A stretch of 51,590 nucleotides of DNA, taken from the IMG/VR virus record IMGVR_UViG_3300044822_000051, positions 1-51,590 of that record. The stretch is one strand, 5' to 3'. Within the stretch, counting starts at the first letter, position 1. Each line of letters starts with the position of its first letter. Of the stretch, positions 1-51,590 are shown in pieces. Below the pieces are notes generated by a model. That model made no database searches. It was not told where the DNA came from and saw only the letters and a list, made by a program, of their open reading frames with translations. Both the position numbers and the translations under genes were made by a program. Source of the DNA: a virus.

Positions 1-127
1 TTCCAACCCCCGAGGGGGTGGCCGTCTGCCACGTGGTCTAAGAGGTGCCATGGTTGATTGTTGCCGATTATCAGCGGCTCACCTCCATCACCTATTTTAA
101 AGGTTTCGGCATTCGGCACCCAGTGCT
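1..127. repeat. Terminal direct repeat, left copy
   Basis: Positions 1-127 are identical to 51464-51590. The repeat lies inside the DNA polymerase reading frame, which continues without interruption when the ends are joined. A perfect 127-base overlap within a gene is what an assembler leaves when it walks once around a circular or circularly permuted molecule, and 127 is a common maximum k-mer. It is therefore read as an assembly overlap and not as a biological terminal repeat. Confidence 0.95.
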
Positions 128-452
128 GCCGGCCGCGACCGTCCAACAGATCGTAAACGAGGGATAGAATTTCGAATGTTGGATGTTGTACGTAGTTGCG
201 GACGCCTACGGCGCTAAGGCCCTTATTATCCCCGTTCAATCCGGGCAGGTTATCCAGCTCAACCTTTGGCTCAACCCATTTTGGCACGGGCGGGAGCTGG
301 ATGGGGTTCTTACGGCTGATTCGTTGTTTGACCCATTTGTAGTACCCAGGCACCTGTATCCAACGGTAACCCGCTTCAGAGTAGGTCTCGAAGTCACAGG
401 ATGGTACCAGCGTGCTCCATCCGTGCAACGCGGCGCGACGTGGGTAATTCAT
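1..452 (-). CDS. Family A DNA polymerase, N-terminal part with 3'-5' exonuclease start (joins 49561-51590)
   Basis: The 5' end of the polymerase gene that continues at the other end of the window. Joined through the 127-base overlap, the frame runs from ATG at 452-450 through position 1 to 51463 and on to a stop at 49561, giving about 784 residues. The N-terminus has DFETYSEAG (residues about 20-28), the first DxE motif of DnaQ-like 3'-5' exonucleases, followed by typical text such as LSAVGVRNYVQHPTFEIL. The ATG overlaps the stop of the upstream small gene as ATGA, which supports this start. The product replicates phage DNA with proofreading. Part of the minus-strand replication operon. Confidence 0.93.
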   Translation of the reverse strand, partial: MNYPRRAALHGWSTLVPSCDFETYSEAGYRWIQVPGYYKWVKQRISRKNPIQLPPVPKWVEPKVELDNLPGLNGDNKGLSAVGVRNYVQHPTFEILSLVYDLLDGRGRQHWVPNAETFKIGDGGEPLIIGNNQPWHLLDHVADGHPLGGW

Positions 453-649
453 GGGTTCCAATTGCCGATTTCTAACACGTCATCAGCGTGGCTCATGATG
501 TGAATCTTGCTCAACTCCTCCTTGACCGTCGTACGCATCGGGTTTTTAAACCGCTCCATTGCCGTGTTGAATTTGCGCACATATTCCAACACTTCGGCAG
601 AAGGCTCTGTCTCCGTGACTTCAACCCCACACAACGCGCATTTCGTCAT
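449..649 (-). CDS. Small CxxC protein upstream of DNA polymerase
   Basis: Predicted 66-residue protein starting MTKCALCGVEVTETEP. The start at 649 has a good Shine-Dalgarno (AGGAG about 8 bases upstream), and its TGA overlaps the polymerase ATG. The frame can be extended to 697, but that runs back through a structured intergenic region and is unlikely. One CxxC pair near the N-terminus could bind zinc or be redox active; no second pair is present, so dimeric metal binding would be needed. The rest is acidic and helical. Function unknown. Translational coupling suggests a role with the polymerase, but that is inference. Confidence 0.75.
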   Translation of the reverse strand: MTKCALCGVEVTETEPSAEVLEYVRKFNTAMERFKNPMRTTVKEELSKIHIMSHADDVLEIGNWNP

Positions 650-660
650 TCGAATCTCCT

Positions 661-831
661 GTTTATAAACAGACAAATTGGAGAGGGTTCTGTTCAAAGG
701 CTTCCCAGATCCCCGCGATGCCTATACCGCGTTACCCTGTTTTATATTTCAGGGTCCCTCTCCAATTCGCCCATTTCCCGCAAGCTGCCCCGGTCATTAA
801 CCCAGGTTAAGAGTGAGCAACAGCTTGCGGG
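661..831 (-). ncRNA. Putative structured RNA element between ssb and the small CxxC gene
   Basis: A roughly 200-base gap in an otherwise packed operon holds several exact inverted repeats. A 12-bp helix pairs 676-687 with 756-767. Inside it lie a hairpin pairing 734-739 with 750-755 (10-base loop) and a weak CGCG pairing of 714-717 with 728-731. A second module pairs 777-787 with 821-831 (11 bp) and encloses TTAACC/GGTTAA at 797-810. A 14-base palindrome (CTGTTTATAAACAG on the minus strand) lies just before the Shine-Dalgarno of the next gene. On the minus strand this would form a multi-helix leader. It could be a cis-regulatory RNA, a small RNA or an origin structure. I recognise no known family. 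Confidence 0.55.
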
Positions 832-859
832 CGGGACGCGGTCAGTGTGTGAAATGACC

Positions 860-1930
860 TTACTGAATATACCCCTCAGCGCGTAGTTGCGCATCTGTCC
901 ATTTGTTGGCGACGAATGTCGCGTACGGGATATTCCCCGCCTTCGGCAACATCACCGGGCCGGCCGCTGCAGGTGGTGCAGGTGCCGCGGGCGGTGGCGG
1001 TGGTGGCGCAGCTCCTTGATTGAGGAACGACGGCGCAGGCGTCACATACGTGGGCGTGGCGGCCGGCCCAGGCGGGGGCGGTGGGCTAGAAGGGTATGCT
1101 ACACCCGCTGTCGTCGGGGCCGGGGCACCCGGTAAAGCAGGGGGTGCCGGTGGCGGGGCAAATCCCCCTGGTGCAGGCGCAGGGGGCAGAGCTGCACCGG
1201 GCACACCAGGGTATCCACCCAGAGCCGCCCCAGGCGTAGGGAAAGCTGCACTTGGCTGCGCAATGGCCGGCGCTCCCACGGCCTGTACGCCACTCGGCAG
1301 CGCGGCACGACCGAAACCGGCCACCGTGCGCGGGTCGGTGCCGCCACTATGGATTTCCTTATCGATACCACGAAGCATGATGAACTCGGCGCCAACGTAG
1401 ATGCCGGGGTTACGCTGAGTCTCGTTTGTGTCGATCTGAGCAATAACCTCAACCCAAAATCCGCACTTGACCGCGCCGGGCTCCATCAGTGGCATAAAGT
1501 TGGTATCGATCATCTTGGGCGGGATCGGGCTGGACAGCTTCACAATCCAATTGCCCTTGAAGCCTTCCGTGTTCGCGTTTATACGGTTGTTTTTATTGGG
1601 TTTGGTGCTGTCACCATCCTCAATTTTCCATGAGAAATCGTCGCGCGCCATTTGGCCCGTCTGCGGGTTGATCAGTGTTGGCCACACTGCGTGCCCAAAC
1701 TGCCAAATGACTGTGCCCCACTCCGTTTGCGCCCAGTGTGTGTGCCCGGCGATTTTCGGCACCGCCAGCGCAATGTAGTAGGTGATCTTGGGTTGACCGG
1801 CTTTCGGATGGCCCGCCGGGAATACCCGCTTTTGCTTCGTTTCGTAGTCGGTATCATTCGCCTTGTACGGATCGCCTTGGACGACGCGCCCAAAGATGCC
1901 TACTTTGATTTTATCGACCATGTGTTGCAT
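860..1930 (-). CDS. Single-stranded DNA-binding protein, DUF2815-like, with long Pro/Ala tail
   Basis: A protein of about 355 residues. Residues about 1-200 match the pattern of phage DUF2815 SSB proteins (an OB-fold gp2.5-like group): KVGIFGRVVQGDPYKA at the start, then FKGNWIVKLSS and GAVKCGFWVEVIAQ. Residues about 205-330 are a low-complexity Pro/Ala/Gly tail with runs of five to seven prolines. The last 20 residues (YATFVANKWTDAQLRAEGYI) form a short conserved-looking C-terminal peptide, a usual interaction tip in SSBs. The likely start is the first or second in-frame ATG (1930 or 1921); GGAG lies 2 or 11 bases upstream. It coats ssDNA during replication. Neighbours are a nuclease upstream and polymerase downstream. 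Confidence 0.8.
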   Translation of the reverse strand: MQHMVDKIKVGIFGRVVQGDPYKANDTDYETKQKRVFPAGHPKAGQPKITYYIALAVPKIAGHTHWAQTEWGTVIWQFGHAVWPTLINPQTGQMARDDFSWKIEDGDSTKPNKNNRINANTEGFKGNWIVKLSSPIPPKMIDTNFMPLMEPGAVKCGFWVEVIAQIDTNETQRNPGIYVGAEFIMLRGIDKEIHSGGTDPRTVAGFGRAALPSGVQAVGAPAIAQPSAAFPTPGAALGGYPGVPGAALPPAPAPGGFAPPPAPPALPGAPAPTTAGVAYPSSPPPPPGPAATPTYVTPAPSFLNQGAAPPPPPPAAPAPPAAAGPVMLPKAGNIPYATFVANKWTDAQLRAEGYIQ

Positions 1931-1938
1931 TTCTCCAG

Positions 1939-3123
1939 TTAGGATTTTTCAGGGGTTGATGCGTACCCAAACGCCTTGCGGAATTGGGTTTCATCGTCGG
2001 GTATCAGTTTCATACCTCCTGAGGGGCGGTGAGAGTATAACTTCACCGTTGCCTCGTCAATGCCCGCTTTAATGGCCTGCGTGGGAGTAACCAATTGCTG
2101 CGGCTTACGCACATCAACACCTAACATGTGGCCCATAGCAACCAAGTGTTGTATAGGCGTATCCTTGTTCCACGTGCGCCGGCCTTCTACGGGCGCATAC
2201 CGCCAAAACGGTACTTGTTGGCCCGCGTTGATGGATGCCTCAGCCCGAGCACGTAGGCCGTCGTAACGCCCTTCTAACATTTTGAGCGCCCATTTCACAA
2301 GGCGCAGCTCTACGCCCACGGCTGCGGGTGTCATGGCGTCAGGCTCGGCTTTGCCAACGTACTGCAGTACGTTACTGATGGATCGGCGATAAGTGCCGCA
2401 GTCGGCGTTTGCCCGGCAATCAACACAGTGCGGGCCACTGATGGTGCGCGGTGATTCAGATAAGGCTTCGACCACGGCGGGTACGATCACCGTCACCGCG
2501 TACCGATACAGGTCCGCCAGCATCAACGGCCGATTGTCTAATGTGCGCCACTCACGCACGGGCCCCTCGTGGTGAAACGCGCGCGGTTGGACGATGGTAA
2601 GGCATACAGGCGTTTCCCACGCGAGCTGTAGCCGCTCCTGTACGCCCAGCGCATAGGCAATGAGCTGCGGGTTTTCGAATACCTCCACGTGTCGATAGCC
2701 GTATTTGTAGTCTACGACTTTGAGTAATCGGACTGTCGGGGCACCTAGATCGTGTGAAGTTGGTATGTCTACAACACGCCAATAGTCCGGCGTACCCCAA
2801 CACTCCGGTATGATGTGCTTGGCGCTCACTGGTTCCTCAAATTGGCCATTGCCGGTAAACTGAGCCTCCCCAGCGTACATAATGGCGCCGTCTAACATGT
2901 CATCATCAATTTCCCATGTGCGGCCGGCGTGTATGAACCTGTCGCCAACCTTGGGCTCCCACTTGCGCGACGCGACTCCCATAGCCACGAGGTGGGCCGC
3001 CTGACCTTCTAACTCTTCATCGGTGTCAGGCAGCGCGGGTACTAACTCCTGCATCTTGACGGAACCGGGGCACGCGACCGTCAAGTGCAGACCGCTGGGC
3101 GCAATTCTCGCGTGTGCGCCCAT
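1939..3123 (-). CDS. DUF2800-type PD-(D/E)XK nuclease with predicted Fe-S cluster (RecB/Cas4-like)
   Basis: 394 residues. The N-terminus (HARIAPSGLHLTVACPGS) and the core (CWGTPDYWRV, then VDYKYGYRHVEV and NPQLIAYALG) fit the DUF2800 family of phage RecB-like nucleases. The GTPD aspartate and the D-Y-K segment are the expected PD-(D/E)XK catalytic residues, and the NPQLIAYA helix is motif QhxxY-like. One early cysteine (ACPGS) and a later cluster C-x2-C-x5-C (about residues 237-246) form the AddB/Cas4-type iron-sulphur arrangement. Likely a DNA-end-processing exonuclease in recombination or replication, acting with the SSB just downstream. Catalytic and Fe-S roles are inferred from motifs. 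Confidence 0.82.
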   Translation of the reverse strand: MGAHARIAPSGLHLTVACPGSVKMQELVPALPDTDEELEGQAAHLVAMGVASRKWEPKVGDRFIHAGRTWEIDDDMLDGAIMYAGEAQFTGNGQFEEPVSAKHIIPECWGTPDYWRVVDIPTSHDLGAPTVRLLKVVDYKYGYRHVEVFENPQLIAYALGVQERLQLAWETPVCLTIVQPRAFHHEGPVREWRTLDNRPLMLADLYRYAVTVIVPAVVEALSESPRTISGPHCVDCRANADCGTYRRSISNVLQYVGKAEPDAMTPAAVGVELRLVKWALKMLEGRYDGLRARAEASINAGQQVPFWRYAPVEGRRTWNKDTPIQHLVAMGHMLGVDVRKPQQLVTPTQAIKAGIDEATVKLYSHRPSGGMKLIPDDETQFRKAFGYASTPEKS

Positions 3124-3126
3124 ACG

Positions 3127-4236
3127 TCACAGCCCTATCATCAAATCGAAAGCAGCCTCGATCTGAGGGATAAGTGCCTCGTATTGCGACGTCCCCAGCG
3201 CGTTCAAGTTGGGAGCGCCGTACTCCTGCACCGTGGGCTGTACTCGGCGCGGGTCCAACCTGCCATTAGTCGTAGCAGCCATCAACTTGTCCATCAGCCT
3301 TTTGTATGCGGATACAGCGCCAACGGCGGCGTTACCGGCGGGTTGTGCAGGTGGTGCAACGGGTGCGAGTGCAGAAACCGGCACTGTTGGGAGTGGAGAC
3401 GGTGCAGGCACGGCAAAGCTAAGGGGAACTCCCGGCGGCGGGGGCGTAGGCACGGGACCGGGGGGAGGCGGCACCGTTTGTGCTGGCCGGTTCGGATCAC
3501 TGGGCAAATAGCCGAGGGTTGGATTGTGCGCGTCGGAATATGTTGGCGCGGGGCTGCTAACAATCAACTTAGGCGGTGGCGGCGGGGGCGGCATCAGCCC
3601 AGCAACGGCATTCAACTGTGCGGCATTGTCAGCAGTAGGGCTGTATCCCGCGTGAGACGCAACGCGGCGCGCACTCAGCTCTTGGATGACTTGTTGCGCG
3701 AAGGCCGGATCTAGGCCCTTTTGCAGTTTCCAAGTACCGTCTCTCTTCTGGCCCTTGCCCTTTTGATGGATGCGCGCATCCCACGGCAGGCCGGAACGGT
3801 CAATTTCAGCCGCAGCTGCCACAGGTCTCGCCGTCGGGGTCGCGGGGGCCGATGTAACCGCGGTAGGGGCACTCGCACGGGGTGCGGGCGACGGGGCGGG
3901 TCCTGGGGGTCCCGGAAAGGGCGGTGCCGGCGGAAAAGGGACAACGTTTCCGTTACGTTCTTCAATGCCTGCCACGGCGGGTGGCGTAAGAGGTTGAGGC
4001 ACCGCGGGCGGCAACGGCGCGACCGGCGTCGAATACAACACCGTATCAGGCGGTGGCGGCGGGGGCACCTCGAATTTAGGCGCGCGCTCTTTCACTGGCA
4101 CCGGAGCTGCTTTCACAGTTCCGGCCGGAACTGAAGCCTCGAACTCGGGAATGTCACCGGCTAACATCAGGAGCGCGGCGGCGCCAGCGCGAAACTGCTG
4201 CGGGCCATCGGTAGTAGTATCGAACTCAATTTTCAT
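3127..4236 (-). CDS. Pro/Ala-rich hypothetical protein, first gene of the replication operon
   Basis: 369 residues, three bases upstream of the nuclease gene. Two long low-complexity Pro/Ala blocks (about residues 40-140 and 215-315) flank a compact segment LPWDARIHQKGKGQKRDGTW (about residues 148-167), a motif I recognise from other phage proteins near SSB and nuclease genes. The C-terminal 60 residues look folded. The conserved segment is Lys/Arg rich and could bind DNA, but no enzyme motif is visible. Function unknown. The leader next to it carries the palindromic operator and a minus-strand promoter candidate. Confidence 0.75.
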   Translation of the reverse strand: MKIEFDTTTDGPQQFRAGAAALLMLAGDIPEFEASVPAGTVKAAPVPVKERAPKFEVPPPPPPDTVLYSTPVAPLPPAVPQPLTPPAVAGIEERNGNVVPFPPAPPFPGPPGPAPSPAPRASAPTAVTSAPATPTARPVAAAAEIDRSGLPWDARIHQKGKGQKRDGTWKLQKGLDPAFAQQVIQELSARRVASHAGYSPTADNAAQLNAVAGLMPPPPPPPKLIVSSPAPTYSDAHNPTLGYLPSDPNRPAQTVPPPPGPVPTPPPPGVPLSFAVPAPSPLPTVPVSALAPVAPPAQPAGNAAVGAVSAYKRLMDKLMAATTNGRLDPRRVQPTVQEYGAPNLNALGTSQYEALIPQIEAAFDLMIGL

Positions 4237-4276
4237 TTTTCAGCCTCTTGGTAGGCGTGGGGTTGACGGGAGGCGG

Positions 4277-4306
4277 ACCTTACGCCAGACTGACGCCCCC
4301 GTCAAC
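4277..4306 (-). promoter_or_regulatory. Operator 1 (4289-4306) between the divergent early operons
   Basis: ACTGACGCCCCCGTCAAC holds the TGAC-N6-GTCA core shared by eleven sites. On the minus strand TTGACG (4305-4300), a 17-bp spacer and TAAGGT (4282-4277) make a promoter facing the replication operon, so the operator covers its -35 box. A weaker plus-strand candidate has TTGACG at 4263-4268. A repressor bound here could gate both early operons. Confidence 0.6.
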
Positions 4307-4320
4307 TGTGGAGATGGGAC

Positions 4321-4542
4321 ATGAAAGTCCAGCGCTACGTCGTGTTGCACGAGCCTCGCCAAAATTGGGCATGGGTAGTCACTGATCACGGCGGCCCGTC
4401 AGTTGCCAGATGTAAAACAGAGAAAGAAGCCGAACGCGTAGCCGACGCTCTCAATCTGGCACGTCGCGTAGCCGCTTTCAAAGCGCCGGGCGTTCATTGG
4501 TTCGAGAGCCTTCAGGATGATGCGAGAGAGCTACTTAAATAA
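4321..4542 (+). CDS. Small hypothetical protein, first gene of the helicase operon
   Basis: 73 residues, MKVQRYVVLHEPRQNWAWVV at the start, mixed alpha/beta with an amphipathic KTEKEAERVADALNLARRV helix. GGAGATGGGAC before the ATG gives a Shine-Dalgarno. Its TAA overlaps the ATG of the helicase (TAATG). I do not recognise a family. Its position as leader gene just downstream of operator 1 suggests early expression. Confidence 0.7.
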   Translation: MKVQRYVVLHEPRQNWAWVVTDHGGPSVARCKTEKEAERVADALNLARRVAAFKAPGVHWFESLQDDARELLK

Positions 4543-6248
4543 TGCCACTCTACGATTTCCAAGAGCAAGTCAAGAACGAGACCTACGCGCGTTGGCAGGA
4601 GCCGGACGTGTTTAACGTCATTGCCTCCATGGCCACGGGCGGCGGGAAAACGGTCACGTTTTGTCAAATCGTCCAAGATTTCAATGCCCCCGCGTGTATC
4701 ATCGCCCACCGTCAGGAGCTAGTCTCTCAGGCGTCCCTAGCACTCAACCGGGCAGGCATACAACATGACATCATTGCGCAGTCGGCTACTCGACAGGCTA
4801 TTATTCGCGTTCATTACGATACTGATGGCGATAGTCATTTTCGTCGCGGCGCTCCAATACGTGTTGCAGGCGTGGATACCCTGCTTAACCACGATCTTAC
4901 AGACCGATGGCTGTCGCAGGTTGGCCTTGTCGTGCCTGATGAAGGGCACCATGTGCAGCGCGAGAATAAGTGGGGAAAAACCATCGGGATGCTCCCGAAT
5001 GCCCGAGGATTTTTTCCTACCGCTCACCCCCTACGTGCTGACGGCCGTGGCCTGGGTCGCAACAGCGATGGGTTGGGGGACGCTATTGTTGTGGGGCCGC
5101 ATGCTCGCCTACTCATCAACCGAGGTTTTCTTACTGACTATCGCCTGTTCTGCCCATCTAGTGACATTGATTTTCATAACCTTGATGTCGGTCCAAGCGG
5201 TGAGTACAGCGCACCGAAGCTGCAAGCCGTTACCCACGCGTCCAACACCATTGTGGGGGACGTTGTTAAATCATACCTCAAGCTTGCCCCCGGTAAGTTA
5301 GGTGTCACGTTCGCGGTTGATGTCAAAGGCAAAAACGGCGCACAAGCCATCGCAGCGGCGTACAACGCGGCGGGCGTGCCCGCGCAGGTCATTACGGCAA
5401 ATACGCCCATCGCTGTTAGGGCCGACTACATGCGCCAATTTCGGGCCCGTCTTTTGCTTCAGCTCGTATCCGTGGATTGCTTGGGTGAGGGTGTTGACGT
5501 GCCTGCAATTGAGGTTGTCAGCATGGTCCGCAAAACCGCCAGTTTCCAACTGTACGCACAGCAATTTGGCCGCGCGCTGCGCGTTATGGTCGGCGACGAA
5601 CACCAAAGGAACTGGGGTAGTTACACAGATGAACAACGACTTATTGTCATTGCTAATTCAGCTAAGCCGAAAGCGATAATTATTGACCATGTTGGAAACT
5701 ACGCGTTTCATGGACTTCCTGACGTTCCTCGCACTTACAGCTTGGATCGCGCTGAGTGTCGCGCGCGCCCGAAGGCCGGCCCGGAATCCCTTAAGGCGTG
5801 TCCTCAATGCACACAGGCGTTCGAGAGATTTTTGTCCACATGTCCCTATTGCGGTTTCGCGCCCGAGCCCCGTGGCCGAGGCACGCCCGAGCAAGTTGAA
5901 GGCGATATCATCGAATTATCTCCTGAGGTGCTGGCTAGTCTGCGTGGTGAAATTGCGCTTTTGGATGGCTCGGCGCCTGATTACGGTCGCGATGTGGTTG
6001 GAAACTCTGTCCGCAAAAATCATCACAACAAACAGTCGGCGCAATTGACTCTTCGGGGCGTGATGGCCATATGGGCGGGCTGGCGTTTCAAGCTTGGTGA
6101 GAATATGAAGGACGCCAACCGCCGATTTTGGTATACCTACGGCATGGACGTTCTAACTGCGCAAACGTTAGGTGTTAAAGATGCCGCCGAGCTGCAGGCC
6201 CGAATACAGACCGAGTTACAACAGAATTACGTAGAGGTGAGAACATGA
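4542..6248 (+). CDS. SF2 DEAD/DEAH-type helicase with C-terminal zinc ribbon
   Basis: 568 residues. Motif I ATGGGKT (31-37), motif II DEGH (133-136), GEGVDVP (315-321) and QQFGRALR (340-347) define an SF2 helicase of the phage replication or recombination type. A four-cysteine ribbon (C420, C423, C434, C437) follows. Motif III reads TAHP (160-163) where TATP is usual, so one conserved threonine is histidine. It probably unwinds or remodels DNA during replication or recombination, using ATP. The gene overlaps its neighbours on both sides (TAATG and ATGA). Confidence 0.93.
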   Translation: MPLYDFQEQVKNETYARWQEPDVFNVIASMATGGGKTVTFCQIVQDFNAPACIIAHRQELVSQASLALNRAGIQHDIIAQSATRQAIIRVHYDTDGDSHFRRGAPIRVAGVDTLLNHDLTDRWLSQVGLVVPDEGHHVQRENKWGKTIGMLPNARGFFPTAHPLRADGRGLGRNSDGLGDAIVVGPHARLLINRGFLTDYRLFCPSSDIDFHNLDVGPSGEYSAPKLQAVTHASNTIVGDVVKSYLKLAPGKLGVTFAVDVKGKNGAQAIAAAYNAAGVPAQVITANTPIAVRADYMRQFRARLLLQLVSVDCLGEGVDVPAIEVVSMVRKTASFQLYAQQFGRALRVMVGDEHQRNWGSYTDEQRLIVIANSAKPKAIIIDHVGNYAFHGLPDVPRTYSLDRAECRARPKAGPESLKACPQCTQAFERFLSTCPYCGFAPEPRGRGTPEQVEGDIIELSPEVLASLRGEIALLDGSAPDYGRDVVGNSVRKNHHNKQSAQLTLRGVMAIWAGWRFKLGENMKDANRRFWYTYGMDVLTAQTLGVKDAAELQARIQTELQQNYVEVRT

Positions 6249-6343
6249 GCAGTCAAGTCAGGTGCAACGGGTGCGGGAAACTATCGCCCATCGTGGCGCC
6301 CTGTTGCCCGCACTGCGCGGTAGCACGTAAGGGCGGCCTATGA
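6245..6343 (+). CDS. 32-residue zinc-ribbon mini-protein
   Basis: Reads MSSQVRCNGCGKLSP at the start and ends with PCCPHCAVARKGGL. Two metal-binding knuckles, C-x2-C and C-x2-C, are the minimum for one zinc ion. Its ATG overlaps the helicase stop and its TGA overlaps the next ATG, so it fits the operon exactly. The role is unknown; the helicase next door also ends in a zinc ribbon, and a shared partner is possible. Confidence 0.75.
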   Translation: MSSQVRCNGCGKLSPIVAPCCPHCAVARKGGL

Positions 6344-6831
6344 CTCTCATAGAGTGGGCTGAGAAATGGCGCATCCCTGATGCCGCCATTGCCGAGCTGT
6401 GCCGTTCTACGCTCCATGAGGGGCCGCGCGAGCCTGGTGACAAAGAGGGTGTTGTACAGTCTGATATTCGTTTGAAGGCTGGGCGCACGTCTCTGCTACC
6501 GTGGGGACAGCACACGTACTTGTATCGGAATAACCGGGGGGCCGGCAAACTCACAAACGGCTCATACGTGCGTTGGGGCTTGGCGAATGATTCGGAACGG
6601 CTTGGCGCATCGGTTAAATCAGCCGATTTGATCGGATGGGAGCAGGTGCGCATTACGCAAGAGCACGTGGGCTCAGTCATTGCCCGGTTTCTCTCCATCG
6701 AAGTCAAACGGCGCAATTGGAAGTTTGCGGCATCTTTGGAGGAGTGTGCACAAGTGCATTGGGCGTCTGTTGTGAACGCCCAGGGCGGCCGGGCCGTTAT
6801 TACCAACACTGACGGGAGTGTGTCAACATGA
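6340..6831 (+). CDS. VRR-NUC domain nuclease
   Basis: 163 residues with the pattern of phage VRR-NUC proteins: VQSDIRLKAG, LYRNNRGAGK, VRWGLANDSE, SADLIGWEQV, then FLSIEVKRRNW and WASVVNAQGGRAVI. The DLIG aspartate and the E-x-K of IEVK are the predicted metal-binding residues of this PD-(D/E)XK-like fold. Such enzymes act on branched DNA or as structure-specific endonucleases. It sits in the helicase-primase operon with ATGA overlaps at both ends. The family call is from memory of the motif order and is fairly firm; the substrate is inference. Confidence 0.85.
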   Translation: MTLIEWAEKWRIPDAAIAELCRSTLHEGPREPGDKEGVVQSDIRLKAGRTSLLPWGQHTYLYRNNRGAGKLTNGSYVRWGLANDSERLGASVKSADLIGWEQVRITQEHVGSVIARFLSIEVKRRNWKFAASLEECAQVHWASVVNAQGGRAVITNTDGSVST

Positions 6832-7145
6832 GTTTTAAGTGGATAATACTAAACACCATTTTAATAGCAGGTTTGGTGTGCGGCTTGGATTACGCCGCAT
6901 GGGAATTGGGTAAAACCGTTTCCAAACCAAATCATTCGGCCGTGCTCGCAAGCGATGCTAGCGGGCAATGCGAAAAACCTGACGGTCGCGGTGAATACAA
7001 CGTAAAGGCTAACTCAGGCTGCGACGCCAAGTTATCGGAGGTGGAGGGGTTTCTCATGAAAAACGGCACCGTGTGCGTCGTTCCAAGTACCCAAAAAGCC
7101 GGCGACTACGGGAATTGGCACTGTTACATCAAGGCGGCGTTGTGA
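6828..7145 (+). CDS. Small protein with one N-terminal membrane segment
   Basis: 105 residues. Residues about 4-25 (WIILNTILIAGLVCGLDYAA) form a membrane helix or uncleaved signal anchor, followed by a polar domain with four cysteines (C48, C65 and two near the C-terminus) that could form disulphides outside the cytoplasm. ATGA overlap with the VRR-NUC gene. No family recognised. A membrane protein inside an early DNA-metabolism operon is unusual; it could concern exclusion or replication at the membrane, but nothing proves either. Confidence 0.7.
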   Translation: MSFKWIILNTILIAGLVCGLDYAAWELGKTVSKPNHSAVLASDASGQCEKPDGRGEYNVKANSGCDAKLSEVEGFLMKNGTVCVVPSTQKAGDYGNWHCYIKAAL

Positions 7146-7360
7146 GCGATTTTCACATTGAGGTTATATGCCACGTCGATCCACCAAAGGATAAACCTTG
7201 GATGCGGCCAAAGCCGGAAACCGTGTGGGTTGGTATCGTGCCTTGGATACCGCGCATGGGTGATACCGTGGCGTGGAATGACTGCGGCTATGACAGAGCT
7301 GTTAAATACGTCTGCTACGATTTAGACAACCGAAAGGTAACCGTGGAGTTAGAGCCATGA
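7142..7360 (+). CDS. Small hypothetical protein, GTG start
   Basis: About 72 residues from GTG at 7142 (GTGA overlap with the preceding stop), reading VSDFHIEVICHVDPPKDKPW. An upstream ATG at 7073 is possible but would overlap the previous gene by 73 bases. Beta-rich with WVGIVPWIPRMGDTVAW, resembling short SH3-like or beta-barrel proteins common in phage early operons. No function can be assigned. Its stop overlaps the next ATG. Confidence 0.65.
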   Translation: MSDFHIEVICHVDPPKDKPWMRPKPETVWVGIVPWIPRMGDTVAWNDCGYDRAVKYVCYDLDNRKVTVELEP

Positions 7361-7620
7361 AAATCCTGAAGCAAGGCGAGCCGGCCAAGCTGTACGGCTG
7401 CTGCACTAGGTGCAGGACTGTGGTGGAGACTGATGCGAGGGAGGCAACCAAGGACGGTCCGAGTCAATACATGGTGAAGTGCCCAACATGCGGCACGTAT
7501 TTCCCCGTGTGGGGGCAGGCGGTGCACGTTGATGGTGTTAGGTATCCCCCCGCAAAGCCTGAACCGACGACCACGCGCCTCTGCGGCGCTGGCTTGACAC
7601 TCCCGTCAGTTAAGTCTTAG
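7357..7620 (+). CDS. Zinc-ribbon protein
   Basis: 87 residues. GCCTRC near residue 14-19 and CPTCG at about 41-45 give a C-x2-C...C-x2-C zinc ribbon (KILKQGEPAKLYGCCTRCRT at the start). The gene begins with an ATGA overlap and is the last of the overlapped run. Its 3' end contains the promoter and operator for the TetR-like gene, so its last 9 codons double as regulatory DNA. Function unknown; probably a DNA- or protein-binding accessory factor. Confidence 0.72.
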   Translation: MKILKQGEPAKLYGCCTRCRTVVETDAREATKDGPSQYMVKCPTCGTYFPVWGQAVHVDGVRYPPAKPEPTTTRLCGAGLTLPSVKS

Positions 7621-7622
7621 AG
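7593..7622 (+). promoter_or_regulatory. Operator 2 (7593-7610) within the promoter of the TetR-like gene
   Basis: TTGACA (7594-7599), a 17-bp spacer and TTAGAG (7617-7622) form a promoter for the regulator. CTTGACACTCCCGTCAGT keeps the TGAC-N6-GTCA core, and its left arm is the -35 box itself. The site is the natural place for autorepression. Confidence 0.6.
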
Positions 7623-7647
7623 TGCAGACTCAGCCGAAGATTTTACT

Positions 7648-7938
7648 ATGTTAAAACAAGACATTCTTGCCGCCGCTACCCGTCTCGCCCAGGTGAAGGG
7701 CTATCGTCGCGTGACTCGCGAAGAGGTGGCCGAGTCGGCTGGGTGCGTAGAGTCCACGGTGAGCTACCATTTCGGCGACATGGATGCTTTTCGCACGGCG
7801 GTTGTTGAGTACGCCGTCGCGAACGAAGTACTAGACGTGCTCGCCGATGCACTCGCATCAAGGCATCCGGCGGCTATCGCGGCCCCTGAGCCGCTGCGGC
7901 GCAAGGCCGTCCGATACCTCGCCGACTCCCTGCGCTAA
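7648..7938 (+). CDS. Mini TetR-family transcriptional regulator (DNA-binding domain only)
   Basis: 96 residues. Residues 1-50 read as a TetR N-domain: ILAAATRLAQVKGYRRVTRE, then VAESAGCVESTVSYHFGDMD, the helix-turn-helix with the typical S-x-YHF recognition end. Usual TetR proteins have about 190-220 residues with a ligand-binding C-domain; here only one or two helices follow (AVVEYAVANEVLDVLADAL). Such short TetR-like proteins occur in other phages. A dimer would bind a palindrome, and eleven copies of one palindrome occur in this genome, including one in its own promoter. It is proposed as repressor of that regulon. Ligand control seems unlikely for lack of a pocket. Confidence 0.85.
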   Translation: MLKQDILAAATRLAQVKGYRRVTREEVAESAGCVESTVSYHFGDMDAFRTAVVEYAVANEVLDVLADALASRHPAAIAAPEPLRRKAVRYLADSLR

Positions 7939-7956
7939 CTCGGCGTCCCGCACGCC

Positions 7957-10452
7957 ATGCAAGACACACGCTTACTGCGTGAGCTTTCGCACCTTCGCGC
8001 TTTCGTAGTCTGGCGGTTTATTGTCAAGCCAGATAAGCCGAAACCCGACAAGGTTCCGATAGATCCACGCAGCGGCTACCCCATCGACTGGATGGAGTCT
8101 GCCACATGGATGTTGCCATTTGAGGCGCTGGCTGCAGCCGATGCGCTGGGCCCGCAGTTCGGGGTGGGACTCGTGGCCGCGCCGGGCTCAGGCCTGTTCT
8201 TCGTGGATCTGGACAGCGCCCGGGATCCCAACGGCGGCTGGTATCCCCACGTGCGGGCGTTCGAAGGTCTGTTTCGCGGCGGGTATACCGAAACCTCGGT
8301 GTCACTGACTGGGCGGCACATCGTGGTCCGGGTGCAAACAGCGCTCCTGCCGGCACATGGCACCCGCAATTCCGATTTCCGCATGGAGGCTTATTCGCAG
8401 GCCCGGTTTCTGGCTTTAACGGGCATAGATGCTGCAGGCTCCCTCGAGCACGATTTTACCGCGGTAGCTCAGCGGTTCCTGACCCAGTATTTCGCGCCGG
8501 CTCAGAATCGTCTGACGGATTGGCAGGACGGCCCTGTAGACGAATGGGACGGCCCCGACGACGACCAAGAGCTGATACGCCGCGCTTGTCGATCCCACGG
8601 GGCTCGAGGCGCTTACGGCCGTTCTGCACTGTTTGTGGACCTGTGGAACGCGACCCCCGAGATTCTAGAGCGCCAGTTTCCGCCCCAGTCCGCCGGTAAA
8701 GCCTACGACGCATCAGCGGCCGACATGGCGCTCCTGAACCATCTGGCTTTCTGGACAGGCAACGACTGCCCGCGCATGGAGAGGCTCCTGAAAGCTTCAG
8801 GTCTCGCGCGGCCGAAGCATGACCGGCCGGACTACATGCGTCGCTCGATCCTGGCCGCTTGCGCCTCACAGACCGAGTGGTATAGTGGCGGCGACCGGCA
8901 TGCGGCGCCCGCCTCCGATCTTGCCGAGACGGACCGTGACGGCCCAGGGTGTGAGCCCCTACCGCATGCGCCTTATTCGGTGCCTGACCCGCCCCAGGCG
9001 TCTCCGCCGTCAACGTCAGTTATGGTGAGTGCGGGGCCACCTACCGCCCCCGAACATAAGGCGCCGGCTCTTGCGTCAATCGGAGGCGGTAGGACGGCGC
9101 CACTGCCCGCGCTTGGTCCGCTCCCGGCGGTTGGAACGTTTCTCAACATCGTCATGGCGCTCCAACATTTTGAAGGCTGTTGCTACGTGGCCGATATCAA
9201 CCGCATTCAATTACCGGACGGCACCACGCAGGGTAAGGACCAATTTGACAACCTGCGCGGCAATTGGATGTGGCCAATGGAGCCGGATGGATCTAATCCC
9301 ACCAACAGCGCGTGGGAGTGTTTCTTGAAGAACCAAATCCACGAGTTCCATAAGGCTGCGGCTCAATACTTCAACCCACGCGAGGCGACTGGCGCAACAC
9401 GCGTCCGTGATGGACGCACCGAGGTTAATTGTTATGCCCCACTTGATATACGCCGAATTCAAGGGGACCCAGCCCCCTTCGTGCGACACATTCAGCGTTT
9501 GCTTCCCCGAGACTGGGAACTCATGCTTTACACACTCGCCGCTAGGGTCCAGTTCCGAGGCATCAAGTTCATGTGGTCACCCTTCCTGCAAGGAACAAAG
9601 GGAAACGGCAAAACGCTACTTGCAAAGATACTCGAATACTCTATTGGCCAGCGTTATACGCACTGGCCCAAACCGGAACAACTGGACGAGAAATTCAACC
9701 TTGTCCTTACGGATAAAATTATAATTATTGTTGATGAGCTGCCACGCAATGGACTGGAGATAGAGCCCACGCTCAACACACTGGTAACTGCGACACGGTT
9801 GGAAATTCGCCCGATGTACGGCGAAAAGATCATGCGGGACGTATGTTTCAACCCGTTCTTTATTTCCAACTACCGCGGTAGCCTGCAGTGCGATCCCGAC
9901 CAACGCCGCTACGCGCCGTTTTTCTGCGCCCAGCAACACAAGGCGGATCTGGCTCGCGACGGACTCACGAACGACTACTTTCAACAACTACGGCATTGGC
10001 TGGAGAATGAGGATGGATATGCCATCAGCGCTTGGTATCTTAGCACCGTCGATATTCCCAGGGCTCATCATCCTGACGTATCTATACGTGCACCGGAAAC
10101 TACTTCTACGACCGCGGCCTATCGTGCTAGCTACTCGCCAGCCGAGCAAGAGGTTTTGGAGGCAATTGAGGCGGGGCGCGTTGGCTTCCGCAACGGCTGG
10201 ATATCTTCTCATGCGCTTGATGTTGAATTCAGTCGCGCGGGCCGTGCGAAACAGCTGCCGTTGAACGTGCGCCGGGGTATCGTGGAGGGGTTGGGCTACG
10301 TACCCCATCCATCCCTAGCGGACGGGCTGCTGCATACGGTCCTACCGGACGGTACGCGGCCACGGCTGTACATTCGCGAAGAACACGCCTGGAATGTCAA
10401 TTACCTAACACCGGACCAAGTTAAGGCCGGCTACTTGGAGGCGCAGAAATGA
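7957..10452 (+). CDS. D5-like primase-helicase (prim-pol-like N-domain plus SF3-type ATPase)
   Basis: 831 residues. The N-terminal 200 residues resemble bifunctional primase-polymerase domains: VPIDPRSG, LFFVDLDSARD with D84-x-D86 as likely metal ligands, and SLTGRHIVV. A flexible Pro-rich linker lies around 300-380. The C-terminal helicase has Walker A GTKGNGKT (546-553), Walker B IIIIVDELP (D593-E594) and FFISN as sensor. It should prime and unwind DNA at the fork. It begins 18 bases after the TetR-like gene; the ribosome-binding site is weak, so the start is likely but not certain. Confidence 0.92.
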   Translation: MQDTRLLRELSHLRAFVVWRFIVKPDKPKPDKVPIDPRSGYPIDWMESATWMLPFEALAAADALGPQFGVGLVAAPGSGLFFVDLDSARDPNGGWYPHVRAFEGLFRGGYTETSVSLTGRHIVVRVQTALLPAHGTRNSDFRMEAYSQARFLALTGIDAAGSLEHDFTAVAQRFLTQYFAPAQNRLTDWQDGPVDEWDGPDDDQELIRRACRSHGARGAYGRSALFVDLWNATPEILERQFPPQSAGKAYDASAADMALLNHLAFWTGNDCPRMERLLKASGLARPKHDRPDYMRRSILAACASQTEWYSGGDRHAAPASDLAETDRDGPGCEPLPHAPYSVPDPPQASPPSTSVMVSAGPPTAPEHKAPALASIGGGRTAPLPALGPLPAVGTFLNIVMALQHFEGCCYVADINRIQLPDGTTQGKDQFDNLRGNWMWPMEPDGSNPTNSAWECFLKNQIHEFHKAAAQYFNPREATGATRVRDGRTEVNCYAPLDIRRIQGDPAPFVRHIQRLLPRDWELMLYTLAARVQFRGIKFMWSPFLQGTKGNGKTLLAKILEYSIGQRYTHWPKPEQLDEKFNLVLTDKIIIIVDELPRNGLEIEPTLNTLVTATRLEIRPMYGEKIMRDVCFNPFFISNYRGSLQCDPDQRRYAPFFCAQQHKADLARDGLTNDYFQQLRHWLENEDGYAISAWYLSTVDIPRAHHPDVSIRAPETTSTTAAYRASYSPAEQEVLEAIEAGRVGFRNGWISSHALDVEFSRAGRAKQLPLNVRRGIVEGLGYVPHPSLADGLLHTVLPDGTRPRLYIREEHAWNVNYLTPDQVKAGYLEAQK

Positions 10453-10670
10453 GTGACGGTAAAATATGGCCACGTCCCGATGGTACTTACTCCTGTGCCA
10501 ACATCATGTTGGTAGCTGTATATATGCATGTGGCGTGCCAGCGTATAAAAGCCGGGTTGCGTAAGTCGAAACGAACGCCACGAAGCGCGTCGTTGGCCGG
10601 TCAGTTGAAACGGCTCAAGGTGCCGGCTGAGATGAATCCAGCCCGCGCGCCCCTGCCTAGCCATCACTGA
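10449..10670 (+). CDS. Hypothetical protein overlapping a 62-bp duplicated element
   Basis: 73 residues, MSDGKIWPRPDGTYSCANIM at the start, ATGA overlap with the primase-helicase. Residues 12-32 are encoded by the 62-bp repeat at 10484-10545, whose other copy is a regulatory leader of a minus-strand gene, so this text may be coding by accident. The rest is basic (KAGLRKSKRTPRSAS). The overlap supports translation; the composition does not. Treat as possible. Confidence 0.45.
   Translation: MSDGKIWPRPDGTYSCANIMLVAVYMHVACQRIKAGLRKSKRTPRSASLAGQLKRLKVPAEMNPARAPLPSHH
10484..10545 (-). repeat. 62-bp direct repeat, copy 1 (decayed promoter-leader)
   Basis: Identical over 62 bases to 12726-12787. 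Read on the minus strand both contain TATATA, a CCAACA/TGTTGG hairpin and AGGAG. In copy 2 this leads to ATG of a gene; in copy 1 the equivalent codon is ATC and no gene follows, so copy 1 looks like a relic, or a promoter giving RNA antisense to the primase 3' end. Confidence 0.85.
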
Positions 10671-10713
10671 GCCTAAGGCTAGGCGCGGACAAAACACGCT
10701 TGCGGCGCGCGGG
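10642..10713. terminator. Two-tier stem-loop at the convergent operon end
   Basis: CCCGCGCGC (10642-10650) pairs with GCGCGCGGG (10705-10713), and inside it GCCTAGCC (10655-10662) pairs with GGCTAGGC (10677-10684). It lies between the plus-strand primase operon and the minus-strand tRNA genes. There is no T-run, so it would be a factor-dependent terminator, an RNA-protecting structure or a tRNA transcript end. Confidence 0.5.
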
Positions 10714-10720
10714 CCGAAAT

Positions 10721-10805
10721 TGGTGGACTAGCCTGGATTCGAACCAGGGAACCCGAAGGACCAGATTTACAGTCTGGCGGCTTTATCCATCTCACCAACT
10801 AGCCC
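10721..10805 (-). tRNA. tRNA-Tyr (anticodon GTA)
   Basis: 85 bases including an encoded CCA. Acceptor GGGCTAG/CTAGTCC (one G-T), anticodon stem CCAGA/TCTGG around loop CTGTAAA, long variable arm as in bacterial tRNA-Tyr, and T-arm CCTGG/CCAGG with TTCGAAT. All arms fold well. Likely functional and cotranscribed with the tRNA-Asn eight bases upstream. Confidence 0.93.
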
Positions 10806-10813
10806 AAACTGAC

Positions 10814-10886
10814 TGGGGGCGGCTGGGCTCGAACCAGCGACAAGCGGCGTAACAGGCCGCTGCTCTACCAACTGAGCTACATCCCA
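10814..10886 (-). tRNA. tRNA-Asn-like (anticodon GTT), imperfect acceptor stem
   Basis: 73 bases. D-arm GCTC/GAGC, anticodon stem GCGGC/GCCGC around CTGTTAC and T-arm GCTGG/CCAGC are intact. The acceptor pairs TGGGATG with CGCCCCC, leaving T-C at position 1-72 and an A-C mismatch, plus one G-T. No CCA is encoded. It may be a decaying gene or a tRNA needing unusual processing. Confidence 0.75.
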
Positions 10887-10902
10887 AAAACCTTAAATTG
10901 AG

Positions 10903-10985
10903 CCAGACACTGCCGGTCCGAATAAGCCTATCGTTTGTGCGACATACCAGAGCCAGCTCATGGACGGGCCTACGACAGTGTCTGG
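10903..10985. repeat. 10-bp inverted repeat upstream of the tRNAs
   Basis: CCAGACACTG (10903-10912) and CAGTGTCTGG (10976-10985) are perfect inverted copies separated by 63 bases. A 22-codon minus-strand ORF (10893-10961) lies between and is probably not a gene. The structure could terminate transcription from 11007-11336 or protect the tRNA precursor. Confidence 0.55.
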
Positions 10986-11006
10986 GTCACCATGGACGGT
11001 ACAGAC

Positions 11007-11336
11007 TCAAGTAAACGTAACTACAGTACTGCGCGCCGTATGGCGCCGGACCACTCTGCTCTTGACTCGGGCGTCCCGTAGGTTGTGCTCGAAACGCCCG
11101 ATATACACATTCTCTAAAGCATACGGGCCAACATCACCGCGGCGGCACATCACGTATTCGCCGGGCCTGTTGCCCCGTTCGCTCCAATAGCCGCTCAAGC
11201 TCCATACGGCCCACCACTGCTCGAAACTGAGCTCGAACGCGATACCGCGCCTACGTGCGTTGGTCCTGTGGACCGAGTAAGCCCCGCGGGGCGTCGCGTG
11301 GTACCGCTTGTTTCGCTCCACCTGTGACAACGGCAT
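11007..11336 (-). CDS. HNH-like small phage protein
   Basis: 109 residues. The core RRRGIAFELSFEQWWAVW, then GEYVMCRRGDVGPYALENVY and EHNLRD matches a family of small phage proteins whose C-terminal R-x-GD-x-GPY...N-V...N pattern resembles HNH-type nuclease cores. The classical HNH histidine pair is not evident, so catalysis is doubtful. AAAGG seven bases before the ATG supports the start. It lies in the accessory minus-strand block downstream of operator 3. Confidence 0.65.
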   Translation of the reverse strand: MPLSQVERNKRYHATPRGAYSVHRTNARRRGIAFELSFEQWWAVWSLSGYWSERGNRPGEYVMCRRGDVGPYALENVYIGRFEHNLRDARVKSRVVRRHTARSTVVTFT

Positions 11337-11403
11337 CGTTAAACCTTTCGGGCCACATCAGGCGGAATGCCAAAACCTCCCACCATTGAATCAATCGTCG
11401 CAT
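11251..11403 (-). CDS. Possible 50-residue membrane-associated peptide
   Basis: MRRLIQWWEVLAFRLMWPER at the start, then a less convincing tail that overlaps the next gene by 86 bases. A strong Shine-Dalgarno (AAGGGGA, five bases before the ATG at 11403) is the best evidence. The Trp-rich N-terminus looks amphipathic. May be translated only as a coupling leader. Function unknown. Confidence 0.4.
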   Translation of the reverse strand: MRRLIQWWEVLAFRLMWPERFNDAVVTGGAKQAVPRDAPRGLLGPQDQRT

Positions 11404-11418
11404 GTAAGTCCCCTTGGG

Positions 11419-11724
11419 TCAACGCAGGTTGATCACAACGCCTGACACGGTGCCATAGCCGTGCGAATTGGCGCGGATTACGGTGCCATCCATCTGGCGG
11501 AAAACCAACCCATTGCTCGGACGCAGCGTGCACGCTTCAATCTGGCGCATGCGGCGCGCACGCTCTTGGGCGCCATTGGGTGTATACGCCTTGCGCGGCA
11601 TCATCCATCGTGGGATTTGTGCCTCACTGCCTCCTCCCGTTAGCACGCGGAATGACGAGCCAAATGATGCCAGTATCGCAGCCAGCGTAGCCCACTGCGA
11701 CCTGTGTACGTTCCCGAATTTCAT
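11419..11724 (-). CDS. Hypothetical protein under operator 3
   Basis: 101 residues, starting MKFGNVHRSQWATLAAILAS. Residues about 10-30 are mildly hydrophobic (QWATLAAILASFGSSFRVLTGG). The C-terminal half contains NGLVFRQMDGTVIRANSHGYG. GGAG is six bases before the ATG, and the promoter with operator 3 lies 28 bases upstream. Not recognised. Confidence 0.65.
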   Translation of the reverse strand: MKFGNVHRSQWATLAAILASFGSSFRVLTGGGSEAQIPRWMMPRKAYTPNGAQERARRMRQIEACTLRPSNGLVFRQMDGTVIRANSHGYGTVSGVVINLR

Positions 11725-11751
11725 TTTTGTCTCCAGTTACCAAGTGAACCG

Positions 11752-11780
11752 ACTATACTGACGATTACGTCAGTGCACAA
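11752..11780 (-). promoter_or_regulatory. Promoter with operator 3 (11757-11774)
   Basis: Minus strand: TTGTGC (-35), 17-bp spacer and TATAGT (-10). The spacer is the palindrome ACTGACGTAATCGTCAGT. It directs transcription of 11419-11724 and downstream genes. Confidence 0.7.
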
Positions 11781-11818
11781 GGGGTCACGTGCGCGATGAT
11801 ACACGCACATGAACCGCA

Positions 11819-12013
11819 TCACAGCCCGCGCCGGTCCAGCTCAGCGCGCAAGAGCGCGGCTGCTGCGTCCAGCCTGCAATCGAGCGCCTCCATGAGCTCC
11901 CTACAGGCCCAGCCAAACGCCGCCGCACTCTCAGGGCCTTGGCATGCGGCCACGGTCAGATAGGCCGTCACTGAGCGTTCTATGGCCATCGTGACGTAGG
12001 AGCCACCGCTCAT
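11819..12013 (-). CDS. Small hypothetical helical protein
   Basis: 64 residues, MSGGSYVTMAIERSVTAYLT at the start, Ala/Leu-rich helices with two or three cysteines. The ATG overlaps the stop of the upstream gene (ATGA), giving a two-gene unit. No family recognised. Confidence 0.65.
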   Translation of the reverse strand: MSGGSYVTMAIERSVTAYLTVAACQGPESAAAFGWACRELMEALDCRLDAAAALLRAELDRRGL

Positions 12014-12723
12014 GCTGGCGCACTCGGGCTATTGAGCACCGCGGCTCCAGTACGACGCCCACGTCCCGCCGCCGGCTTAAACGTGGGAATACCGACTCGG
12101 GTACGCGTGTGCGCTCGGCCGGCTGACCCATCCAACGGGATGCCGTCTAACAATATCTGTAGGCTTTCCATGAGCCCTTCAATCGCCTCACGAGCCATAT
12201 CAGCATCGAAGCGTATTTGCCGCTGTAACGCCCGCTGTAGTGCGGCAGATGTGCGCGCGATCTGGCGTGCGGTCTTATCGGTGGGTTCGGGCGGTTGGGA
12301 CATTTTACGCAGACCATCCTTGGTTACCGTTTCAGGCTCCAAGGTGCGCAAATCAACACCACTACGGGCCGCTTCAGCCAATGTGGCCTTAGCGCTACGG
12401 GCAAACCCCGAACGGCTGTTGCGCGCCAGCATGCGTAGATGCCTCACCTCCTTAGGCAGTGAGACATCGTCCACCACATCATCAGTGAGGACTCCACGTA
12501 GAACGGCGGCGTACAAGGGGGTTTCTGCGGTATTGAGCGCCTCCAGCTGCGCTTCCGCAGCCAAAGGCTTGCGCCCACGTGGCGACCCTAACCTCGCTTG
12601 CGTGGCCACCAGCAGCACGCGCAAATAAGTTATTCCTGTGCCTTGCGCCCCATTCAAATGCACTACATGCTCGCGAGCCAATTGCTCAACCTGACTCTCA
12701 GACATAACGTACGGGTTCTTCAT
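12010..12723 (-). CDS. Hypothetical 237-residue protein with repeat-derived leader
   Basis: MKNPYVMSESQVEQLAREHV at the start; helical throughout with a basic Gly/Pro C-terminus. The frame is open back to 12771, but AGGAG lies eight bases before the ATG at 12723 inside the 62-bp repeat, so 12723 is chosen. Upstream the repeat supplies a promoter-like TTTACG-N17-TATATA and a hairpin, and operator 4 lies farther out. I do not recognise a family. Confidence 0.65.
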   Translation of the reverse strand: MKNPYVMSESQVEQLAREHVVHLNGAQGTGITYLRVLLVATQARLGSPRGRKPLAAEAQLEALNTAETPLYAAVLRGVLTDDVVDDVSLPKEVRHLRMLARNSRSGFARSAKATLAEAARSGVDLRTLEPETVTKDGLRKMSQPPEPTDKTARQIARTSAALQRALQRQIRFDADMAREAIEGLMESLQILLDGIPLDGSAGRAHTRTRVGIPTFKPAAGRGRRTGAAVLNSPSAPA

Positions 12724-12725
12724 GA

Positions 12726-12787
12726 TACTTACTCCTGTGCCAACATCATGTTGGTAGCTGTATATATGCATGTGGCGTGCCAGCGTA
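12726..12787 (-). repeat. 62-bp direct repeat, copy 2 (promoter, hairpin and ribosome site)
   Basis: On the minus strand: TTTACG, 17 bp, TATATA (promoter candidate), then CCAACA-TGA-TGTTGG hairpin, then AGGAG leading to the ATG at 12723. The hairpin ends just before the ribosome site, so it could modulate translation. Identical copy at 10484-10545. Confidence 0.75.
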
Positions 12788-12819
12788 AAACCTCAATATT
12801 CGTGCTGCTACGCTGAAAA

Positions 12820-12837
12820 ACTGACGCGTTCGTCAGT
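12820..12837. promoter_or_regulatory. Operator 4
   Basis: ACTGACGCGTTCGTCAGT, a full palindromic site. The flanking hexamers are poor promoters on both strands (plus: TGAAAA, 17 bp, TATGGC), so it may act on the nearby minus-strand promoter or in looping with other sites. Confidence 0.6.
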
Positions 12838-12863
12838 ATGGCGTGTGTAAGGCAAACAACGTG

Positions 12864-12904
12864 CCCGGCTACGCTCCCGTTTGGACCCGGCTACGCTCCC
12901 GTTT
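12864..12904. repeat. Tandem repeat, two 19-bp units
   Basis: CCCGGCTACGCTCCCGTTT occurs at 12864-12882 and 12886-12904, a 22-bp period. It sits in noncoding DNA just beyond a terminator. No function seen. Confidence 0.85.
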
Positions 12905-12909
12905 CAGCC

Positions 12910-12939
12910 AAAAAAAAAGCCCCAGCTTACGCCAGGGCT
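12910..12939 (-). terminator. Rho-independent terminator
   Basis: On the minus strand an eight-pair stem (AGCCCTGG with CTGGGGCT, two G-T pairs, loop CGTAAG) is followed by nine T. It ends transcripts coming from 13002-13262 and upstream, and so insulates the operator 4 region. Confidence 0.85.
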
Positions 12940-13001
12940 GCGGCCACTAGGGCCAGGGACGCGCTGAGCCATATCTAGGGCTCGCGTGTCGGGGGTTCAG
13001 T

Positions 13002-13262
13002 TCATCGCTGATGCTCCGGGCGCGGCTCGCCGCAAGCTATCTCATCATGCGCGGCCCACACCTCCACCGTTTTCTCGGCGCAGTACAACGCCACCGCGTT
13101 GCGCGTGGTCTCTATCATCATACCGGGGTGAATCTCTGTGCCGTTGCGCTGCATCTCCGACAGGTAGTCCATAACCGCGTTAGCGATGCAGGCGTATTCA
13201 ACAACGGACAGGACGGCGCGCTTTTGGATGCGCTCATGTTGATCAACAGTTATTTCGGGCAT
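13002..13262 (-). CDS. Hypothetical 86-residue protein
   Basis: MPEITVDQHERIQKRAVLSV at the start, all-helical, with central hydrophobic helix SVVEYACIANAVMDYLSEM. The ribosome site is weak. Last gene before the 12910-12939 terminator. No family recognised. Confidence 0.6.
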   Translation of the reverse strand: MPEITVDQHERIQKRAVLSVVEYACIANAVMDYLSEMQRNGTEIHPGMMIETTRNAVALYCAEKTVEVWAAHDEIACGEPRPEHQR

Positions 13263-13281
13263 GTTTGTTTACTCGTACAAT

Positions 13282-13380
13282 TTAAAGGGTGGGGCGACTG
13301 ATACGGGCGGGGTAAATAACCTTTAGCGTATACTCGCTCAATTTCAACATGGTGAGCCAACGTGCGAAGAAACCGCGCAT
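13282..13380 (-). CDS. Possible 32-residue peptide
   Basis: Would read MRGFFARWLTMLKLSEYTLK then VIYPARISRPTL. Basic, amphipathic, similar in style to the peptide at 11251-11403. No clear ribosome site. It fills the gap between 13262 and the hairpin at 13392. Confidence 0.28.
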   Translation of the reverse strand: MRGFFARWLTMLKLSEYTLKVIYPARISRPTL

Positions 13381-13391
13381 GGCGCTTGTGT

Positions 13392-13416
13392 CTCGACCCC
13401 CGCAGTGGGGCTCGAG
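13392..13416. other. Strong hairpin between minus-strand genes
   Basis: CTCGA(C)CCCC pairs with GGGG-CTCGAG around a short loop, right after the stop of 13423-13704. No T-run follows on either strand. It may partly terminate or stabilise the transcript end. Confidence 0.45.
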
Positions 13417-13422
13417 GCGCTG

Positions 13423-13704
13423 TTACTTTACGCGGCACAGATCATCCCAACGCGGCAACACGACGCATGCGGCACACCAGTCCGAGGGATTCTTACTCAG
13501 CGCATCCACCACGGAACAGCGCACATCGAAACGTAACAGCGGCGGGTGGTCTTGGGGCACGTGCTCAACCATCTTACCGGCCCCTCGCATGATACGGCCT
13601 ATGCGCTGATTCTGGTACGCGTAGGAGTGCGAGGCGCGAGATGGCCACATGGTGCGTGCTTCCGCCGGGGCGTCAATTTGATGGCCGCGTAAGTCTTCAG
13701 TCAC
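13423..13704 (-). CDS. Hypothetical protein under operator 5
   Basis: 93 residues from GTG at 13704, MTEDLRGHQIDAPAEARTMW at the start. Contains QNQRIGRIMRGAGKMV and a C-terminal SDWCAACVVLPRW with C-x2-C. The promoter with operator 5 lies about 30 bases upstream, the best promoter match in this family. Not recognised. Confidence 0.6.
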   Translation of the reverse strand: MTEDLRGHQIDAPAEARTMWPSRASHSYAYQNQRIGRIMRGAGKMVEHVPQDHPPLLRFDVRCSVVDALSKNPSDWCAACVVLPRWDDLCRVK

Positions 13705-13733
13705 ATTCCACCCCGTTCATTATCGTGCCCAGG

Positions 13734-13762
13734 ACTATACTGACGCTCACGTCAGCAGTCAA
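13734..13762 (-). promoter_or_regulatory. Promoter with operator 5 (13739-13756)
   Basis: Minus strand TTGACT, 17 bp, TATAGT, a near-consensus promoter whose spacer is the palindrome with core TGAC-N6-GTCA. The palindrome arm is CGTCAGC at one end. Confidence 0.75.
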
Positions 13763-13765
13763 GCC

Positions 13766-14152
13766 TCATTCGCTCTTGTTTCTTGGATCGTCAATTTCAG
13801 CTTGCAGCACCCGGGCATCGTAGTAGTCGGCCGCCATTTGGGCACCTTCCGGGAGCGTGCCCCCGCGCCGGTGTTTCCAAAACTCGAATATGCAACGCTG
13901 CAGATAAAGCCTCAATTCCACGCGCTCGGAGTGGGTGGTGTCCTTCAGCGTGAGCAGCTTATCCCCGGCGTACCCAGTCACCCCCTCGAAAGACTCGTAC
14001 TTCGGCGAGACGGCCACTCTGAGGCACTGAATGCACCCTCCCGTTGAAACGTAACGCGGCGAGTGGTGCCCGTATTTGCACGGCTTCCCCGTGTTAACGG
14101 TTGTCTCGCCGCGGGCCGCAGCTTGCACCCGCAACTGGTATATAGATGTCAT
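13766..14152 (-). CDS. Zinc-binding protein, HNH-associated type
   Basis: 128 residues. NTGKPCKYGHHSPRYVST then GGCIQC gives a C-x3-H...C-x2-C site seen at the N-terminus of phage HNH-type and DNA-binding proteins; the C-terminal half lacks an HNH core. AAGGA six bases before the ATG supports the start. Probably DNA binding. First gene of the leftward accessory block, divergent from the late operon. Confidence 0.65.
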   Translation of the reverse strand: MTSIYQLRVQAAARGETTVNTGKPCKYGHHSPRYVSTGGCIQCLRVAVSPKYESFEGVTGYAGDKLLTLKDTTHSERVELRLYLQRCIFEFWKHRRGGTLPEGAQMAADYYDARVLQAEIDDPRNKSE

Positions 14153-14180
14153 AGCTATTCCTTATTTAGTGTGATTCGCT

Positions 14181-14209
14181 AGACTACCTTGCAAGAGCCA
14201 CGACGTCAA
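14181..14209 (-). promoter_or_regulatory. Leftward promoter candidate without operator
   Basis: Minus strand TTGACG, 17 bp, TAGTCT, about 29 bases before the ATG at 14152. Unlike its neighbours it has no palindrome. Confidence 0.45.
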
Positions 14210-14241
14210 ATTCCTACTTTTCTCCCCCATAGTAATCATTA

Positions 14242-14270
14242 TTGATACTATACTTAATTCTGTTTATTAC
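14242..14270 (+). promoter_or_regulatory. Rightward promoter candidate for the late operon
   Basis: TTGATA (14242-14247), 17-bp spacer, TATTAC (14265-14270) in the AT-rich 263-base gap between divergent gene blocks. It faces the terminase genes. No palindromic operator is present. Confidence 0.55.
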
Positions 14271-14442
14271 CCGCGTTAAAAGGTAGGAAAACCGATATCG
14301 CAAGCTCTAGATGCAGCTTGCAAGGTGCAAGGCGCTGGTTACGGCATCGGTGGGCCACCCGTGGAATTCATAACCATGTGGTTATACATAAGCATTTGAG
14401 GCCCTTGCGCTCTAAGTGGTTGTTTGTAATAGTGTGGGCACT

Positions 14443-15369
14443 ATGGAAATTGCGACAGTTCCCGCGGGATCAGCCGTTGCGGCGCCCGCCGACGCCCTCG
14501 AGCCGACCCGCGCCGAAAAAACCGTGGAGTTTGCTCGCGCCAAGTGCAACGCTGCAGAACAGGCGTTTGCAGAGCACTGGGCATCATGCGGCAACAAGGC
14601 CAAGGCGTACAGGTTGGCGATGGGCTACGGCCAGAAGCCTAACGATGAAGTACGTGGGCGCAAGCCGCCGTTCCGCATGTATGCTTCAGCCATTGAGTAC
14701 AGCTTTCGGCCGCACGTCATGGCCTACTTCAACGCGCTGAAATCCCTGGCTGCAGAACGTGCACTGATAGACGTGCAACGCATCCTGCAACACGACGCAG
14801 CAATTGTGACCGCGTGGGAGCAAGGCGCCGCGAATGACCTAACCAGTTATGTTTGGATGAATTGCCGCCGTTGCTGGGGCATAGATGGCGAATACCAGTG
14901 GATTGATGAGAAGGAGTTCGCTGATGCGGGCGCGGCGTGGTTCGCCCAGGTAGCAACGACGTCGGCCGACAATCCCACTCCAGCTCAGCCTACAGATAAA
15001 GGCGGCTACGGGTTTCATGACTGGAATGAGCCCAATCCTGATTGTCGGGCGTGTAAGGGACTGGGTGATCAGCGCAGCATCGTGGCAGATACCACGAAGT
15101 TGGAAGGTGCCGCCGCCGTGCTCTATCGCGGGATAAAGCAAACGGCGAACGGCATTGAAGTGCTAACTCACGACGTAGACAAGGCCAAAGAGCGGCTGCT
15201 CAAGGCTTCGCGCGTTTACGGCGACTCGGCAACCGATGTAGCTCGAGGGGCTGCTGCAGGGGCTGCTGCGGGGGCTGCGGCAGCTCAGGCAGCAAGCCGT
15301 ACAGCTGTCGTCGCCGAGACCATGACGGACGAACAGGCAGCACGGGCGTATTTGGAGCTGGCGGGTTAA
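14443..15369 (+). CDS. Terminase small subunit
   Basis: 308 residues from ATG at 14443 (MEIATVPAGSAV). The text CRRCWGIDGEYQW, then NPDCRACKGLGDQRSIVADT and AVLYRGIKQTANGIEVLTHD is typical of phage small terminases of this length, with an N-terminal DNA-binding helical domain and a C-x2-C / C-x2-C zinc site in the middle. An Ala-rich stretch (about 270-290) precedes the end. It recognises phage DNA and recruits the large subunit. The ribosome site is weak and a GTG at 14416 is possible. A minus-strand accessory cassette separates it from terL. Confidence 0.85.
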   Translation: MEIATVPAGSAVAAPADALEPTRAEKTVEFARAKCNAAEQAFAEHWASCGNKAKAYRLAMGYGQKPNDEVRGRKPPFRMYASAIEYSFRPHVMAYFNALKSLAAERALIDVQRILQHDAAIVTAWEQGAANDLTSYVWMNCRRCWGIDGEYQWIDEKEFADAGAAWFAQVATTSADNPTPAQPTDKGGYGFHDWNEPNPDCRACKGLGDQRSIVADTTKLEGAAAVLYRGIKQTANGIEVLTHDVDKAKERLLKASRVYGDSATDVARGAAAGAAAGAAAAQAASRTAVVAETMTDEQAARAYLELAG

Positions 15370-15502
15370 ACAGCAGCAGCCCTCCTACGTGCGACGAATT
15401 GCGCACTTTGTAGAGTTTCCAGCACAGCGAGCAATCGTTATCCACCGGCACCGAAAGGCCCGCGTAGGTAGGATGCAGGGGGCATGCTAGTGTGATGCTC
15501 AT
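15200..15502 (-). CDS. Small protein with zinc-type N-terminus, overlaps terS 3' end
   Basis: Up to 100 residues. The first 40 (CPLHPTYAGLSVPVDNDCSL then CWKLYKV) match a short phage protein type with C..H.....C..C. The last 56 codons run antisense over terS and have poor composition, so the gene may be shorter or recently extended by loss of its stop. AGGA six bases before the ATG; the ATG overlaps the upstream stop (ATGA). Last gene of the operator 6 cassette. Confidence 0.55.
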   Translation of the reverse strand: MSITLACPLHPTYAGLSVPVDNDCSLCWKLYKVRNSSHVGGLLLFNPPAPNTPVLPVRPSWSRRRQLYGLLPELPQPPQQPLQQPLELHRLPSRRKRAKP

Positions 15503-15627
15503 TTGAAATCCTGACAGACTATCAAGTAGGTTCCGTTAGTGAAACCGAGCGATGGCGTCTTGTTCAAGTATGTTACTGAGCGCACCGTTTTGCCCAGCAG
15601 TTGGGTTGCGTCGCCGAGGATACTCAT
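15499..15627 (-). CDS. 42-residue hypothetical protein
   Basis: MSILGDATQLLGKTVRSVTY at the start, LGFTNGTYLIVCQDFK at the end. GGAG nine bases before the ATG, six bases after the upstream stop, and an ATGA overlap with the next gene. Resembles a small beta-barrel, unassigned. Confidence 0.6.
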   Translation of the reverse strand: MSILGDATQLLGKTVRSVTYLNKTPSLGFTNGTYLIVCQDFK

Positions 15628-15633
15628 GTTGCC

Positions 15634-15840
15634 CTACTCCCAAACGTCGCCATTATCACAATGCCAAAGTATGTCATCCTGTAGGATTGGCCCAGCCCAC
15701 CGAGGGCGCACTTGATCAGTTGGAACGCAATGATGTGTTACGTTAAAGGCGTGTCGGGCTATTAGATACGATACGATAAACCCCACCAATCCAACACAGA
15801 GCATCAGTATGAGCGACATAAGCCATTCCCAGTGTTTCAT
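15634..15840 (-). CDS. Small single-pass membrane protein
   Basis: 68 residues. MKHWEWLMSLILMLCVGLVG begins a membrane helix (about residues 7-28) followed by a polar tail with two cysteines. GGAG seven bases before the ATG, and an ATGA overlap with the upstream gene. Could alter the host envelope, for example exclusion; inference only. Confidence 0.7.
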   Translation of the reverse strand: MKHWEWLMSLILMLCVGLVGFIVSYLIARHAFNVTHHCVPTDQVRPRWAGPILQDDILWHCDNGDVWE

Positions 15841-16208
15841 ACCAGCACTCCTTCGTAGCCCCGTTCGCGTTGGTTGAGCCAGTCGCACACAGCTTGTGCG
15901 TCGTTGTCGTTGTACGCGCTGCGGTGCGAGCCGCAAAAATCCGCGTAGCTGAACAGTGACCCGTATGCCCATACTAGCTCGCCGCATATGGCCGGAAACA
16001 CCCCTGCGACCTTTTTCGTCAGGTACGTCTTGGGCGGCGCGGGGTCCACTATAGCGACTAGGATTCTAGGCTCACTCTTGGCCCAAACTTCGACAGGCGC
16101 GCGAAATCGGTTGGCCAGATTCGCCGCCGCGTCTAGATACGGCCTGAGTATTGAATCATCGCCTTGCGCGTAGCGACGTGATTTAGCTTCAGACATCAGA
16201 ATGTGCAT
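15837..16208 (-). CDS. Hypothetical protein, first sure gene of the operator 6 cassette
   Basis: 123 residues, MHILMSEAKSRRYAQGDDSI at the start. AGGAG seven bases before the ATG. Contains a compact alpha/beta stretch (VWAKSEPRILVAIVDPA) and a C-terminal NDNDAQAVCDWLNQRERGY helix. No family recognised. Transcribed from the promoter at 16406-16434, against the late genes. Confidence 0.68.
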   Translation of the reverse strand: MHILMSEAKSRRYAQGDDSILRPYLDAAANLANRFRAPVEVWAKSEPRILVAIVDPAPPKTYLTKKVAGVFPAICGELVWAYGSLFSYADFCGSHRSAYNDNDAQAVCDWLNQRERGYEGVLV

Positions 16209-16274
16209 GGTTGGGCTCCTACTTTAGTAAATCGCGTCGGGTGCGTTACAATGCTCGCACGGCTACCGTATCGT

Positions 16275-16385
16275 TCACGGTAGATCCGTTTCAATCTGTT
16301 CGGCGCGGAAGTTCAAATCTTCGATGGCTTCCCGCGTATCTTCGCCGAGTTCTTTAAATGCCTCCGTTTCGATGAAATTGCGCAG
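16275..16385 (-). CDS. Possible 36-residue acidic peptide with no standard start
   Basis: The frame reads RNFIETEAFKELGEDTREAI and continues EDLNFRAEQIETDLP, an amphipathic acidic helix with coding-like composition. No ATG, GTG or TTG is in frame after the promoter; CTG at 16385 is the only near start. Either unusual initiation or a truncated remnant. Confidence 0.3.
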   Translation of the reverse strand: MRNFIETEAFKELGEDTREAIEDLNFRAEQIETDLP

Positions 16386-16405
16386 TTCAAGGCAGATGTG
16401 AGCCC

Positions 16406-16434
16406 AGTATACTGACGGCGCCGTCAGTTTGCAA
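16406..16434 (-). promoter_or_regulatory. Promoter with operator 6 (16411-16428)
   Basis: Minus strand TTGCAA, 17 bp, TATACT. The palindrome ACTGACGGCGCCGTCAGT fills the spacer. The -35 box starts immediately after the TAG of the gene at 16435-16719. Drives the 15.2-16.2 kb cassette. Confidence 0.78.
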
Positions 16435-16719
16435 CTAGTAAATCGCGTTAGGTGTGTCAGTGATCCCGTGAGCCATCATGAAATAAATGCGCTTGCTTAC
16501 CTGCGTTGCCACGGGCTCGCCAAAGCGGAACATCCCCACGATGAATATTCCAGGCGTGGGTATGGGCTCACCTACCCACTTGATAAATTCGGCCTGCAGA
16601 AACAAGCGCGCCTCGGTTTGTTCGGGGCTGCGGTCTGGCGCTTGCACCATATCGACAAGGCGCCGTACTTGGCGCATAGCCTCGGCGTGCTGCACTCGGG
16701 CGAAGTTGAGGGTTGGCAT
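16435..16719 (-). CDS. Hypothetical protein under operator 7
   Basis: 94 residues from ATG at 16719 (MPTLNFARVQHAEAMRQVRR), with GGAG nine bases upstream. The frame stays open to 16800, but that extension reads through the promoter and operator, and an ATG there lies within the -10 box, so it cannot be the start. C-terminal IFIVGMFRFGEPVATQVSKR. No family recognised. Confidence 0.62.
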   Translation of the reverse strand: MPTLNFARVQHAEAMRQVRRLVDMVQAPDRSPEQTEARLFLQAEFIKWVGEPIPTPGIFIVGMFRFGEPVATQVSKRIYFMMAHGITDTPNAIY

Positions 16720-16771
16720 GGGGCGCTGCTCCGTGTTAGGCGCGCTGGCATTATCGCCAGGGGTTGATATA

Positions 16772-16800
16772 CTCATACTGACGGCGCCGTCAGTTTGCAA
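16772..16800 (-). promoter_or_regulatory. Promoter with operator 7 (16777-16794)
   Basis: Minus strand TTGCAA, 17 bp, TATGAG, with the same perfect palindrome as operators 6, 8 and 11. The flanks match operator 8 beyond the promoter (GCTTTATTTGC), pointing to duplication of the whole promoter module. Confidence 0.75.
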
Positions 16801-16814
16801 GCTTTATTTGCGAG

Positions 16815-16958
16815 TCAAAAATGCCAACTTATGGCTTGGACGGCTTCCGCGCGCGTACGGTGCAGCGAGTGCGTCACACTGGTTTGACCATGCTTTGTCT
16901 CATAGTAGGCTGTAGCCTTCCACAACGCGCCGTGGCGGCTGATAATGGCCGCAAACAT
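16815..16958 (-). CDS. 47-residue hypothetical protein
   Basis: MFAAIISRHGALWKATAYYE at the start, then THSLHRTRAEAVQAISWHF. The ATG directly follows the stop of the upstream gene (TAGATG), so the two form an operon under operator 8. Resembles small beta-hairpin-plus-helix DNA-binding proteins (integrase-arm type), but that is weak. Confidence 0.6.
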   Translation of the reverse strand: MFAAIISRHGALWKATAYYETKHGQTSVTHSLHRTRAEAVQAISWHF

Positions 16959-17174
16959 CTAGCGGCGCACCTTGGAAAATTCGGTCTTGGTGCCGTCCGC
17001 ATTCACGAGCATGTGGCGGACCTTGCGGGCCTTTGCAGCCGGTGCAGGAGACCAACGGGTAAAGCCGTTGTCGTTCTGCACAACGTTTGCGTTGAGGGGT
17101 TTGGCGTAGGCTATCGCGGTGAGAAAGCTGTTGAAGCCTTTCCCGTTTACTGAGTATGTGTATTTCGTTTCCAT
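16959..17174 (-). CDS. Hypothetical protein under operator 8, predicted leaderless
   Basis: 71 residues from ATG at 17174, METKYTYSVNGKGFNSFLTA. The -10 box TATATT ends eight bases before the ATG, which places the transcription start at or next to the initiation codon, with no ribosome site. An extension to 17210 would read through the operator and is rejected. Basic C-terminus. No family recognised. Confidence 0.6.
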   Translation of the reverse strand: METKYTYSVNGKGFNSFLTAIAYAKPLNANVVQNDNGFTRWSPAPAAKARKVRHMLVNADGTKTEFSKVRR

Positions 17175-17181
17175 GGGAGAT

Positions 17182-17210
17182 AATATACTGACGGCGCCGT
17201 CAGTTTGCAA
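17182..17210 (-). promoter_or_regulatory. Promoter with operator 8 (17187-17204)
   Basis: Minus strand TTGCAA, 17 bp, TATATT, perfect palindrome in the spacer. Reads away from terL, which starts 48 bases to the right. Confidence 0.75.
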
Positions 17211-17257
17211 GCTTTATTTGCAGCTTATGCTGATGCGCCTTTACACTGCGCCTACTT

Positions 17258-19054
17258 ATGTTAAATTCCGTAGCGGAACCGGGCGATTCGGGGCTCGTGG
17301 CTAACCCGGTAGCCGCAGGCGAGCCCCAGCTTTTAGAGCCCACCCCCAGCACCATCCAGTTCGATTGGCGCAACCCCCATTACGCACCGATATGGGCGAA
17401 GCGTATGCGCATGCTGGCCAAGCTGCGTGAGCCCAAAACCGGGCCGCGGTACCTCCAGGCCATGTTGCAGCATTACCGCGCGGGCAACATCGATAAAATG
17501 ATTGAAGATTGGGGCGTAACGTACAACCCGAAGAACGCGGGCACTGGGCGGCCCATTCTAATGACGTTTACCCTGTTCCCGCGCCAACGCGAGTTTATTC
17601 ACTGGCTGTGGGAGCGATACAAGGCGCAACGTGATGGCATCATGGTCAAGTCACGCGACTGCGGTGCATCCTGGCTAGCCATGGCGTTCAGCGTTTGTCT
17701 GTGCCGTTTGGAACATGGCGTATCGATAGGGTTTGGATCGGCGATTGAAGACAAGGTTGACCGCAGCGGCGATCCTGACTGTTTGTTCTGGAAAGGCCGC
17801 CAATTCATCAAGTTCCTACCACGCGAAATACGCGGCCCGTGGGATTGGAAGCGTAATAACGCCCACTTGCGCACATGGTTTGATGACACCGAGTCATCCA
17901 TTACGGGCGAAGCTGGCGACCGTCAAGGGCGCGGTGGCCGTAAGACCATGTATTTCCCTGATGAGTTCGCGTTCGTAGACAGGCCTAAAATCATCGATTC
18001 TAACCTGTTGGCCAACACGGACTGCCGTATAGAGATGTCCACGGTGAACGGGTTGGGCAACGTGTTCGCCGAGCGCGCTCGCGGCGGTAAAATCCCCAGG
18101 TTTGACTTCCACTATCGGGACGATCCGCGCAAGGTGAACCACGGACCAGATACGACCGTAATGTATGACATGGAGGACGGCAGCGGCCTGAAGCCTTACC
18201 GTGTACGAACTGGCGAATTGTGGCCCGATTTCCAGGCTAAGAAAGACAACGCCGATCCGACCAACTGGGCGCAGGAGTTTGACTGCGACTTCGCGGCGTC
18301 TGTGGAAGGTGTGTTAATTCCCCAGGAATGGGTACAAGCTGCGATTGGCGCGGCAGAGAAGTTGGGTTTACCCGTGGAAGGTGTGCGTCGCGTTATATGG
18401 GACTTGGCTGACGCGGGTAAGGATAAGAACGCCAACATATTCCGCCACGGTATCAGCATACAGGATGCTGAAGAGTTTGCCGGCGGTGAGGCGCGCATGC
18501 GCGAGTCAGCCATGCGCACGTTTGACTTCGTTGATAGGCATCAGGCCGGTGAGCTGTATTATGATGGTGACGGCATGGGCGGCCCTGCTGGGTCAATACT
18601 CAAGCCAATCGTGGAAGACAGGAAGAAACAGAGCCGTCGCTATGGGCTCACCATCGTTAGCTTTCGCGGCAGCGGTAAGGTGCTAGATCCTGAGAAACTG
18701 TGCCCTGGTACGCAGAATAAGAACAAGGACTACCTAGAGAACCAGAAGGCACAAAGTTGGATGGCGCTACGGTGGCGTTTTTGGAACACGTTCCTAGCGG
18801 TGACCGGTCAGCCCAAGTTTGATCCCACGTGCCTGATATCGATCAACCCCAAGATTAAGCTGTTGGCCAAACTCACCGGTGAGCTGTCGCAGCCCACGCG
18901 CCAGTGGAGCAAGAACGGCAAGCTGATGGTTGACAAGACGCCCGACGATGTGGCATCTCCCAACCTTGCGGACAGCGTCATGATGGGATTTGGGTACGTG
19001 CGCCCTGTTCTTTCATTTACACCTGAGATGTTAGAGGGTCTGGAAAATGGCTGA
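17258..19054 (+). CDS. Terminase large subunit
   Basis: 598 residues. ATPase: a non-classical Walker A K131-SRDCGASW and Walker B MYFPDEFAFVD (D235-E236). Nuclease: acidic residues in VIWDLADAGKD (about 390), YYDGDGMGG (about 430) and LADSVMMG near the C-terminus, as in RNase H-like terminase nucleases. It cuts and pumps DNA into the prohead. The start codon ATG at 17258 has no clear ribosome site; a promoter-like TTTACA with TAAATT lies around it, so a later start such as GTG near 17299 is possible. Confidence 0.93.
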   Translation: MLNSVAEPGDSGLVANPVAAGEPQLLEPTPSTIQFDWRNPHYAPIWAKRMRMLAKLREPKTGPRYLQAMLQHYRAGNIDKMIEDWGVTYNPKNAGTGRPILMTFTLFPRQREFIHWLWERYKAQRDGIMVKSRDCGASWLAMAFSVCLCRLEHGVSIGFGSAIEDKVDRSGDPDCLFWKGRQFIKFLPREIRGPWDWKRNNAHLRTWFDDTESSITGEAGDRQGRGGRKTMYFPDEFAFVDRPKIIDSNLLANTDCRIEMSTVNGLGNVFAERARGGKIPRFDFHYRDDPRKVNHGPDTTVMYDMEDGSGLKPYRVRTGELWPDFQAKKDNADPTNWAQEFDCDFAASVEGVLIPQEWVQAAIGAAEKLGLPVEGVRRVIWDLADAGKDKNANIFRHGISIQDAEEFAGGEARMRESAMRTFDFVDRHQAGELYYDGDGMGGPAGSILKPIVEDRKKQSRRYGLTIVSFRGSGKVLDPEKLCPGTQNKNKDYLENQKAQSWMALRWRFWNTFLAVTGQPKFDPTCLISINPKIKLLAKLTGELSQPTRQWSKNGKLMVDKTPDDVASPNLADSVMMGFGYVRPVLSFTPEMLEGLENG

Positions 19055-19187
19055 TATCGTCACTGTTATCGTAAATCCAGGATTGGTACGCAGGATGCAA
19101 GCTGAGGCAGATTACATGCCTAGTCACTATCCCAGCGGACGCGCGCTACTTGCGGATCGGCTGCGCGAGTTAGGTGAAGTGCCATGA
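19047..19187 (+). CDS. 46-residue hypothetical protein
   Basis: MADIVTVIVNPGLVRRMQAE at the start. The ATG lies inside the last codons of terL, and its TGA overlaps the next ATG. Coding is supported by the overlaps on both sides. Short beta strand plus helix, function unknown. Confidence 0.6.
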   Translation: MADIVTVIVNPGLVRRMQAEADYMPSHYPSGRALLADRLRELGEVP

Positions 19188-19417
19188 CGATGGGCCGCCG
19201 AGGCAAGTACGGCGCCTACGACATCCGACAGGCGCAGATAGATGGCCCAATATCCATGCTCACGCGTGAGCAGGATCGCGCCCTACGGGCTAAGGCGTGG
19301 CGCCACGTGCGTAGCATCAACGCTAAGGTAGCGCGCAAGGTCTGGCTGGCGCATAGGCGCAAAACCCGAGTTCCCAAAGGAACTATTGACTCTCCTGCCA
19401 TCGTGGGCGCAGACTGA
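19184..19417 (+). CDS. Small basic hypothetical protein
   Basis: 77 residues, MTMGRRGKYGAYDIRQAQID at the start, very rich in Arg and Lys in its second half (KAWRHVRSINAKVARKVWLA). ATGA overlap with the upstream gene. Probably nucleic-acid binding; unassigned. Confidence 0.62.
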   Translation: MTMGRRGKYGAYDIRQAQIDGPISMLTREQDRALRAKAWRHVRSINAKVARKVWLAHRRKTRVPKGTIDSPAIVGAD

Positions 19418-19423
19418 ACATCC

Positions 19424-19678
19424 ATGGGTAAAGGGCGAACGAAGGTCATACACGAGCCGGACTGCGCGGTAATCCAAGATATCGCTGCCGCTGTGGATGA
19501 AGCTGACGACACGCCGCACGTAGTGCCAAAATGCACCTGTGCTCGAGCACGGCGCCGAAAGCCTAAGCGTAAGTTACAACGGTCGAAACGCGGCGAGTCG
19601 TGCACGGCCGGCATGCAAGACGGTGTTGAAAGTCTGATGCACGGCAACTACAGGTCTTTCGCGGGGTATTATGAGTAA
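19424..19678 (+). CDS. Small basic Cys-containing protein
   Basis: 84 residues, MGKGRTKVIHEPDCAVIQDI at the start, with CTCARARRRKPKRKLQRSKR in the middle. The acidic N-half and strongly basic C-half suggest interaction with DNA or the terminase. It overlaps the next gene by eight bases. No family known to me. Confidence 0.6.
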   Translation: MGKGRTKVIHEPDCAVIQDIAAAVDEADDTPHVVPKCTCARARRRKPKRKLQRSKRGESCTAGMQDGVESLMHGNYRSFAGYYE

Positions 19679-19847
19679 GCGCAAAGCGAGCCTGATTCAC
19701 CGTGGTTTTCTGTATGCGCAAAAACGCGTCCATGGTGCCCAGCCGTTTGAAGGTATCTCAGCGCGGCTCATGCGCACCATGAGCCACGCTGAGGCTTGGA
19801 AACAGGGCTACCTTGCAGCACGCCGTGATGCGAAAAAAACGCAGTGA
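19671..19847 (+). CDS. 58-residue basic hypothetical protein
   Basis: MSKRKASLIHRGFLYAQKRV at the start, EAWKQGYLAARRDAKKTQ at the end. The EAW-x2-GY-x-A pattern is common in small phage proteins. Overlaps both neighbours. Function unknown. Confidence 0.6.
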   Translation: MSKRKASLIHRGFLYAQKRVHGAQPFEGISARLMRTMSHAEAWKQGYLAARRDAKKTQ

Positions 19848-20910
19848 GTCAACGGGTGATCCTGAGCTAGACGCCTATTTCAAGGCGGATAGAGCGGCGG
19901 ACAACCGTTTTACTCCACGTCGATTAAAACCTAAAACCCTCGCCTCGATCCAACCCAATGTTGGCGTTACCACATGGTATAGGAACGAGCTGTACGCGTT
20001 GGTGCGGCAGTCGCATGTTGATTTACTTAAGGAGCTGAAAGCGCCAACTGAGGTGGCGCTGGCGCAGGATGCGCGTATACGTCTGGCCGGGGTTCGGTAC
20101 GTAAAGCCGCAAATTGTCCACCTCGCATACGATAGCGATGGGCAAGCTGTTGAGTCTGAGGTGGTACCCGAGCGTTGGGAAATTACGTGCGATGCCGCGT
20201 CCCCCAACGCGCGCCTAGACGCTGCGCTCAAACGCTGGGGCGCGAAGTGGAACGGTAAGTTTGACAAGGCTGCGCAGCACATCGCCAAACGGTTCGCCAG
20301 TAAGAGCTATAAGGCCACGCAGGCGCAGTTCCTTGCCGAGCTCAAGAAAGCCGGTTTCACCGTACGGTTCAAAGTTACCAAGGCATCCTTGGAGGCGTTC
20401 CGGGCCACCGTGGCCGAGAATGTTGGGTTGATAAAATCGATTCAATCGCAGTATCTAACACGCGTGCAAGGTGACGTATGGCGAGCGGTGACCCGTGGCT
20501 CAGACTTGTACACACTGAGTCAGACTTTACGGAAGAGTTACGACGTGACAACGAAGCGTGCTGCACTGATAGCGCGCGACCAGAATGCGAAGGCCAAGGC
20601 GACGATAGAGAACACGCGCCGAATGGAGCTTGGGATTACGCAAGCTATATGGCAGCACTCATCCGCCGGGAAGGAGCCCAGGCCGTCTCATGTAGCTATG
20701 AACGGGAAAACTTTCGAGCTGGCAAAGGGTATGTTCGATTCTGATGAACAAGAGTGGATTTTGCCCGGCCAATTGATAAACTGCCGCTGTACGTCCAGGG
20801 CAATCTTGCCTATGTTGGGTCAAGGCGACGATAGAGAACACGCGCCGCATGGAGCTTGGGATTACGCAAGCTATACGGCAGCACTCATCCGCAGGGTGAC
20901 TGAAATCTAG
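19828..20910 (+). CDS. MuF-like minor head protein (head morphogenesis) with novel C-terminus
   Basis: 360 residues. The C-terminal third has the Mu gpF / SPP1 gp7-type pattern: AALIARDQNAKAKATIENTR, IWQHSSAGKEPRPSHVAMNG, and WILPGQLINCRCTSRAI. These minor head proteins act during prohead assembly or enter the cell with the DNA. The last 30 residues (QGDDREHAPHGAWDYASYTA and on) are encoded by a near copy of 20595-20670 read in another frame, so the tail is a new addition. ATG at 19828 overlaps the upstream gene by 20 bases. Confidence 0.85.
   Translation: MRKKRSESTGDPELDAYFKADRAADNRFTPRRLKPKTLASIQPNVGVTTWYRNELYALVRQSHVDLLKELKAPTEVALAQDARIRLAGVRYVKPQIVHLAYDSDGQAVESEVVPERWEITCDAASPNARLDAALKRWGAKWNGKFDKAAQHIAKRFASKSYKATQAQFLAELKKAGFTVRFKVTKASLEAFRATVAENVGLIKSIQSQYLTRVQGDVWRAVTRGSDLYTLSQTLRKSYDVTTKRAALIARDQNAKAKATIENTRRMELGITQAIWQHSSAGKEPRPSHVAMNGKTFELAKGMFDSDEQEWILPGQLINCRCTSRAILPMLGQGDDREHAPHGAWDYASYTAALIRRVTEI
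20595..20670 (+). repeat. 76-bp direct repeat within the MuF-like gene, copy 1 (copy 2 at 20821-20896)
   Basis: 73 of 76 positions are identical between 20595-20670 and 20821-20896. Copy 1 encodes KATIENTRRMELGITQAIWQ in the main frame. Copy 2 is in another frame and supplies the C-terminal end of the same protein. Confidence 0.92.
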
Positions 20911-20913
20911 AGC

Positions 20914-20942
20914 TTGCAGACTGACGGCCCAGTCAGTATACT
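20914..20942 (+). promoter_or_regulatory. Promoter with operator 9 (20920-20937)
   Basis: Plus strand TTGCAG, 17 bp, TATACT with ACTGACGGCCCAGTCAGT in the spacer. The only promoter of this type facing the same way as the late genes. It drives 20972-21833. Confidence 0.75.
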
Positions 20943-20971
20943 GCGCCGGTCATTGAAGAGTTAGCACAATC

Positions 20972-21103
20972 ATGCACTGCTGCGGCTGTAAAGTCAGTTG
21001 GTTTTATAACTTTTGTTGCCGCTGGTGCGGGGCTGACTATTCGAAGGTCATAGATCTATTTACTGAGGAGAACACGAAACATGAAACGAGAGATGTTGGA
21101 TAA
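20972..21103 (+). CDS. 43-residue zinc-ribbon protein
   Basis: MHCCGCKVSWFYNFCCRWCG at the start: two knuckles, C-x2-C and C-x2-C, nine bases of linker apart, enough for one zinc. About 30 bases after the -10 box of operator 9. Its 3' end overlaps the next gene by 23 bases. No strong ribosome site is visible. Confidence 0.6.
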   Translation: MHCCGCKVSWFYNFCCRWCGADYSKVIDLFTEENTKHETRDVG

Positions 21104-21833
21104 ACTGATTAGGTTGATTTGCGCGGCTACGCCTGATTGGTCGCCTACGCAGCGTGAGCAATGTAATAAGCTCATAAAGGATCTGCGCGACATGTGCCCG
21201 AGTGTTGAGGAGTTGGCCCATGCGGCGAAATCTAAGATTGACTGGGCGAATCAGGTTAACATGGGTTCGGTGGCCAAGGCCGAAGCGTCGTCCCCGAATG
21301 CTGCCGAAATGGCCAAGGGTGAATCGCCGCGACCCCATTTGGAGTTGGCTGAAGAACTCCATGCAGTGCGTCAAGAGCTCAACTTGTGTAAGGCGCGGGC
21401 CGTAGCGGTTGATGATGCGCAGAAGGAGTTGGCCCGAGTGGTCGGTGTTAACCGTGAGATTGACCGTGCACGGGATGCTTTGGCCAAGGAGTTGGCCCGA
21501 GTGGTACAGACGAGTGGTACAGAGTTGGCCGAATCTAAAAAGTGGGCAAGCCGATTACAGGAAGAGTTGAATGTTGCGATTGCGAACAAGAATGACTACC
21601 GCTTCGAACGGGAGAAGTTGGCTGAAGAACTCGATGCAGTGCGTCAAGAGCTAGACATAGCGCACCGCACACTCGCCAGCAAAAATGAAGAGTTGGCAGA
21701 GTTCAAGAAATTCGTCGAAGATTTGAGTGAAGATCTGCCATCGTCGTATTCCGCGGGAGCTAAGATATGGGTCAAATGTCAAAAATATGGGCTGAAGTGG
21801 CGCGGCGTGCCTCAGGTGCCCTACTACGCCTGA
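21081..21833 (+). CDS. Coiled-coil protein containing a major capsid peptide
   Basis: 250 residues. GAGGAG nine bases before the ATG. After an N-terminal helical head, residues 52-64 read KIDWANQVNMGSV, identical to residues 147-159 of the major capsid protein (27398-28435). Residues about 85-235 form a long heptad coiled coil with internal repeats (LAEELHAVRQEL and LAEELDAVRQEL; KELARVV twice). It is expressed from the operator 9 promoter. Possible roles are assembly regulator, decoy, or trigger of capsid-sensing host systems; none is shown. Confidence 0.7.
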   Translation: MKREMLDKLIRLICAATPDWSPTQREQCNKLIKDLRDMCPSVEELAHAAKSKIDWANQVNMGSVAKAEASSPNAAEMAKGESPRPHLELAEELHAVRQELNLCKARAVAVDDAQKELARVVGVNREIDRARDALAKELARVVQTSGTELAESKKWASRLQEELNVAIANKNDYRFEREKLAEELDAVRQELDIAHRTLASKNEELAEFKKFVEDLSEDLPSSYSAGAKIWVKCQKYGLKWRGVPQVPYYA

Positions 21834-21870
21834 TTTGACATAATATCGCATAGCCCCGCACCATGGGGCT
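21834..21870 (+). promoter_or_regulatory. TTTGACATAAT motif and start-site hairpin before portal
   Basis: TTTGACATAAT (21834-21844) recurs at 25382-25392 and, as TTTAACATAAT, at 32601-32611, always 9-52 bases before a plus-strand structural gene. It lacks a proper -35/-10 pair and may be a phage late-promoter element. AGCCCC/GGGGCT then forms a hairpin ending at the portal ATG, so no free Shine-Dalgarno is present. Confidence 0.4.
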
Positions 21871-23499
21871 ATGCGTATCCTAGCCAAACTCCGTCGATTA
21901 TTTGCCCGCATTCGGGCCGCATTTCACGAGCCCCCTGCGCCGGCTGTAGCACCGCCCCCTCCCGAGCCGCCACGCATTCCGTGGGACTATCTAATATCCC
22001 GTCTTAAGCAGCCTGAGGAACCCCCGAGGCGTGAGCTGCAGCTCCCGCAACTATTGCCCGGCGTACGCCCCGCCAAGCTTCCTAGCGCCAGTGAGGTGGT
22101 GCTCGCCCTGGATTCAGCGGGCAACCAAGAGCCGATGGCCACGGACGCTATGCCCGCCTCGTGGGGCTATACGGGCAATGGCACCCTTGGCCCAGGGCTC
22201 GCGTTTCTCGGGTTCCCGTACCTCGCCGAGCTGACCCAAATCAGCGAGTACCGCATACCGGCGGAGACACTGTCTACGGAGATGACTCGCACTTGGGTCA
22301 AGCTGAAGAACAAGGGCAAGAAGAAGTTAGACGACAAGATAGCGGAAATCACGCAAGCCTTCGAAGATTTCAAGTTGCGTGACGTGTTCCGCGAAGCCGC
22401 ACTCAAGACTGAAGAGTTTGGCCGTGCGCATGTGGCCATCAACATCAAAGGCCAAGATAGCGATATAACGCGCCAATTGCCGCTGACCAAGATCCAGAAA
22501 GGTACGCTGTTAGGTTTCAAATGCATTGAGCCTTATTGGCTCACGCCCTACTCGTGGAATTCCACGCGCCCGCGCGATGCGGATTTCTACAAACCTCAGT
22601 CATGGTTCGAAATGGGCAAGAAAACCCATGCGAGCCGCTACCTGACGTTTATCTTTCGCGAAGTGCCGGATCTGTTGAAACCAGCGTATGACTTCGCAGG
22701 TATCAGCATTACTCAGCTTATGATGCCTTACGTACAACGTTGGTTGCGTACGGCAAAGAACGTCAATGATCTAATCAACATTTTTTCAATTGTTACGTTG
22801 GCCACCGATTTGCAGACTATGCTGCAAGCGCCAGATGACTCCCCCGAGAGTCTAATGGGCCGGTTAAGAGCGTTTACAGCAGCCCGCGACAATCGCGGTG
22901 CCATGGTCATCAACAAGGACACGGAAGAACTGTCCGTTAATGACGTATCGCTCGGCTCGCTGGACAAGCTGCAAGCTCAGTCTCAGGAGCATATGGCCAC
23001 GCCGGCCCGTATGCCGCTGATCAAGTTTTTCGGCATCACGCCCACGGGGCTCAATGCGACTAGCGAAGGTGAGTTTCAGAGCTGGTACGACTACGTTAAG
23101 TCGCTGCAGGTGTTGGGATACGGGCCGCACCTTGAACGTGCGCTAGAGCTGGTCCAAATGCATCTCTATGGCGAAGTTGACCCGGATATCACCTATGAAT
23201 TCCTATCACTGTACGAGCCCACGCCTAAGGAAGAGGGTGAAATGCGCAAGGCGGACGCTGAACGGGATAGCGTGTATTTGGATAAAAGCGTCGTATCGCC
23301 TGATGAGGTTAGAGAGAAATTGCGCATAGATCCAAAGAGCGGCTATGGCGATTTGGAGGGCGACGCGCCACCTCCACCGGAGCAGGCGGAATTTGAGCTG
23401 GGCGAGAAAGGCGCTGAATCGGCGCATGGTCGCAGTGAAGAGTCAGCCGAGAACGCCCATGAGCGGCAATTGGAAATACAGACGACGGAGGGTGAGTGA
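21871..23499 (+). CDS. Portal protein (DUF1073-like)
   Basis: 542 residues. The body fits the DUF1073 portal group: AELTQISEYRIPAETLSTEM, then LRDVFREAALKTEEFGRAHV, DNRGAMVINKDTEELSVNDV, ARMPLIKFFGITPTGLNATS and EGEFQSWYDYVKSLQ. The N-terminal 80 residues are Pro-rich and the C-terminal 60 acidic, as usual. Forms the dodecameric ring at the head vertex through which DNA enters. Its stop overlaps the next ATG (TGATG). Confidence 0.9.
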   Translation: MRILAKLRRLFARIRAAFHEPPAPAVAPPPPEPPRIPWDYLISRLKQPEEPPRRELQLPQLLPGVRPAKLPSASEVVLALDSAGNQEPMATDAMPASWGYTGNGTLGPGLAFLGFPYLAELTQISEYRIPAETLSTEMTRTWVKLKNKGKKKLDDKIAEITQAFEDFKLRDVFREAALKTEEFGRAHVAINIKGQDSDITRQLPLTKIQKGTLLGFKCIEPYWLTPYSWNSTRPRDADFYKPQSWFEMGKKTHASRYLTFIFREVPDLLKPAYDFAGISITQLMMPYVQRWLRTAKNVNDLINIFSIVTLATDLQTMLQAPDDSPESLMGRLRAFTAARDNRGAMVINKDTEELSVNDVSLGSLDKLQAQSQEHMATPARMPLIKFFGITPTGLNATSEGEFQSWYDYVKSLQVLGYGPHLERALELVQMHLYGEVDPDITYEFLSLYEPTPKEEGEMRKADAERDSVYLDKSVVSPDEVREKLRIDPKSGYGDLEGDAPPPPEQAEFELGEKGAESAHGRSEESAENAHERQLEIQTTEGE

Positions 23500-24257
23500 T
23501 GCCGCTCAGTTCAGGTAAATCTAAAGGCGCGTTCAAACACAACATCGAAGTCGAGGTTGCTGCAGGTAAGCCGCAAAAGCAAGCCGTGGCGATAGCCTAC
23601 AGCAAGCGCGGCGAGGATGAGTTTGAAGTTGAGACGGAAGACTGCGAAATTGAGATGGATGCGCTATTCGAGCCTACGCCATCGGAAGAAATAGCGCACG
23701 ATTCGTTGCCTCAGCTCGTATTTGACCGTTCGTTGCGTCACAAGGACGTTGACGGGCGATTACACGTACGGGACTGCAACATCTCAAAAGCCAACATTTG
23801 CCCCTACCTGGGCCATGAAATACCGGACCACGAACGGCTGGGCCTTGAGCCGGATCGGGTGTATTACCTGTATCGCGACGCCGCGGCTCTGTGTGCGGCA
23901 GCTCCCACGGCTGAGCGCGTGCCGCTCATGATGCGCCACGTCTCCAGTACGGCGCTGAGCCCGCAGAAGGAAACAATCATCGGGTGCGTCTCCAACGTAC
24001 GCTGGCGTCCGCCCTACCTCGTGGCGGATCTGACCGTATGGGACGCTGTTGGAATTGAGGCTATTGAGTCAGAGCGGCAGCAGGAGCTATCGCCCGGTTA
24101 CCGGTATATGCCCGTCATGGAGTCAGGCGTACTGGAAGGCGAACGGTTTGATGGGCGCATGTCTGCACCCATCATTTTTAACCACGTGGCAATTGTTGAC
24201 ACCGGGCGCACAGGGCCAGACGTTGTGGTGAATGATTCAGTTCCCGCAAGCGTGTAA
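23499..24257 (+). CDS. DUF2213 prohead protease-like protein
   Basis: 252 residues from ATG 23499. Residues 1-40 (PLSSGKSKGAFKHNIEVEVA then GKPQKQAVAIAYSKRG) are a short module often found in front of or beside phage head genes. From about 75: LVFDRSLRHKDVDGRLHVRD, ISKANICPYLGHEIPDHERL, ELSPGYRYMP and IIFNHVAIVDTGRTGPDV, the DUF2213 signature including the NHVA histidine segment. Probably processes head proteins. Family members are usually longer with a scaffold region; here the gene stops at 24257 before an insertion, and 25401-26204 may be the missing part. Confidence 0.85.
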   Translation: MPLSSGKSKGAFKHNIEVEVAAGKPQKQAVAIAYSKRGEDEFEVETEDCEIEMDALFEPTPSEEIAHDSLPQLVFDRSLRHKDVDGRLHVRDCNISKANICPYLGHEIPDHERLGLEPDRVYYLYRDAAALCAAAPTAERVPLMMRHVSSTALSPQKETIIGCVSNVRWRPPYLVADLTVWDAVGIEAIESERQQELSPGYRYMPVMESGVLEGERFDGRMSAPIIFNHVAIVDTGRTGPDVVVNDSVPASV

Positions 24258-24294
24258 TTGCGTTCTGAAGATTGGGGACTTATATACATGACTC

Positions 24295-24540
24295 CCCTTG
24301 ACTTCTGCGAGGGAGAAGTCCGCTTGGTTCGTCCTGCATCGGTTGCGTGAGGCGTGCGGCGATGAATTGCCGAAGCTGTCCGGCATCGTCGAGATTGACG
24401 AGACCTACATCGGCGGCAAAGAGGGGAACAAACGCGAGCGCAAGAAGCTCAAGGCTGGACGCTCTATTCTCGAGGCGGCCTGCCGTCGCGTATCGACGGA
24501 AAGAAGATCACCGGTTGTTACCCATTTCGCGCTAACCTAA
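24295..24540 (+). pseudogene. Remnant of an IS1595 (ISXO2-like) transposase
   Basis: The frame gives EKSAWFVLHRLREACGDELP, then GIVEIDETYIGGKEGN and KKLKAGR, the helix-turn-helix end and first catalytic D region of ISXO2-type DDE transposases. It has no proper start (a stop lies just upstream in frame), and after about 24460 the homology breaks off, so both ends of an enzyme of about 300 residues are missing. No terminal inverted repeats found. It lies exactly between the DUF2213 protease and the minus-strand cassette, marking a past insertion. Confidence 0.82.
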
Positions 24541-25096
24541 CTAAGTAGTCTGCAAACGACGTGGGTGTAATGTGAGTCTCTTTGTCATTGAGTCTCGGTA
24601 AAAGCCGGTTGCCCGTATGCACGCCGCCGCCGATTTGATGCGAGCCGCGCGGACGATCCTCGTTAAACGGCAGGGGCGTGGCGTCCCCCACGTATAGCAG
24701 CCATGTGCGTTTGGCGGCTTTATGCCCGTAGGCGCTTTGCCAAACTTCCGCAACCCACTCTTTCTCGTTTACGCGGCTCCAGCCGGTGCCTACGGGCTTT
24801 TGCAACCCGAACGCGCCCCAAGCTATTGAGAACGCAGGGTGCTCAAGAACGCCGCCGTAGAGGCGCACAGCGCCAAGCGCCGCTTTGAAACACCCGCCGT
24901 CGTCGCCGACTTTCGCGCCCCATCGGCGTTCGTTCATGCGGGCCATGCCACACCAACGTCCGCAAGGGGGGTGTGCCACCACGCGGTTTGGCCCCGCGTA
25001 GTTACGTGCGTCGCGTTTCTCATCCCAACAATCGACGCCGGCCATTTTCGGGTACGGCCCGTTAGGATCAATGTAGAGAGCAGATATATTAATCAT
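24518..25096 (-). CDS. DNA methylase-like protein with PPC motif
   Basis: 192 residues. VVAHPPCGRW (about 38-47) and GGVLEHPAFSIAW (about 80-92) recall motif IV (PC) and the following ENV-like motif of cytosine-C5 methylases; later GTGWSRVNEKEWVAEVWQSA, GHKAAKRTWLLYVG. A phage family of this shape is often labelled methyltransferase, but a SAM-binding FxGxG motif is not seen, so activity is uncertain. ATG at 25096 has no good ribosome site. It is the distal gene of the cassette under operator 10. Its start may be coupled to the upstream gene, 32 bases away. Confidence 0.65.
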   Translation of the reverse strand: MINISALYIDPNGPYPKMAGVDCWDEKRDARNYAGPNRVVAHPPCGRWCGMARMNERRWGAKVGDDGGCFKAALGAVRLYGGVLEHPAFSIAWGAFGLQKPVGTGWSRVNEKEWVAEVWQSAYGHKAAKRTWLLYVGDATPLPFNEDRPRGSHQIGGGVHTGNRLLPRLNDKETHITPTSFADYLVRLARNG

Positions 25097-25128
25097 TGGA
25101 TGTCAAGCGGATAAGCATGGTTAGTTGG

Positions 25129-25311
25129 TCAGGTGAATTCGGGTTCGAAACCGTGTTGGCGGGCGCGGAACAATTCGTCTTGATCATTGTCAGACATGCC
25201 TTGCCACGCCCAATAGACGTTGTGCATCCAATCTCCGCGACGATTTTCCTTAGCGCCGAGTTCGTTGCACTGCTGCATGACGCGGCTATCGGTCTGTTCT
25301 GATGTCGTCAT
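25129..25311 (-). CDS. 60-residue hypothetical protein under operator 10
   Basis: MTTSEQTDSRVMQQCNELGA at the start, GGGAG seven bases before the ATG, charged and helical (AWQGMSDNDQDELFRARQHG). First gene after the promoter at 25346-25374. No family recognised. Confidence 0.65.
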   Translation of the reverse strand: MTTSEQTDSRVMQQCNELGAKENRRGDWMHNVYWAWQGMSDNDQDELFRARQHGFEPEFT

Positions 25312-25345
25312 TTTTCATCTCCCGTTCGGTTATTCAGTGAGCCCC

Positions 25346-25374
25346 ACTTTACTGACCCTTTCGTCAGCTTGCAA
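25346..25374 (-). promoter_or_regulatory. Promoter with operator 10 (25351-25368)
   Basis: Minus strand TTGCAA, 17 bp, TAAAGT. The site ACTGACCCTTTCGTCAGC keeps the TGAC-N6-GTCA core with a changed centre. Just to its right lies the plus-strand TTTGACATAAT motif, so the region is divergent. Confidence 0.7.
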
Positions 25375-25381
25375 GGCCCGA

Positions 25382-25411
25382 TTTGACATAATGCAGCCAC
25401 GTGGAAATACT
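25382..25411 (+). promoter_or_regulatory. TTTGACATAAT motif before the scaffold-like gene
   Basis: Same 11-base element as before portal. Here TTGACA (25383-25388), 17 bp and AATACT (25406-25411) can also be read as an ordinary promoter, in which case translation would begin at the GTG of 25452. Confidence 0.45.
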
Positions 25412-26204
25412 CCGAATTACATATGTCCTATCTCATCAGGAATTACACCCCGTGAAGCTAGCCGCTGTTATCGACGTGATTGCGCCGTTTTTGGCGACGG
25501 ACAAGAAACCGGCTGATGTACAAAAGGCCATCTTGGCGGCAGACAAAAAGGCGAAGGATGCAGCGGGTTCGGGCCTGGGCTCACGTGAGCTCGAGGAGAG
25601 TGACCGGCCCGGCGCGAAGGATGCCGCCATGGACGCGCGTGAAGCAGCGTGTGATGAGCGCGAAGAGACCATGGACGCGGCTGAGGAAAAGGCTGACGCG
25701 GGCAAGGAAGACAAGGAAGCCAAGGACCGCAAAGCGGCCCGCGACAAGCGCGCCAAAGACCGCGCTGACCGGAAAATGGGCCGTGATAAGGCCGCAAGGG
25801 ACCGCAATGACGATCCCGAACACACAAATGATGAGAATTTTATGGAAGGAGCCAACCCGTCCACGCCCGGCGGTAGCCGCGCAGGTGGCAAGACTGCGAT
25901 TGACTCGGGCGAGGCTGACCGGCGCATTGCGGCGGCGATTGCCGCGCGTGACGCGCTCCATGCGGCTCGCACCGATGTGCAGTCGATTCTCGGCGTGACT
26001 GCATTCGACAGCGCGGGCGCGACGTACGCCGCTGCGCTGAAGCACCTTGGCGTAGCGACGGACGGCATTCCCGAGAGTGCCTACGGCGCCATGCTCGCGC
26101 TGGCGCGCAAGAGCGCGGCCCAGGCGCAGCCTACCGGCGCATCGGATGCCGCCACCGTGGCGACCATGTCCACCCTTATTCCCGGCTACGGCCGACTGCG
26201 TTAA
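25401..26204 (+). CDS. Scaffold-like protein, possible split-off C-terminus of the DUF2213 protease
   Basis: 267 residues from GTG 25401; an internal GTG at 25452 has AGGA at good spacing and gives VKLAAVIDVIAPFLATDKKP, text like the start of the C-terminal part in longer DUF2213 proteins. The centre is highly charged (EEKADAGKEDKEAKDRKAAR), as in scaffolds. The C-terminus (TAFDSAGATYAAALKHLGVA) resembles the end of those fused proteases. Likely guides capsid assembly. Separated from the protease by 1.1 kb of insertion. The split is an inference. Confidence 0.7.
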   Translation: MEILRITYVLSHQELHPVKLAAVIDVIAPFLATDKKPADVQKAILAADKKAKDAAGSGLGSRELEESDRPGAKDAAMDAREAACDEREETMDAAEEKADAGKEDKEAKDRKAARDKRAKDRADRKMGRDKAARDRNDDPEHTNDENFMEGANPSTPGGSRAGGKTAIDSGEADRRIAAAIAARDALHAARTDVQSILGVTAFDSAGATYAAALKHLGVATDGIPESAYGAMLALARKSAAQAQPTGASDAATVATMSTLIPGYGRLR

Positions 26205-26219
26205 TCGGAGCTGCTCTAC

Positions 26220-27359
26220 ATGCCTTTTCAAAGCGTAATCAACAATCAGCAGGCTCCCGCCGTACAGGGCGATTTCGCCAGCACTAACCCGTTTGCCTCA
26301 GTGCTCGCTGGCCAAGGTGCGCTTGTTGCGCCGGCTGGTGGTTTGATTGTAGGCAACTTTTTCTGGGTTGGCCCCACTGGCCAGTGCTCGCAGTCCTACG
26401 TCGCCGGCTACCAAATCGCGTTCTTAGGCCGCAACGAACAGGCCCTGATTACCGCGTTCCTGGGCGAGACCAGCCTCGTGGTCCCGGCGGGATTTATGAT
26501 CACAGGTTTCAATGAGGGTGACTTTTGGGCCAAGTTCCCGAATGGCGCCACTGTTGGGCAGAATGTGTACGCGGATCCGAACGACGGCACGCCGCTGGCT
26601 GGCGCGACTGCGCCCGGTCTGGCGTCGGGCACTGCTACGGGCGGATTCACTGGCACGGCGACAGTCGTAGCGGCATCCACCACGCTAACGGTTGCATCTG
26701 CTACGTCGGGCATTTTGTCGCCCGGCGACACGGTTACCCTGACCGGCGTTCCCGCAAACACCACAATTGTACAGCAGCTTACCGGCACGCCGGGCAAAGT
26801 TGGCACCTATCAAATGTCCGTGGCGGCTACCACGACGGAAGCTAGTGCGGAAGCCATCACTGGTAGCTCGTCACTGATCCTAGTGGGTACGGTTACTCAG
26901 GCAGGTTTCACGGCTGGCGACTCGGTCACGGGTACCGGTGTTGGGGCGGGCACTACTCTGACAGGTCAGGCTACCCCGTTCTCGGGCGTCGCAACACTGG
27001 CCACCAACACTACGTTGGTTATTACGTCGGTGCAGCCGAATACGGACTTGCTGCGCGTAGGCGCCACCGTGGTTGCGGCGGGCATTCCCTCGGGTACCAC
27101 GATTATTGCGCAGACTGCAGGCACCCCCGGCGGCATAGGCACATACACCCTTAGTGCGGCGTCCACGGTCACCGGTGCGGGTATCCCGATTACTACGGCT
27201 GACAGTGCGGGCGGCACAGGGCTGTATTCCGCCAACATCACTCAGGAATTTACCTCGGCGACGATTACAGCCGCGGGTACCGCCCAGACGACGCCCTTTA
27301 AGGTCCGTGGCACGTACAGCCCGCTCGCGAATGAGCTGGGCATCATCAGCACGAACTAA
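26220..27359 (+). CDS. Capsid decoration/cement protein with beta repeats
   Basis: 379 residues. The N-domain (about 1-130) reads VGNFFWVGPTGQCSQSYVAG, GFMITGFNEGDFWAKFPNGA and VYADPNDG, a structural cement type common next to capsid genes. It is followed by two copies of a beta domain of about 75 residues (VSPGDTVTLTGVP-like, then TTIVQQLTGTPGKVGTYQMS and TTIIAQTAGTPGGIGTYTLS). A third copy of the same domain occurs in the baseplate J-like protein. Probably sits on the capsid surface and may bind glycans. Confidence 0.8.
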   Translation: MPFQSVINNQQAPAVQGDFASTNPFASVLAGQGALVAPAGGLIVGNFFWVGPTGQCSQSYVAGYQIAFLGRNEQALITAFLGETSLVVPAGFMITGFNEGDFWAKFPNGATVGQNVYADPNDGTPLAGATAPGLASGTATGGFTGTATVVAASTTLTVASATSGILSPGDTVTLTGVPANTTIVQQLTGTPGKVGTYQMSVAATTTEASAEAITGSSSLILVGTVTQAGFTAGDSVTGTGVGAGTTLTGQATPFSGVATLATNTTLVITSVQPNTDLLRVGATVVAAGIPSGTTIIAQTAGTPGGIGTYTLSAASTVTGAGIPITTADSAGGTGLYSANITQEFTSATITAAGTAQTTPFKVRGTYSPLANELGIISTN

Positions 27360-27397
27360 CACCGGCCAATAGCACCCGAGAGATTACGGAACTCATT

Positions 27398-28435
27398 ATG
27401 CAGCGAATCGCACTCGATCACGTGGACCTTGGCCGGCGATACGGCATTCACTTTATGCAGGACGGCGTCCGGGAATTGTCCGGCCTGTCCTTCATGGACC
27501 CGAGTTCCGCGTATGACGCACAGCCCGCATTGGTGACCACGGCCAACAGCGGCGTGCCCAGCCTGTTCACCACGTACGTAGATCCGCGGGTGATCGAAGT
27601 ATTGGTGCGCCCGACCAAGGCAGCCGAGCTGTATGGTGAGCAGAAAAAGGGCACGTGGGTATCCGACACCATCATGTTCCTGATGGCTGAGCGGACGGGC
27701 TTGGTCTCCAGTTACGGTGACTTCAGCAACGATGGCATGTCAAATGCCAACGTGCAATTCCCGCAGCGCCAGAGCTACCACTATCAGACCAACACTCGTT
27801 GGGGCCAGCGCGAACTTGCGCGCATGGCTGAAGCCAAGATTGACTGGGCCAATCAGGTCAACATGGGCTCGGTGCTGGCACTGAATAAGTACCAGAATTT
27901 GACCTACCTGTACGGCGTGGCCGGTTTGCAGTGCTACGGTGGCACTAATGACCCGTCGCTGCCTGCGCCTATCGCGCCCACGAGCTCGTGGTTTGGCGCC
28001 GACGCGGCGGTCATCTATGGCGACATGCTCCGTCTGGTGCAGGAAGCGATTGCCCAGGGCAACGGCCTGATTGACGCGGAGTCGCCGTTCCGATTGGGTA
28101 TCAGCCCCGGCAACGTGACCAACTTCAACAACACGACCCAGTACAACGTCAACGTGTTCGACCAGTTGAAAAAGAATTTTCCGAACATGAAAATCATCAC
28201 CATTCCCGAGTTCGCGGTGAATGGCGGTGGTGGCGTAACGGGCGGCACTGAGCTGGTACAGCTTATTTGCGAAGGTATCGAAGGCCAGCCGACGTGTACG
28301 GCGGCGTTTACCGAAAAAATGCGCTCGCATGCGATGATTACGAAAACCAGCTCGTGGGAACAGAAGAAGTCTCAGGGCACCTGGGGCGTTATTATCTGGC
28401 TGCCTGTCGCCATCGCGCAAATGTACGGAGCGTAA
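27398..28435 (+). CDS. Major capsid protein (DUF2184-like)
   Basis: 345 residues. Text such as SLFTTYVDPRVIEVLVRPTK, AAELYGEQKKGTWVSDTIMF, FPQRQSYHYQTNTRWGQREL and MRSHAMITKTSSWEQKKSQG fits the HK97-fold capsid group that accompanies DUF1073 portals. No long delta-domain is needed given a separate scaffold. Builds the head shell. Residues 147-159 (KIDWANQVNMGSV) recur in the coiled-coil protein at 21081-21833. Confidence 0.9.
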   Translation: MQRIALDHVDLGRRYGIHFMQDGVRELSGLSFMDPSSAYDAQPALVTTANSGVPSLFTTYVDPRVIEVLVRPTKAAELYGEQKKGTWVSDTIMFLMAERTGLVSSYGDFSNDGMSNANVQFPQRQSYHYQTNTRWGQRELARMAEAKIDWANQVNMGSVLALNKYQNLTYLYGVAGLQCYGGTNDPSLPAPIAPTSSWFGADAAVIYGDMLRLVQEAIAQGNGLIDAESPFRLGISPGNVTNFNNTTQYNVNVFDQLKKNFPNMKIITIPEFAVNGGGGVTGGTELVQLICEGIEGQPTCTAAFTEKMRSHAMITKTSSWEQKKSQGTWGVIIWLPVAIAQMYGA

Positions 28436-28436
28436 C

Positions 28437-29000
28437 ATGTTGGCCCGCTACGGCGGGACGTTATACGAAGGCGCGTTTGCCTCACGGGTTCTAGGGCAGA
28501 ATCTTGAGACGCTCGCGCCTTTTGCGTCTTGTCCAGCCGGCGAAGGTGCGTGGCGGGCCGGCCAGGGCGGCATTTTGCAAGGCCGGTTTGGTTGGGGTGA
28601 TCCCAACACCGGCCTTGTGCTCAACACACAAATTACGCCGGCTGACGCATTAGGCATAATTATCCCCTTGCAGTCAGTCAATGGCGCCAATGGTGGCGTA
28701 GTAGGCGGCCCTGAGGCTTTAGGCGGCCGACAAGCTCAATGGACGTGGCAAACGTGGGATGCCGCCAACCGCGCGTGGAGGTTGCGAGCCGGGCTCGTGG
28801 CGACGCTGATGAGTGGTGGCAACTTCTGGCTGCGTTTTCCCGGTGGCGCAAATTACGGTGATCAGGTATATGTATCGTTGGCGGACGGTTCCGCCATTTC
28901 CGGGGGTCCTGCAACTGGGAGCCTGCCTACCCCATGGTGGGTTTGCGGAGATGGCAGTCCGGGCGCACTGACAGTTGTTTCATCAACCGCTTCATTCTGA
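28437..29000 (+). CDS. Second decoration protein, paralogue of the cement N-domain
   Basis: 187 residues starting one base after the capsid stop. GGILQGRFGWGDPNTGLVLN and GGNFWLRFPGGANYGDQVYV line up with GGLIVGNFFWVGPTGQ and GDFWAKFPNGATVGQNVYAD of the protein at 26220, showing the same fold without the beta repeats. Likely a minor cement or vertex protein. Confidence 0.72.
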   Translation: MLARYGGTLYEGAFASRVLGQNLETLAPFASCPAGEGAWRAGQGGILQGRFGWGDPNTGLVLNTQITPADALGIIIPLQSVNGANGGVVGGPEALGGRQAQWTWQTWDAANRAWRLRAGLVATLMSGGNFWLRFPGGANYGDQVYVSLADGSAISGGPATGSLPTPWWVCGDGSPGALTVVSSTASF

Positions 29001-29010
29001 GGTAAAAGTT

Positions 29011-29466
29011 ATGGCGGATGTAAGAGATGAAGTTATCACGATTGGGTGCCGATTGCCCAGCGGTTATAAGTTGGAAGTTGGGTACGAAGTCGCCACGAAG
29101 GTGGGTAACGGCCTTGCGACTCAGGTCCGTAAGTTGGACAGCTACCGGACATTTAAGCTCAAGGGTACCCACGAGCACACACGTGCGCAGCGATTGGCCA
29201 ACATCCAAGTGCCGTCCCTGCTGCGCCCCAAGCCGTTCATCAATCGTGACGTACCCAAGGCCTTGTGGGACGAGTGGAAACGCGTTCACGCCCGTTCGCC
29301 ATTGCTCACCAATGGCACACTGTTCGAGGTGAAACAGACCGACGACCGCGGCATTGCTGCCGCGACGCTGGACGCCATGGCGCACGACGCGCCGTTTGAG
29401 CCAATCGACCCATCAGTGCAAATGAAGGTTGGCGCCAAGGTCGAAAAAGCCAATTTCGAAGAGTAA
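29011..29466 (+). CDS. Hypothetical head protein
   Basis: 151 residues from ATG 29011 (GAGGT seven bases upstream), MADVRDEVITIGCRLPSGYK at the start. Location between capsid and neck genes, and its length, fit a small head protein seen in related gene orders. ARSPLLTNGTLFEVKQTDDR is the most conserved-looking part. Function unknown. Confidence 0.7.
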   Translation: MADVRDEVITIGCRLPSGYKLEVGYEVATKVGNGLATQVRKLDSYRTFKLKGTHEHTRAQRLANIQVPSLLRPKPFINRDVPKALWDEWKRVHARSPLLTNGTLFEVKQTDDRGIAAATLDAMAHDAPFEPIDPSVQMKVGAKVEKANFEE

Positions 29467-29471
29467 GGCCC

Positions 29472-29981
29472 ATGCCCGTAATTCCGTGCCCATCGCCTTG
29501 CCCTCAGCCTGTAATTGGCGTTGTTCAATTTTCAGCTCCTGAGTTCGTGGCGATTTGGCCGGAATTCGCAGGTATCGCCAACCCGGTAATGGCGAATCAG
29601 TTTACCGGTGCGCAGCTACTACTGAATAACTCGTGCGGCTCGCGCGTGCGGGATGCCAACACGCGGTTGTATCTGTTGTATCTGTTGACTGCGCATTTGA
29701 CGTTCTTGAACGCGGGCACAAATGACGGTGCGGGCAATGTTACGCCTGCGCCGGGCATTGTGGGCCGTATAGATAACGCTGCCGAGGGGTCGGTTAGCGT
29801 CGGTGCGGCGTATTCGTCCCAGGTGAGCCAGAGTGAAGCGTTTTTTATCCAAACGAAATATGGGGCGCAGTTTTGGCAGGAGACGGCGCAGTATCGCACG
29901 TTCCACTATGTTGGCGCTCCCGCATATGGACCCAATGCCCCCGGCTCACCTTGGCCTGGGGTGGGCGACTATGGATGGTAA
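29472..29981 (+). CDS. Head-tail connector, DUF4054-like
   Basis: 169 residues. FSAPEFVAIWPEFAGIANPV, LYLLTAHLTFLN and then SQSEAFFIQTKYGAQFWQET and YVGAP fit the DUF4054 family of head completion proteins (gp6-like adaptor). It extends the portal ring and links to the neck. Confidence 0.85.
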   Translation: MPVIPCPSPCPQPVIGVVQFSAPEFVAIWPEFAGIANPVMANQFTGAQLLLNNSCGSRVRDANTRLYLLYLLTAHLTFLNAGTNDGAGNVTPAPGIVGRIDNAAEGSVSVGAAYSSQVSQSEAFFIQTKYGAQFWQETAQYRTFHYVGAPAYGPNAPGSPWPGVGDYGW

Positions 29982-30454
29982 ATTACTCTTTCAGCGGCGG
30001 CTCGAAAATGAAGCTGGCTCTGCAACGAATTCAATCCAAGGTTGCGGGTGAAAGCCTCGTTCGTGTTGGGTTTCTTGAGAACGCCACTTATCCCGTAACC
30101 AGCGCAGTTAAGCAGGCGTTAGGCACCGCAACGCCGTTGCACGTGGCCACGGTGGCTTGGATGAATAACTTCGGCACAAGCCGCGCGAAGGCGCGTCCGT
30201 TTTTCTCCGACATGATTGACGAACAGTCCCCCACGTGGGGCAGTAAGATTGCCAACGGACTACGTGCTACAAATTACAACACAACTAAGACGCTCAGGCT
30301 GTTAGGTATTGATATAAGCGATGCGTTAGTGACCAAGATTCAAACTTGGCCCGCAGACAACGCACCGGCCACGGTGGCCAAAAAAGGATTTAACAAAGGT
30401 CTGATAGAGAGTGCCGTGATGGAGCGTAACGTCGATTACGAGGTGATCCGGTGA
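29975..30454 (+). CDS. Tail/neck completion protein
   Basis: 159 residues from ATG 29975 (overlapping the upstream stop as ATGGTAA). MVNYSFSGGSKMKLALQRIQ, VRVGFLENATYP, then TVAWMNNFGTSRAKARPFFS is the pattern of HK97 gp10-like or virion-morphogenesis-type completion proteins. A shorter start at 30008 exists but would lose the FSGG segment. Its stop overlaps the next gene. Confidence 0.75.
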   Translation: MVNYSFSGGSKMKLALQRIQSKVAGESLVRVGFLENATYPVTSAVKQALGTATPLHVATVAWMNNFGTSRAKARPFFSDMIDEQSPTWGSKIANGLRATNYNTTKTLRLLGIDISDALVTKIQTWPADNAPATVAKKGFNKGLIESAVMERNVDYEVIR

Positions 30455-30852
30455 ATTTACACGGTACTGTACGTGGCGCGATTACCTCAGTGAACCCTGA
30501 TAAGCCAGTGCAGTGGCTTGCGTCCGCGGGTCCTAGTGTTGCGCCGGGCGGCAAACAGACAGCTACCTTCGCTGCCGCCGTTACTTTGCAAGGTCAGATC
30601 CAAGCGGCTCCTACTTCGATGTTGAAGCGGTATAATCTCCTGTCAGGCAATGAGATTTATCGCACGGTGTATTTCTACGGCCAGCGTCAGGCGATCAATC
30701 GCGCGGCCCAGCTTGGCGGGGATTTGTTGCAGTTCCCTGAAGTTCCTAACGGAACTACCCGCACGTGGCTGATTATCAAAGTGCCCGAGCAATGGCCCGA
30801 CTGGTGTTGTGTATTGTGCGTTATGCAATTGGACCCGAATAACCCGCCATGA
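30451..30852 (+). CDS. Hypothetical neck or head-closure protein
   Basis: 133 residues, MNLHGTVRGAITSVNPDKPV at the start, beta-rich. In related contractile phages this slot, between gp10-like and terminator genes, holds a head-closure or neck protein. ATGA-type overlaps on both sides. Assigned by position only. Confidence 0.62.
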   Translation: MNLHGTVRGAITSVNPDKPVQWLASAGPSVAPGGKQTATFAAAVTLQGQIQAAPTSMLKRYNLLSGNEIYRTVYFYGQRQAINRAAQLGGDLLQFPEVPNGTTRTWLIIKVPEQWPDWCCVLCVMQLDPNNPP

Positions 30853-31385
30853 GCTACTCTGTCAGTATCACACTTCAGAATGTGTATGAAGTGGTGCAAC
30901 CGCTGGTCATGGCGGTGACCGGGCTCGGGCAGAGTTTGGTGATACAGGACGCGCCGAATCGCAGCGCTATGCCGCCGGCATCGCCCGGATTCGTGGTCAT
31001 GCAGCTCACGCGGCAAAAACGCCTGCGCACGAATGTGGACACGACTCCGCCGGGTGCGAATCCTACCACTCAGTCGATTGAACAAGGGACGGAGCTTACG
31101 CTGCAGTTGGATTGTTATGGCGCCAGCTCAGGCGACTGGGCACAGATGTTGTCCGCGATCCTACGTGACGAACAGGGCTGCAATGCGCTAGAGCCCACGT
31201 GTGACCCACTTTATTGCGACGACCCCATGTGGGCGCCATTGGATGATTCAGAGCTGCAGTACGAGCAACATTGGATGCTATTTGCGAAACTGCAGTACAA
31301 TCCGATAACCACGGTGGGCCAGCAGTACGCCGACATCGTGGATTTTACACCGGTCAGCGTCAATCAGAAATTTCCTCCGGGTTGA
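30849..31385 (+). CDS. Tail terminator-like protein (LIC_12616 type)
   Basis: 178 residues. MSYSVSITLQNVYEVVQPLV then SPGFVVMQLTRQKRLRTNVD and SIEQGTELTLQLDCYG, DWAQMLSAILRDEQGCNALE match the phage neck/tail terminator group known as LIC_12616. It caps the tail tube and joins it to the neck. The 3' end overlaps a convergent minus-strand gene by 26 bases. Confidence 0.78.
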   Translation: MSYSVSITLQNVYEVVQPLVMAVTGLGQSLVIQDAPNRSAMPPASPGFVVMQLTRQKRLRTNVDTTPPGANPTTQSIEQGTELTLQLDCYGASSGDWAQMLSAILRDEQGCNALEPTCDPLYCDDPMWAPLDDSELQYEQHWMLFAKLQYNPITTVGQQYADIVDFTPVSVNQKFPPG

Positions 31386-31638
31386 CCGGTGGGACGCCCG
31401 CGCACGATTTGAACTCGGGCGGCTTGTCGCACAGTTTCTTAAACTCCTTCCGATGTTGTTCTACAGTCTGCCATTCGCGCCAAATCACGTGAATGACTTG
31501 GCGTTCATCGTCACAGCATTCGGTGAGCTGTGCCGCGAGTGACCAAACCATGTCCATAAGCGCGGCCTTGCTCAATTTCCCCAGTTCCCCGGTATGTTTG
31601 TAAGGGACCAAGGCGGGCGGAATATTTTTAAGATGCAT
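31360..31638 (-). CDS. Hypothetical accessory protein
   Basis: 92 residues, MHLKNIPPALVPYKHTGELG at the start, helical core DMVWSLAAQLTECCDDERQV. TTCCTGTT before the start gives AGGAAC on the minus strand as ribosome site. Last gene of the minus-strand cassette at 31.4-32.5 kb. Not recognised. Confidence 0.62.
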   Translation of the reverse strand: MHLKNIPPALVPYKHTGELGKLSKAALMDMVWSLAAQLTECCDDERQVIHVIWREWQTVEQHRKEFKKLCDKPPEFKSCAGVPPVNPEEISD

Positions 31639-31686
31639 GTTTAGTTCCTGTTAGTTGAGCTGCTAGATCGATTTGCTGGCAGTTGG

Positions 31687-32145
31687 TCAGCGAACGGTCC
31701 CGCCTTGGTTGTACAATCGCACGAATGCCAGCGCAAGGGTGCGCCTGTATTCGGTCCGCGCCGATGCGCTAACGCGGTCGTACTCGGCCCATGCGGCGGC
31801 GCGAACGCGGTCAAACTCGGCCTGTGCGGCGGCGCAAACGCGGTCGTACTCAGCCAGCGCCGGTGCGCGAACGCGGTTGTACTCAGCCAGCGCCGATGCG
31901 TAAACGCGGTCGTACTCGGCCCATGCGGCGGCGCAAACGCGGTCGTACTCAGCCAGCGCCGGTGCGCAAACGCGGTCGTACTCAGCCCGCGCGGTTAGGG
32001 GGAGAAGCTCACCGACCCAACTCCGACGGAACTTATCGACTACCTTTAGGGCGACTTCCTCGGTGACTTCCACAGAGTCGCCAAACAGCGCGCGTTGGCC
32101 TTCGCATGCGCCGGCATCAATTAATTGTTGCAGTGTTAGTTTCAC
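31687..32145 (-). CDS. Protein with eight 11-residue repeats
   Basis: 152 residues. The N-terminal 45 (LQQLIDAGACEGQRALFGDS and EVALKVVDKFRRSW) form a head seen in other phage repeat proteins. Residues 54-141 are eight copies of an 11-mer of type AEYDRVCAPAL (DNA period 33 bp, 31723-31986). Eleven-residue periodicity favours an extended helical, right-handed coiled coil. AGGAGC lies before the ATG. Number of repeats can change by slippage. Function unknown; I know similar repeats from phage genomes without assigned role. Confidence 0.75.
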   Translation of the reverse strand: MKLTLQQLIDAGACEGQRALFGDSVEVTEEVALKVVDKFRRSWVGELLPLTARAEYDRVCAPALAEYDRVCAAAWAEYDRVYASALAEYNRVRAPALAEYDRVCAAAQAEFDRVRAAAWAEYDRVSASARTEYRRTLALAFVRLYNQGGTVR

Positions 32146-32196
32146 GTTTCTAGCTCCTGTTTGGTTGTAAGGCGTCGCTGGTGCCTGTCGGCATCG

Positions 32197-32224
32197 GGTT
32201 GCGCCCGTGTGGACAGGCGCAACC
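32197..32224. other. GC-rich hairpin between cassette genes
   Basis: GGTTGCGCC (32197-32205) pairs with GGCGCAACC (32216-32224), 10-base loop. A competing pairing GCCTGTC/GACAGGC overlaps it. No T-run follows on either strand. It may attenuate transcription from operator 11. Confidence 0.55.
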
Positions 32225-32267
32225 GCGTTGACTACAGTTCCAAGTTATGTTTGTCCGATGCTCAAGG

Positions 32268-32531
32268 TTAGGTCAGATCGTATCCGGTGATAGTCCACTC
32301 AAGGTCGCTCAAGTCCTCAACCCCCTCCAGATCGGCGGCCGACTGGTAGTAGTACGCGGTCAACACAGCATCGCCGTTATCCGAAATTGACGCTGAGTAT
32401 TCCACGCTATCGTCACCATCAGTCTGCAGGCGACCCGTGGGCGCGCAGTTGACGCTATCCAGCATGTTTACCAGCTCGGCGCCAATCGCCTGAATTGCCT
32501 GCTCGCGAGTCATTATGCCTTTGGTGCTCAT
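32268..32531 (-). CDS. Hypothetical protein under operator 11
   Basis: 87 residues, MSTKGIMTREQAIQAIGAEL at the start, very acidic in the second half (DNGDAVLTAYYYQSAADLEG), ending WTITGYDLT. GGAG precedes the ATG by about 11 bases. Acidic small proteins under accessory control could be DNA mimics (anti-defence), but that is speculation. Confidence 0.65.
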   Translation of the reverse strand: MSTKGIMTREQAIQAIGAELVNMLDSVNCAPTGRLQTDGDDSVEYSASISDNGDAVLTAYYYQSAADLEGVEDLSDLEWTITGYDLT

Positions 32532-32558
32532 TGTCGTGTCTCTCCAGTTGGTGAGCCC

Positions 32559-32587
32559 AGTATACTGACGGCGCCGTCAGTTTGCAA
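32559..32587 (-). promoter_or_regulatory. Promoter with operator 11 (32564-32581)
   Basis: Minus strand TTGCAA, 17 bp, TATACT, perfect palindrome in the spacer. Twenty bases to the right, the plus strand has TTTAACATAAT ahead of the first secreted-protein gene. Confidence 0.78.
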
Positions 32588-32600
32588 GCTCTAATTGGCA

Positions 32601-32611
32601 TTTAACATAAT
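32601..32611 (+). promoter_or_regulatory. TTTAACATAAT motif before the secreted cassette
   Basis: Third copy of the 11-base element (see 21834), 52 bases before the ATG at 32663. Differs by one base from the other two. Confidence 0.35.
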
Positions 32612-32662
32612 CCCGTGCAATACTCTGGCGAGCATTAACCCTCGCTGGGGACTATTACGCAC

Positions 32663-34291
32663 ATGCGCTTACGACTTTTTGCCGCCCTGGCGCTCGCCTT
32701 GTTTGCAACCGCCGGCCACGCGCAACAGCTCATCAATTGCGCTACCGCCACCCCTTGCGCTAACAACGGCCCCACGAATACCGGCACCGGCGACCAGCTT
32801 CCTACCGCCGGCACCAAGATAAACGCGAATTTTCTGGCGCTGCCTAGTGAGCTGTTTAACGGGTTACCTTTGACGGTGGCTCATGGCGGCACGGGCACCG
32901 CGAGTCCCACCGTCACGCAAGGCTCGGGTATCACAATTACGGGCACGTGGCCCAATCTGACCATTAGCGCCACGGGTGGCAGTACGCCTCCGTCACCGGC
33001 TTACGGCACGATTTACAACAACAACGGCTCCTACGGCAGTCTCCTTCCGGGGTCAACTGGCGTGTATTGTCTCAATTGGGGCAGTTTAACCGCGGCGCCC
33101 ACCTTGACGACTTCGTGCGGCGGCTCGGGTGGCGCAGGGTTCGCGGCCATCACCAGCGGCACGAATACGACGGCGACCATGACCGTGGGATCTGGCGGCA
33201 CGGTCACCTATGCCGGCTCGGGCGTAGTCAATGCCAATGAGATAGCTGGGCTAGTCTGGCCAAGTTTGGTCAACGGCGACTGTCTCACCAATAACGGGAC
33301 TGCTCTTTCGTGGGGCGCATGTGGCTCGGGTTCGAACGCGTTTAGCAGCCTCACTAGCGGCACCAATACAGCCATGGCGGCACTGTGCGGCACTGGCTGC
33401 AGTATCGGCGCTACAGGCTCGGGAACGATTACGGCGACCGCTGCGCCCGTGGCCGGCATTACCGGGTTTGGCACCGGCATTGAGACGTTCCTCGCCACTC
33501 CGAGCAGTGCCAACCTGCTGAGCGCACTGACGACCAAAACCGGCACCGGCGTGGCCGTATTCGGCACATCGCCCACGCTGACCACTCCCGCCCTGGCCGG
33601 CTCGTCCACGGGTACCACGACTTTCGCCAGTGCGAACGCCAGCGCTACGAACTACACCATCACATTCCCGGCCGCGACGGGCACGTTGCCGTACTGGGCC
33701 ACTACCCCGGTCAGCGGCGACTGTCTGCAGTATTCCGGCACTGCGGGACTCGTGGTCTCTGTGGCGTGCTCGGGCGGCGCAGTCTCCAGTGTCACCGCCG
33801 GCACATCAGGATCCGTGTCCGCATCGCCCACCACGGGCGCGGTTGTAGTCGATTTGGCGAGTCAATCGGCGGGCACCATGTGCGCCAATTTGACCGGTTC
33901 GGCGGGCGCTCCCACATGCGGCAATACAATGGCGTCGTTACAATCCGCATTGACTGCGGCAAACGCGCTAGAAGTCTCGGCTACTTTGTCGAGTGGCGCG
34001 ACCAACAATTACTCGCCTACCGGCTACGGCACCACTACGGCGATTCTGAATTTGACGCCCGCCTCGGGGGGCTCATCACTGACGGGACTTGCGGCCGGTT
34101 CGGCGATGCAACAGATTTTCATCATTAACGCCGAGGCTGCGGGCGGCACGGATAACATTACGCTTACCAATCAATCCAGCAGCTCTACCGCGGCGAATCG
34201 GTTCTTAGCTTCCGGAAACCTTGTAATTCCCCCAGGTGGTGGAGTGCAGTGTCTTTACCGGTCATCGGTTTCTTACTGGTGGTGTCACTAA
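32663..34291 (+). CDS. Fibre-like protein with Sec signal peptide
   Basis: 542 residues. MRLRLFAALALALFATAGHA is a clear signal peptide with cleavage after GHA. The rest is Gly/Thr/Ser-rich beta text with the fibre-like NGLPLTVAHGGTGTASPT and NLVIPPGGGVQCLYRSSVSY at the end, several cysteines in pairs. Export of a fibre-like protein is unusual for a virion part; it may be a secreted or surface adhesin. First of four secreted proteins. Confidence 0.72.
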   Translation: MRLRLFAALALALFATAGHAQQLINCATATPCANNGPTNTGTGDQLPTAGTKINANFLALPSELFNGLPLTVAHGGTGTASPTVTQGSGITITGTWPNLTISATGGSTPPSPAYGTIYNNNGSYGSLLPGSTGVYCLNWGSLTAAPTLTTSCGGSGGAGFAAITSGTNTTATMTVGSGGTVTYAGSGVVNANEIAGLVWPSLVNGDCLTNNGTALSWGACGSGSNAFSSLTSGTNTAMAALCGTGCSIGATGSGTITATAAPVAGITGFGTGIETFLATPSSANLLSALTTKTGTGVAVFGTSPTLTTPALAGSSTGTTTFASANASATNYTITFPAATGTLPYWATTPVSGDCLQYSGTAGLVVSVACSGGAVSSVTAGTSGSVSASPTTGAVVVDLASQSAGTMCANLTGSAGAPTCGNTMASLQSALTAANALEVSATLSSGATNNYSPTGYGTTTAILNLTPASGGSSLTGLAAGSAMQQIFIINAEAAGGTDNITLTNQSSSSTAANRFLASGNLVIPPGGGVQCLYRSSVSYWWCH

Positions 34292-34292
34292 A

Positions 34293-35738
34293 ATGAGCCG
34301 TATTTTAGCTCTGCTCGCCGCTCTCGTATTTGCCGCCAGTGCGGCCGGTTCGGGTTTGGTTCCGCTGGGCGGCAGTACGTCTAGTAGCGGCGGGAGCGGG
34401 TTTACTCCGCAGACAGGGTTTGCTTATTCGGGCTCTACCGCATCAGGCGGCGTGATGACTATCACTAGCAGCAGCTCCGTGTTTGGTTCCAAGCCATACG
34501 GCGGCGGCCCCCCGTTGGTATGGGCGCCCATGACAACCGACATGAACGGATCCTCTTTGGGCCGTATCAGCGGGTCGGGCACCTGGTCAGTCGTAACCAA
34601 TCTAGTGTGGCAATCAGGCTGTGGTCCTACGGGCGCGGCGGGCTGCGCGTACGGCGGCACGACCAAGGGTGATGGTGTCATAGGTGGCCCCGGATCGGTC
34701 TATCAAGCGGTGGCCGCAGTTGACTTGAGTGAGTGGTCGGGCTGGGCGAGTCAAAATGCCGGTGCGGGCTATTACGTCAATGACCCAGGCCAGGGTTTCT
34801 ATATCTGGCGACAGGAGTATCATTCCGGCTTTGGCCATTTGGATGCTACATCATCCAACAGTTATAACAGTGTTGGTAATTACAATTACAAAAACATACG
34901 CTGGTTCAGCCTTTATAGCAGCGGGACGGCCGAGGGTTATCCCGACATTTACTACCCGACGCACAATCAGCGGTTCGCCGTCGATTCGTGCGAAACGCCT
35001 TATTGCTTCCCAGGTGTCCCGAATGGAGCGCCTACGCAGTACACCAATGCAACAACTACGGGGTCGCCTGACGTAAACGGCTCGGTTACCGTCCAACAGG
35101 CTTTTGATGGCATGACTTCAGGCAGTGGCGCATACAATAATTGGGTTACGGCCGAATTCGGACTGTTGACGAACACGTGCCTGAGCGGTGCAACCTGCTA
35201 TGCGAGCGGCGGTGCGCCCAATTCGCAATTTTCATATGTGGTAGTAGGCAAAAACAGTAACGCGCCCATTGAGACATGGCCGGTTAGTAACTATCAGAAC
35301 AGCAGCCCCGGCGTCGCTTGGATGTTCGTTGATAGCAGCTCACTGCAAACCAATGGGCACGGCACAATTATTCGCACGTTCGCACTCCAGGCCGTAGTTG
35401 ACGGTACGTCGGGTTGCCCGAGCTGCAGCGATTTGCCACTAAATGCGTACGTCAACTATGGGCCAACGTATGTAGACGACTGCCTGTGCCATGTGGTCGT
35501 ACAGGACACGTCAACCTACAACGCGGCTACGGCGCGTGAAATTCAAATTCCCAGCTCGTGGAGTTCAGGGTCTATAACCCTGACGCTTCGTGTTGGAGCA
35601 TTTTCGAATTTCCACGGTAAGTATTTGTTTGTCATCGATCCGTCTAATACGGCGCATTTGATCGGTAGCTTCACGACGCTGTTTGATGTGAAGGACGCCG
35701 TTAACGATGATTATTTTGACGTGAGGGAAGTCGCGTGA
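34293..35738 (+). CDS. Secreted protein, lectin/jelly-roll-like, Sec signal peptide
   Basis: 481 residues from ATG 34293. MSRILALLAALVFAASAAGS is a signal peptide. The mature part holds many Cys pairs (CGPTGAAGC, CETPYC, CPSC, CLC) fitting disulphides in the periplasm, and Trp/Tyr-rich stretches (GFYIWRQEYHSGFGHLDATS) as in carbohydrate-binding or lyase folds. The C-terminal strand text IQIPSSWSSGSITLTLRV suggests a beta sandwich. No catalytic motif seen. Confidence 0.7.
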   Translation: MSRILALLAALVFAASAAGSGLVPLGGSTSSSGGSGFTPQTGFAYSGSTASGGVMTITSSSSVFGSKPYGGGPPLVWAPMTTDMNGSSLGRISGSGTWSVVTNLVWQSGCGPTGAAGCAYGGTTKGDGVIGGPGSVYQAVAAVDLSEWSGWASQNAGAGYYVNDPGQGFYIWRQEYHSGFGHLDATSSNSYNSVGNYNYKNIRWFSLYSSGTAEGYPDIYYPTHNQRFAVDSCETPYCFPGVPNGAPTQYTNATTTGSPDVNGSVTVQQAFDGMTSGSGAYNNWVTAEFGLLTNTCLSGATCYASGGAPNSQFSYVVVGKNSNAPIETWPVSNYQNSSPGVAWMFVDSSSLQTNGHGTIIRTFALQAVVDGTSGCPSCSDLPLNAYVNYGPTYVDDCLCHVVVQDTSTYNAATAREIQIPSSWSSGSITLTLRVGAFSNFHGKYLFVIDPSNTAHLIGSFTTLFDVKDAVNDDYFDVREVA

Positions 35739-36553
35739 GGCACTTTTTGCTGTACGTTGTCACGGCTTTCTTAGGGATTGTTGGGCTGCAGCCCAACGCA
35801 TTCGCCACCGCGTCTGTGCGTCAAGAATCCCATACGGCATGGACTGCCGCGGGAGCGACCACGGTTACTACACCCGCGTTTGGCTCGGCTGTGCTTACAG
35901 GCGACACTATAGAAACGTGGGTAATCTGCAGTTGCACCACGACGCCCACGGGTGTTACGGATTCTGGTAGTCAGACATATACTCTGCGCACGTCGGTGCA
36001 CGATAACAATACAGGCGTGACAATCTATCTATATACGCACGTCAATAATTCCAGTGCTACGGCGTTGACCGTCACGGCCACGTGGGGTGCTGCGGAAACA
36101 TACAACGGAATATGGGCGAAGGATATTACAGGCGTCTCATCTAGCCCGTACCAGACAGCCGGCGGTCAGTCGCAGGCTAACCCCGGTACTACTACGGGTT
36201 TGATTAGCAGCGGCAATGTGACGCCCACGGGCCAACCTGCCCTCATTTCATCTTTGTCCTGGGATTCTGCGGGTAATGCATCCAGCATAGTGGCCGGATC
36301 ACAGACTGCAGGCTCCAACGGCTGGCTGCTGAGCGGCGGCACGGCACCTACAGGGAGTTCGGGCTCTCAGCGTGTGACCAGCACGTCTGCCATTGCCATG
36401 ACGTACTCAAATAGTACGGACGGCGGTTCTGCTGACTTTGTCACAATGGCGGCTATTTATACTGAGGCTACCGCCACAGGATCGCCCAACCAACATATGC
36501 CGCTGACCGGCGTCGCAAAAGTTATTCGTCCGCAATTCAAGAAGGCTGCCTAA
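35735..36553 (+). CDS. Secreted beta-sandwich protein, Sec signal peptide
   Basis: 272 residues, GTG start overlapping the previous stop. MRHFLLYVVTAFLGIVGLQP then NAFA forms the signal, cut probably after AFA. The mature text (VTTPAFGSAVLTGDTIETWV, IWAKDITGVSS) resembles beta-sandwich domains of surface proteins. Ends with a basic tail. Function unknown. Confidence 0.68.
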   Translation: MRHFLLYVVTAFLGIVGLQPNAFATASVRQESHTAWTAAGATTVTTPAFGSAVLTGDTIETWVICSCTTTPTGVTDSGSQTYTLRTSVHDNNTGVTIYLYTHVNNSSATALTVTATWGAAETYNGIWAKDITGVSSSPYQTAGGQSQANPGTTTGLISSGNVTPTGQPALISSLSWDSAGNASSIVAGSQTAGSNGWLLSGGTAPTGSSGSQRVTSTSAIAMTYSNSTDGGSADFVTMAAIYTEATATGSPNQHMPLTGVAKVIRPQFKKAA

Positions 36554-36982
36554 ATGCGCTCCATTATGAAGTTTGTTGTCTGCACTGTCGCACTATTGGC
36601 GTGGGGCCTGTCGGGCGCGCAGTCTGTCTACAACCAGATCCCGTTTTCTACCAACAGCAAGGGTGTGCTGATAGCCCCCGCTACGCCGGCTGCGACTCAA
36701 GTTAAAGCTAGCGCGGGCACGCTGCTAAGTATCACATGCTTTAACCTGTTGGCTACGCCGGTGTACGTCAAGTTTTTCGATGCCACTTCGGTGACGTTGG
36801 GCACCACGAGTGCATCACTCGACTTGATGTGCCCTGGCAACACTGCCGGCACTGGCTTTGTGTTGGCTACACCGTTCACGTTCGCGACCGGCATTGAGGT
36901 GGCGGTAACGGGCGGCATTTCACTGACCGACAACACCTCAATTACGGCCAGCAGCGTGGTCATTAATTACACGTATCAGTAA
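36554..36982 (+). CDS. Small secreted beta protein, Sec signal peptide
   Basis: 142 residues. MRSIMKFVVCTVALLAWGLS then GAQS is a signal peptide. The mature part QVKASAGTLLSITCFNLLAT then PVYVKFFDATSVTLGTT is a domain known from other phage structural regions. Directly follows the previous gene and is the last of the four before the tail sheath. Confidence 0.7.
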   Translation: MRSIMKFVVCTVALLAWGLSGAQSVYNQIPFSTNSKGVLIAPATPAATQVKASAGTLLSITCFNLLATPVYVKFFDATSVTLGTTSASLDLMCPGNTAGTGFVLATPFTFATGIEVAVTGGISLTDNTSITASSVVINYTYQ

Positions 36983-37008
36983 TAGCCCGTGGGAGCTTTG
37001 AGGCAACA

Positions 37009-38613
37009 ATGGGTATTACGTTCGATAACCCTAATATCACGTTTGACGAACTTATCACGTTCGATACGACGGGCCTGAGTACTGGAGTTCACATGGGCGG
37101 CGTTTCCGCAAAACGGTTTGTAAGTTCGATCCCTAGCGTATTAGCGGCCGGCGGTGCCGCGTTGGGAATGAACGCGATTATTCTTACCGCGAATACCGCG
37201 GTGCCGATTGGCGCTCTACTGAGATTCGGCAGTGCTACAGCGGTGGCCAATTTCTTCGGTAGCAGCTCGCTTGAAGCCGAACTTGCCGCAACCTATTTTG
37301 CAGGCTTCGTAGGCGCGACACAGATCCCCAGTGCGCTATATTTCGCTCAATACAACACGACGGCAGTGGCGGGATACTTGCGCGGTGCGGCTTTGACGGG
37401 TGTTACTCCCGCGTCGCTGCAATCGCTGTCGGGTACCATCACGTTAGTAATCGACGGCGTGTCTCACACCTCGGCCAATATCAACCTTGCCTCAGCGTCT
37501 AGCTTCTCTGCGGCGGCTGCGTTGATTCAGACGGGTATCCAAGCGGGCACGCCGTCCAGCACGGCAACGTGCTCATACGACTCCACGCGCAACGCATTCG
37601 TGATTACATCCAGTACTACAGGCGGCTCATCCGCCGTCGCATATCCCACTGTAGGAACCCTCGCGAACGGCTTGTTGCTGACTCAGGCGGCCGGTGCGGT
37701 GCTGTCGCCGGGAGCTGCAGCGGCTACCCCAAGCGGGCTCATGACGCCGCTGACTACGATTTCTCAGGACTGGGCAACATTCATGCTGTCCTTCGATCCT
37801 GATGGAGGCGCGGACGGCGGTCCGATCAAAGTGCAGTTCGCCGAGTGGAATGCCGGCCAAGGCGATTACTACGCATTCGTCGCGTGGGATGCCGCCACGT
37901 TGCCGTCAACTGAGTCGGACGATAGCTCGTGTTTCGCACAGGCAGTGTCCGCTCTAGACGGCACAATAGCGATTTGGAGCGCTACTCAAGGCGCCCAAAA
38001 TGCCGCGTTCGTATGCGGCTACGCGGCGTCAATCAACTTCCAATCTCCGGGCGGTAGAACCAATGCGGCGTATCGCGCGAGTCCCGCACTTACGCCTGAT
38101 GTCACTAGCGACACGATTTACGGGAATATCACTGCCAACGGGTATAATTGCTACGCGGATGTAGCGACCCGCACGCAGGCATTCCAATGGTTTCAGCCCG
38201 GCACTATCAGCGGCAGTTGGGACTTCATTGACTCCTATCTGAATCAGATTTACTGGAATTCGCAGTTCCAGACTGATTACGCGGTGTACCTGAGCAACAC
38301 CCCGAGCATTCCGTATAACCAGGAAGGTTATGCAGGCGTTCGCGGCGCCATCTCATCTGACATTACATCAATGGGATCCTTCGGGGCGTACGTGGCCGGC
38401 GGCAACCTGTCGGGCGCACAACAGGCGGAGATTAACGCGGCGTGCGGCGGCATAAACGCGGCGGCCACGGTTATCTCCCAAGGCTGGTATCAGTACGTGG
38501 CTGATCCAGGCCCCACGGTTCGAGCCGCGCGTGGGTCGCCAATCAACAAGTTTTTCTATTTCGACGGCGGCTCGGTGCAAATCATTGACATGTCGTCCAC
38601 GGATGTCCAATAA
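37009..38613 (+). CDS. Tail sheath protein (DUF3383-like)
   Basis: 534 residues. From residue 29 (MGGVSAKRFVSSIPSVLAAG) the protein matches DUF3383 sheaths: SATAVANFFGSSSLEAELAA, ITLVIDGVSHTSANINLASA and a C-terminal domain. Two starts are plausible: 37009 (GAGG before ATG) and 37093 (GGAG before ATG). Typical relatives start like the second, while the first adds a repeated ITFD segment (ITFDNPNITFDELITFDTTG). Forms the contractile sheath. Confidence 0.88.
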   Translation: MGITFDNPNITFDELITFDTTGLSTGVHMGGVSAKRFVSSIPSVLAAGGAALGMNAIILTANTAVPIGALLRFGSATAVANFFGSSSLEAELAATYFAGFVGATQIPSALYFAQYNTTAVAGYLRGAALTGVTPASLQSLSGTITLVIDGVSHTSANINLASASSFSAAAALIQTGIQAGTPSSTATCSYDSTRNAFVITSSTTGGSSAVAYPTVGTLANGLLLTQAAGAVLSPGAAAATPSGLMTPLTTISQDWATFMLSFDPDGGADGGPIKVQFAEWNAGQGDYYAFVAWDAATLPSTESDDSSCFAQAVSALDGTIAIWSATQGAQNAAFVCGYAASINFQSPGGRTNAAYRASPALTPDVTSDTIYGNITANGYNCYADVATRTQAFQWFQPGTISGSWDFIDSYLNQIYWNSQFQTDYAVYLSNTPSIPYNQEGYAGVRGAISSDITSMGSFGAYVAGGNLSGAQQAEINAACGGINAAATVISQGWYQYVADPGPTVRAARGSPINKFFYFDGGSVQIIDMSSTDVQ

Positions 38614-38615
38614 CC

Positions 38616-39047
38616 ATGGCTACGCTAACAGTCGCAAACAGCGCATTCACTCTGATTGTTCCGGGAGTATTCGCGGTGCCCGTCCCGATGAAAGGCTACT
38701 CCGCGGATGACGCATTCGACACAGACAACGTTGCGCCCAACGAAGTGCTCATGGGCGTGGACGCCATTTTGTCCGGCGGCTACGTGCCGTACCCGGTCAA
38801 ACTGAAATTTGTCCTGCAGGCTGACTCGCCGTCCAACTATTTTATGGACGCGTGGCGTCAGGCCATGGATGCGGCAAGGGATGCCTACCCGGCGAATGCG
38901 ACCATAGTGTCTCCGTCTGTTGGTAAAATCTGGACCTTTACCAAGGGGTTTTTGACAGGCGCCATGCCCACGCCTCCGGGCAAAAAGCTGTATCAGCCGC
39001 AGCCCTATGAAGTGACGTTTCAGAGCATAACCACGGCGGCGGCGTAA
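38616..39047 (+). CDS. Tail tube protein
   Basis: 143 residues, DDAFDTDNVAPNEVLMGVDA, VPYPVKLKFVLQADSPSNYF and QPYEVTFQSI. Length, position after the sheath and text fit tube proteins of DUF3383-type contractile phages. Assembles as hexameric rings around the tape measure. Confidence 0.82.
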   Translation: MATLTVANSAFTLIVPGVFAVPVPMKGYSADDAFDTDNVAPNEVLMGVDAILSGGYVPYPVKLKFVLQADSPSNYFMDAWRQAMDAARDAYPANATIVSPSVGKIWTFTKGFLTGAMPTPPGKKLYQPQPYEVTFQSITTAAA

Positions 39048-39048
39048 C

Positions 39049-39396
39049 ATGTCTAGAAAAGTTTGGAAGGAAACTATCTCCATCGAAGGCCGCGATAAGG
39101 GCAAGACCTTCGAAATTACGGAGATGCCTGCAACGGCAGGTAAGAAGTGGGTCATGGAGCTGTATTCACTCGGTGAGGGTAAGAGCGCCGGGTATTTGAC
39201 AACCCTCATGGACCGGCCCGAGTTTATCGGTTGGCGCGATTGTGTGAAATATCGGCCGCCGGATGCAAAACTCGCAGCTCAAGTAATATCGTGGGATGAT
39301 GATGCCTGTCAGATAGAAGAGATACCCACGGTGCTATTTCTGCAGGGCAAAGTGCTGGAGATGCACACCGGTTTTTTTCAAAACGTCAGTTCGTAG
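39049..39396 (+). CDS. Tail assembly chaperone, short form
   Basis: 115 residues, MSRKVWKETISIEGRDKGKT at the start. It ends at 39396 soon after a run of seven T. Ribosomes that slip -1 there would add the next segment. In this slot phages make two chaperones (G and GT in lambda terms) that guide tape measure and tube assembly. Confidence 0.82.
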   Translation: MSRKVWKETISIEGRDKGKTFEITEMPATAGKKWVMELYSLGEGKSAGYLTTLMDRPEFIGWRDCVKYRPPDAKLAAQVISWDDDACQIEEIPTVLFLQGKVLEMHTGFFQNVSS

Positions 39397-39608
39397 ACTA
39401 CGGGCTGACGTTCGCCAACGATACGCCGGGGCTCCTAAGTTATCTCAACGTCCCGTCTGACGTAGGCGCTGTGGTGTCCGCAGGTCTCGCCACCTTACAC
39501 GAGTTAGATACCGTGTATGGGTTGGAGGATTTATGCAACCTGCTGGAAATTGTGATGGTGGACGCCTACAATCGGCGCAAATTGGCGGAACTCTCACATG
39601 CCCGGTAA
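39378..39608 (+). CDS. Tail assembly chaperone extension, expressed by -1 frameshift at 39372-39378
   Basis: The -1 frame is open from the T-run to TAA at 39606-39608 and reads SKRQFVDYGLTFANDTPGLL, then HELDTVYGLEDLCNLLEIVM and VDAYNRR, the usual second chaperone segment. It lacks its own start. The slippery heptamer is T TTT TTT in the reading frame of the short form. The fusion would have about 186 residues and overlap the tape measure ATG. Confidence 0.82.
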   Translation, partial: SKRQFVDYGLTFANDTPGLLSYLNVPSDVGAVVSAGLATLHELDTVYGLEDLCNLLEIVMVDAYNRRKLAELSHAR

Positions 39609-41004
39609 CGTAATAGATTCTCTAGTTGTCACTTTGGGCCTAAACGCCAAGGGTTTCACTTCGGGCATTGACGGCGCCACTAAGTCTTTGGCCAATTTTA
39701 CGACCCGCGTCGCCGGGATGTTCGTTGCCTTCCGCGGCATCGAAGGCGTAGTTGACTACTTTAAAGACCTTCACCAGCGGCTTGCGGATATCGGTTTTGC
39801 TGCACATCGGTTAGGCGAATCCTCATCTGAGCTTTCCCGTTGGGGCGAAGTGTCCAGGCTCGTGGGCGGTGATGCTCATGACGCCATGGACAGCATCGAA
39901 GGATTTCAGAACGCGATATTTAATCTGCAGTACCGCGGCCAGTTGTCGGACCAGCTAGCCATGCTGCAGCGGTTCGGTATCGCCTACTTGGATGCTGCGG
40001 GCCACGCGCGCAACTTCCGCGACATCGCCCGCGATGCCGCTAAGGTCATAGACCGACAGGCTACGATTACCGGAGCCGACCAGGGCCAGCGCCAACAGCT
40101 CGCACAAGCATTTGGTTTTAGCGGCGGTATAGCCACGGCTGTAGCCCGCGGGGGTGAAAGTCTTGAACTCGCGCTCAAGAAGGCCGCTGAGGACCAACGC
40201 AACATAACCGACAAGGCTATTGACGCTAACGTCGCATTTGAGCAACGCCAGATAAGCCGTGAGGCGCGGCGCGATTCGGCCAACACAGCGCTACTCAACA
40301 AGTTGTTGCCCAGCGTGGACGCCGTCCAGGAGAAAATTACAGAGCTAATTGAAAAGGCCATCCCGCAGTTAATACACGCTATGGACGTGTTGGGCAACTT
40401 CATACAACACCCCCCTTCGTGGCTTACTGACATAACCAACCTGCTGGGGCCGGGAGGCAGTTTAGTCGCAGGGCTGTTAGGCGTCACTGCGGCTGTTGGC
40501 GTGGGTAGCACTCTTGTTACAGGAATAACCGCTTTGACTGGCGCGCTGTTGCGCCAAGCGGGCGTGGCTAGCGCGGTTGTAAGCGCGGGCATTGCGACGG
40601 GTATTGGCCTAGATTGGTTGGATGAGAAGTTTAATAAAGGCCGCATCTTAGGCACAACTGCACCTGTGCCGGAAGTGTTGGGGGGTATGTTAGAATGGCT
40701 CAGTGGGACGCGATACAACCCTAACTCTGGGTCACGTAACTTTACCAGCGCCCAGCTACAGCAATCGTGGGGTATTCCCACGCCGGCGGCTGCGCGGCCC
40801 GTGGAGAATTTTGACCCGCTTACGTTGCCCGGTACTGAATCCGACCATAAATGGCTAGGCCCTACAACGGGCGCGGGTTCGGTGCGTATTGATAGTATAG
40901 TAATTAGCACGCAAGCCACGGATGCGAACGGTATTGCCGGTAGCATCAGTGACGCCTTGCGCCGCAAGTTGAATGTTGCGAATGCTGACGGGGGCCAGGG
41001 GTGA
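39598..41004 (+). CDS. Tape measure protein
   Basis: 468 residues. MPGNVIDSLVVTLGLNAKGF then TSGIDGATKSLANFTTRVAG is the standard N-terminus; coiled-coil helices follow, then hydrophobic Gly/Ala segments (about 275-345, SLVAGLLGVTAAVGVGSTLV) and a Thr/Pro tail. Its short length predicts a short tail, of the order of 70 nm at 1.5 angstrom per residue. Sets tail length and enters the cell at ejection. Confidence 0.87.
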   Translation: MPGNVIDSLVVTLGLNAKGFTSGIDGATKSLANFTTRVAGMFVAFRGIEGVVDYFKDLHQRLADIGFAAHRLGESSSELSRWGEVSRLVGGDAHDAMDSIEGFQNAIFNLQYRGQLSDQLAMLQRFGIAYLDAAGHARNFRDIARDAAKVIDRQATITGADQGQRQQLAQAFGFSGGIATAVARGGESLELALKKAAEDQRNITDKAIDANVAFEQRQISREARRDSANTALLNKLLPSVDAVQEKITELIEKAIPQLIHAMDVLGNFIQHPPSWLTDITNLLGPGGSLVAGLLGVTAAVGVGSTLVTGITALTGALLRQAGVASAVVSAGIATGIGLDWLDEKFNKGRILGTTAPVPEVLGGMLEWLSGTRYNPNSGSRNFTSAQLQQSWGIPTPAAARPVENFDPLTLPGTESDHKWLGPTTGAGSVRIDSIVISTQATDANGIAGSISDALRRKLNVANADGGQG

Positions 41005-41621
41005 GCACTCCCGCACTCGCGCTCATAAGTTCTGGAGCTATCAGCTCCCTGCTATGGACGGCATCCCAAGTGCCGCCAGCGTGGGGCGTGTTTGACTCCA
41101 ATAACAATCAGCCCATAATACCTGACTCGATTCTCGAGTTTAGCTACCGTAAGGCATTTAGTTTGCCTACCTTTCCGGTGCAGCAGGGCCAATTTGCGGA
41201 TTACAACAAGGTAAGCCAGCCGGCTGAGATACGCCTAAGGATGGTTAAGGTTGGATCAGTGCAGGACCGTACCACATTCCTACTGCAGTACAAGGCGCTC
41301 TTACAGTCTATAGCGCTATACAACATCATTGTGCCAGAGGGATCTTACGACGGATTCAACTGCTCACGTGGTGAGATTGTACGGCGGGGCGCGCAGGGCG
41401 CGTTCATGCTGACTGAGGTGGACTTATTCTTCACCGAAATAGCTGAAATTTCCCCGCAGTACACCAACACCGGAGTTTACCTACCTGACGCGCAGAGCAC
41501 GTCAGCGCAGCCCGTGGCGAATCAGGGAAACGTGCTGCCTCAAGCTCCTTCATCCGCGTATGCTGCCGCGGCTAGCAATGGGATCAATTCCGCAATAGTT
41601 GGCGGCGGGTTTAGCTGGTGA
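41001..41621 (+). CDS. Baseplate/tail-tip protein after the tape measure
   Basis: 206 residues. DSILEFSYRKAFSLPTFPVQ, QGQFADYNKVSQPAEIRLRM and VRRGAQGAFMLTEVDLFFTE are typical of the protein that follows the tape measure in these phages, a baseplate hub-associated or Dit-like ring protein. GTG-type overlap with the upstream gene. Confidence 0.72.
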   Translation: MSTPALALISSGAISSLLWTASQVPPAWGVFDSNNNQPIIPDSILEFSYRKAFSLPTFPVQQGQFADYNKVSQPAEIRLRMVKVGSVQDRTTFLLQYKALLQSIALYNIIVPEGSYDGFNCSRGEIVRRGAQGAFMLTEVDLFFTEIAEISPQYTNTGVYLPDAQSTSAQPVANQGNVLPQAPSSAYAAAASNGINSAIVGGGFSW

Positions 41622-41998
41622 ACATTGTTCAATTATCTGCCGTTCCGTCGCAAACCATATCCATAGCGTTGGGCGGCCAAGCTGTACAAATAAACCTGTA
41701 CCAACTGGGTGCGGGTGCTGTCGCGGCGATGTACATGGATCTGATCAGCAACGGGGTGCAGATACTGACGTGCCGCAAGATAAAGGCTTACGTTAACCTA
41801 CCCAACACGCGAGCGCCATTCATGTTGGCTGGACGGCGCTACTTGGGGTTTCAAGGCGATTTCATGTTCTTGGACACGCAGGCGTCCACGTCTCAACTTG
41901 AGATTGCCCCGCAGTTTTCCGGGTTTGGCGTTGATGGCCGATGGCAATTGATGTACCTGTCTGTGGTTGACTTGCAGGCGGCAGGGTTAGATGAGTAG
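41618..41998 (+). CDS. Baseplate plug-like protein
   Basis: 126 residues. ALGGQAVQINLYQLGAGAVA, YMDLISNGVQILTCRKIKAY and FMLAGRRYLGFQGDFMFLDT resemble the small beta-rich phage baseplate plug group. Overlaps both neighbours by a few bases. Closes or supports the hub. Confidence 0.7.
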   Translation: MNIVQLSAVPSQTISIALGGQAVQINLYQLGAGAVAAMYMDLISNGVQILTCRKIKAYVNLPNTRAPFMLAGRRYLGFQGDFMFLDTQASTSQLEIAPQFSGFGVDGRWQLMYLSVVDLQAAGLDE

Positions 41999-42875
41999 CT
42001 TTACTCAAAAACTACTGCGCGTCTCGCTGGTGCTGCCTGTCGGAAATTTCTCAGGCACCAACGGCAACACGCTTGTACTCAACGGTTTCCGTACGGTCGC
42101 GCATTTCGAGCGCACAGGCAATTTTACCAATCAATGTACTTTGTCCATTTTTGGCATGCGCCAAGTTGACATGAATTCCGTAACCGTGTTTTTCGGGGCC
42201 GGCGGCAACATACAGTCGATAAACAACCGCGCTATTATCATCGTAGAAAGCAATGACGGCTCGGGCTGGCTGCAGATATTCGAGGGGCAATGCCAACAGG
42301 CTCAGCCTGACTATCGGAACGCGCCGGACGTGTGTTTGACGATACAGGCGTCCACGGGTGCCGCCCAACAGTATCTCACTGCGAGCCCCACCTCGGTCCG
42401 CGGGCCGGCGGATGTGGCCGGGTTGGCTGCGCAGCTCGCGAATCAAATGGGGTTCCCGTTTGAAGATAATGGCGTGAGTGGCACGGTAGACTCGCCCTAC
42501 CTCGTGGGAACTGCCATGGATCAATTCCGGGCGTTGGCGGCAGCGGCTAACTTTGATTTTTATTTCGACTCGAAAAGTACCTTGATCATTTGCCCAGCGA
42601 ATACGGGCCGTGCGGGCAAAGTGCCAATACCCGTCAATGCTCAGTCGGGGGAAATGGGCTACGTGACCATAGAACAATATGGCATTCACGTGGACGTACT
42701 ATTTTCCCCGTCCATAGCTCTTGGCTGGCCTATCCAGATATCTGGGTCTGATGTACCCGGCACCAATGGCGTGTGGTTCCCATTCGCCGCCGTGGATGAC
42801 TTAGAGGCGGTCAAGCCGGGCGGCATGTGGCGCTCGAGGCTGCAGTGCTCGCCGAATTCGGCAAGTGCGCCATGA
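41991..42875 (+). CDS. Baseplate hub protein (gp44/gpD-like)
   Basis: 294 residues. NGFRTVAHFERTGNFTNQCT, LSIFGMRQVDMNSVT and then GTAMDQFRALAAAANFDFYF, and a GVWFPFAAVDDLEAVKPGGM end fit hub proteins of contractile tails, with gp27-like domains that hold the spike. Its stop overlaps the spike gene (ATGA). Confidence 0.8.
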   Translation: MSSFTQKLLRVSLVLPVGNFSGTNGNTLVLNGFRTVAHFERTGNFTNQCTLSIFGMRQVDMNSVTVFFGAGGNIQSINNRAIIIVESNDGSGWLQIFEGQCQQAQPDYRNAPDVCLTIQASTGAAQQYLTASPTSVRGPADVAGLAAQLANQMGFPFEDNGVSGTVDSPYLVGTAMDQFRALAAAANFDFYFDSKSTLIICPANTGRAGKVPIPVNAQSGEMGYVTIEQYGIHVDVLFSPSIALGWPIQISGSDVPGTNGVWFPFAAVDDLEAVKPGGMWRSRLQCSPNSASAP

Positions 42876-43507
42876 GTATCAATATCTCCACGCCGCTGCA
42901 GAAACCTACCTCGGCCGCGACCGAGTACCAAATGCTGCAGTTTCTCATAAGCCAACGCTTATTAAAGGTACAGACCGTCACCCTGGTTGAAGTGACTGCG
43001 GTTTACGGCGGTGGCGTAGCTCCGGTGGGAACTTTAGACGTTTTACCCCTCGTGGACCAAATTGACGGCGCGGGCAACGCTATAGCGCATGAAACGCTAT
43101 TCAACCGGCCCTACGTGCGCGCTCAGGGCGGCCAAAATGCCGTTATTGTCGATCCCGTGATAGGCGATATAGGCGTCATGGTTTTCGGCTCACGAGACTT
43201 ATCCGCGGTGCTGGCATCCGGTCAGGAAGGGCCGCCGGCATCCCGAAGGAGCTTTGATTACGCGGATGGCCTATACTTGTATTCGATACCTCGGGTTGCC
43301 CCGACCACATACATTCAGGTGTCGAGTGCGGGAATTGTGATGCATGCGTCCACGGTCAATATCAACGGCGCTGTGATCAGCAACAGCGGCGAAGTCACAG
43401 ATGGGGCCGGCGTTGTCCTGGGTACCCACGTGCATCCCGGCCAGGGCTCGCTCGAGGCGCCTAGCAGCGGCGGCCCGGTCACTGGCGACACAGGCCCTCC
43501 CACATGA
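42872..43507 (+). CDS. Baseplate spike protein (gpV/gp45-like, Gp138_N type)
   Basis: 211 residues from ATG 42872. An N-terminal OB-like part (VTLVEVTAVYGGGVAPVGTL, DVLPLVDQIDGAGN, HETLFNRPYVRAQGGQNAVI, GDIGVMVFGSRD) is followed by a beta-helix spike with T-x-N-I repeats (VNINGAVISNSGEVTDGAGV) and a tip containing GTHVHPGQGS, whose H-x-H could hold iron. Punctures the outer membrane. Confidence 0.85.
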   Translation: MSINISTPLQKPTSAATEYQMLQFLISQRLLKVQTVTLVEVTAVYGGGVAPVGTLDVLPLVDQIDGAGNAIAHETLFNRPYVRAQGGQNAVIVDPVIGDIGVMVFGSRDLSAVLASGQEGPPASRRSFDYADGLYLYSIPRVAPTTYIQVSSAGIVMHASTVNINGAVISNSGEVTDGAGVVLGTHVHPGQGSLEAPSSGGPVTGDTGPPT

Positions 43508-43869
43508 GTGCGCCTTACAGCAGCCTTTTACTGGATATAGACACGTGGGATATCGTATTCGACGCGTCCGGCAACCTGGCTGTCGCTACGCCGCCCTATT
43601 CGGTCGCTCAGGACGTAGCTTGCGCGATTCGCACGTTTCTCGGTGAGGTTTACTATGATTCATCGGTTGGGGTGCCGTATGGAGAAATCCTTGGGAAACA
43701 ACCGCCCCTGAGCGTGGTTATAGCGGGCATACAGGCTGCGGCAATGTCAGTCCCTAGTGTAACGGATGCCATTGCTGCGATATCAAGTTTTGACGCCGCC
43801 ACGAGGGGCGTAGTGGGGCAAGTTACATTCACTGACACAGCCGGCAACGTGCAAATCGTGGGTATATGA
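43504..43869 (+). CDS. Baseplate wedge, gp25/gpW-like
   Basis: 121 residues. DIDTWDIVFDASGNLAVATP, SVAQDVACAIRTFLGEVYYD and GVPYGEILGKQPPLSVVIAG fit gp46/gp25-type wedge proteins. ATGA overlaps with both neighbours. Confidence 0.83.
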   Translation: MSAPYSSLLLDIDTWDIVFDASGNLAVATPPYSVAQDVACAIRTFLGEVYYDSSVGVPYGEILGKQPPLSVVIAGIQAAAMSVPSVTDAIAAISSFDAATRGVVGQVTFTDTAGNVQIVGI

Positions 43870-45374
43870 ACGTTATCCTAGCTCAGATTCAGGCACTATT
43901 GAGCCAGTTGGGTTTTCCAACTGCGGGCACTACGAACGTGCCGCAAATTCAGTGGACAACTACAGGGCTGGTTATTCCGTCTGAGGCGGCGGTGCTTGCG
44001 GGCGTGTTGTTGGATTGGAACGCGGTAGCCAATAATAACTTTAACCCCGCATTCAACACGCCGCAAGGTACGCTGATTTCCGCGCAGGCTGCGGCTATTT
44101 CGAATTGCTACGCGCAGATAGCGCTGATTGTGGCCGGCATGGACCCGGATCAAAATTACGGGTTCATGCAGGACGTTATAGGCCGGATCTATTATCAGAA
44201 TCGCAGTCCCGGTACGCCCACGGTTGTGTCATGCGTGGTCAATGGGCTCAACGGAACCGCTGTCCCCTACAACACTCCGATAGCAGAAGATACGTCCGGT
44301 AATGAGTACGTGTGCCAGGTCTCGGGCGCGTCGATACCGATTTCAGGCAACATCACGTTGACATTCGCCAACACGGTAAACGGTCCGATAGCTTGCGCGG
44401 CGAATTCCATCAAGTTGATTCAGGCCATCACCGGTATTGACTCCATATCCAACCCGGCCGTAGGCATTCCGGGCACCCTCGTGGAGTCTAGCGAAGCGTT
44501 TGAGTTCCAGCGTGAGCAATCCGTGGGCTCAAATTCGCAGGGCCTTACCGCATCCATCCAAGGGCAGGTGATCGGATTGCCGGGGGTAATTGACTGTTAC
44601 ACGATCGACAACCCCTCAACATCGGCGGTGCTGGTAGGGTCTACCAATTTTTCAGTAGCCGCAAAATCGGTCTACGTGGGCGTTATTGGCGGCACAGCAA
44701 CAGCCATAGCTAAAGCCATTTGGACCAAGAAAAGTTTGGGCTGCGGTTACAATGGTAACACTACAATTACCGTTACCGATACCAGCGTATCTACGAATCC
44801 GACGTATTCGGTTAGTTTCAACAACAACGCCGAAAACCCGGTTACGTACAACCTAACTATAAACATCAAGACCAACACCCTCCTGCCGTCCACGATAGTG
44901 ACGGATGTGCAAGCCGCGGCAAGTGGCGCGTTTTTGGGCACACTACCCGGCACGCAGCGAATTCGCATCGGGTCCACGTTTACCCCGATATCCTCCATTG
45001 CGCCATCTGTTACGACGTGCGAGGGGCCGGACATACCGGTGCAGATAGAGTCAATTTACATCGGCTCGGCATTCTCAGGCCAAGGCACCCTGACGAACGG
45101 CTCCAACGTGTTGACCATCAGCACGGCCAGCTCCGGTACTCTAACTGCGGGCACACCTGTAAAAGATGCCGCAAGCGCGATCCCTGCAGGTGCGTATATT
45201 GTGCAACAGCTTACGGGCACGGTTGGCGGGGTAGGTACGTATCAATTATCCATGAATGCGACGGCTACGGAGAGCACTGAGGCTATAACCGGCACTGCGA
45301 CAGGCACCGCCGCTACGATTGGCATAGACCAGAGCCCCGTGCTGGGCACTGTGACAGTTAACCTCGTATCATGA
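43866..45374 (+). CDS. Baseplate J-like wedge protein with inserted beta repeat
   Basis: 502 residues. VLAGVLLDWNAVANNNFNPA, TPQGTLISAQAAAISNCYAQ, YFQNRSPGTPT-like text and VSCVVNGLNGTAVPYNTPIA are gp47/J-like. Before the last strand (IGIDQSPVLGTVTVNLV) lies an insert of about 80 residues, residues about 405-485, containing AYIVQQLTGTVGGVGTYQLS, the same beta domain as in the decoration protein. The insert would face outward on the baseplate. Confidence 0.87.
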   Translation: MNVILAQIQALLSQLGFPTAGTTNVPQIQWTTTGLVIPSEAAVLAGVLLDWNAVANNNFNPAFNTPQGTLISAQAAAISNCYAQIALIVAGMDPDQNYGFMQDVIGRIYYQNRSPGTPTVVSCVVNGLNGTAVPYNTPIAEDTSGNEYVCQVSGASIPISGNITLTFANTVNGPIACAANSIKLIQAITGIDSISNPAVGIPGTLVESSEAFEFQREQSVGSNSQGLTASIQGQVIGLPGVIDCYTIDNPSTSAVLVGSTNFSVAAKSVYVGVIGGTATAIAKAIWTKKSLGCGYNGNTTITVTDTSVSTNPTYSVSFNNNAENPVTYNLTINIKTNTLLPSTIVTDVQAAASGAFLGTLPGTQRIRIGSTFTPISSIAPSVTTCEGPDIPVQIESIYIGSAFSGQGTLTNGSNVLTISTASSGTLTAGTPVKDAASAIPAGAYIVQQLTGTVGGVGTYQLSMNATATESTEAITGTATGTAATIGIDQSPVLGTVTVNLVS

Positions 45375-45958
45375 GCGCGTCGTTTCCAACATTTGACGTT
45401 GATCAAGTGAATATTTCGCAGTTCGCGAATTCGCCCAAAGTGTCCGCATTGATAAGCGATTTTAACGCATGGTTTGATACTTCACCAAACCTGCTGCAGT
45501 TTTATAACTTGGTTTGGAACATCCTAACGGCCAAAGGATTCGGGCTGGACATTTGGGGCCGCATTTTGGGCGTCACGCGCAACATAACATTGTCGGGCAC
45601 CGGTACCTATTTCGGGTTTGTGAACGACGGCGCCGGAGATTTCACGGGGTTCGGGCAAGCGCCGTTTTACAGCGGCGCGACAGATACGACAACATACACG
45701 TTATCCGATACTCAGTATTTACCCGTGCTGCTGGCGAAGGCATTGGCCAACATATCCGTATGCACGGCCCCGTTGTTGAATCAACTGCTAGCCATTCTTT
45801 TCGCAGGCTACGGCCCCGTGTGGACGCAAGACAACGGCAATATGTCCATGTCTTACGTATTCTCGTTTACCCCGACCAACGTGCAAGAGGCAATGGTCAC
45901 GCAGCTCGGCATTCTCCCACATCCGGACGGCGTAGCCGTTAACATCGTCATAGTTTGA
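45371..45958 (+). CDS. Baseplate/tail protein, DUF2612-like
   Basis: 195 residues. SALISDFNAWFDTSPNLLQF, YNLVWNILTAKGFGLDIWGR then ILGVTR is the DUF2612 signature; it corresponds to gp48-like proteins that end the wedge and link to the fibres. ATGA overlap with J. Confidence 0.85.
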   Translation: MSASFPTFDVDQVNISQFANSPKVSALISDFNAWFDTSPNLLQFYNLVWNILTAKGFGLDIWGRILGVTRNITLSGTGTYFGFVNDGAGDFTGFGQAPFYSGATDTTTYTLSDTQYLPVLLAKALANISVCTAPLLNQLLAILFAGYGPVWTQDNGNMSMSYVFSFTPTNVQEAMVTQLGILPHPDGVAVNIVIV

Positions 45959-45965
45959 GGCAATC

Positions 45966-46670
45966 ATGGCAGGCGCACCCGCACCCGTAGACATTTATCT
46001 CCCTTGGGCCGCTAGTGCTTCAAGCTCCTATGTTAATTCGCCCATGCCTGTGCCGTCGCAGTTGCCCGGTAGCCCTGGGCGCGCAAGTTACACGGATGGG
46101 TTTCCGCCTCAAACATTCGAATCAATTGTGTCAGGAGGAACGGGGCCTGACGGGCGCGATATGAACGGGGTGATAAAGGATATCACTACCAACATAGTCG
46201 CTTGGGGCGGCGGCCAGCGCCCACAGTTCAATTCCACGTTTGCCAGTGAGTACGGCGGTTACGCCGTGGGCGCTATTGTGGCAATGGCGAACGGTACTGG
46301 CGAATGGATCAATACTGTATCAGGCAACACAAACAACCCTGATACTGCTGCGGCGGCTACGTCTGGTTGGTTCGCGTTGACTCGATCCGGCCAAAATAGC
46401 ATATCTGTAACGGGCGCCAGCACCATATTAACGGCTGTTCAAGCGGCGTGTAACATACTGAGCCTGACTGGCTCTGTAGGCACTACGGTGCAATTGCCCC
46501 CATGGCCTGGAATGTGGCTTGTGTATAACAACATAACTGCCGGTTCCGTGGCGATAGAGTCAACTGGCTCCGGTTCGTTTTTATTACCCGTGGGTATATT
46601 TACCATAGTAATCGTATCTCAAGGCGGTAATTGTTACGGTACGCTGTCTCAGCCTTCCTTTAACACGTGA
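45966..46670 (+). CDS. Tail fibre protein
   Basis: 234 residues. PGRASYTDGFPPQTFESIVS, GGTGPDGRDMNGVIKDITTN and GGYAVGAIVAMANGTGEWIN form a known fibre N-domain that binds the baseplate. The C-terminal part is beta-rich (SLTGSVGTTVQLPPWPGMWL). Short for a receptor-binding fibre; probably joins the next protein. Confidence 0.8.
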   Translation: MAGAPAPVDIYLPWAASASSSYVNSPMPVPSQLPGSPGRASYTDGFPPQTFESIVSGGTGPDGRDMNGVIKDITTNIVAWGGGQRPQFNSTFASEYGGYAVGAIVAMANGTGEWINTVSGNTNNPDTAAAATSGWFALTRSGQNSISVTGASTILTAVQAACNILSLTGSVGTTVQLPPWPGMWLVYNNITAGSVAIESTGSGSFLLPVGIFTIVIVSQGGNCYGTLSQPSFNT

Positions 46671-46673
46671 CGT

Positions 46674-47606
46674 ATGCCGTCTAATTTTTACGTCAATAGC
46701 GTTGATCTGGACAGCATTTTCGCGCCCATCCAGTCCGGTATGACGCCCACGGCGCCTACGGGGTACACGGTCAACGGCGCTGACTTAAATTCCCGCTACG
46801 CGCCGTTAACTTACGGTTCTGCCGCGGGTGTAACCAATTATAAAGTTAACAGTGCGGACCTAAACACGCTGTTCGCAGCCTTTGGCTCAACCAACATCGT
46901 TATTTTGGTTGGCCCCTCCAACGTATCTGGCTCGGCTGCGGCGGGCTCACCATCTGGCACAGTTACCAGCTCAATCCCTATGACGGTGTCTGTGTCCGGC
47001 GGCCATCCGCCCTACACATACACGTGGGTAGTTTCCGGGGGCGCAGTGGCTAATAGCCCGAATTCGCCTACCACTTTCATAAGCGCGACGGTCAATGCCA
47101 GCTCCACGCTCTCGGGAACGGCGTACTGCACTATATACGACTCTACCGGACGGTCTGTAAACACCAGTTCAGCAAGTTGGCTGTTGAGTAACACGTCGGT
47201 CAATGAGATGGTATTTAGCTTTAGGGCGCAAAATACCGGTGGAGCAATAGGTTATGGTAGCCCCACTTTTTACGGTTCTGGTAACCCGGCCACGCCTGAG
47301 CCCGTGGAGTCTGCAAGCGGTGGCCAGCAGCTCATTGGCCTAGTGTGGGAGCCAGTACCTAACGCGTCCGTGGGGAGTATTGTGCTCACCATGTATGCGT
47401 TAAATGGTGTTGAAATACCCGCATCGTTTGTAACGACGTTAACATTGCCCAACACATTTGGCGGTAGCACCATTACGTTGTCGGGCGCCAGTGCAGCCAT
47501 ATCCCGCAATCCCAACACGAACTATACCCAGTGGACTTGGGAAGGATATGCGCAATGCTTTGTATCGGGTACTACCTATAACGCAACTGTAGTTTACAGC
47601 CCATAG
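46674..47606 (+). CDS. Fibre-associated protein with repeats and Ig-like domain
   Basis: 310 residues. Three N-terminal repeats of about 22-25 residues share F/Y-x-VN-x-x-DL (FYVNSVDLDSIFAP, YTVNGADLNSRYAP, YKVNSADLNTLFAA). A PKD/Ig-like domain follows (VSVSGGHPPYTYTWVVSGGA), then a C-terminal beta domain. Likely receptor-binding or fibre-tip protein. Confidence 0.72.
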   Translation: MPSNFYVNSVDLDSIFAPIQSGMTPTAPTGYTVNGADLNSRYAPLTYGSAAGVTNYKVNSADLNTLFAAFGSTNIVILVGPSNVSGSAAAGSPSGTVTSSIPMTVSVSGGHPPYTYTWVVSGGAVANSPNSPTTFISATVNASSTLSGTAYCTIYDSTGRSVNTSSASWLLSNTSVNEMVFSFRAQNTGGAIGYGSPTFYGSGNPATPEPVESASGGQQLIGLVWEPVPNASVGSIVLTMYALNGVEIPASFVTTLTLPNTFGGSTITLSGASAAISRNPNTNYTQWTWEGYAQCFVSGTTYNATVVYSP

Positions 47607-47622
47607 GTATAGCGGGGATTAC

Positions 47623-47838
47623 ATGAGCCTTGATGAGACCAGCCGCATGATTGGCCAACTTGAAGCAAAGGTTGCGGATCTACAGAAACGCACGGTCAGC
47701 ATGGATTCAAAGTTAGATAGACTACTCGCTCGATCTGTGAAAACGCAGTTGTCTATAAAACATTGGACAATGTTGATAGCGGGCGGTTCCTTGGGTGGTG
47801 GCGGGATCACTCACCTATTGCGGAGATTGTTCGAATGA
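47623..47838 (+). CDS. XhlA-like small membrane protein (holin-associated)
   Basis: 71 residues. The first half is a coiled coil (MIGQLEAKVADLQKRTVSMD), and the end has one short membrane helix (HWTMLIAGGSLGGGGITHLL). This order fits haemolysin XhlA-type lysis partners. Directly followed by the endolysin with an ATGA overlap. A holin or its partner. Confidence 0.7.
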   Translation: MSLDETSRMIGQLEAKVADLQKRTVSMDSKLDRLLARSVKTQLSIKHWTMLIAGGSLGGGGITHLLRRLFE

Positions 47839-48353
47839 CTCGTAATGAAGCCATTGCGCTAATGATCCGTCTGGAGGGTGGCTTCACCGATAATCCGAAA
47901 GATCCAGGCGGCGCGACAAAGTTTGGTATCACTCAGCGCACATTGGGCTATTGGCGGTCACTGATGACCGGCCCAGCCGATGTAAAAGATCTAACCATTG
48001 CGCAAGCCACCCGTATATATGAGCTGGTGGACTGGGCACAAATTCACGGTGATCAGCTCCCGGCCGCTCTCGCCGTGCTGGTGCTCAACAGCGCCGTTAA
48101 CCAAGGTGAGCCCACGGCTGTTCGGCTGCTTCAAGCCGCGCTGAAGTTGCCGCAGACGGGGGTGATGGGTGCACCGGAACTCGCGGCAATCGCCACGTGG
48201 CATTCCCCTTACATGCCCGAGCAGACGCTTGCCGAGGAGTATTGCGCCCAAGTTGCCGTGCGGTATGCCCATTTAGATAGCACTGAGGCGGTTTTCGAAT
48301 TGGGCTGGTTTCGGCGGCTAATGCGGGTGTATACTGCCGCAGTTAAAGCCTGA
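47835..48353 (+). CDS. Endolysin, glycoside hydrolase family 108 muramidase
   Basis: 172 residues. LEGGFTDNPKDPGGATKFGI (residues about 13-32) is the catalytic N-terminal signature of GH108, with the glutamate at position 14 as the acid. The C-terminal part (VFELGWFRRL) fits the family's peptidoglycan-binding end. Cuts the glycan of the cell wall at lysis. No signal peptide, so it needs the holin. Confidence 0.9.
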   Translation: MTRNEAIALMIRLEGGFTDNPKDPGGATKFGITQRTLGYWRSLMTGPADVKDLTIAQATRIYELVDWAQIHGDQLPAALAVLVLNSAVNQGEPTAVRLLQAALKLPQTGVMGAPELAAIATWHSPYMPEQTLAEEYCAQVAVRYAHLDSTEAVFELGWFRRLMRVYTAAVKA

Positions 48354-48360
48354 GGTGCCT

Positions 48361-48573
48361 ATGACGAGTGCCGAGCTGCGCATGCGGTTAATTCTGGCGA
48401 GCGTTGTCCTAAAGACTTTAGAGCCCTACGCCAAAAGATACGGCGTGGATCTGAGTCTAGATGATGTCATCAACCTATTCATCGTGGCGGGCAGTGCATG
48501 GCATTTCGTAACACCTTATTTAAAGCGTTTTTTCCCTACAGAGCCGGTAGCACCGGCGAAGGTAAACCCATGA
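48361..48573 (+). CDS. Small membrane-associated lysis-region protein
   Basis: 70 residues from ATG 48361 (GAGG five bases upstream). Helices LRMRLILASVVLKTLEPYAK and DDVINLFIVAGSAWHFVTPY are moderately hydrophobic; the second may cross the membrane. A holin candidate by position. Overlaps the next gene. Confidence 0.6.
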   Translation: MTSAELRMRLILASVVLKTLEPYAKRYGVDLSLDDVINLFIVAGSAWHFVTPYLKRFFPTEPVAPAKVNP

Positions 48574-48857
48574 ACACTGCCGAGACCCAAGTTGTTGCCG
48601 CAGCGGTACCCGAATTGGTCGCCGCCCTTCAAGCGTTCAGTCAGTTCGAGACGGACGTTGGTACCGATCCGACCCAGTGGCCTGTCCGGTTCCCCGCCGC
48701 AAAACTCAAATTCCTGGGCACCGTGGGGTTGCAGCTTCAGCCCCTAATCGGCGCCGAGGTGACCGCTGGGGAAGGTATCATCAATTCCACCACGGCTGGT
48801 TGGATCGCGAAGCTTCAGTCATTGGCGGCATCGGCGACGGCTCCCAAAACAGCGTAG
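48570..48857 (+). CDS. Hypothetical lysis-region protein
   Basis: 95 residues from ATG 48570 (ATGA overlap), MNTAETQVVAAAVPELVAAL at the start, Ala-rich helices. No clear signal peptide or lipobox, so an Rz-type spanin is not supported. Function unknown. Confidence 0.6.
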   Translation: MNTAETQVVAAAVPELVAALQAFSQFETDVGTDPTQWPVRFPAAKLKFLGTVGLQLQPLIGAEVTAGEGIINSTTAGWIAKLQSLAASATAPKTA

Positions 48858-48864
48858 CTGATTA

Positions 48865-49437
48865 GTGATTCATTTCCTGCATGGGATTCGAACCGGCGCC
48901 CGCACCGAGGTAAAAGGGCTCATCCCCTACCTTATGGGCGCCGGTTTCGATGTAGCGTATCCCGACTACGGCTACGAATTGGAGCTTGAGACGCGCTTTG
49001 TCAACCCTATGATCGTGGGATCTATCCTCCCCTATATCAAGCCGGGTGACATCCTGGTAGGCCACAGCAACGGCTGTGCGCTCATTCTGGACCTATTGGA
49101 CGCAGGTGCGCCCGCTACCCGACTCGCACTCATCAACCCGGCCCTGGAAACGTGTCCAGTGTTCCCTGAGCGGATTATCGCCGTAGACGTGTATTTCAAC
49201 CCAGGCGATACGATCACCGAAGCTGCAGCCATTGCTGAGCGACTGGGCTGGGTTGACCACGTGTGGGGCGAAATGGGTCACGCGGGGTATCAAGGGAGTG
49301 ACCCACGCGTGGAGAATATCAATTGCGGACAGCAAACACTGCTTCCCAGCGTTCATGGGCATTCAGATATTTTCACGCCCGACAAACTTAAGGACTGGGG
49401 TCCTTATATTGCACATCGGCTGGCGGCACTTGTTTAG
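48865..49437 (+). CDS. Alpha/beta hydrolase
   Basis: 190 residues from GTG 48865. HFLHGIRTG (oxyanion HG), nucleophile elbow GHSNG with S68, NPGD (D114) and HGHSD (H164 or H166) give a complete Ser-Asp-His triad. The size and place next to the endolysin recall phage esterases that help lysis, such as LysB in mycobacteriophages, but a cytoplasmic or wall-lipid substrate cannot be told. No signal peptide. Ends 50 bases inside a convergent gene. Confidence 0.82.
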   Translation: MIHFLHGIRTGARTEVKGLIPYLMGAGFDVAYPDYGYELELETRFVNPMIVGSILPYIKPGDILVGHSNGCALILDLLDAGAPATRLALINPALETCPVFPERIIAVDVYFNPGDTITEAAAIAERLGWVDHVWGEMGHAGYQGSDPRVENINCGQQTLLPSVHGHSDIFTPDKLKDWGPYIAHRLAALV

Positions 49438-49564
49438 CCATAGCTTTTAACTGCCGTTTCGTACATCCCCCTAGTTTTGCCCTATATCGCGCCCGAGCTG
49501 CGGCTTTCAGTTTTTCCCGATTGGCCGCGTAATACTTCGCCGAGGCGCGCTGTTTAGCGGTCAT
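49388..49564 (-). CDS. Small basic protein coupled to DNA polymerase
   Basis: 58 residues from ATG 49564, overlapping the polymerase stop (ATGA). MTAKQRASAKYYAANREKLK then AAARARYRAKLGGCTKRQ is a strongly basic helix of the type found at the N-terminus of phage HNH proteins, here without an HNH core. Likely binds DNA. Last gene of the replication operon. Confidence 0.65.
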   Translation of the reverse strand: MTAKQRASAKYYAANREKLKAAARARYRAKLGGCTKRQLKAMAKQVPPADVQYKDPSP

Positions 49565-51590
49565 TCCCATTTCCCGTGCATGTAGGTTTCCTCGGCGCCT
49601 GGGGCATATACGGGCCATGGGCGGCCCCAATCGTCAATAGCCCAGGGTTTGCCAGCGTTCACAATGCTCAAGTACTCCTCCTTGCTGCCGCGCCCTTCCT
49701 CAACTTCAGCCACGATTTCGTCATGGGTTTGCATCACCGGTAAGTATATGCCGGTTTCATCCAACGCGCAAAGTGCGTCAGCCTGGAACTCGCGCGCCAC
49801 TTTGGCCACTACGTTCTGCGTCTCCACTCCGCCATAGAGGAACATTTTTATCCAACCCGGTGCGCCTTTCTTCGGGTTAGAGTTCCAGCCGTAGTAACTA
49901 AGCTCAAGTTCCCACGGGCTCGCATACGGCCTATCAGACGGGCGCAATTCAGGCTGATGATATATCAGCGGGTCTCCATCACCGGGGGGCATGCAGTAGA
50001 GAGCGTCACCGAAGCACATGAATCTAACTCCACGATACGCGTAGCACTGCCCGCGATCGAGGACCGCGGAGATAGCCGCACCCTCAAGGCCGTACAGCTC
50101 TGGTCGCTCATTATCCGTAAACTTTCCTCGAGTTTGGCCGCCCCAAAACTCGGTGATTGCGGGTTGCTTGTCTCGAACCAACTTGATGATGCGTTTGATG
50201 TTTTCATCGCTACCTAATAGCTTATCGGCCCCGAATCGTTTCCAGCCGTCTATCCACGCGCCGAAGTCAGCCGAGAGCACAGCCAGTTTCCCTAGTTGCC
50301 TATCGTCATGATGCTTGTGGTGTTTCTCGGCGTAATCGATATAAAACTGCATTGGCGTCCCAGTGATTTGAGATGCCATAGCGAGATAGATTGATTCGCG
50401 CGCGTGGAATACGTCCAGGCGCCATTTCTCGCCGGCTAGGGCTGACGTAACAACAGCCTGGATGGCACTGTAGTCACTAGCAATAAGCCTGCAGCCAGGA
50501 CGGGCAATCACCAGAGACCGGAGACAGTCGGCGATAACCTCAAGCGCATCGCCATAGGCAGATTCAACAAACTCAAGGCTGCGGCTAGCAATAACACTAA
50601 GTGCGCGTTCCACCTTTTCGGGTTTGTCTAACCTACCTTTCCATAGGTTGGCCATCTGGACGCCTTGACCGTTCCACAGAAACGTGTGAGCGGCAGCGTA
50701 GGCATATTGGTGGCGCAGACGACCATCTGCACATACCTGGGCGCGCATGGCGTACAGCTTCGCAACTGAGCTGAAAGCCATCGTCTGGCGGATCTTGGCC
50801 ACGCGGCGCACTGCGTCCGGTAAACCCTTGTCGTCAATGGCAGCGGCTACGATATCTTTATCAAACTTGTCGAAGTGCACCCCGTGGGCGCTGCGGAACC
50901 ATTTGAGCATCTTGGCGCTCTCGGCGCCTTTCTGCACTGCGCCGTTGGTGATTACGCACAACTCCGCATTATACTTTTCGAACACCTGTTCCATGACGGC
51001 TATGCAATCGTCCATAGCCTTGGTGTTGATCTGCATGCCGCGCTCATTCATCCGGGCAGACATTCCTGACACACGCCGCTCTCGCGGCGATAGATCCGGT
51101 ATGAGTGCGTTAGCGCCCATTTCAGACACTACGTCAGTATCGTTATATCGATACAGCCTTGCAAAATCCTCAGCCGCGGTTTGAGGCGTCCAACGTAGCG
51201 CAGGGTTCGCATTCGTCGGATTTTGAGGCACTGTTAGCTTGCGTATCAGCTCATCACCGGCAGCGTCCTTTTGCACCATTTTAAGTGGTTGCCCCGGCAA
51301 TACGTTCCGGTTCAATACTTTGCCAACATTCTTCAGAGCGCGGGGATAGCCTGCTACCGCGGCCTTGTCCATGGTGTCTTGACATTGCTCCATGCGCAAC
51401 ACGGGCCAGTTCCACTTAGGCACACAGTAAAAATTCCACACTTCCCACTCGAAACCTAAAATATTCCAACCCCCGAGGGGGTGGCCGTCTGCCACGTGGT
51501 CTAAGAGGTGCCATGGTTGATTGTTGCCGATTATCAGCGGCTCACCTCCATCACCTATTTTAAAGGTTTCGGCATTCGGCACCCAGTGCT
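49561..51590 (-). CDS. Family A DNA polymerase, main part (continues at 1-452)
   Basis: The C-terminal part of the gene whose N-terminus is at 1-452; it runs off the window end only because of the cut. About 784 residues in total. Polymerase motifs: A is LIASDYSAIQAVVTSALAGE (about 480), B is RQLGKLAVLSADFGAW, C is QTHDEIVAEV (about 730). Motif A has Gln where nearly all family A enzymes have Glu (steric gate, E710 in E. coli Pol I). Motif B has Phe in place of the usual Tyr. Replicative polymerase of the phage. Confidence 0.95.
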   Translation of the reverse strand, partial: HWVPNAETFKIGDGGEPLIIGNNQPWHLLDHVADGHPLGGWNILGFEWEVWNFYCVPKWNWPVLRMEQCQDTMDKAAVAGYPRALKNVGKVLNRNVLPGQPLKMVQKDAAGDELIRKLTVPQNPTNANPALRWTPQTAAEDFARLYRYNDTDVVSEMGANALIPDLSPRERRVSGMSARMNERGMQINTKAMDDCIAVMEQVFEKYNAELCVITNGAVQKGAESAKMLKWFRSAHGVHFDKFDKDIVAAAIDDKGLPDAVRRVAKIRQTMAFSSVAKLYAMRAQVCADGRLRHQYAYAAAHTFLWNGQGVQMANLWKGRLDKPEKVERALSVIASRSLEFVESAYGDALEVIADCLRSLVIARPGCRLIASDYSAIQAVVTSALAGEKWRLDVFHARESIYLAMASQITGTPMQFYIDYAEKHHKHHDDRQLGKLAVLSADFGAWIDGWKRFGADKLLGSDENIKRIIKLVRDKQPAITEFWGGQTRGKFTDNERPELYGLEGAAISAVLDRGQCYAYRGVRFMCFGDALYCMPPGDGDPLIYHQPELRPSDRPYASPWELELSYYGWNSNPKKGAPGWIKMFLYGGVETQNVVAKVAREFQADALCALDETGIYLPVMQTHDEIVAEVEEGRGSKEEYLSIVNAGKPWAIDDWGRPWPVYAPGAEETYMHGKWE
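51464..51590. repeat. Terminal direct repeat, right copy
   Basis: Identical to 1-127; see the left copy. Removing one copy gives a circle of 51463 bp with an intact polymerase gene. Confidence 0.95.

Follow-up and report, generated by a model that had tools for sequence, protein, structure and literature searches.

A mini TetR-like protein and a palindrome scattered over a myophage genome: a probable genome-wide repressor regulon

The DNA analysed here ("the window", 51,590 nucleotides, positions 1 to 51,590 of IMG/VR virus record IMGVR_UViG_3300044822_000051) comes from a myophage whose relatives in the phage collection are all distant, and its proteins match PHROG families for tail sheath, portal, major head protein, DNA polymerase, primase, exonuclease and ssDNA-annealing protein. 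The early region consists of two divergent operons: a minus-strand recombination operon (860-4236; ssDNA-binding/annealing protein, exonuclease and a third gene of unassigned type; phrog_7011, phrog_69) and a plus-strand operon (4321-10452 by the gene calls; phrog_16, phrog_1829) that runs from a helicase gene through the gene for a 96-residue TetR-like protein (7648-7938, plus strand), here called mini-TetR, to primase. Minus-strand cassettes, whose genes have almost no recognisable relatives, are embedded in the plus-strand late genes. Neither an integrase nor a partition protein turned up in the scan of the window proteins, which covered all but some small ORFs.

The first-pass annotation had listed eleven copies of TGAC-N6-GTCA, and all eleven are present; dinucleotide shuffles of the window contain a mean of 0.59 and a maximum of 3 such sites (100 shuffles). 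Most take the form of the 18-bp palindrome ACTGACG-N4-CGTCAGT. When up to 3 mismatches to this 18-mer are allowed just 3 extra sites appear, and 2.2 are expected over the whole search, so the set of eleven looks complete. The centers of 10 of the 11 sites lie between called genes (10.6% of the sequence is intergenic), and the eleventh site (TGAC at 7595) reaches into the 3' end of the ORF that precedes tetR. The small ORF directly upstream of tetR (7357-7620) has a weak match (E 0.003) to the translational-regulator family phrog_6417.

How do these sites lie relative to promoters? It had been claimed that at eight sites the palindrome occupies a 17-bp promoter spacer, and we find an identical geometry in all eight: the -35 hexamer, mostly TTGCAA, lies exactly 8 bp before TGAC and the TATACT-like -10 hexamer exactly 15 bp after it, so that the operator fills the 17-bp spacer of a sigma70-like promoter. 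These sites have their TGAC at 11759, 13741, 16413, 16779, 17189, 25353 and 32566 (promoters on the minus strand) and at 20922 (plus strand). The minus-strand promoters are as follows: TTGTGC-N17-TATAGT at 11752-11780 (operator 11757-11774; cassette gene 11419-11724), TTGACT-N17-TATAGT at 13734-13762 (operator 13739-13756), TTGCAA-N17-TATACT at 16406-16434 (operator 16411-16428), TTGCAA-N17-TATGAG at 16772-16800 (operator 16777-16794; cassette gene 16435-16719), TTGCAA-N17-TATATT at 17182-17210 (operator 17187-17204; cassette gene 16959-17174), TTGCAA-N17-TAAAGT at 25346-25374 (operator 25351-25368; cassette 24518-25311) and TTGCAA-N17-TATACT at 32559-32587 (operator 32564-32581; cassette 31360-32531). 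The plus-strand promoter, TTGCAG-N17-TATACT at 20914-20942 (operator 20920-20937), faces the gene at 21081-21833. A threshold of 4/6 matches in both hexamers in this register is passed by 6 of the 11 sites and by 0.19% of random positions. Comparison of the gene calls with the site map also bears out the earlier statement that every minus-strand cassette inside the late region has a site upstream. A possible promoter at 14242-14270, upstream of the terminase genes, has no operator.

In a second register the palindrome supplies the -35 box with its own outer TTGAC; this register is found at the window sites with TGAC at 4291 and 7595 and in relatives (27 of 66 sites in the Klebsiella/Pectobacterium group are at one offset in this register). 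The operator at 4289-4306 lies between the divergent early operons, where the palindrome forms the -35 box of the recombination-operon promoter (TTGACG-N17-TAAGGT, 4277-4305, minus strand) and would overlap the -10 box of a possible promoter of the helicase-tetR-primase operon (TTGACG-N17-CAGACT, 4263-4291, plus strand). The operator at 7593-7610, a probable autoregulatory site that has the same position in relatives, overlaps the -35 box TTGACA (7594-7599) of the mini-TetR gene, as had been noted; no other TetR_N protein was found. The remaining operator (12820-12837, TGAC at 12822) has no convincing promoter in either direction, which counts against the proposed regulon.

The mini-TetR protein matches PF00440 (TetR_N; E 3.5e-10, 40 bits against a cutoff of 24) and, from residue 3 to 93 and thus over essentially its whole length, phrog_8723 (E 1.5e-27). 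Its AF2 model (mean pLDDT 94.6) is all-helical, with the helix-turn-helix (HTH) at residues 24-31 and 35-42. TetR proteins in the PDB align by sequence mostly within model positions 3-66, the HTH half; no solved TetR matches the C-terminal half, and the PDB holds no good full-length structural match (best E 9e-3). The usual C-terminal ligand-binding and dimerisation domain of about 120-150 residues is absent, as the protein ends at residue 96. The BFVD database of viral predicted proteins, on the other hand, gives a match of nearly the same length (A0A516L4K0, 97 aa, TM 0.91). Because PDB TetRs match the HTH half alone and viral proteins of the same length match the whole, the short form is a property of the phage family, and it is common to most phage relatives. 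These are usually encoded close to primase; their phages infect Klebsiella, Pectobacterium, Edwardsiella, Vibrio and other hosts, and Escherichia phage ZCEC13 has the gene too. L028 (21424-21924), L020 (38065-38565) and L042 (869-1369) encode double-HTH variants, with a second, degenerate TetR-like domain in front of the mini-TetR.

Do the protein and the palindrome occur together elsewhere? As a single query the window protein matched nothing in viral contigs, and relatives there were collected with an alignment of four closer relatives (12 divergent ones were too variable). The palindrome is enriched in JD001, PEAT2, KsaM-C1, MSW-3, CP-T1 and environmental phages, whose proteins have 30-50% identity; found and expected counts are, for example, 14 and 1.1 in KsaM-C1, 14 and 1.4 in JD001, 17 and 1.3 in PEAT2, 12 and 1.0 in MSW-3 and 9 and 0.8 in CP-T1. 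JD001 and PEAT2 (Jedunavirus) had been chosen as tetR-free controls; both carry tetR (it is annotated in JD001), and they were therefore counted as positives. The PEAT2 (L031) gene is an unannotated one at 14201-14476. HMSP1, a phage without mini-TetR that served as the negative control, has 1 site, the background level. A second IMG/VR phage (G001) has 7 sites and shares the exact 18-mer with the window. Environmental records picked by protein alone contain 9, 44, 12, 14, 6 and 19 palindromes, and three picked in the same way that have other recognition helices contain 1 each. An operator lies 25-70 bp upstream of tetR at more than 20 loci, including that of G001 (some of the loci are one phage counted twice), and the divergent early region carries a site in the window, KsaM-C1, MSW-3, CP-T1, JD001, L043 and L045. 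In five genomes 41 of 60 sites are centered between genes, and about 11% is intergenic.

The association was also approached from the DNA. When IMG/VR was scanned for operator-promoters in the -35 register, at least 120 stretches were found; those with a single match may include chance matches. Among the matches listed, 26 of the 49 records tested encode mini-TetR, as against roughly 0.2% of phage records, and among the 18 with at least three strict palindromes the number is 16 (one of the 16, G030, has a weak protein match with an operator directly upstream). The two exceptions are contig fragments that lack the tetR region: G052 covers structural genes, and G058 stops on the helicase side, short of the place where tetR would be expected. 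The refuting condition named in the first-pass annotation, the same palindrome without the TetR-like gene, was thus looked for both from the protein and from the DNA, and no complete genome of that kind was seen among the matches listed.

Across relatives there is a trend for the presence of the site to follow the type of recognition helix. The palindrome is not in clear excess in phages whose recognition helix has PPA, PQA, PSL, TAL or NSS, whereas it is in most of those with G or S at the corresponding position; CKB-S1, L195 and L196 are exceptions. The mini-TetR carriers AeroV_348, PD0307, Vibrio 367.14 and CKB-S1 have no excess of this palindrome, and their helices differ; phiPLPE, with a divergent mini-TetR, has 1 site. 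When phages with other recognition helices were searched de novo for palindromes, candidates came only from PY6 and Scuro. In PY6 (L024) GTAGCGC-N4-GCGCTAC, which has the length and spacing of the operator and another sequence, occurs five times, none of them upstream of its tetR, and in Scuro TGACA-N4-TGTCA occurs five times, once 49 bp upstream of its tetR. GACG-N4-CGTC is in excess in Vibrio 367.14 and SppYZU01, and coding bias is a possible source of this.

The sites, their promoter registers, their co-occurrence with the protein and the conserved placement upstream of tetR are direct observations, but what would the protein do there? Since protein and palindrome recur together in many distant viruses, they very probably constitute one genome-wide off-switch, although shared descent could account for part of the co-occurrence. 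The -35 and spacer positions, the two registers and the placement on the protein's own promoter suggest that it represses host sigma70 promoters sterically, and we consider it likely that mini-TetR binds the 18-bp palindrome and blocks these promoters, its own included, so that the early operons and the cassettes are shut. We infer binding, dimerisation, repression and timing as follows: At DNA entry the promoters would be free, and the early operons and accessory cassettes would be transcribed immediately. Repressor would build up from the early operon until its dimers, bound to ACTGACG-N4-CGTCAGT, block the host-sigma70 promoters that contain the palindrome and shut them and its own gene. 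The late plus-strand genes, which have no operator, would then be transcribed without collision with transcripts from the embedded antisense cassettes. Mini-TetR is probably an early-to-late switch, and the positions of the operators, on the early operons and on minus-strand cassettes amid late genes, suggest that early shut-off also prevents antisense collision. The first-pass annotation had proposed a TetR-controlled regulon of scattered accessory genes; the co-occurrence supports the regulon, and its scope was drawn too narrowly, as it also takes in the core recombination operon and probably the helicase-primase operon. Simple promoter blocking does not account for L045 (G003), which has 44 TGAC-N6-GTCA sites in 54 kb, 25 of the 39 sampled lying within called genes.

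The same protein and sites might instead form an immunity system of lysogeny or pseudolysogeny, comparable to lambda CI or P1 C1, in which all early promoters are silenced and the phage is dormant, with no role in lytic timing. According to its record CP-T1 came from an "induced lysogen", and that phage was reported to be temperate with no known lysogeny genes found (PMC3391216); sites on both divergent early operons and on tetR, and a stoperator-like density of sites in G003, would suit such a system as well. We nevertheless think it unlikely, as neither an integrase nor a partition gene is present among the window proteins scanned, a strict search of about 85,000 prokaryote genomes for the spacer-register operator-promoter found 4 matches (about the chance level), a single, partial match to mini-TetR exists among 72,556 plasmids, and 138, a close relative, is described as lytic (PMC3391216). 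It is quite improbable that another protein, of the host or the phage, binds the palindrome and the TetR gene is merely one of its targets: use of the site by a host factor is conceivable, and binding by mini-TetR is our own deduction, but the site tracks mini-TetR, and broadly its recognition helix, through numerous phage groups whose hosts differ, and a search by the site DNA alone retrieves mini-TetR.

The registers bear on two further possibilities. That the palindrome is no more than the back-to-back -35 boxes (TTGAC...GTCAA) of divergent promoters is scarcely credible; its outer TTGAC does act as a -35 box in relatives, but eight window sites have a separate TTGCAA-like -35 box with the palindrome wholly in the spacer, and most of these eight face a single cassette. 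Nor is mini-TetR at all likely to be an activator of these promoters. Certain regulators do activate from within a promoter spacer, but MerR-type promoters have spacers of 19-20 bp and the spacers here have the optimal 17 bp; moreover, there are two different registers and one site lies over the protein's own -35 box. Repression by mini-TetR is the reading we retain below.

Genome-wide phage repressor regulons are already known. The C1 repressor of phage P1, a temperate plasmid prophage, has operators scattered over the genome; as proposed here for mini-TetR, it is one phage repressor with many promoter operators, its own promoter included, and unlike mini-TetR it is a larger, unrelated protein with asymmetric operators. 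Lambda Cro is a small early repressor that shuts early promoters in lytic growth, but it has a different fold and few operators rather than a genome-wide set. Other members of the TetR family (PF00440) share with mini-TetR an N-terminal HTH, an operator in the -35/-10 region and probable autoregulation, but are usually about 200 residues long and have the ligand-binding/dimerisation domain. In cluster A mycobacteriophages many genome-wide stoperators serve one repressor, as the sites would here, and G003 with its many intragenic sites looks similar; that immunity repressor (PMC9283540, PMC6550527) acts as a monomer, recognises an asymmetric site and maintains lysogeny, whereas the window has a palindrome, a TetR-like protein and no lysogeny genes among the proteins scanned. 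The tetR-like genes of phiPLPE, CP-T1 and 138, which belong to the same gene family as the window's, were annotated by Comeau et al. (2012; PMC3391216) and guessed to encode an osmotic-stress regulator; the words operator, promoter and palindrome are absent from that paper. We found no description of operators or a regulon for these proteins in the open-access literature, where transcription control of this myophage group also appears undescribed, and the proposed mini-TetR/palindrome regulon thus appears to be new.

The protein-operator pair comes with a predicted expression map for a widespread myophage group that includes Klebsiella phages of therapy interest, and it bears on how CP-T1 could behave as temperate without known lysogeny genes. 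More tentatively, and with doubt outweighing confidence, this TetR HTH protein of about 96 residues might be the master repressor of a network common to dwarf myophages that look virulent; it would time early shut-off and, in members with as many as 44 sites, many inside genes, act as a genome-wide roadblock, possibly letting phages with no known lysogeny genes lie dormant, as has been reported of CP-T1.

The operator-promoter label probably marks the function-unassigned accessory cassettes as early host-takeover genes. One minus-strand cassette with its operator-promoter is inserted between the halves of a head maturation protease of family phrog_2229, whose positions 6-186 and 199-423 are encoded by separate ORFs (23499-24257 and 25401-26204). 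Another contains an ORF (31687-32145) with about 7 copies of a 33-bp tandem repeat (31758-31992), and tRNA-Tyr and tRNA-Asn genes lie side by side on the minus strand at 10721-10887.

Follow-up and report, generated by a model that had tools for sequence, protein, structure and literature searches.

Accessory gene islands in the late operon of a myophage and their probable control through a TetR_N-associated operator

Counter-oriented units and their promoters

The window analyzed here, a stretch of 51,590 nucleotides, is a complete phage record with 127-nt end repeats, and the phage is of the myophage type and carries a tail sheath gene. A megablast search of the window against phages gave no match, and a scan of a genome collection with the capsid alignment turned up neither a host nor a prophage. 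Minus-strand units are present at 15.2-17.2, 24.5-25.3 and 31.4-32.5 kb, and each of them, as the initial annotation had proposed, starts with a sigma70-like promoter that contains a palindrome (Table 1). There are 11 copies of this palindrome, TGAC-N6-GTCA, in the window where 0.59 would be expected, and none of 100 shuffles reached 11. Eight of the 11 copies lie within TTGnnn-N17-TAnAnT promoters, seven on the minus strand and one on the plus strand (20914-20942), and a search of the window with the full promoter pattern TTGnnnnCTGACnnnnnnGTCAGTAnACT gave 8 matches vs 0.04 expected. The promoter-operator had been described as the same at each unit, which is true of four copies that share the exact core TGACGGCGCCGTCA (16413, 16779, 17189 and 32566), but not of the copy at 25353, which has a variant core. 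Consensus hexamers are good in most promoter copies, and the -10 box is poor in those at 16779 (TATGAG) and 12822. A CRP-like TGTGA element was also seen by eye upstream of some promoters.

The terS-terL junction had been read as three modules in series, two of them identical even beyond the promoter. Three promoters are present there (16406, 16772 and 17182), but, besides the poor -10 box at 16779, the open frame after the 16413 promoter lacks a usual start codon. The copies at 16779 and 17189 are indeed identical over 37 nt, which reaches beyond the operator itself, while the 16413 copy pairs over the same length with the one at 32566 instead. Runs of at least 20 nt were shared by 8 of 963 within-genome pairs of sites vs 1 of 11,121 between-genome pairs (13 genomes), and identical promoter copies within a genome favor copying of the module. 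ORF 15200-15502, which overlaps the end of terS, is doubtful, and 15837-16208 has a partial homologue in the relative G002, at another place. The promoter-operator is not specific to the cassettes but also marks replication operons and tetR_N. The putative control circuit of shared operator and TetR_N had been overlooked, as had the co-oriented unit at 20.9 kb.

Among 156 sites from 13 genomes, -10 hexamers were found at +15 from the operator in 16 cases, and at +22 and +23 in 4 and 6 cases, vs a mean of 0.93 per offset. The operator fills the 17-nt spacer in the +15 class and supplies the -35 in the +22/+23 class, and both positions would suit repression by occlusion.

Table 1. Putative regulator, operators and accessory units in the window
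Feature	Position	Strand	Evidence
Operator in divergent region, exo/ssb operon (-) vs helicase operon (+)	4291-4304	.	present in 10/10 genomes
Operator TGACACTCCCGTCA, overlaps -35 of tetR_N promoter (putative autoregulation)	7595-7608	.	palindrome scan
TetR_N, stand-alone DNA-binding protein, 96 aa, candidate master repressor	7648-7938	+	PF00440, phrog_8723, model
Promoter-operator (site 11759) upstream of ORF 11419-11724	11752-11780	-	promoter pattern
Operator upstream of conserved gene a1 (12010-12771, -)	12822-12835	.	palindrome scan, genome comparison
Promoter-operator (site 13741) upstream of ORF 13423-13704	13734-13762	-	promoter pattern
Small genes of unit 3: 15837-16208 and overlapping ORF 15634-15987	15634-16208	-
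Promoter-operator, unit 3, terS-terL junction; 37 nt identical to 32559 copy	16406-16434	-	promoter pattern
Small gene behind promoter 16772-16800, no family match	16435-16719	-
Promoter-operator, unit 2, terS-terL junction; weak -10 TATGAG	16772-16800	-	promoter pattern
Small gene behind promoter 17182-17210, no family match	16959-17174	-
Promoter-operator, unit 1, terS-terL junction; 37 nt identical to 16779 copy	17182-17210	-	promoter pattern
Co-oriented promoter-operator upstream of accessory coiled-coil-like gene 21081-21833	20914-20942	+	promoter pattern
IS1595/ISXO2-like transposase remnant abutting 24.5-25.3 kb cassette	24298-24540	+	PF12762 E 2.5e-6, above curated cut-off
Second gene of 24.5-25.3 kb cassette, C5-cytosine-methyltransferase-like fold, HPPC and EHP motifs	24518-25096	-	phrog_12600 E 1.6e-47
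First gene of 24.5-25.3 kb cassette, 60 aa, no family assigned	25129-25311	-
Promoter-operator of 24.5-25.3 kb cassette, variant core TGACCCTTTCGTCA	25346-25374	-	promoter pattern
Third gene of 31.4-32.5 kb cassette, no family assigned	31360-31638	-
Second gene of 31.4-32.5 kb cassette, 33-nt in-frame tandem repeats	31687-32145	-
First gene of 31.4-32.5 kb cassette, no family assigned	32268-32531	-
Promoter-operator of 31.4-32.5 kb cassette	32559-32587	-	promoter pattern; 37-nt identity with 16413 copy

Family searches gave no confident match for most of the cargo genes. The product of 24518-25096, which had no match in Pfam, has C5-MTases as its best PDB fold matches (E 4.6e-3, TM 0.40), and its HPPC motif is invariant; homologues occur in unrelated phages, including microvirus records. 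We have moderate confidence in the prediction that this protein folds like a short C5-cytosine methyltransferase. As an island of the cultured phage CP-T1 also carries an annotated Lar-like anti-restriction gene, anti-restriction cargo is plausible, as is the earlier suggestion of anti-defence cargo; other cargo has no assigned function.

Variation of the islands among relatives

For comparison, we used the window and nine relatives (10 genomes), read whole or in part. The h2/h3 junction, which holds the 24.5-25.3 kb cassette, spans 1143 bp in the window vs 96 bp in G001 and 37 bp in G003, where the junction is closed and the unit missing, and the c6/sheath junction spans 5.6 kb vs 12 bp in G001. 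Presence and absence therefore differ among relatives in the way that the initial annotation had anticipated for mobile units. Hardly any homologues of the cargo genes occur in the relatives. Sites occur in 2 of 181 late junctions with gaps below 250 nt vs 22 of 42 with larger gaps, and 18 of 38 larger late gaps have a site once four early-block gaps are removed (p = 5e-14). On the basis of this late-junction comparison across genomes, we rejected the reading of the cassettes as conserved synteny. Identity between the cultured phages CP-T1 and 138 is about 95%, and the two differ by blocks in or beside minus-strand genes: positions 21625-22775 of CP-T1 (1.15 kb, including the Lar-like gene) are missing in 138, and blocks 20761-21171, 26625-27469 and 33466-34059 of 138 are missing in CP-T1.

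The initial annotation saw in each cassette a transferable operator-promoter plus small gene. The variable junctions and the 37-nt copies agree with this, but often the cargo changes behind a promoter that remains. G001 retains a site at its closed h2/h3 junction, where it has no cassette, the window and G001 have a conserved terL-proximal promoter followed by different genes, and the island promoters of CP-T1 and 138 are near-identical while their cargo differs. These three observations point to exchange of cargo behind a promoter that stays in place, and not to joint transfer of promoter and gene.

Juhala and Hendrix reportedly described morons, accessory genes that lie between conserved late genes, have their own promoter and are absent in relatives. 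At h2/h3 and c6/sheath, the units of the window are likewise missing where a related phage has the corresponding junction, and the consensus promoters of the units, as judged by sequence, appear to be their own. The units differ from morons in being counter-oriented, multi-gene, and tied to what we predict to be the operator of the phage's own regulator.

The TetR_N protein and its putative operator across phages

The product of 7648-7938 matches PF00440 (E 3.5e-10) and phrog_8723 (E 1.5e-27), and its AlphaFold model (pLDDT 95) is all-helical and ends after one long helix. Its best PDB matches, by sequence and by fold, are TetR-family structures; the Foldseek match to TetR-family regulators (E 0.015, TM about 0.5) is weak, as the targets have twice the length of TetR_N. 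It shares with TetR family repressors the HTH fold, a predicted palindromic operator near its own promoter, and putative autoregulation, but at only 96 aa it lacks the C-terminal ligand-binding and dimerisation domain, and we therefore refer to it as TetR_N-type rather than as a full TetR.

A site is present in the helicase divergent region of all 10 genomes and right before tetR_N in eight of them (window, G001, G002, G003, G006, G007, G024 and G026); the exact site is absent right before tetR_N in G009 and G032. Cultured phages with TetR_N homologues were found by tblastn, and TGAC-N6-GTCA occurs 12 times in MSW-3, 14 in C1, 9 in CP-T1 and 8 in 138, with about 0.8-1.3 expected. In MSW-3, CP-T1 and 138, TTGAC-N6-GTCAA is the sole 5-mer inverted-repeat family with at least five copies, and in the same search of C1, TGACG-N4-CGTCA came first and TTGAC-N6 second. 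All 13 late counter-oriented islands of MSW-3, C1 and CP-T1 have a site in the promoter gap. The exact site lies at most 220 nt from the island start in 11 of them, an exact site in the same gap (MSW-3, 4288) makes the twelfth, and the thirteenth, an annotated HNH endonuclease gene of C1, has a one-mismatch site. Random placement equalled this pattern in 28 (MSW-3), 2 (C1) and 0 (CP-T1) of 20,000 trials.

The TetR_N phages SppYZU01, PD0307, AeroV_348 and Psp6 have an unbroken late block and 0-3 sites; 367.14, which also encodes TetR_N, has 0-3 sites in a genome without annotation. In total, six cultured phages and the relative G031 have TetR_N without operator enrichment. Relatives that lack TetR_N have 0-2 sites, with one exception, G035, which has 6 sites and no TetR_N hit. 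In phiPLPE and phage 56, counter-oriented islands occur without the TGAC-N6-GTCA operator, so islands do not need the TetR_N circuit. Aeromonas phage 56 shares the structural module of the window and has neither TetR_N nor operator enrichment, whereas the replication module of the window matches TetR_N phages, and the operator therefore follows the regulator and not the capsid genes.

Six proteins are common to all operator-rich phages (exo, e3, helicase, nuclease, TetR_N and primase), and among these only TetR_N has a recognised specific DNA-binding domain. When the TetR_N proteins are aligned, operator-rich genomes have T, S or I at position 37 of the window protein, which lies in the predicted recognition helix, and seven operator-poor genomes have L or A there. 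Site density differs between these residue classes with a Mann-Whitney p of 6e-6, which is only indicative, as the genomes are phylogenetically related and G002 was entered with 6 sites where it should have 5. A recognition-helix/operator code is predicted.

CP-T1, 138 and phiPLPE belong to the phiPLPE-like dwarf myoviruses, for which tetR genes have been named (PMC3391216). That study links the tetR type to bacterial osmotic-stress responses, and the words operator, promoter and island do not occur in its text. These phages and Yokohamavirus MSW3 resemble the window in having a TetR-like gene and counter-oriented groups in the structural block, and CP-T1, 138 and MSW-3 also share its operator.

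Proposed regulation and alternatives

We consider it probable that the minus-strand units are morons captured into an early-gene regulon controlled by TetR_N. The units would be accessory genes that are exchanged horizontally and bring promoters of their own; they would sit in the late operon and be transcribed by host sigma70 RNA polymerase, with the palindrome filling the 17-nt spacer or supplying the -35. Binding of the small TetR_N to the palindrome would shut off the units, the replication operons and its own gene together, so that cargo would appear in an early burst and then be silenced, and silencing would spare the plus-strand late genes convergent transcription. We infer TetR_N as the binder, its repression and the timing from this arrangement, and the early genes are presumed to be such from their function. 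The missing dimerisation domain counts against this reading, as do the exceptions in G009 and G032, G035, and G031, the six cultured phages that have TetR_N but no operator enrichment, and the operator-free islands of phiPLPE and phage 56.

It is unlikely that the palindrome is read by another protein, either a host regulator or a phage protein such as a1, with TetR_N as a bystander. The gene a1, which several relatives have conserved, is likewise preceded by an operator, and seven genomes have TetR_N without an enriched operator. However, a1 has no family match and no homologue was detected in MSW-3, C1 or CP-T1, the palindrome is common to phages of very different hosts, which argues against a host regulator, and the operator lies before tetR_N itself and follows the residue in the TetR_N recognition helix. 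We give still less credence to TetR_N as an activator of the island and replication promoters, for which the site in or next to the promoter and the poor -10 boxes at 16779 and 12822 could speak; an operator inside the spacer or on the -35 is typically placed for occlusion, and most promoter copies have good hexamers. The palindromes are very unlikely to be recombination, integration or replication sites that serve as landing pads for cassettes. They do lie at variable junctions, with copies identical over 37 nt, and one cassette abuts a transposase remnant, but sites also precede conserved core operons without an insertion, and their spacing to the -10 boxes is fixed. Finally, ordinary early operons inherited vertically without exchange are hardly credible, as the promoters that have kept their position (near terL in the window and G001, and in the pair CP-T1 and 138) are outweighed by the empty junctions of G001 and G003, the cargo without homologues, and the CP-T1/138 insertion blocks, and this explanation is refuted for the 24.5-25.3 and 31.4-32.5 kb units.

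Control of many sites by one regulator has a parallel in cluster A mycobacteriophages, in which one repressor acts on many dispersed operators or stoperators (PMC6550527, PMC9283540). As in that system, a single phage DNA-binding protein would have many genomic sites, and many near-identical operators are found here at inferred early promoters. The cluster A repressor is unrelated to the TetR_N of the window, and its sites are described as asymmetric and as also stopping elongation (PMC9283540), while those found here are palindromic and at promoters, and no integrase was found. Among papers available without subscription, we found no earlier description of the TetR_N-operator island architecture, and the arrangement, in which moron islands probably belong to an early regulon of TetR_N and its operator, is real, general and apparently undescribed. 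Genes that such a phage acquires apparently come under a single control circuit of the early genes, and a phage gene labelled only “TetR” gains a likely role. This also provides a simple rule for finding accessory genes in small myophages, a broad group, which is to search behind TGAC-N6-GTCA promoters opposite the late-gene strand; such genes may often be anti-defence.

A more speculative idea, which we regard as improbable but worth stating, is that TetR_N is an immunity-type repressor of an unrecognised lysogeny or pseudolysogeny switch in these phages, with about ten dispersed operators and no integrase; none was seen among the genes scanned. CP-T1 shows temperate behaviour although its genome lacks every known lysogeny gene, which was left unexplained, and GC-rich repeats of CP-T1 and 138 were proposed as att sites (PMC3391216). 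We ruled out that those repeats are the palindrome described here, as they are tandem repeats instead. Such a switch, if real, would explain the temperate behaviour of CP-T1 and make the island cargo a repressor-controlled gene set, and that behaviour becomes testable through removal of one small gene, tetR.

A block that seems to change place

The late block contains four plus-strand genes without family matches (table). A relative genome, G001, lacks them at the corresponding junction. In another, G002, two of the four have partial homologues, located between terS and terL. Because of this second location, the block seems to move between genome positions.

Island cargo and flanking sequence

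The counter-oriented cassette at 24.5 kb lies on one side of a transposase remnant, with a conserved head gene on the other. The open frame behind the minus-strand promoter 16406-16434, reading ...LRNFIETEAFKELGEDTREAIEDLN..., has no usual start codon and possibly represents a gene that the promoter module has interrupted. Promoter-like plus-strand stretches (TTTGACATA...GTGGAAATACTC; TTGACAGTTTGGCGCGTCCGGCATACTAT in the cultured phage MSW-3) adjoin island promoters in the window, G001 (4124-4190) and record L117 (8000-8060), and perhaps restart late transcription downstream of the island.

Features of the window
Feature	Position	Detail
tRNA-Tyr and tRNA-Asn genes	10721-10887	
Open frame	16278-16405	immediately follows promoter
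IS1595/ISXO2-like transposase remnant	24298-24540	PF12762
Promoter-like stretch	25367-25420	plus strand
Cargo gene	31687-32145	in-frame 33-nt tandem repeats, AEYDRVCAxAx
Four-gene block	32663-36982	plus strand
Identical end repeats	1-127; 51464-51590	127 nt

Operator and genome architecture

In the relative genome G035 (record of L097), a search for the candidate repressor TetR_N gave no match, despite six sites of the putative operator, TGAC-N6-GTCA. Judged by similarity, the window genome is a mosaic, with a structural module (the late block, compared against record L172) like that of Aeromonas phage 56 and a replication module like those of CP-T1/SppYZU01-type phages. The identical sequence at its two ends marks the record as either circular or terminally redundant.
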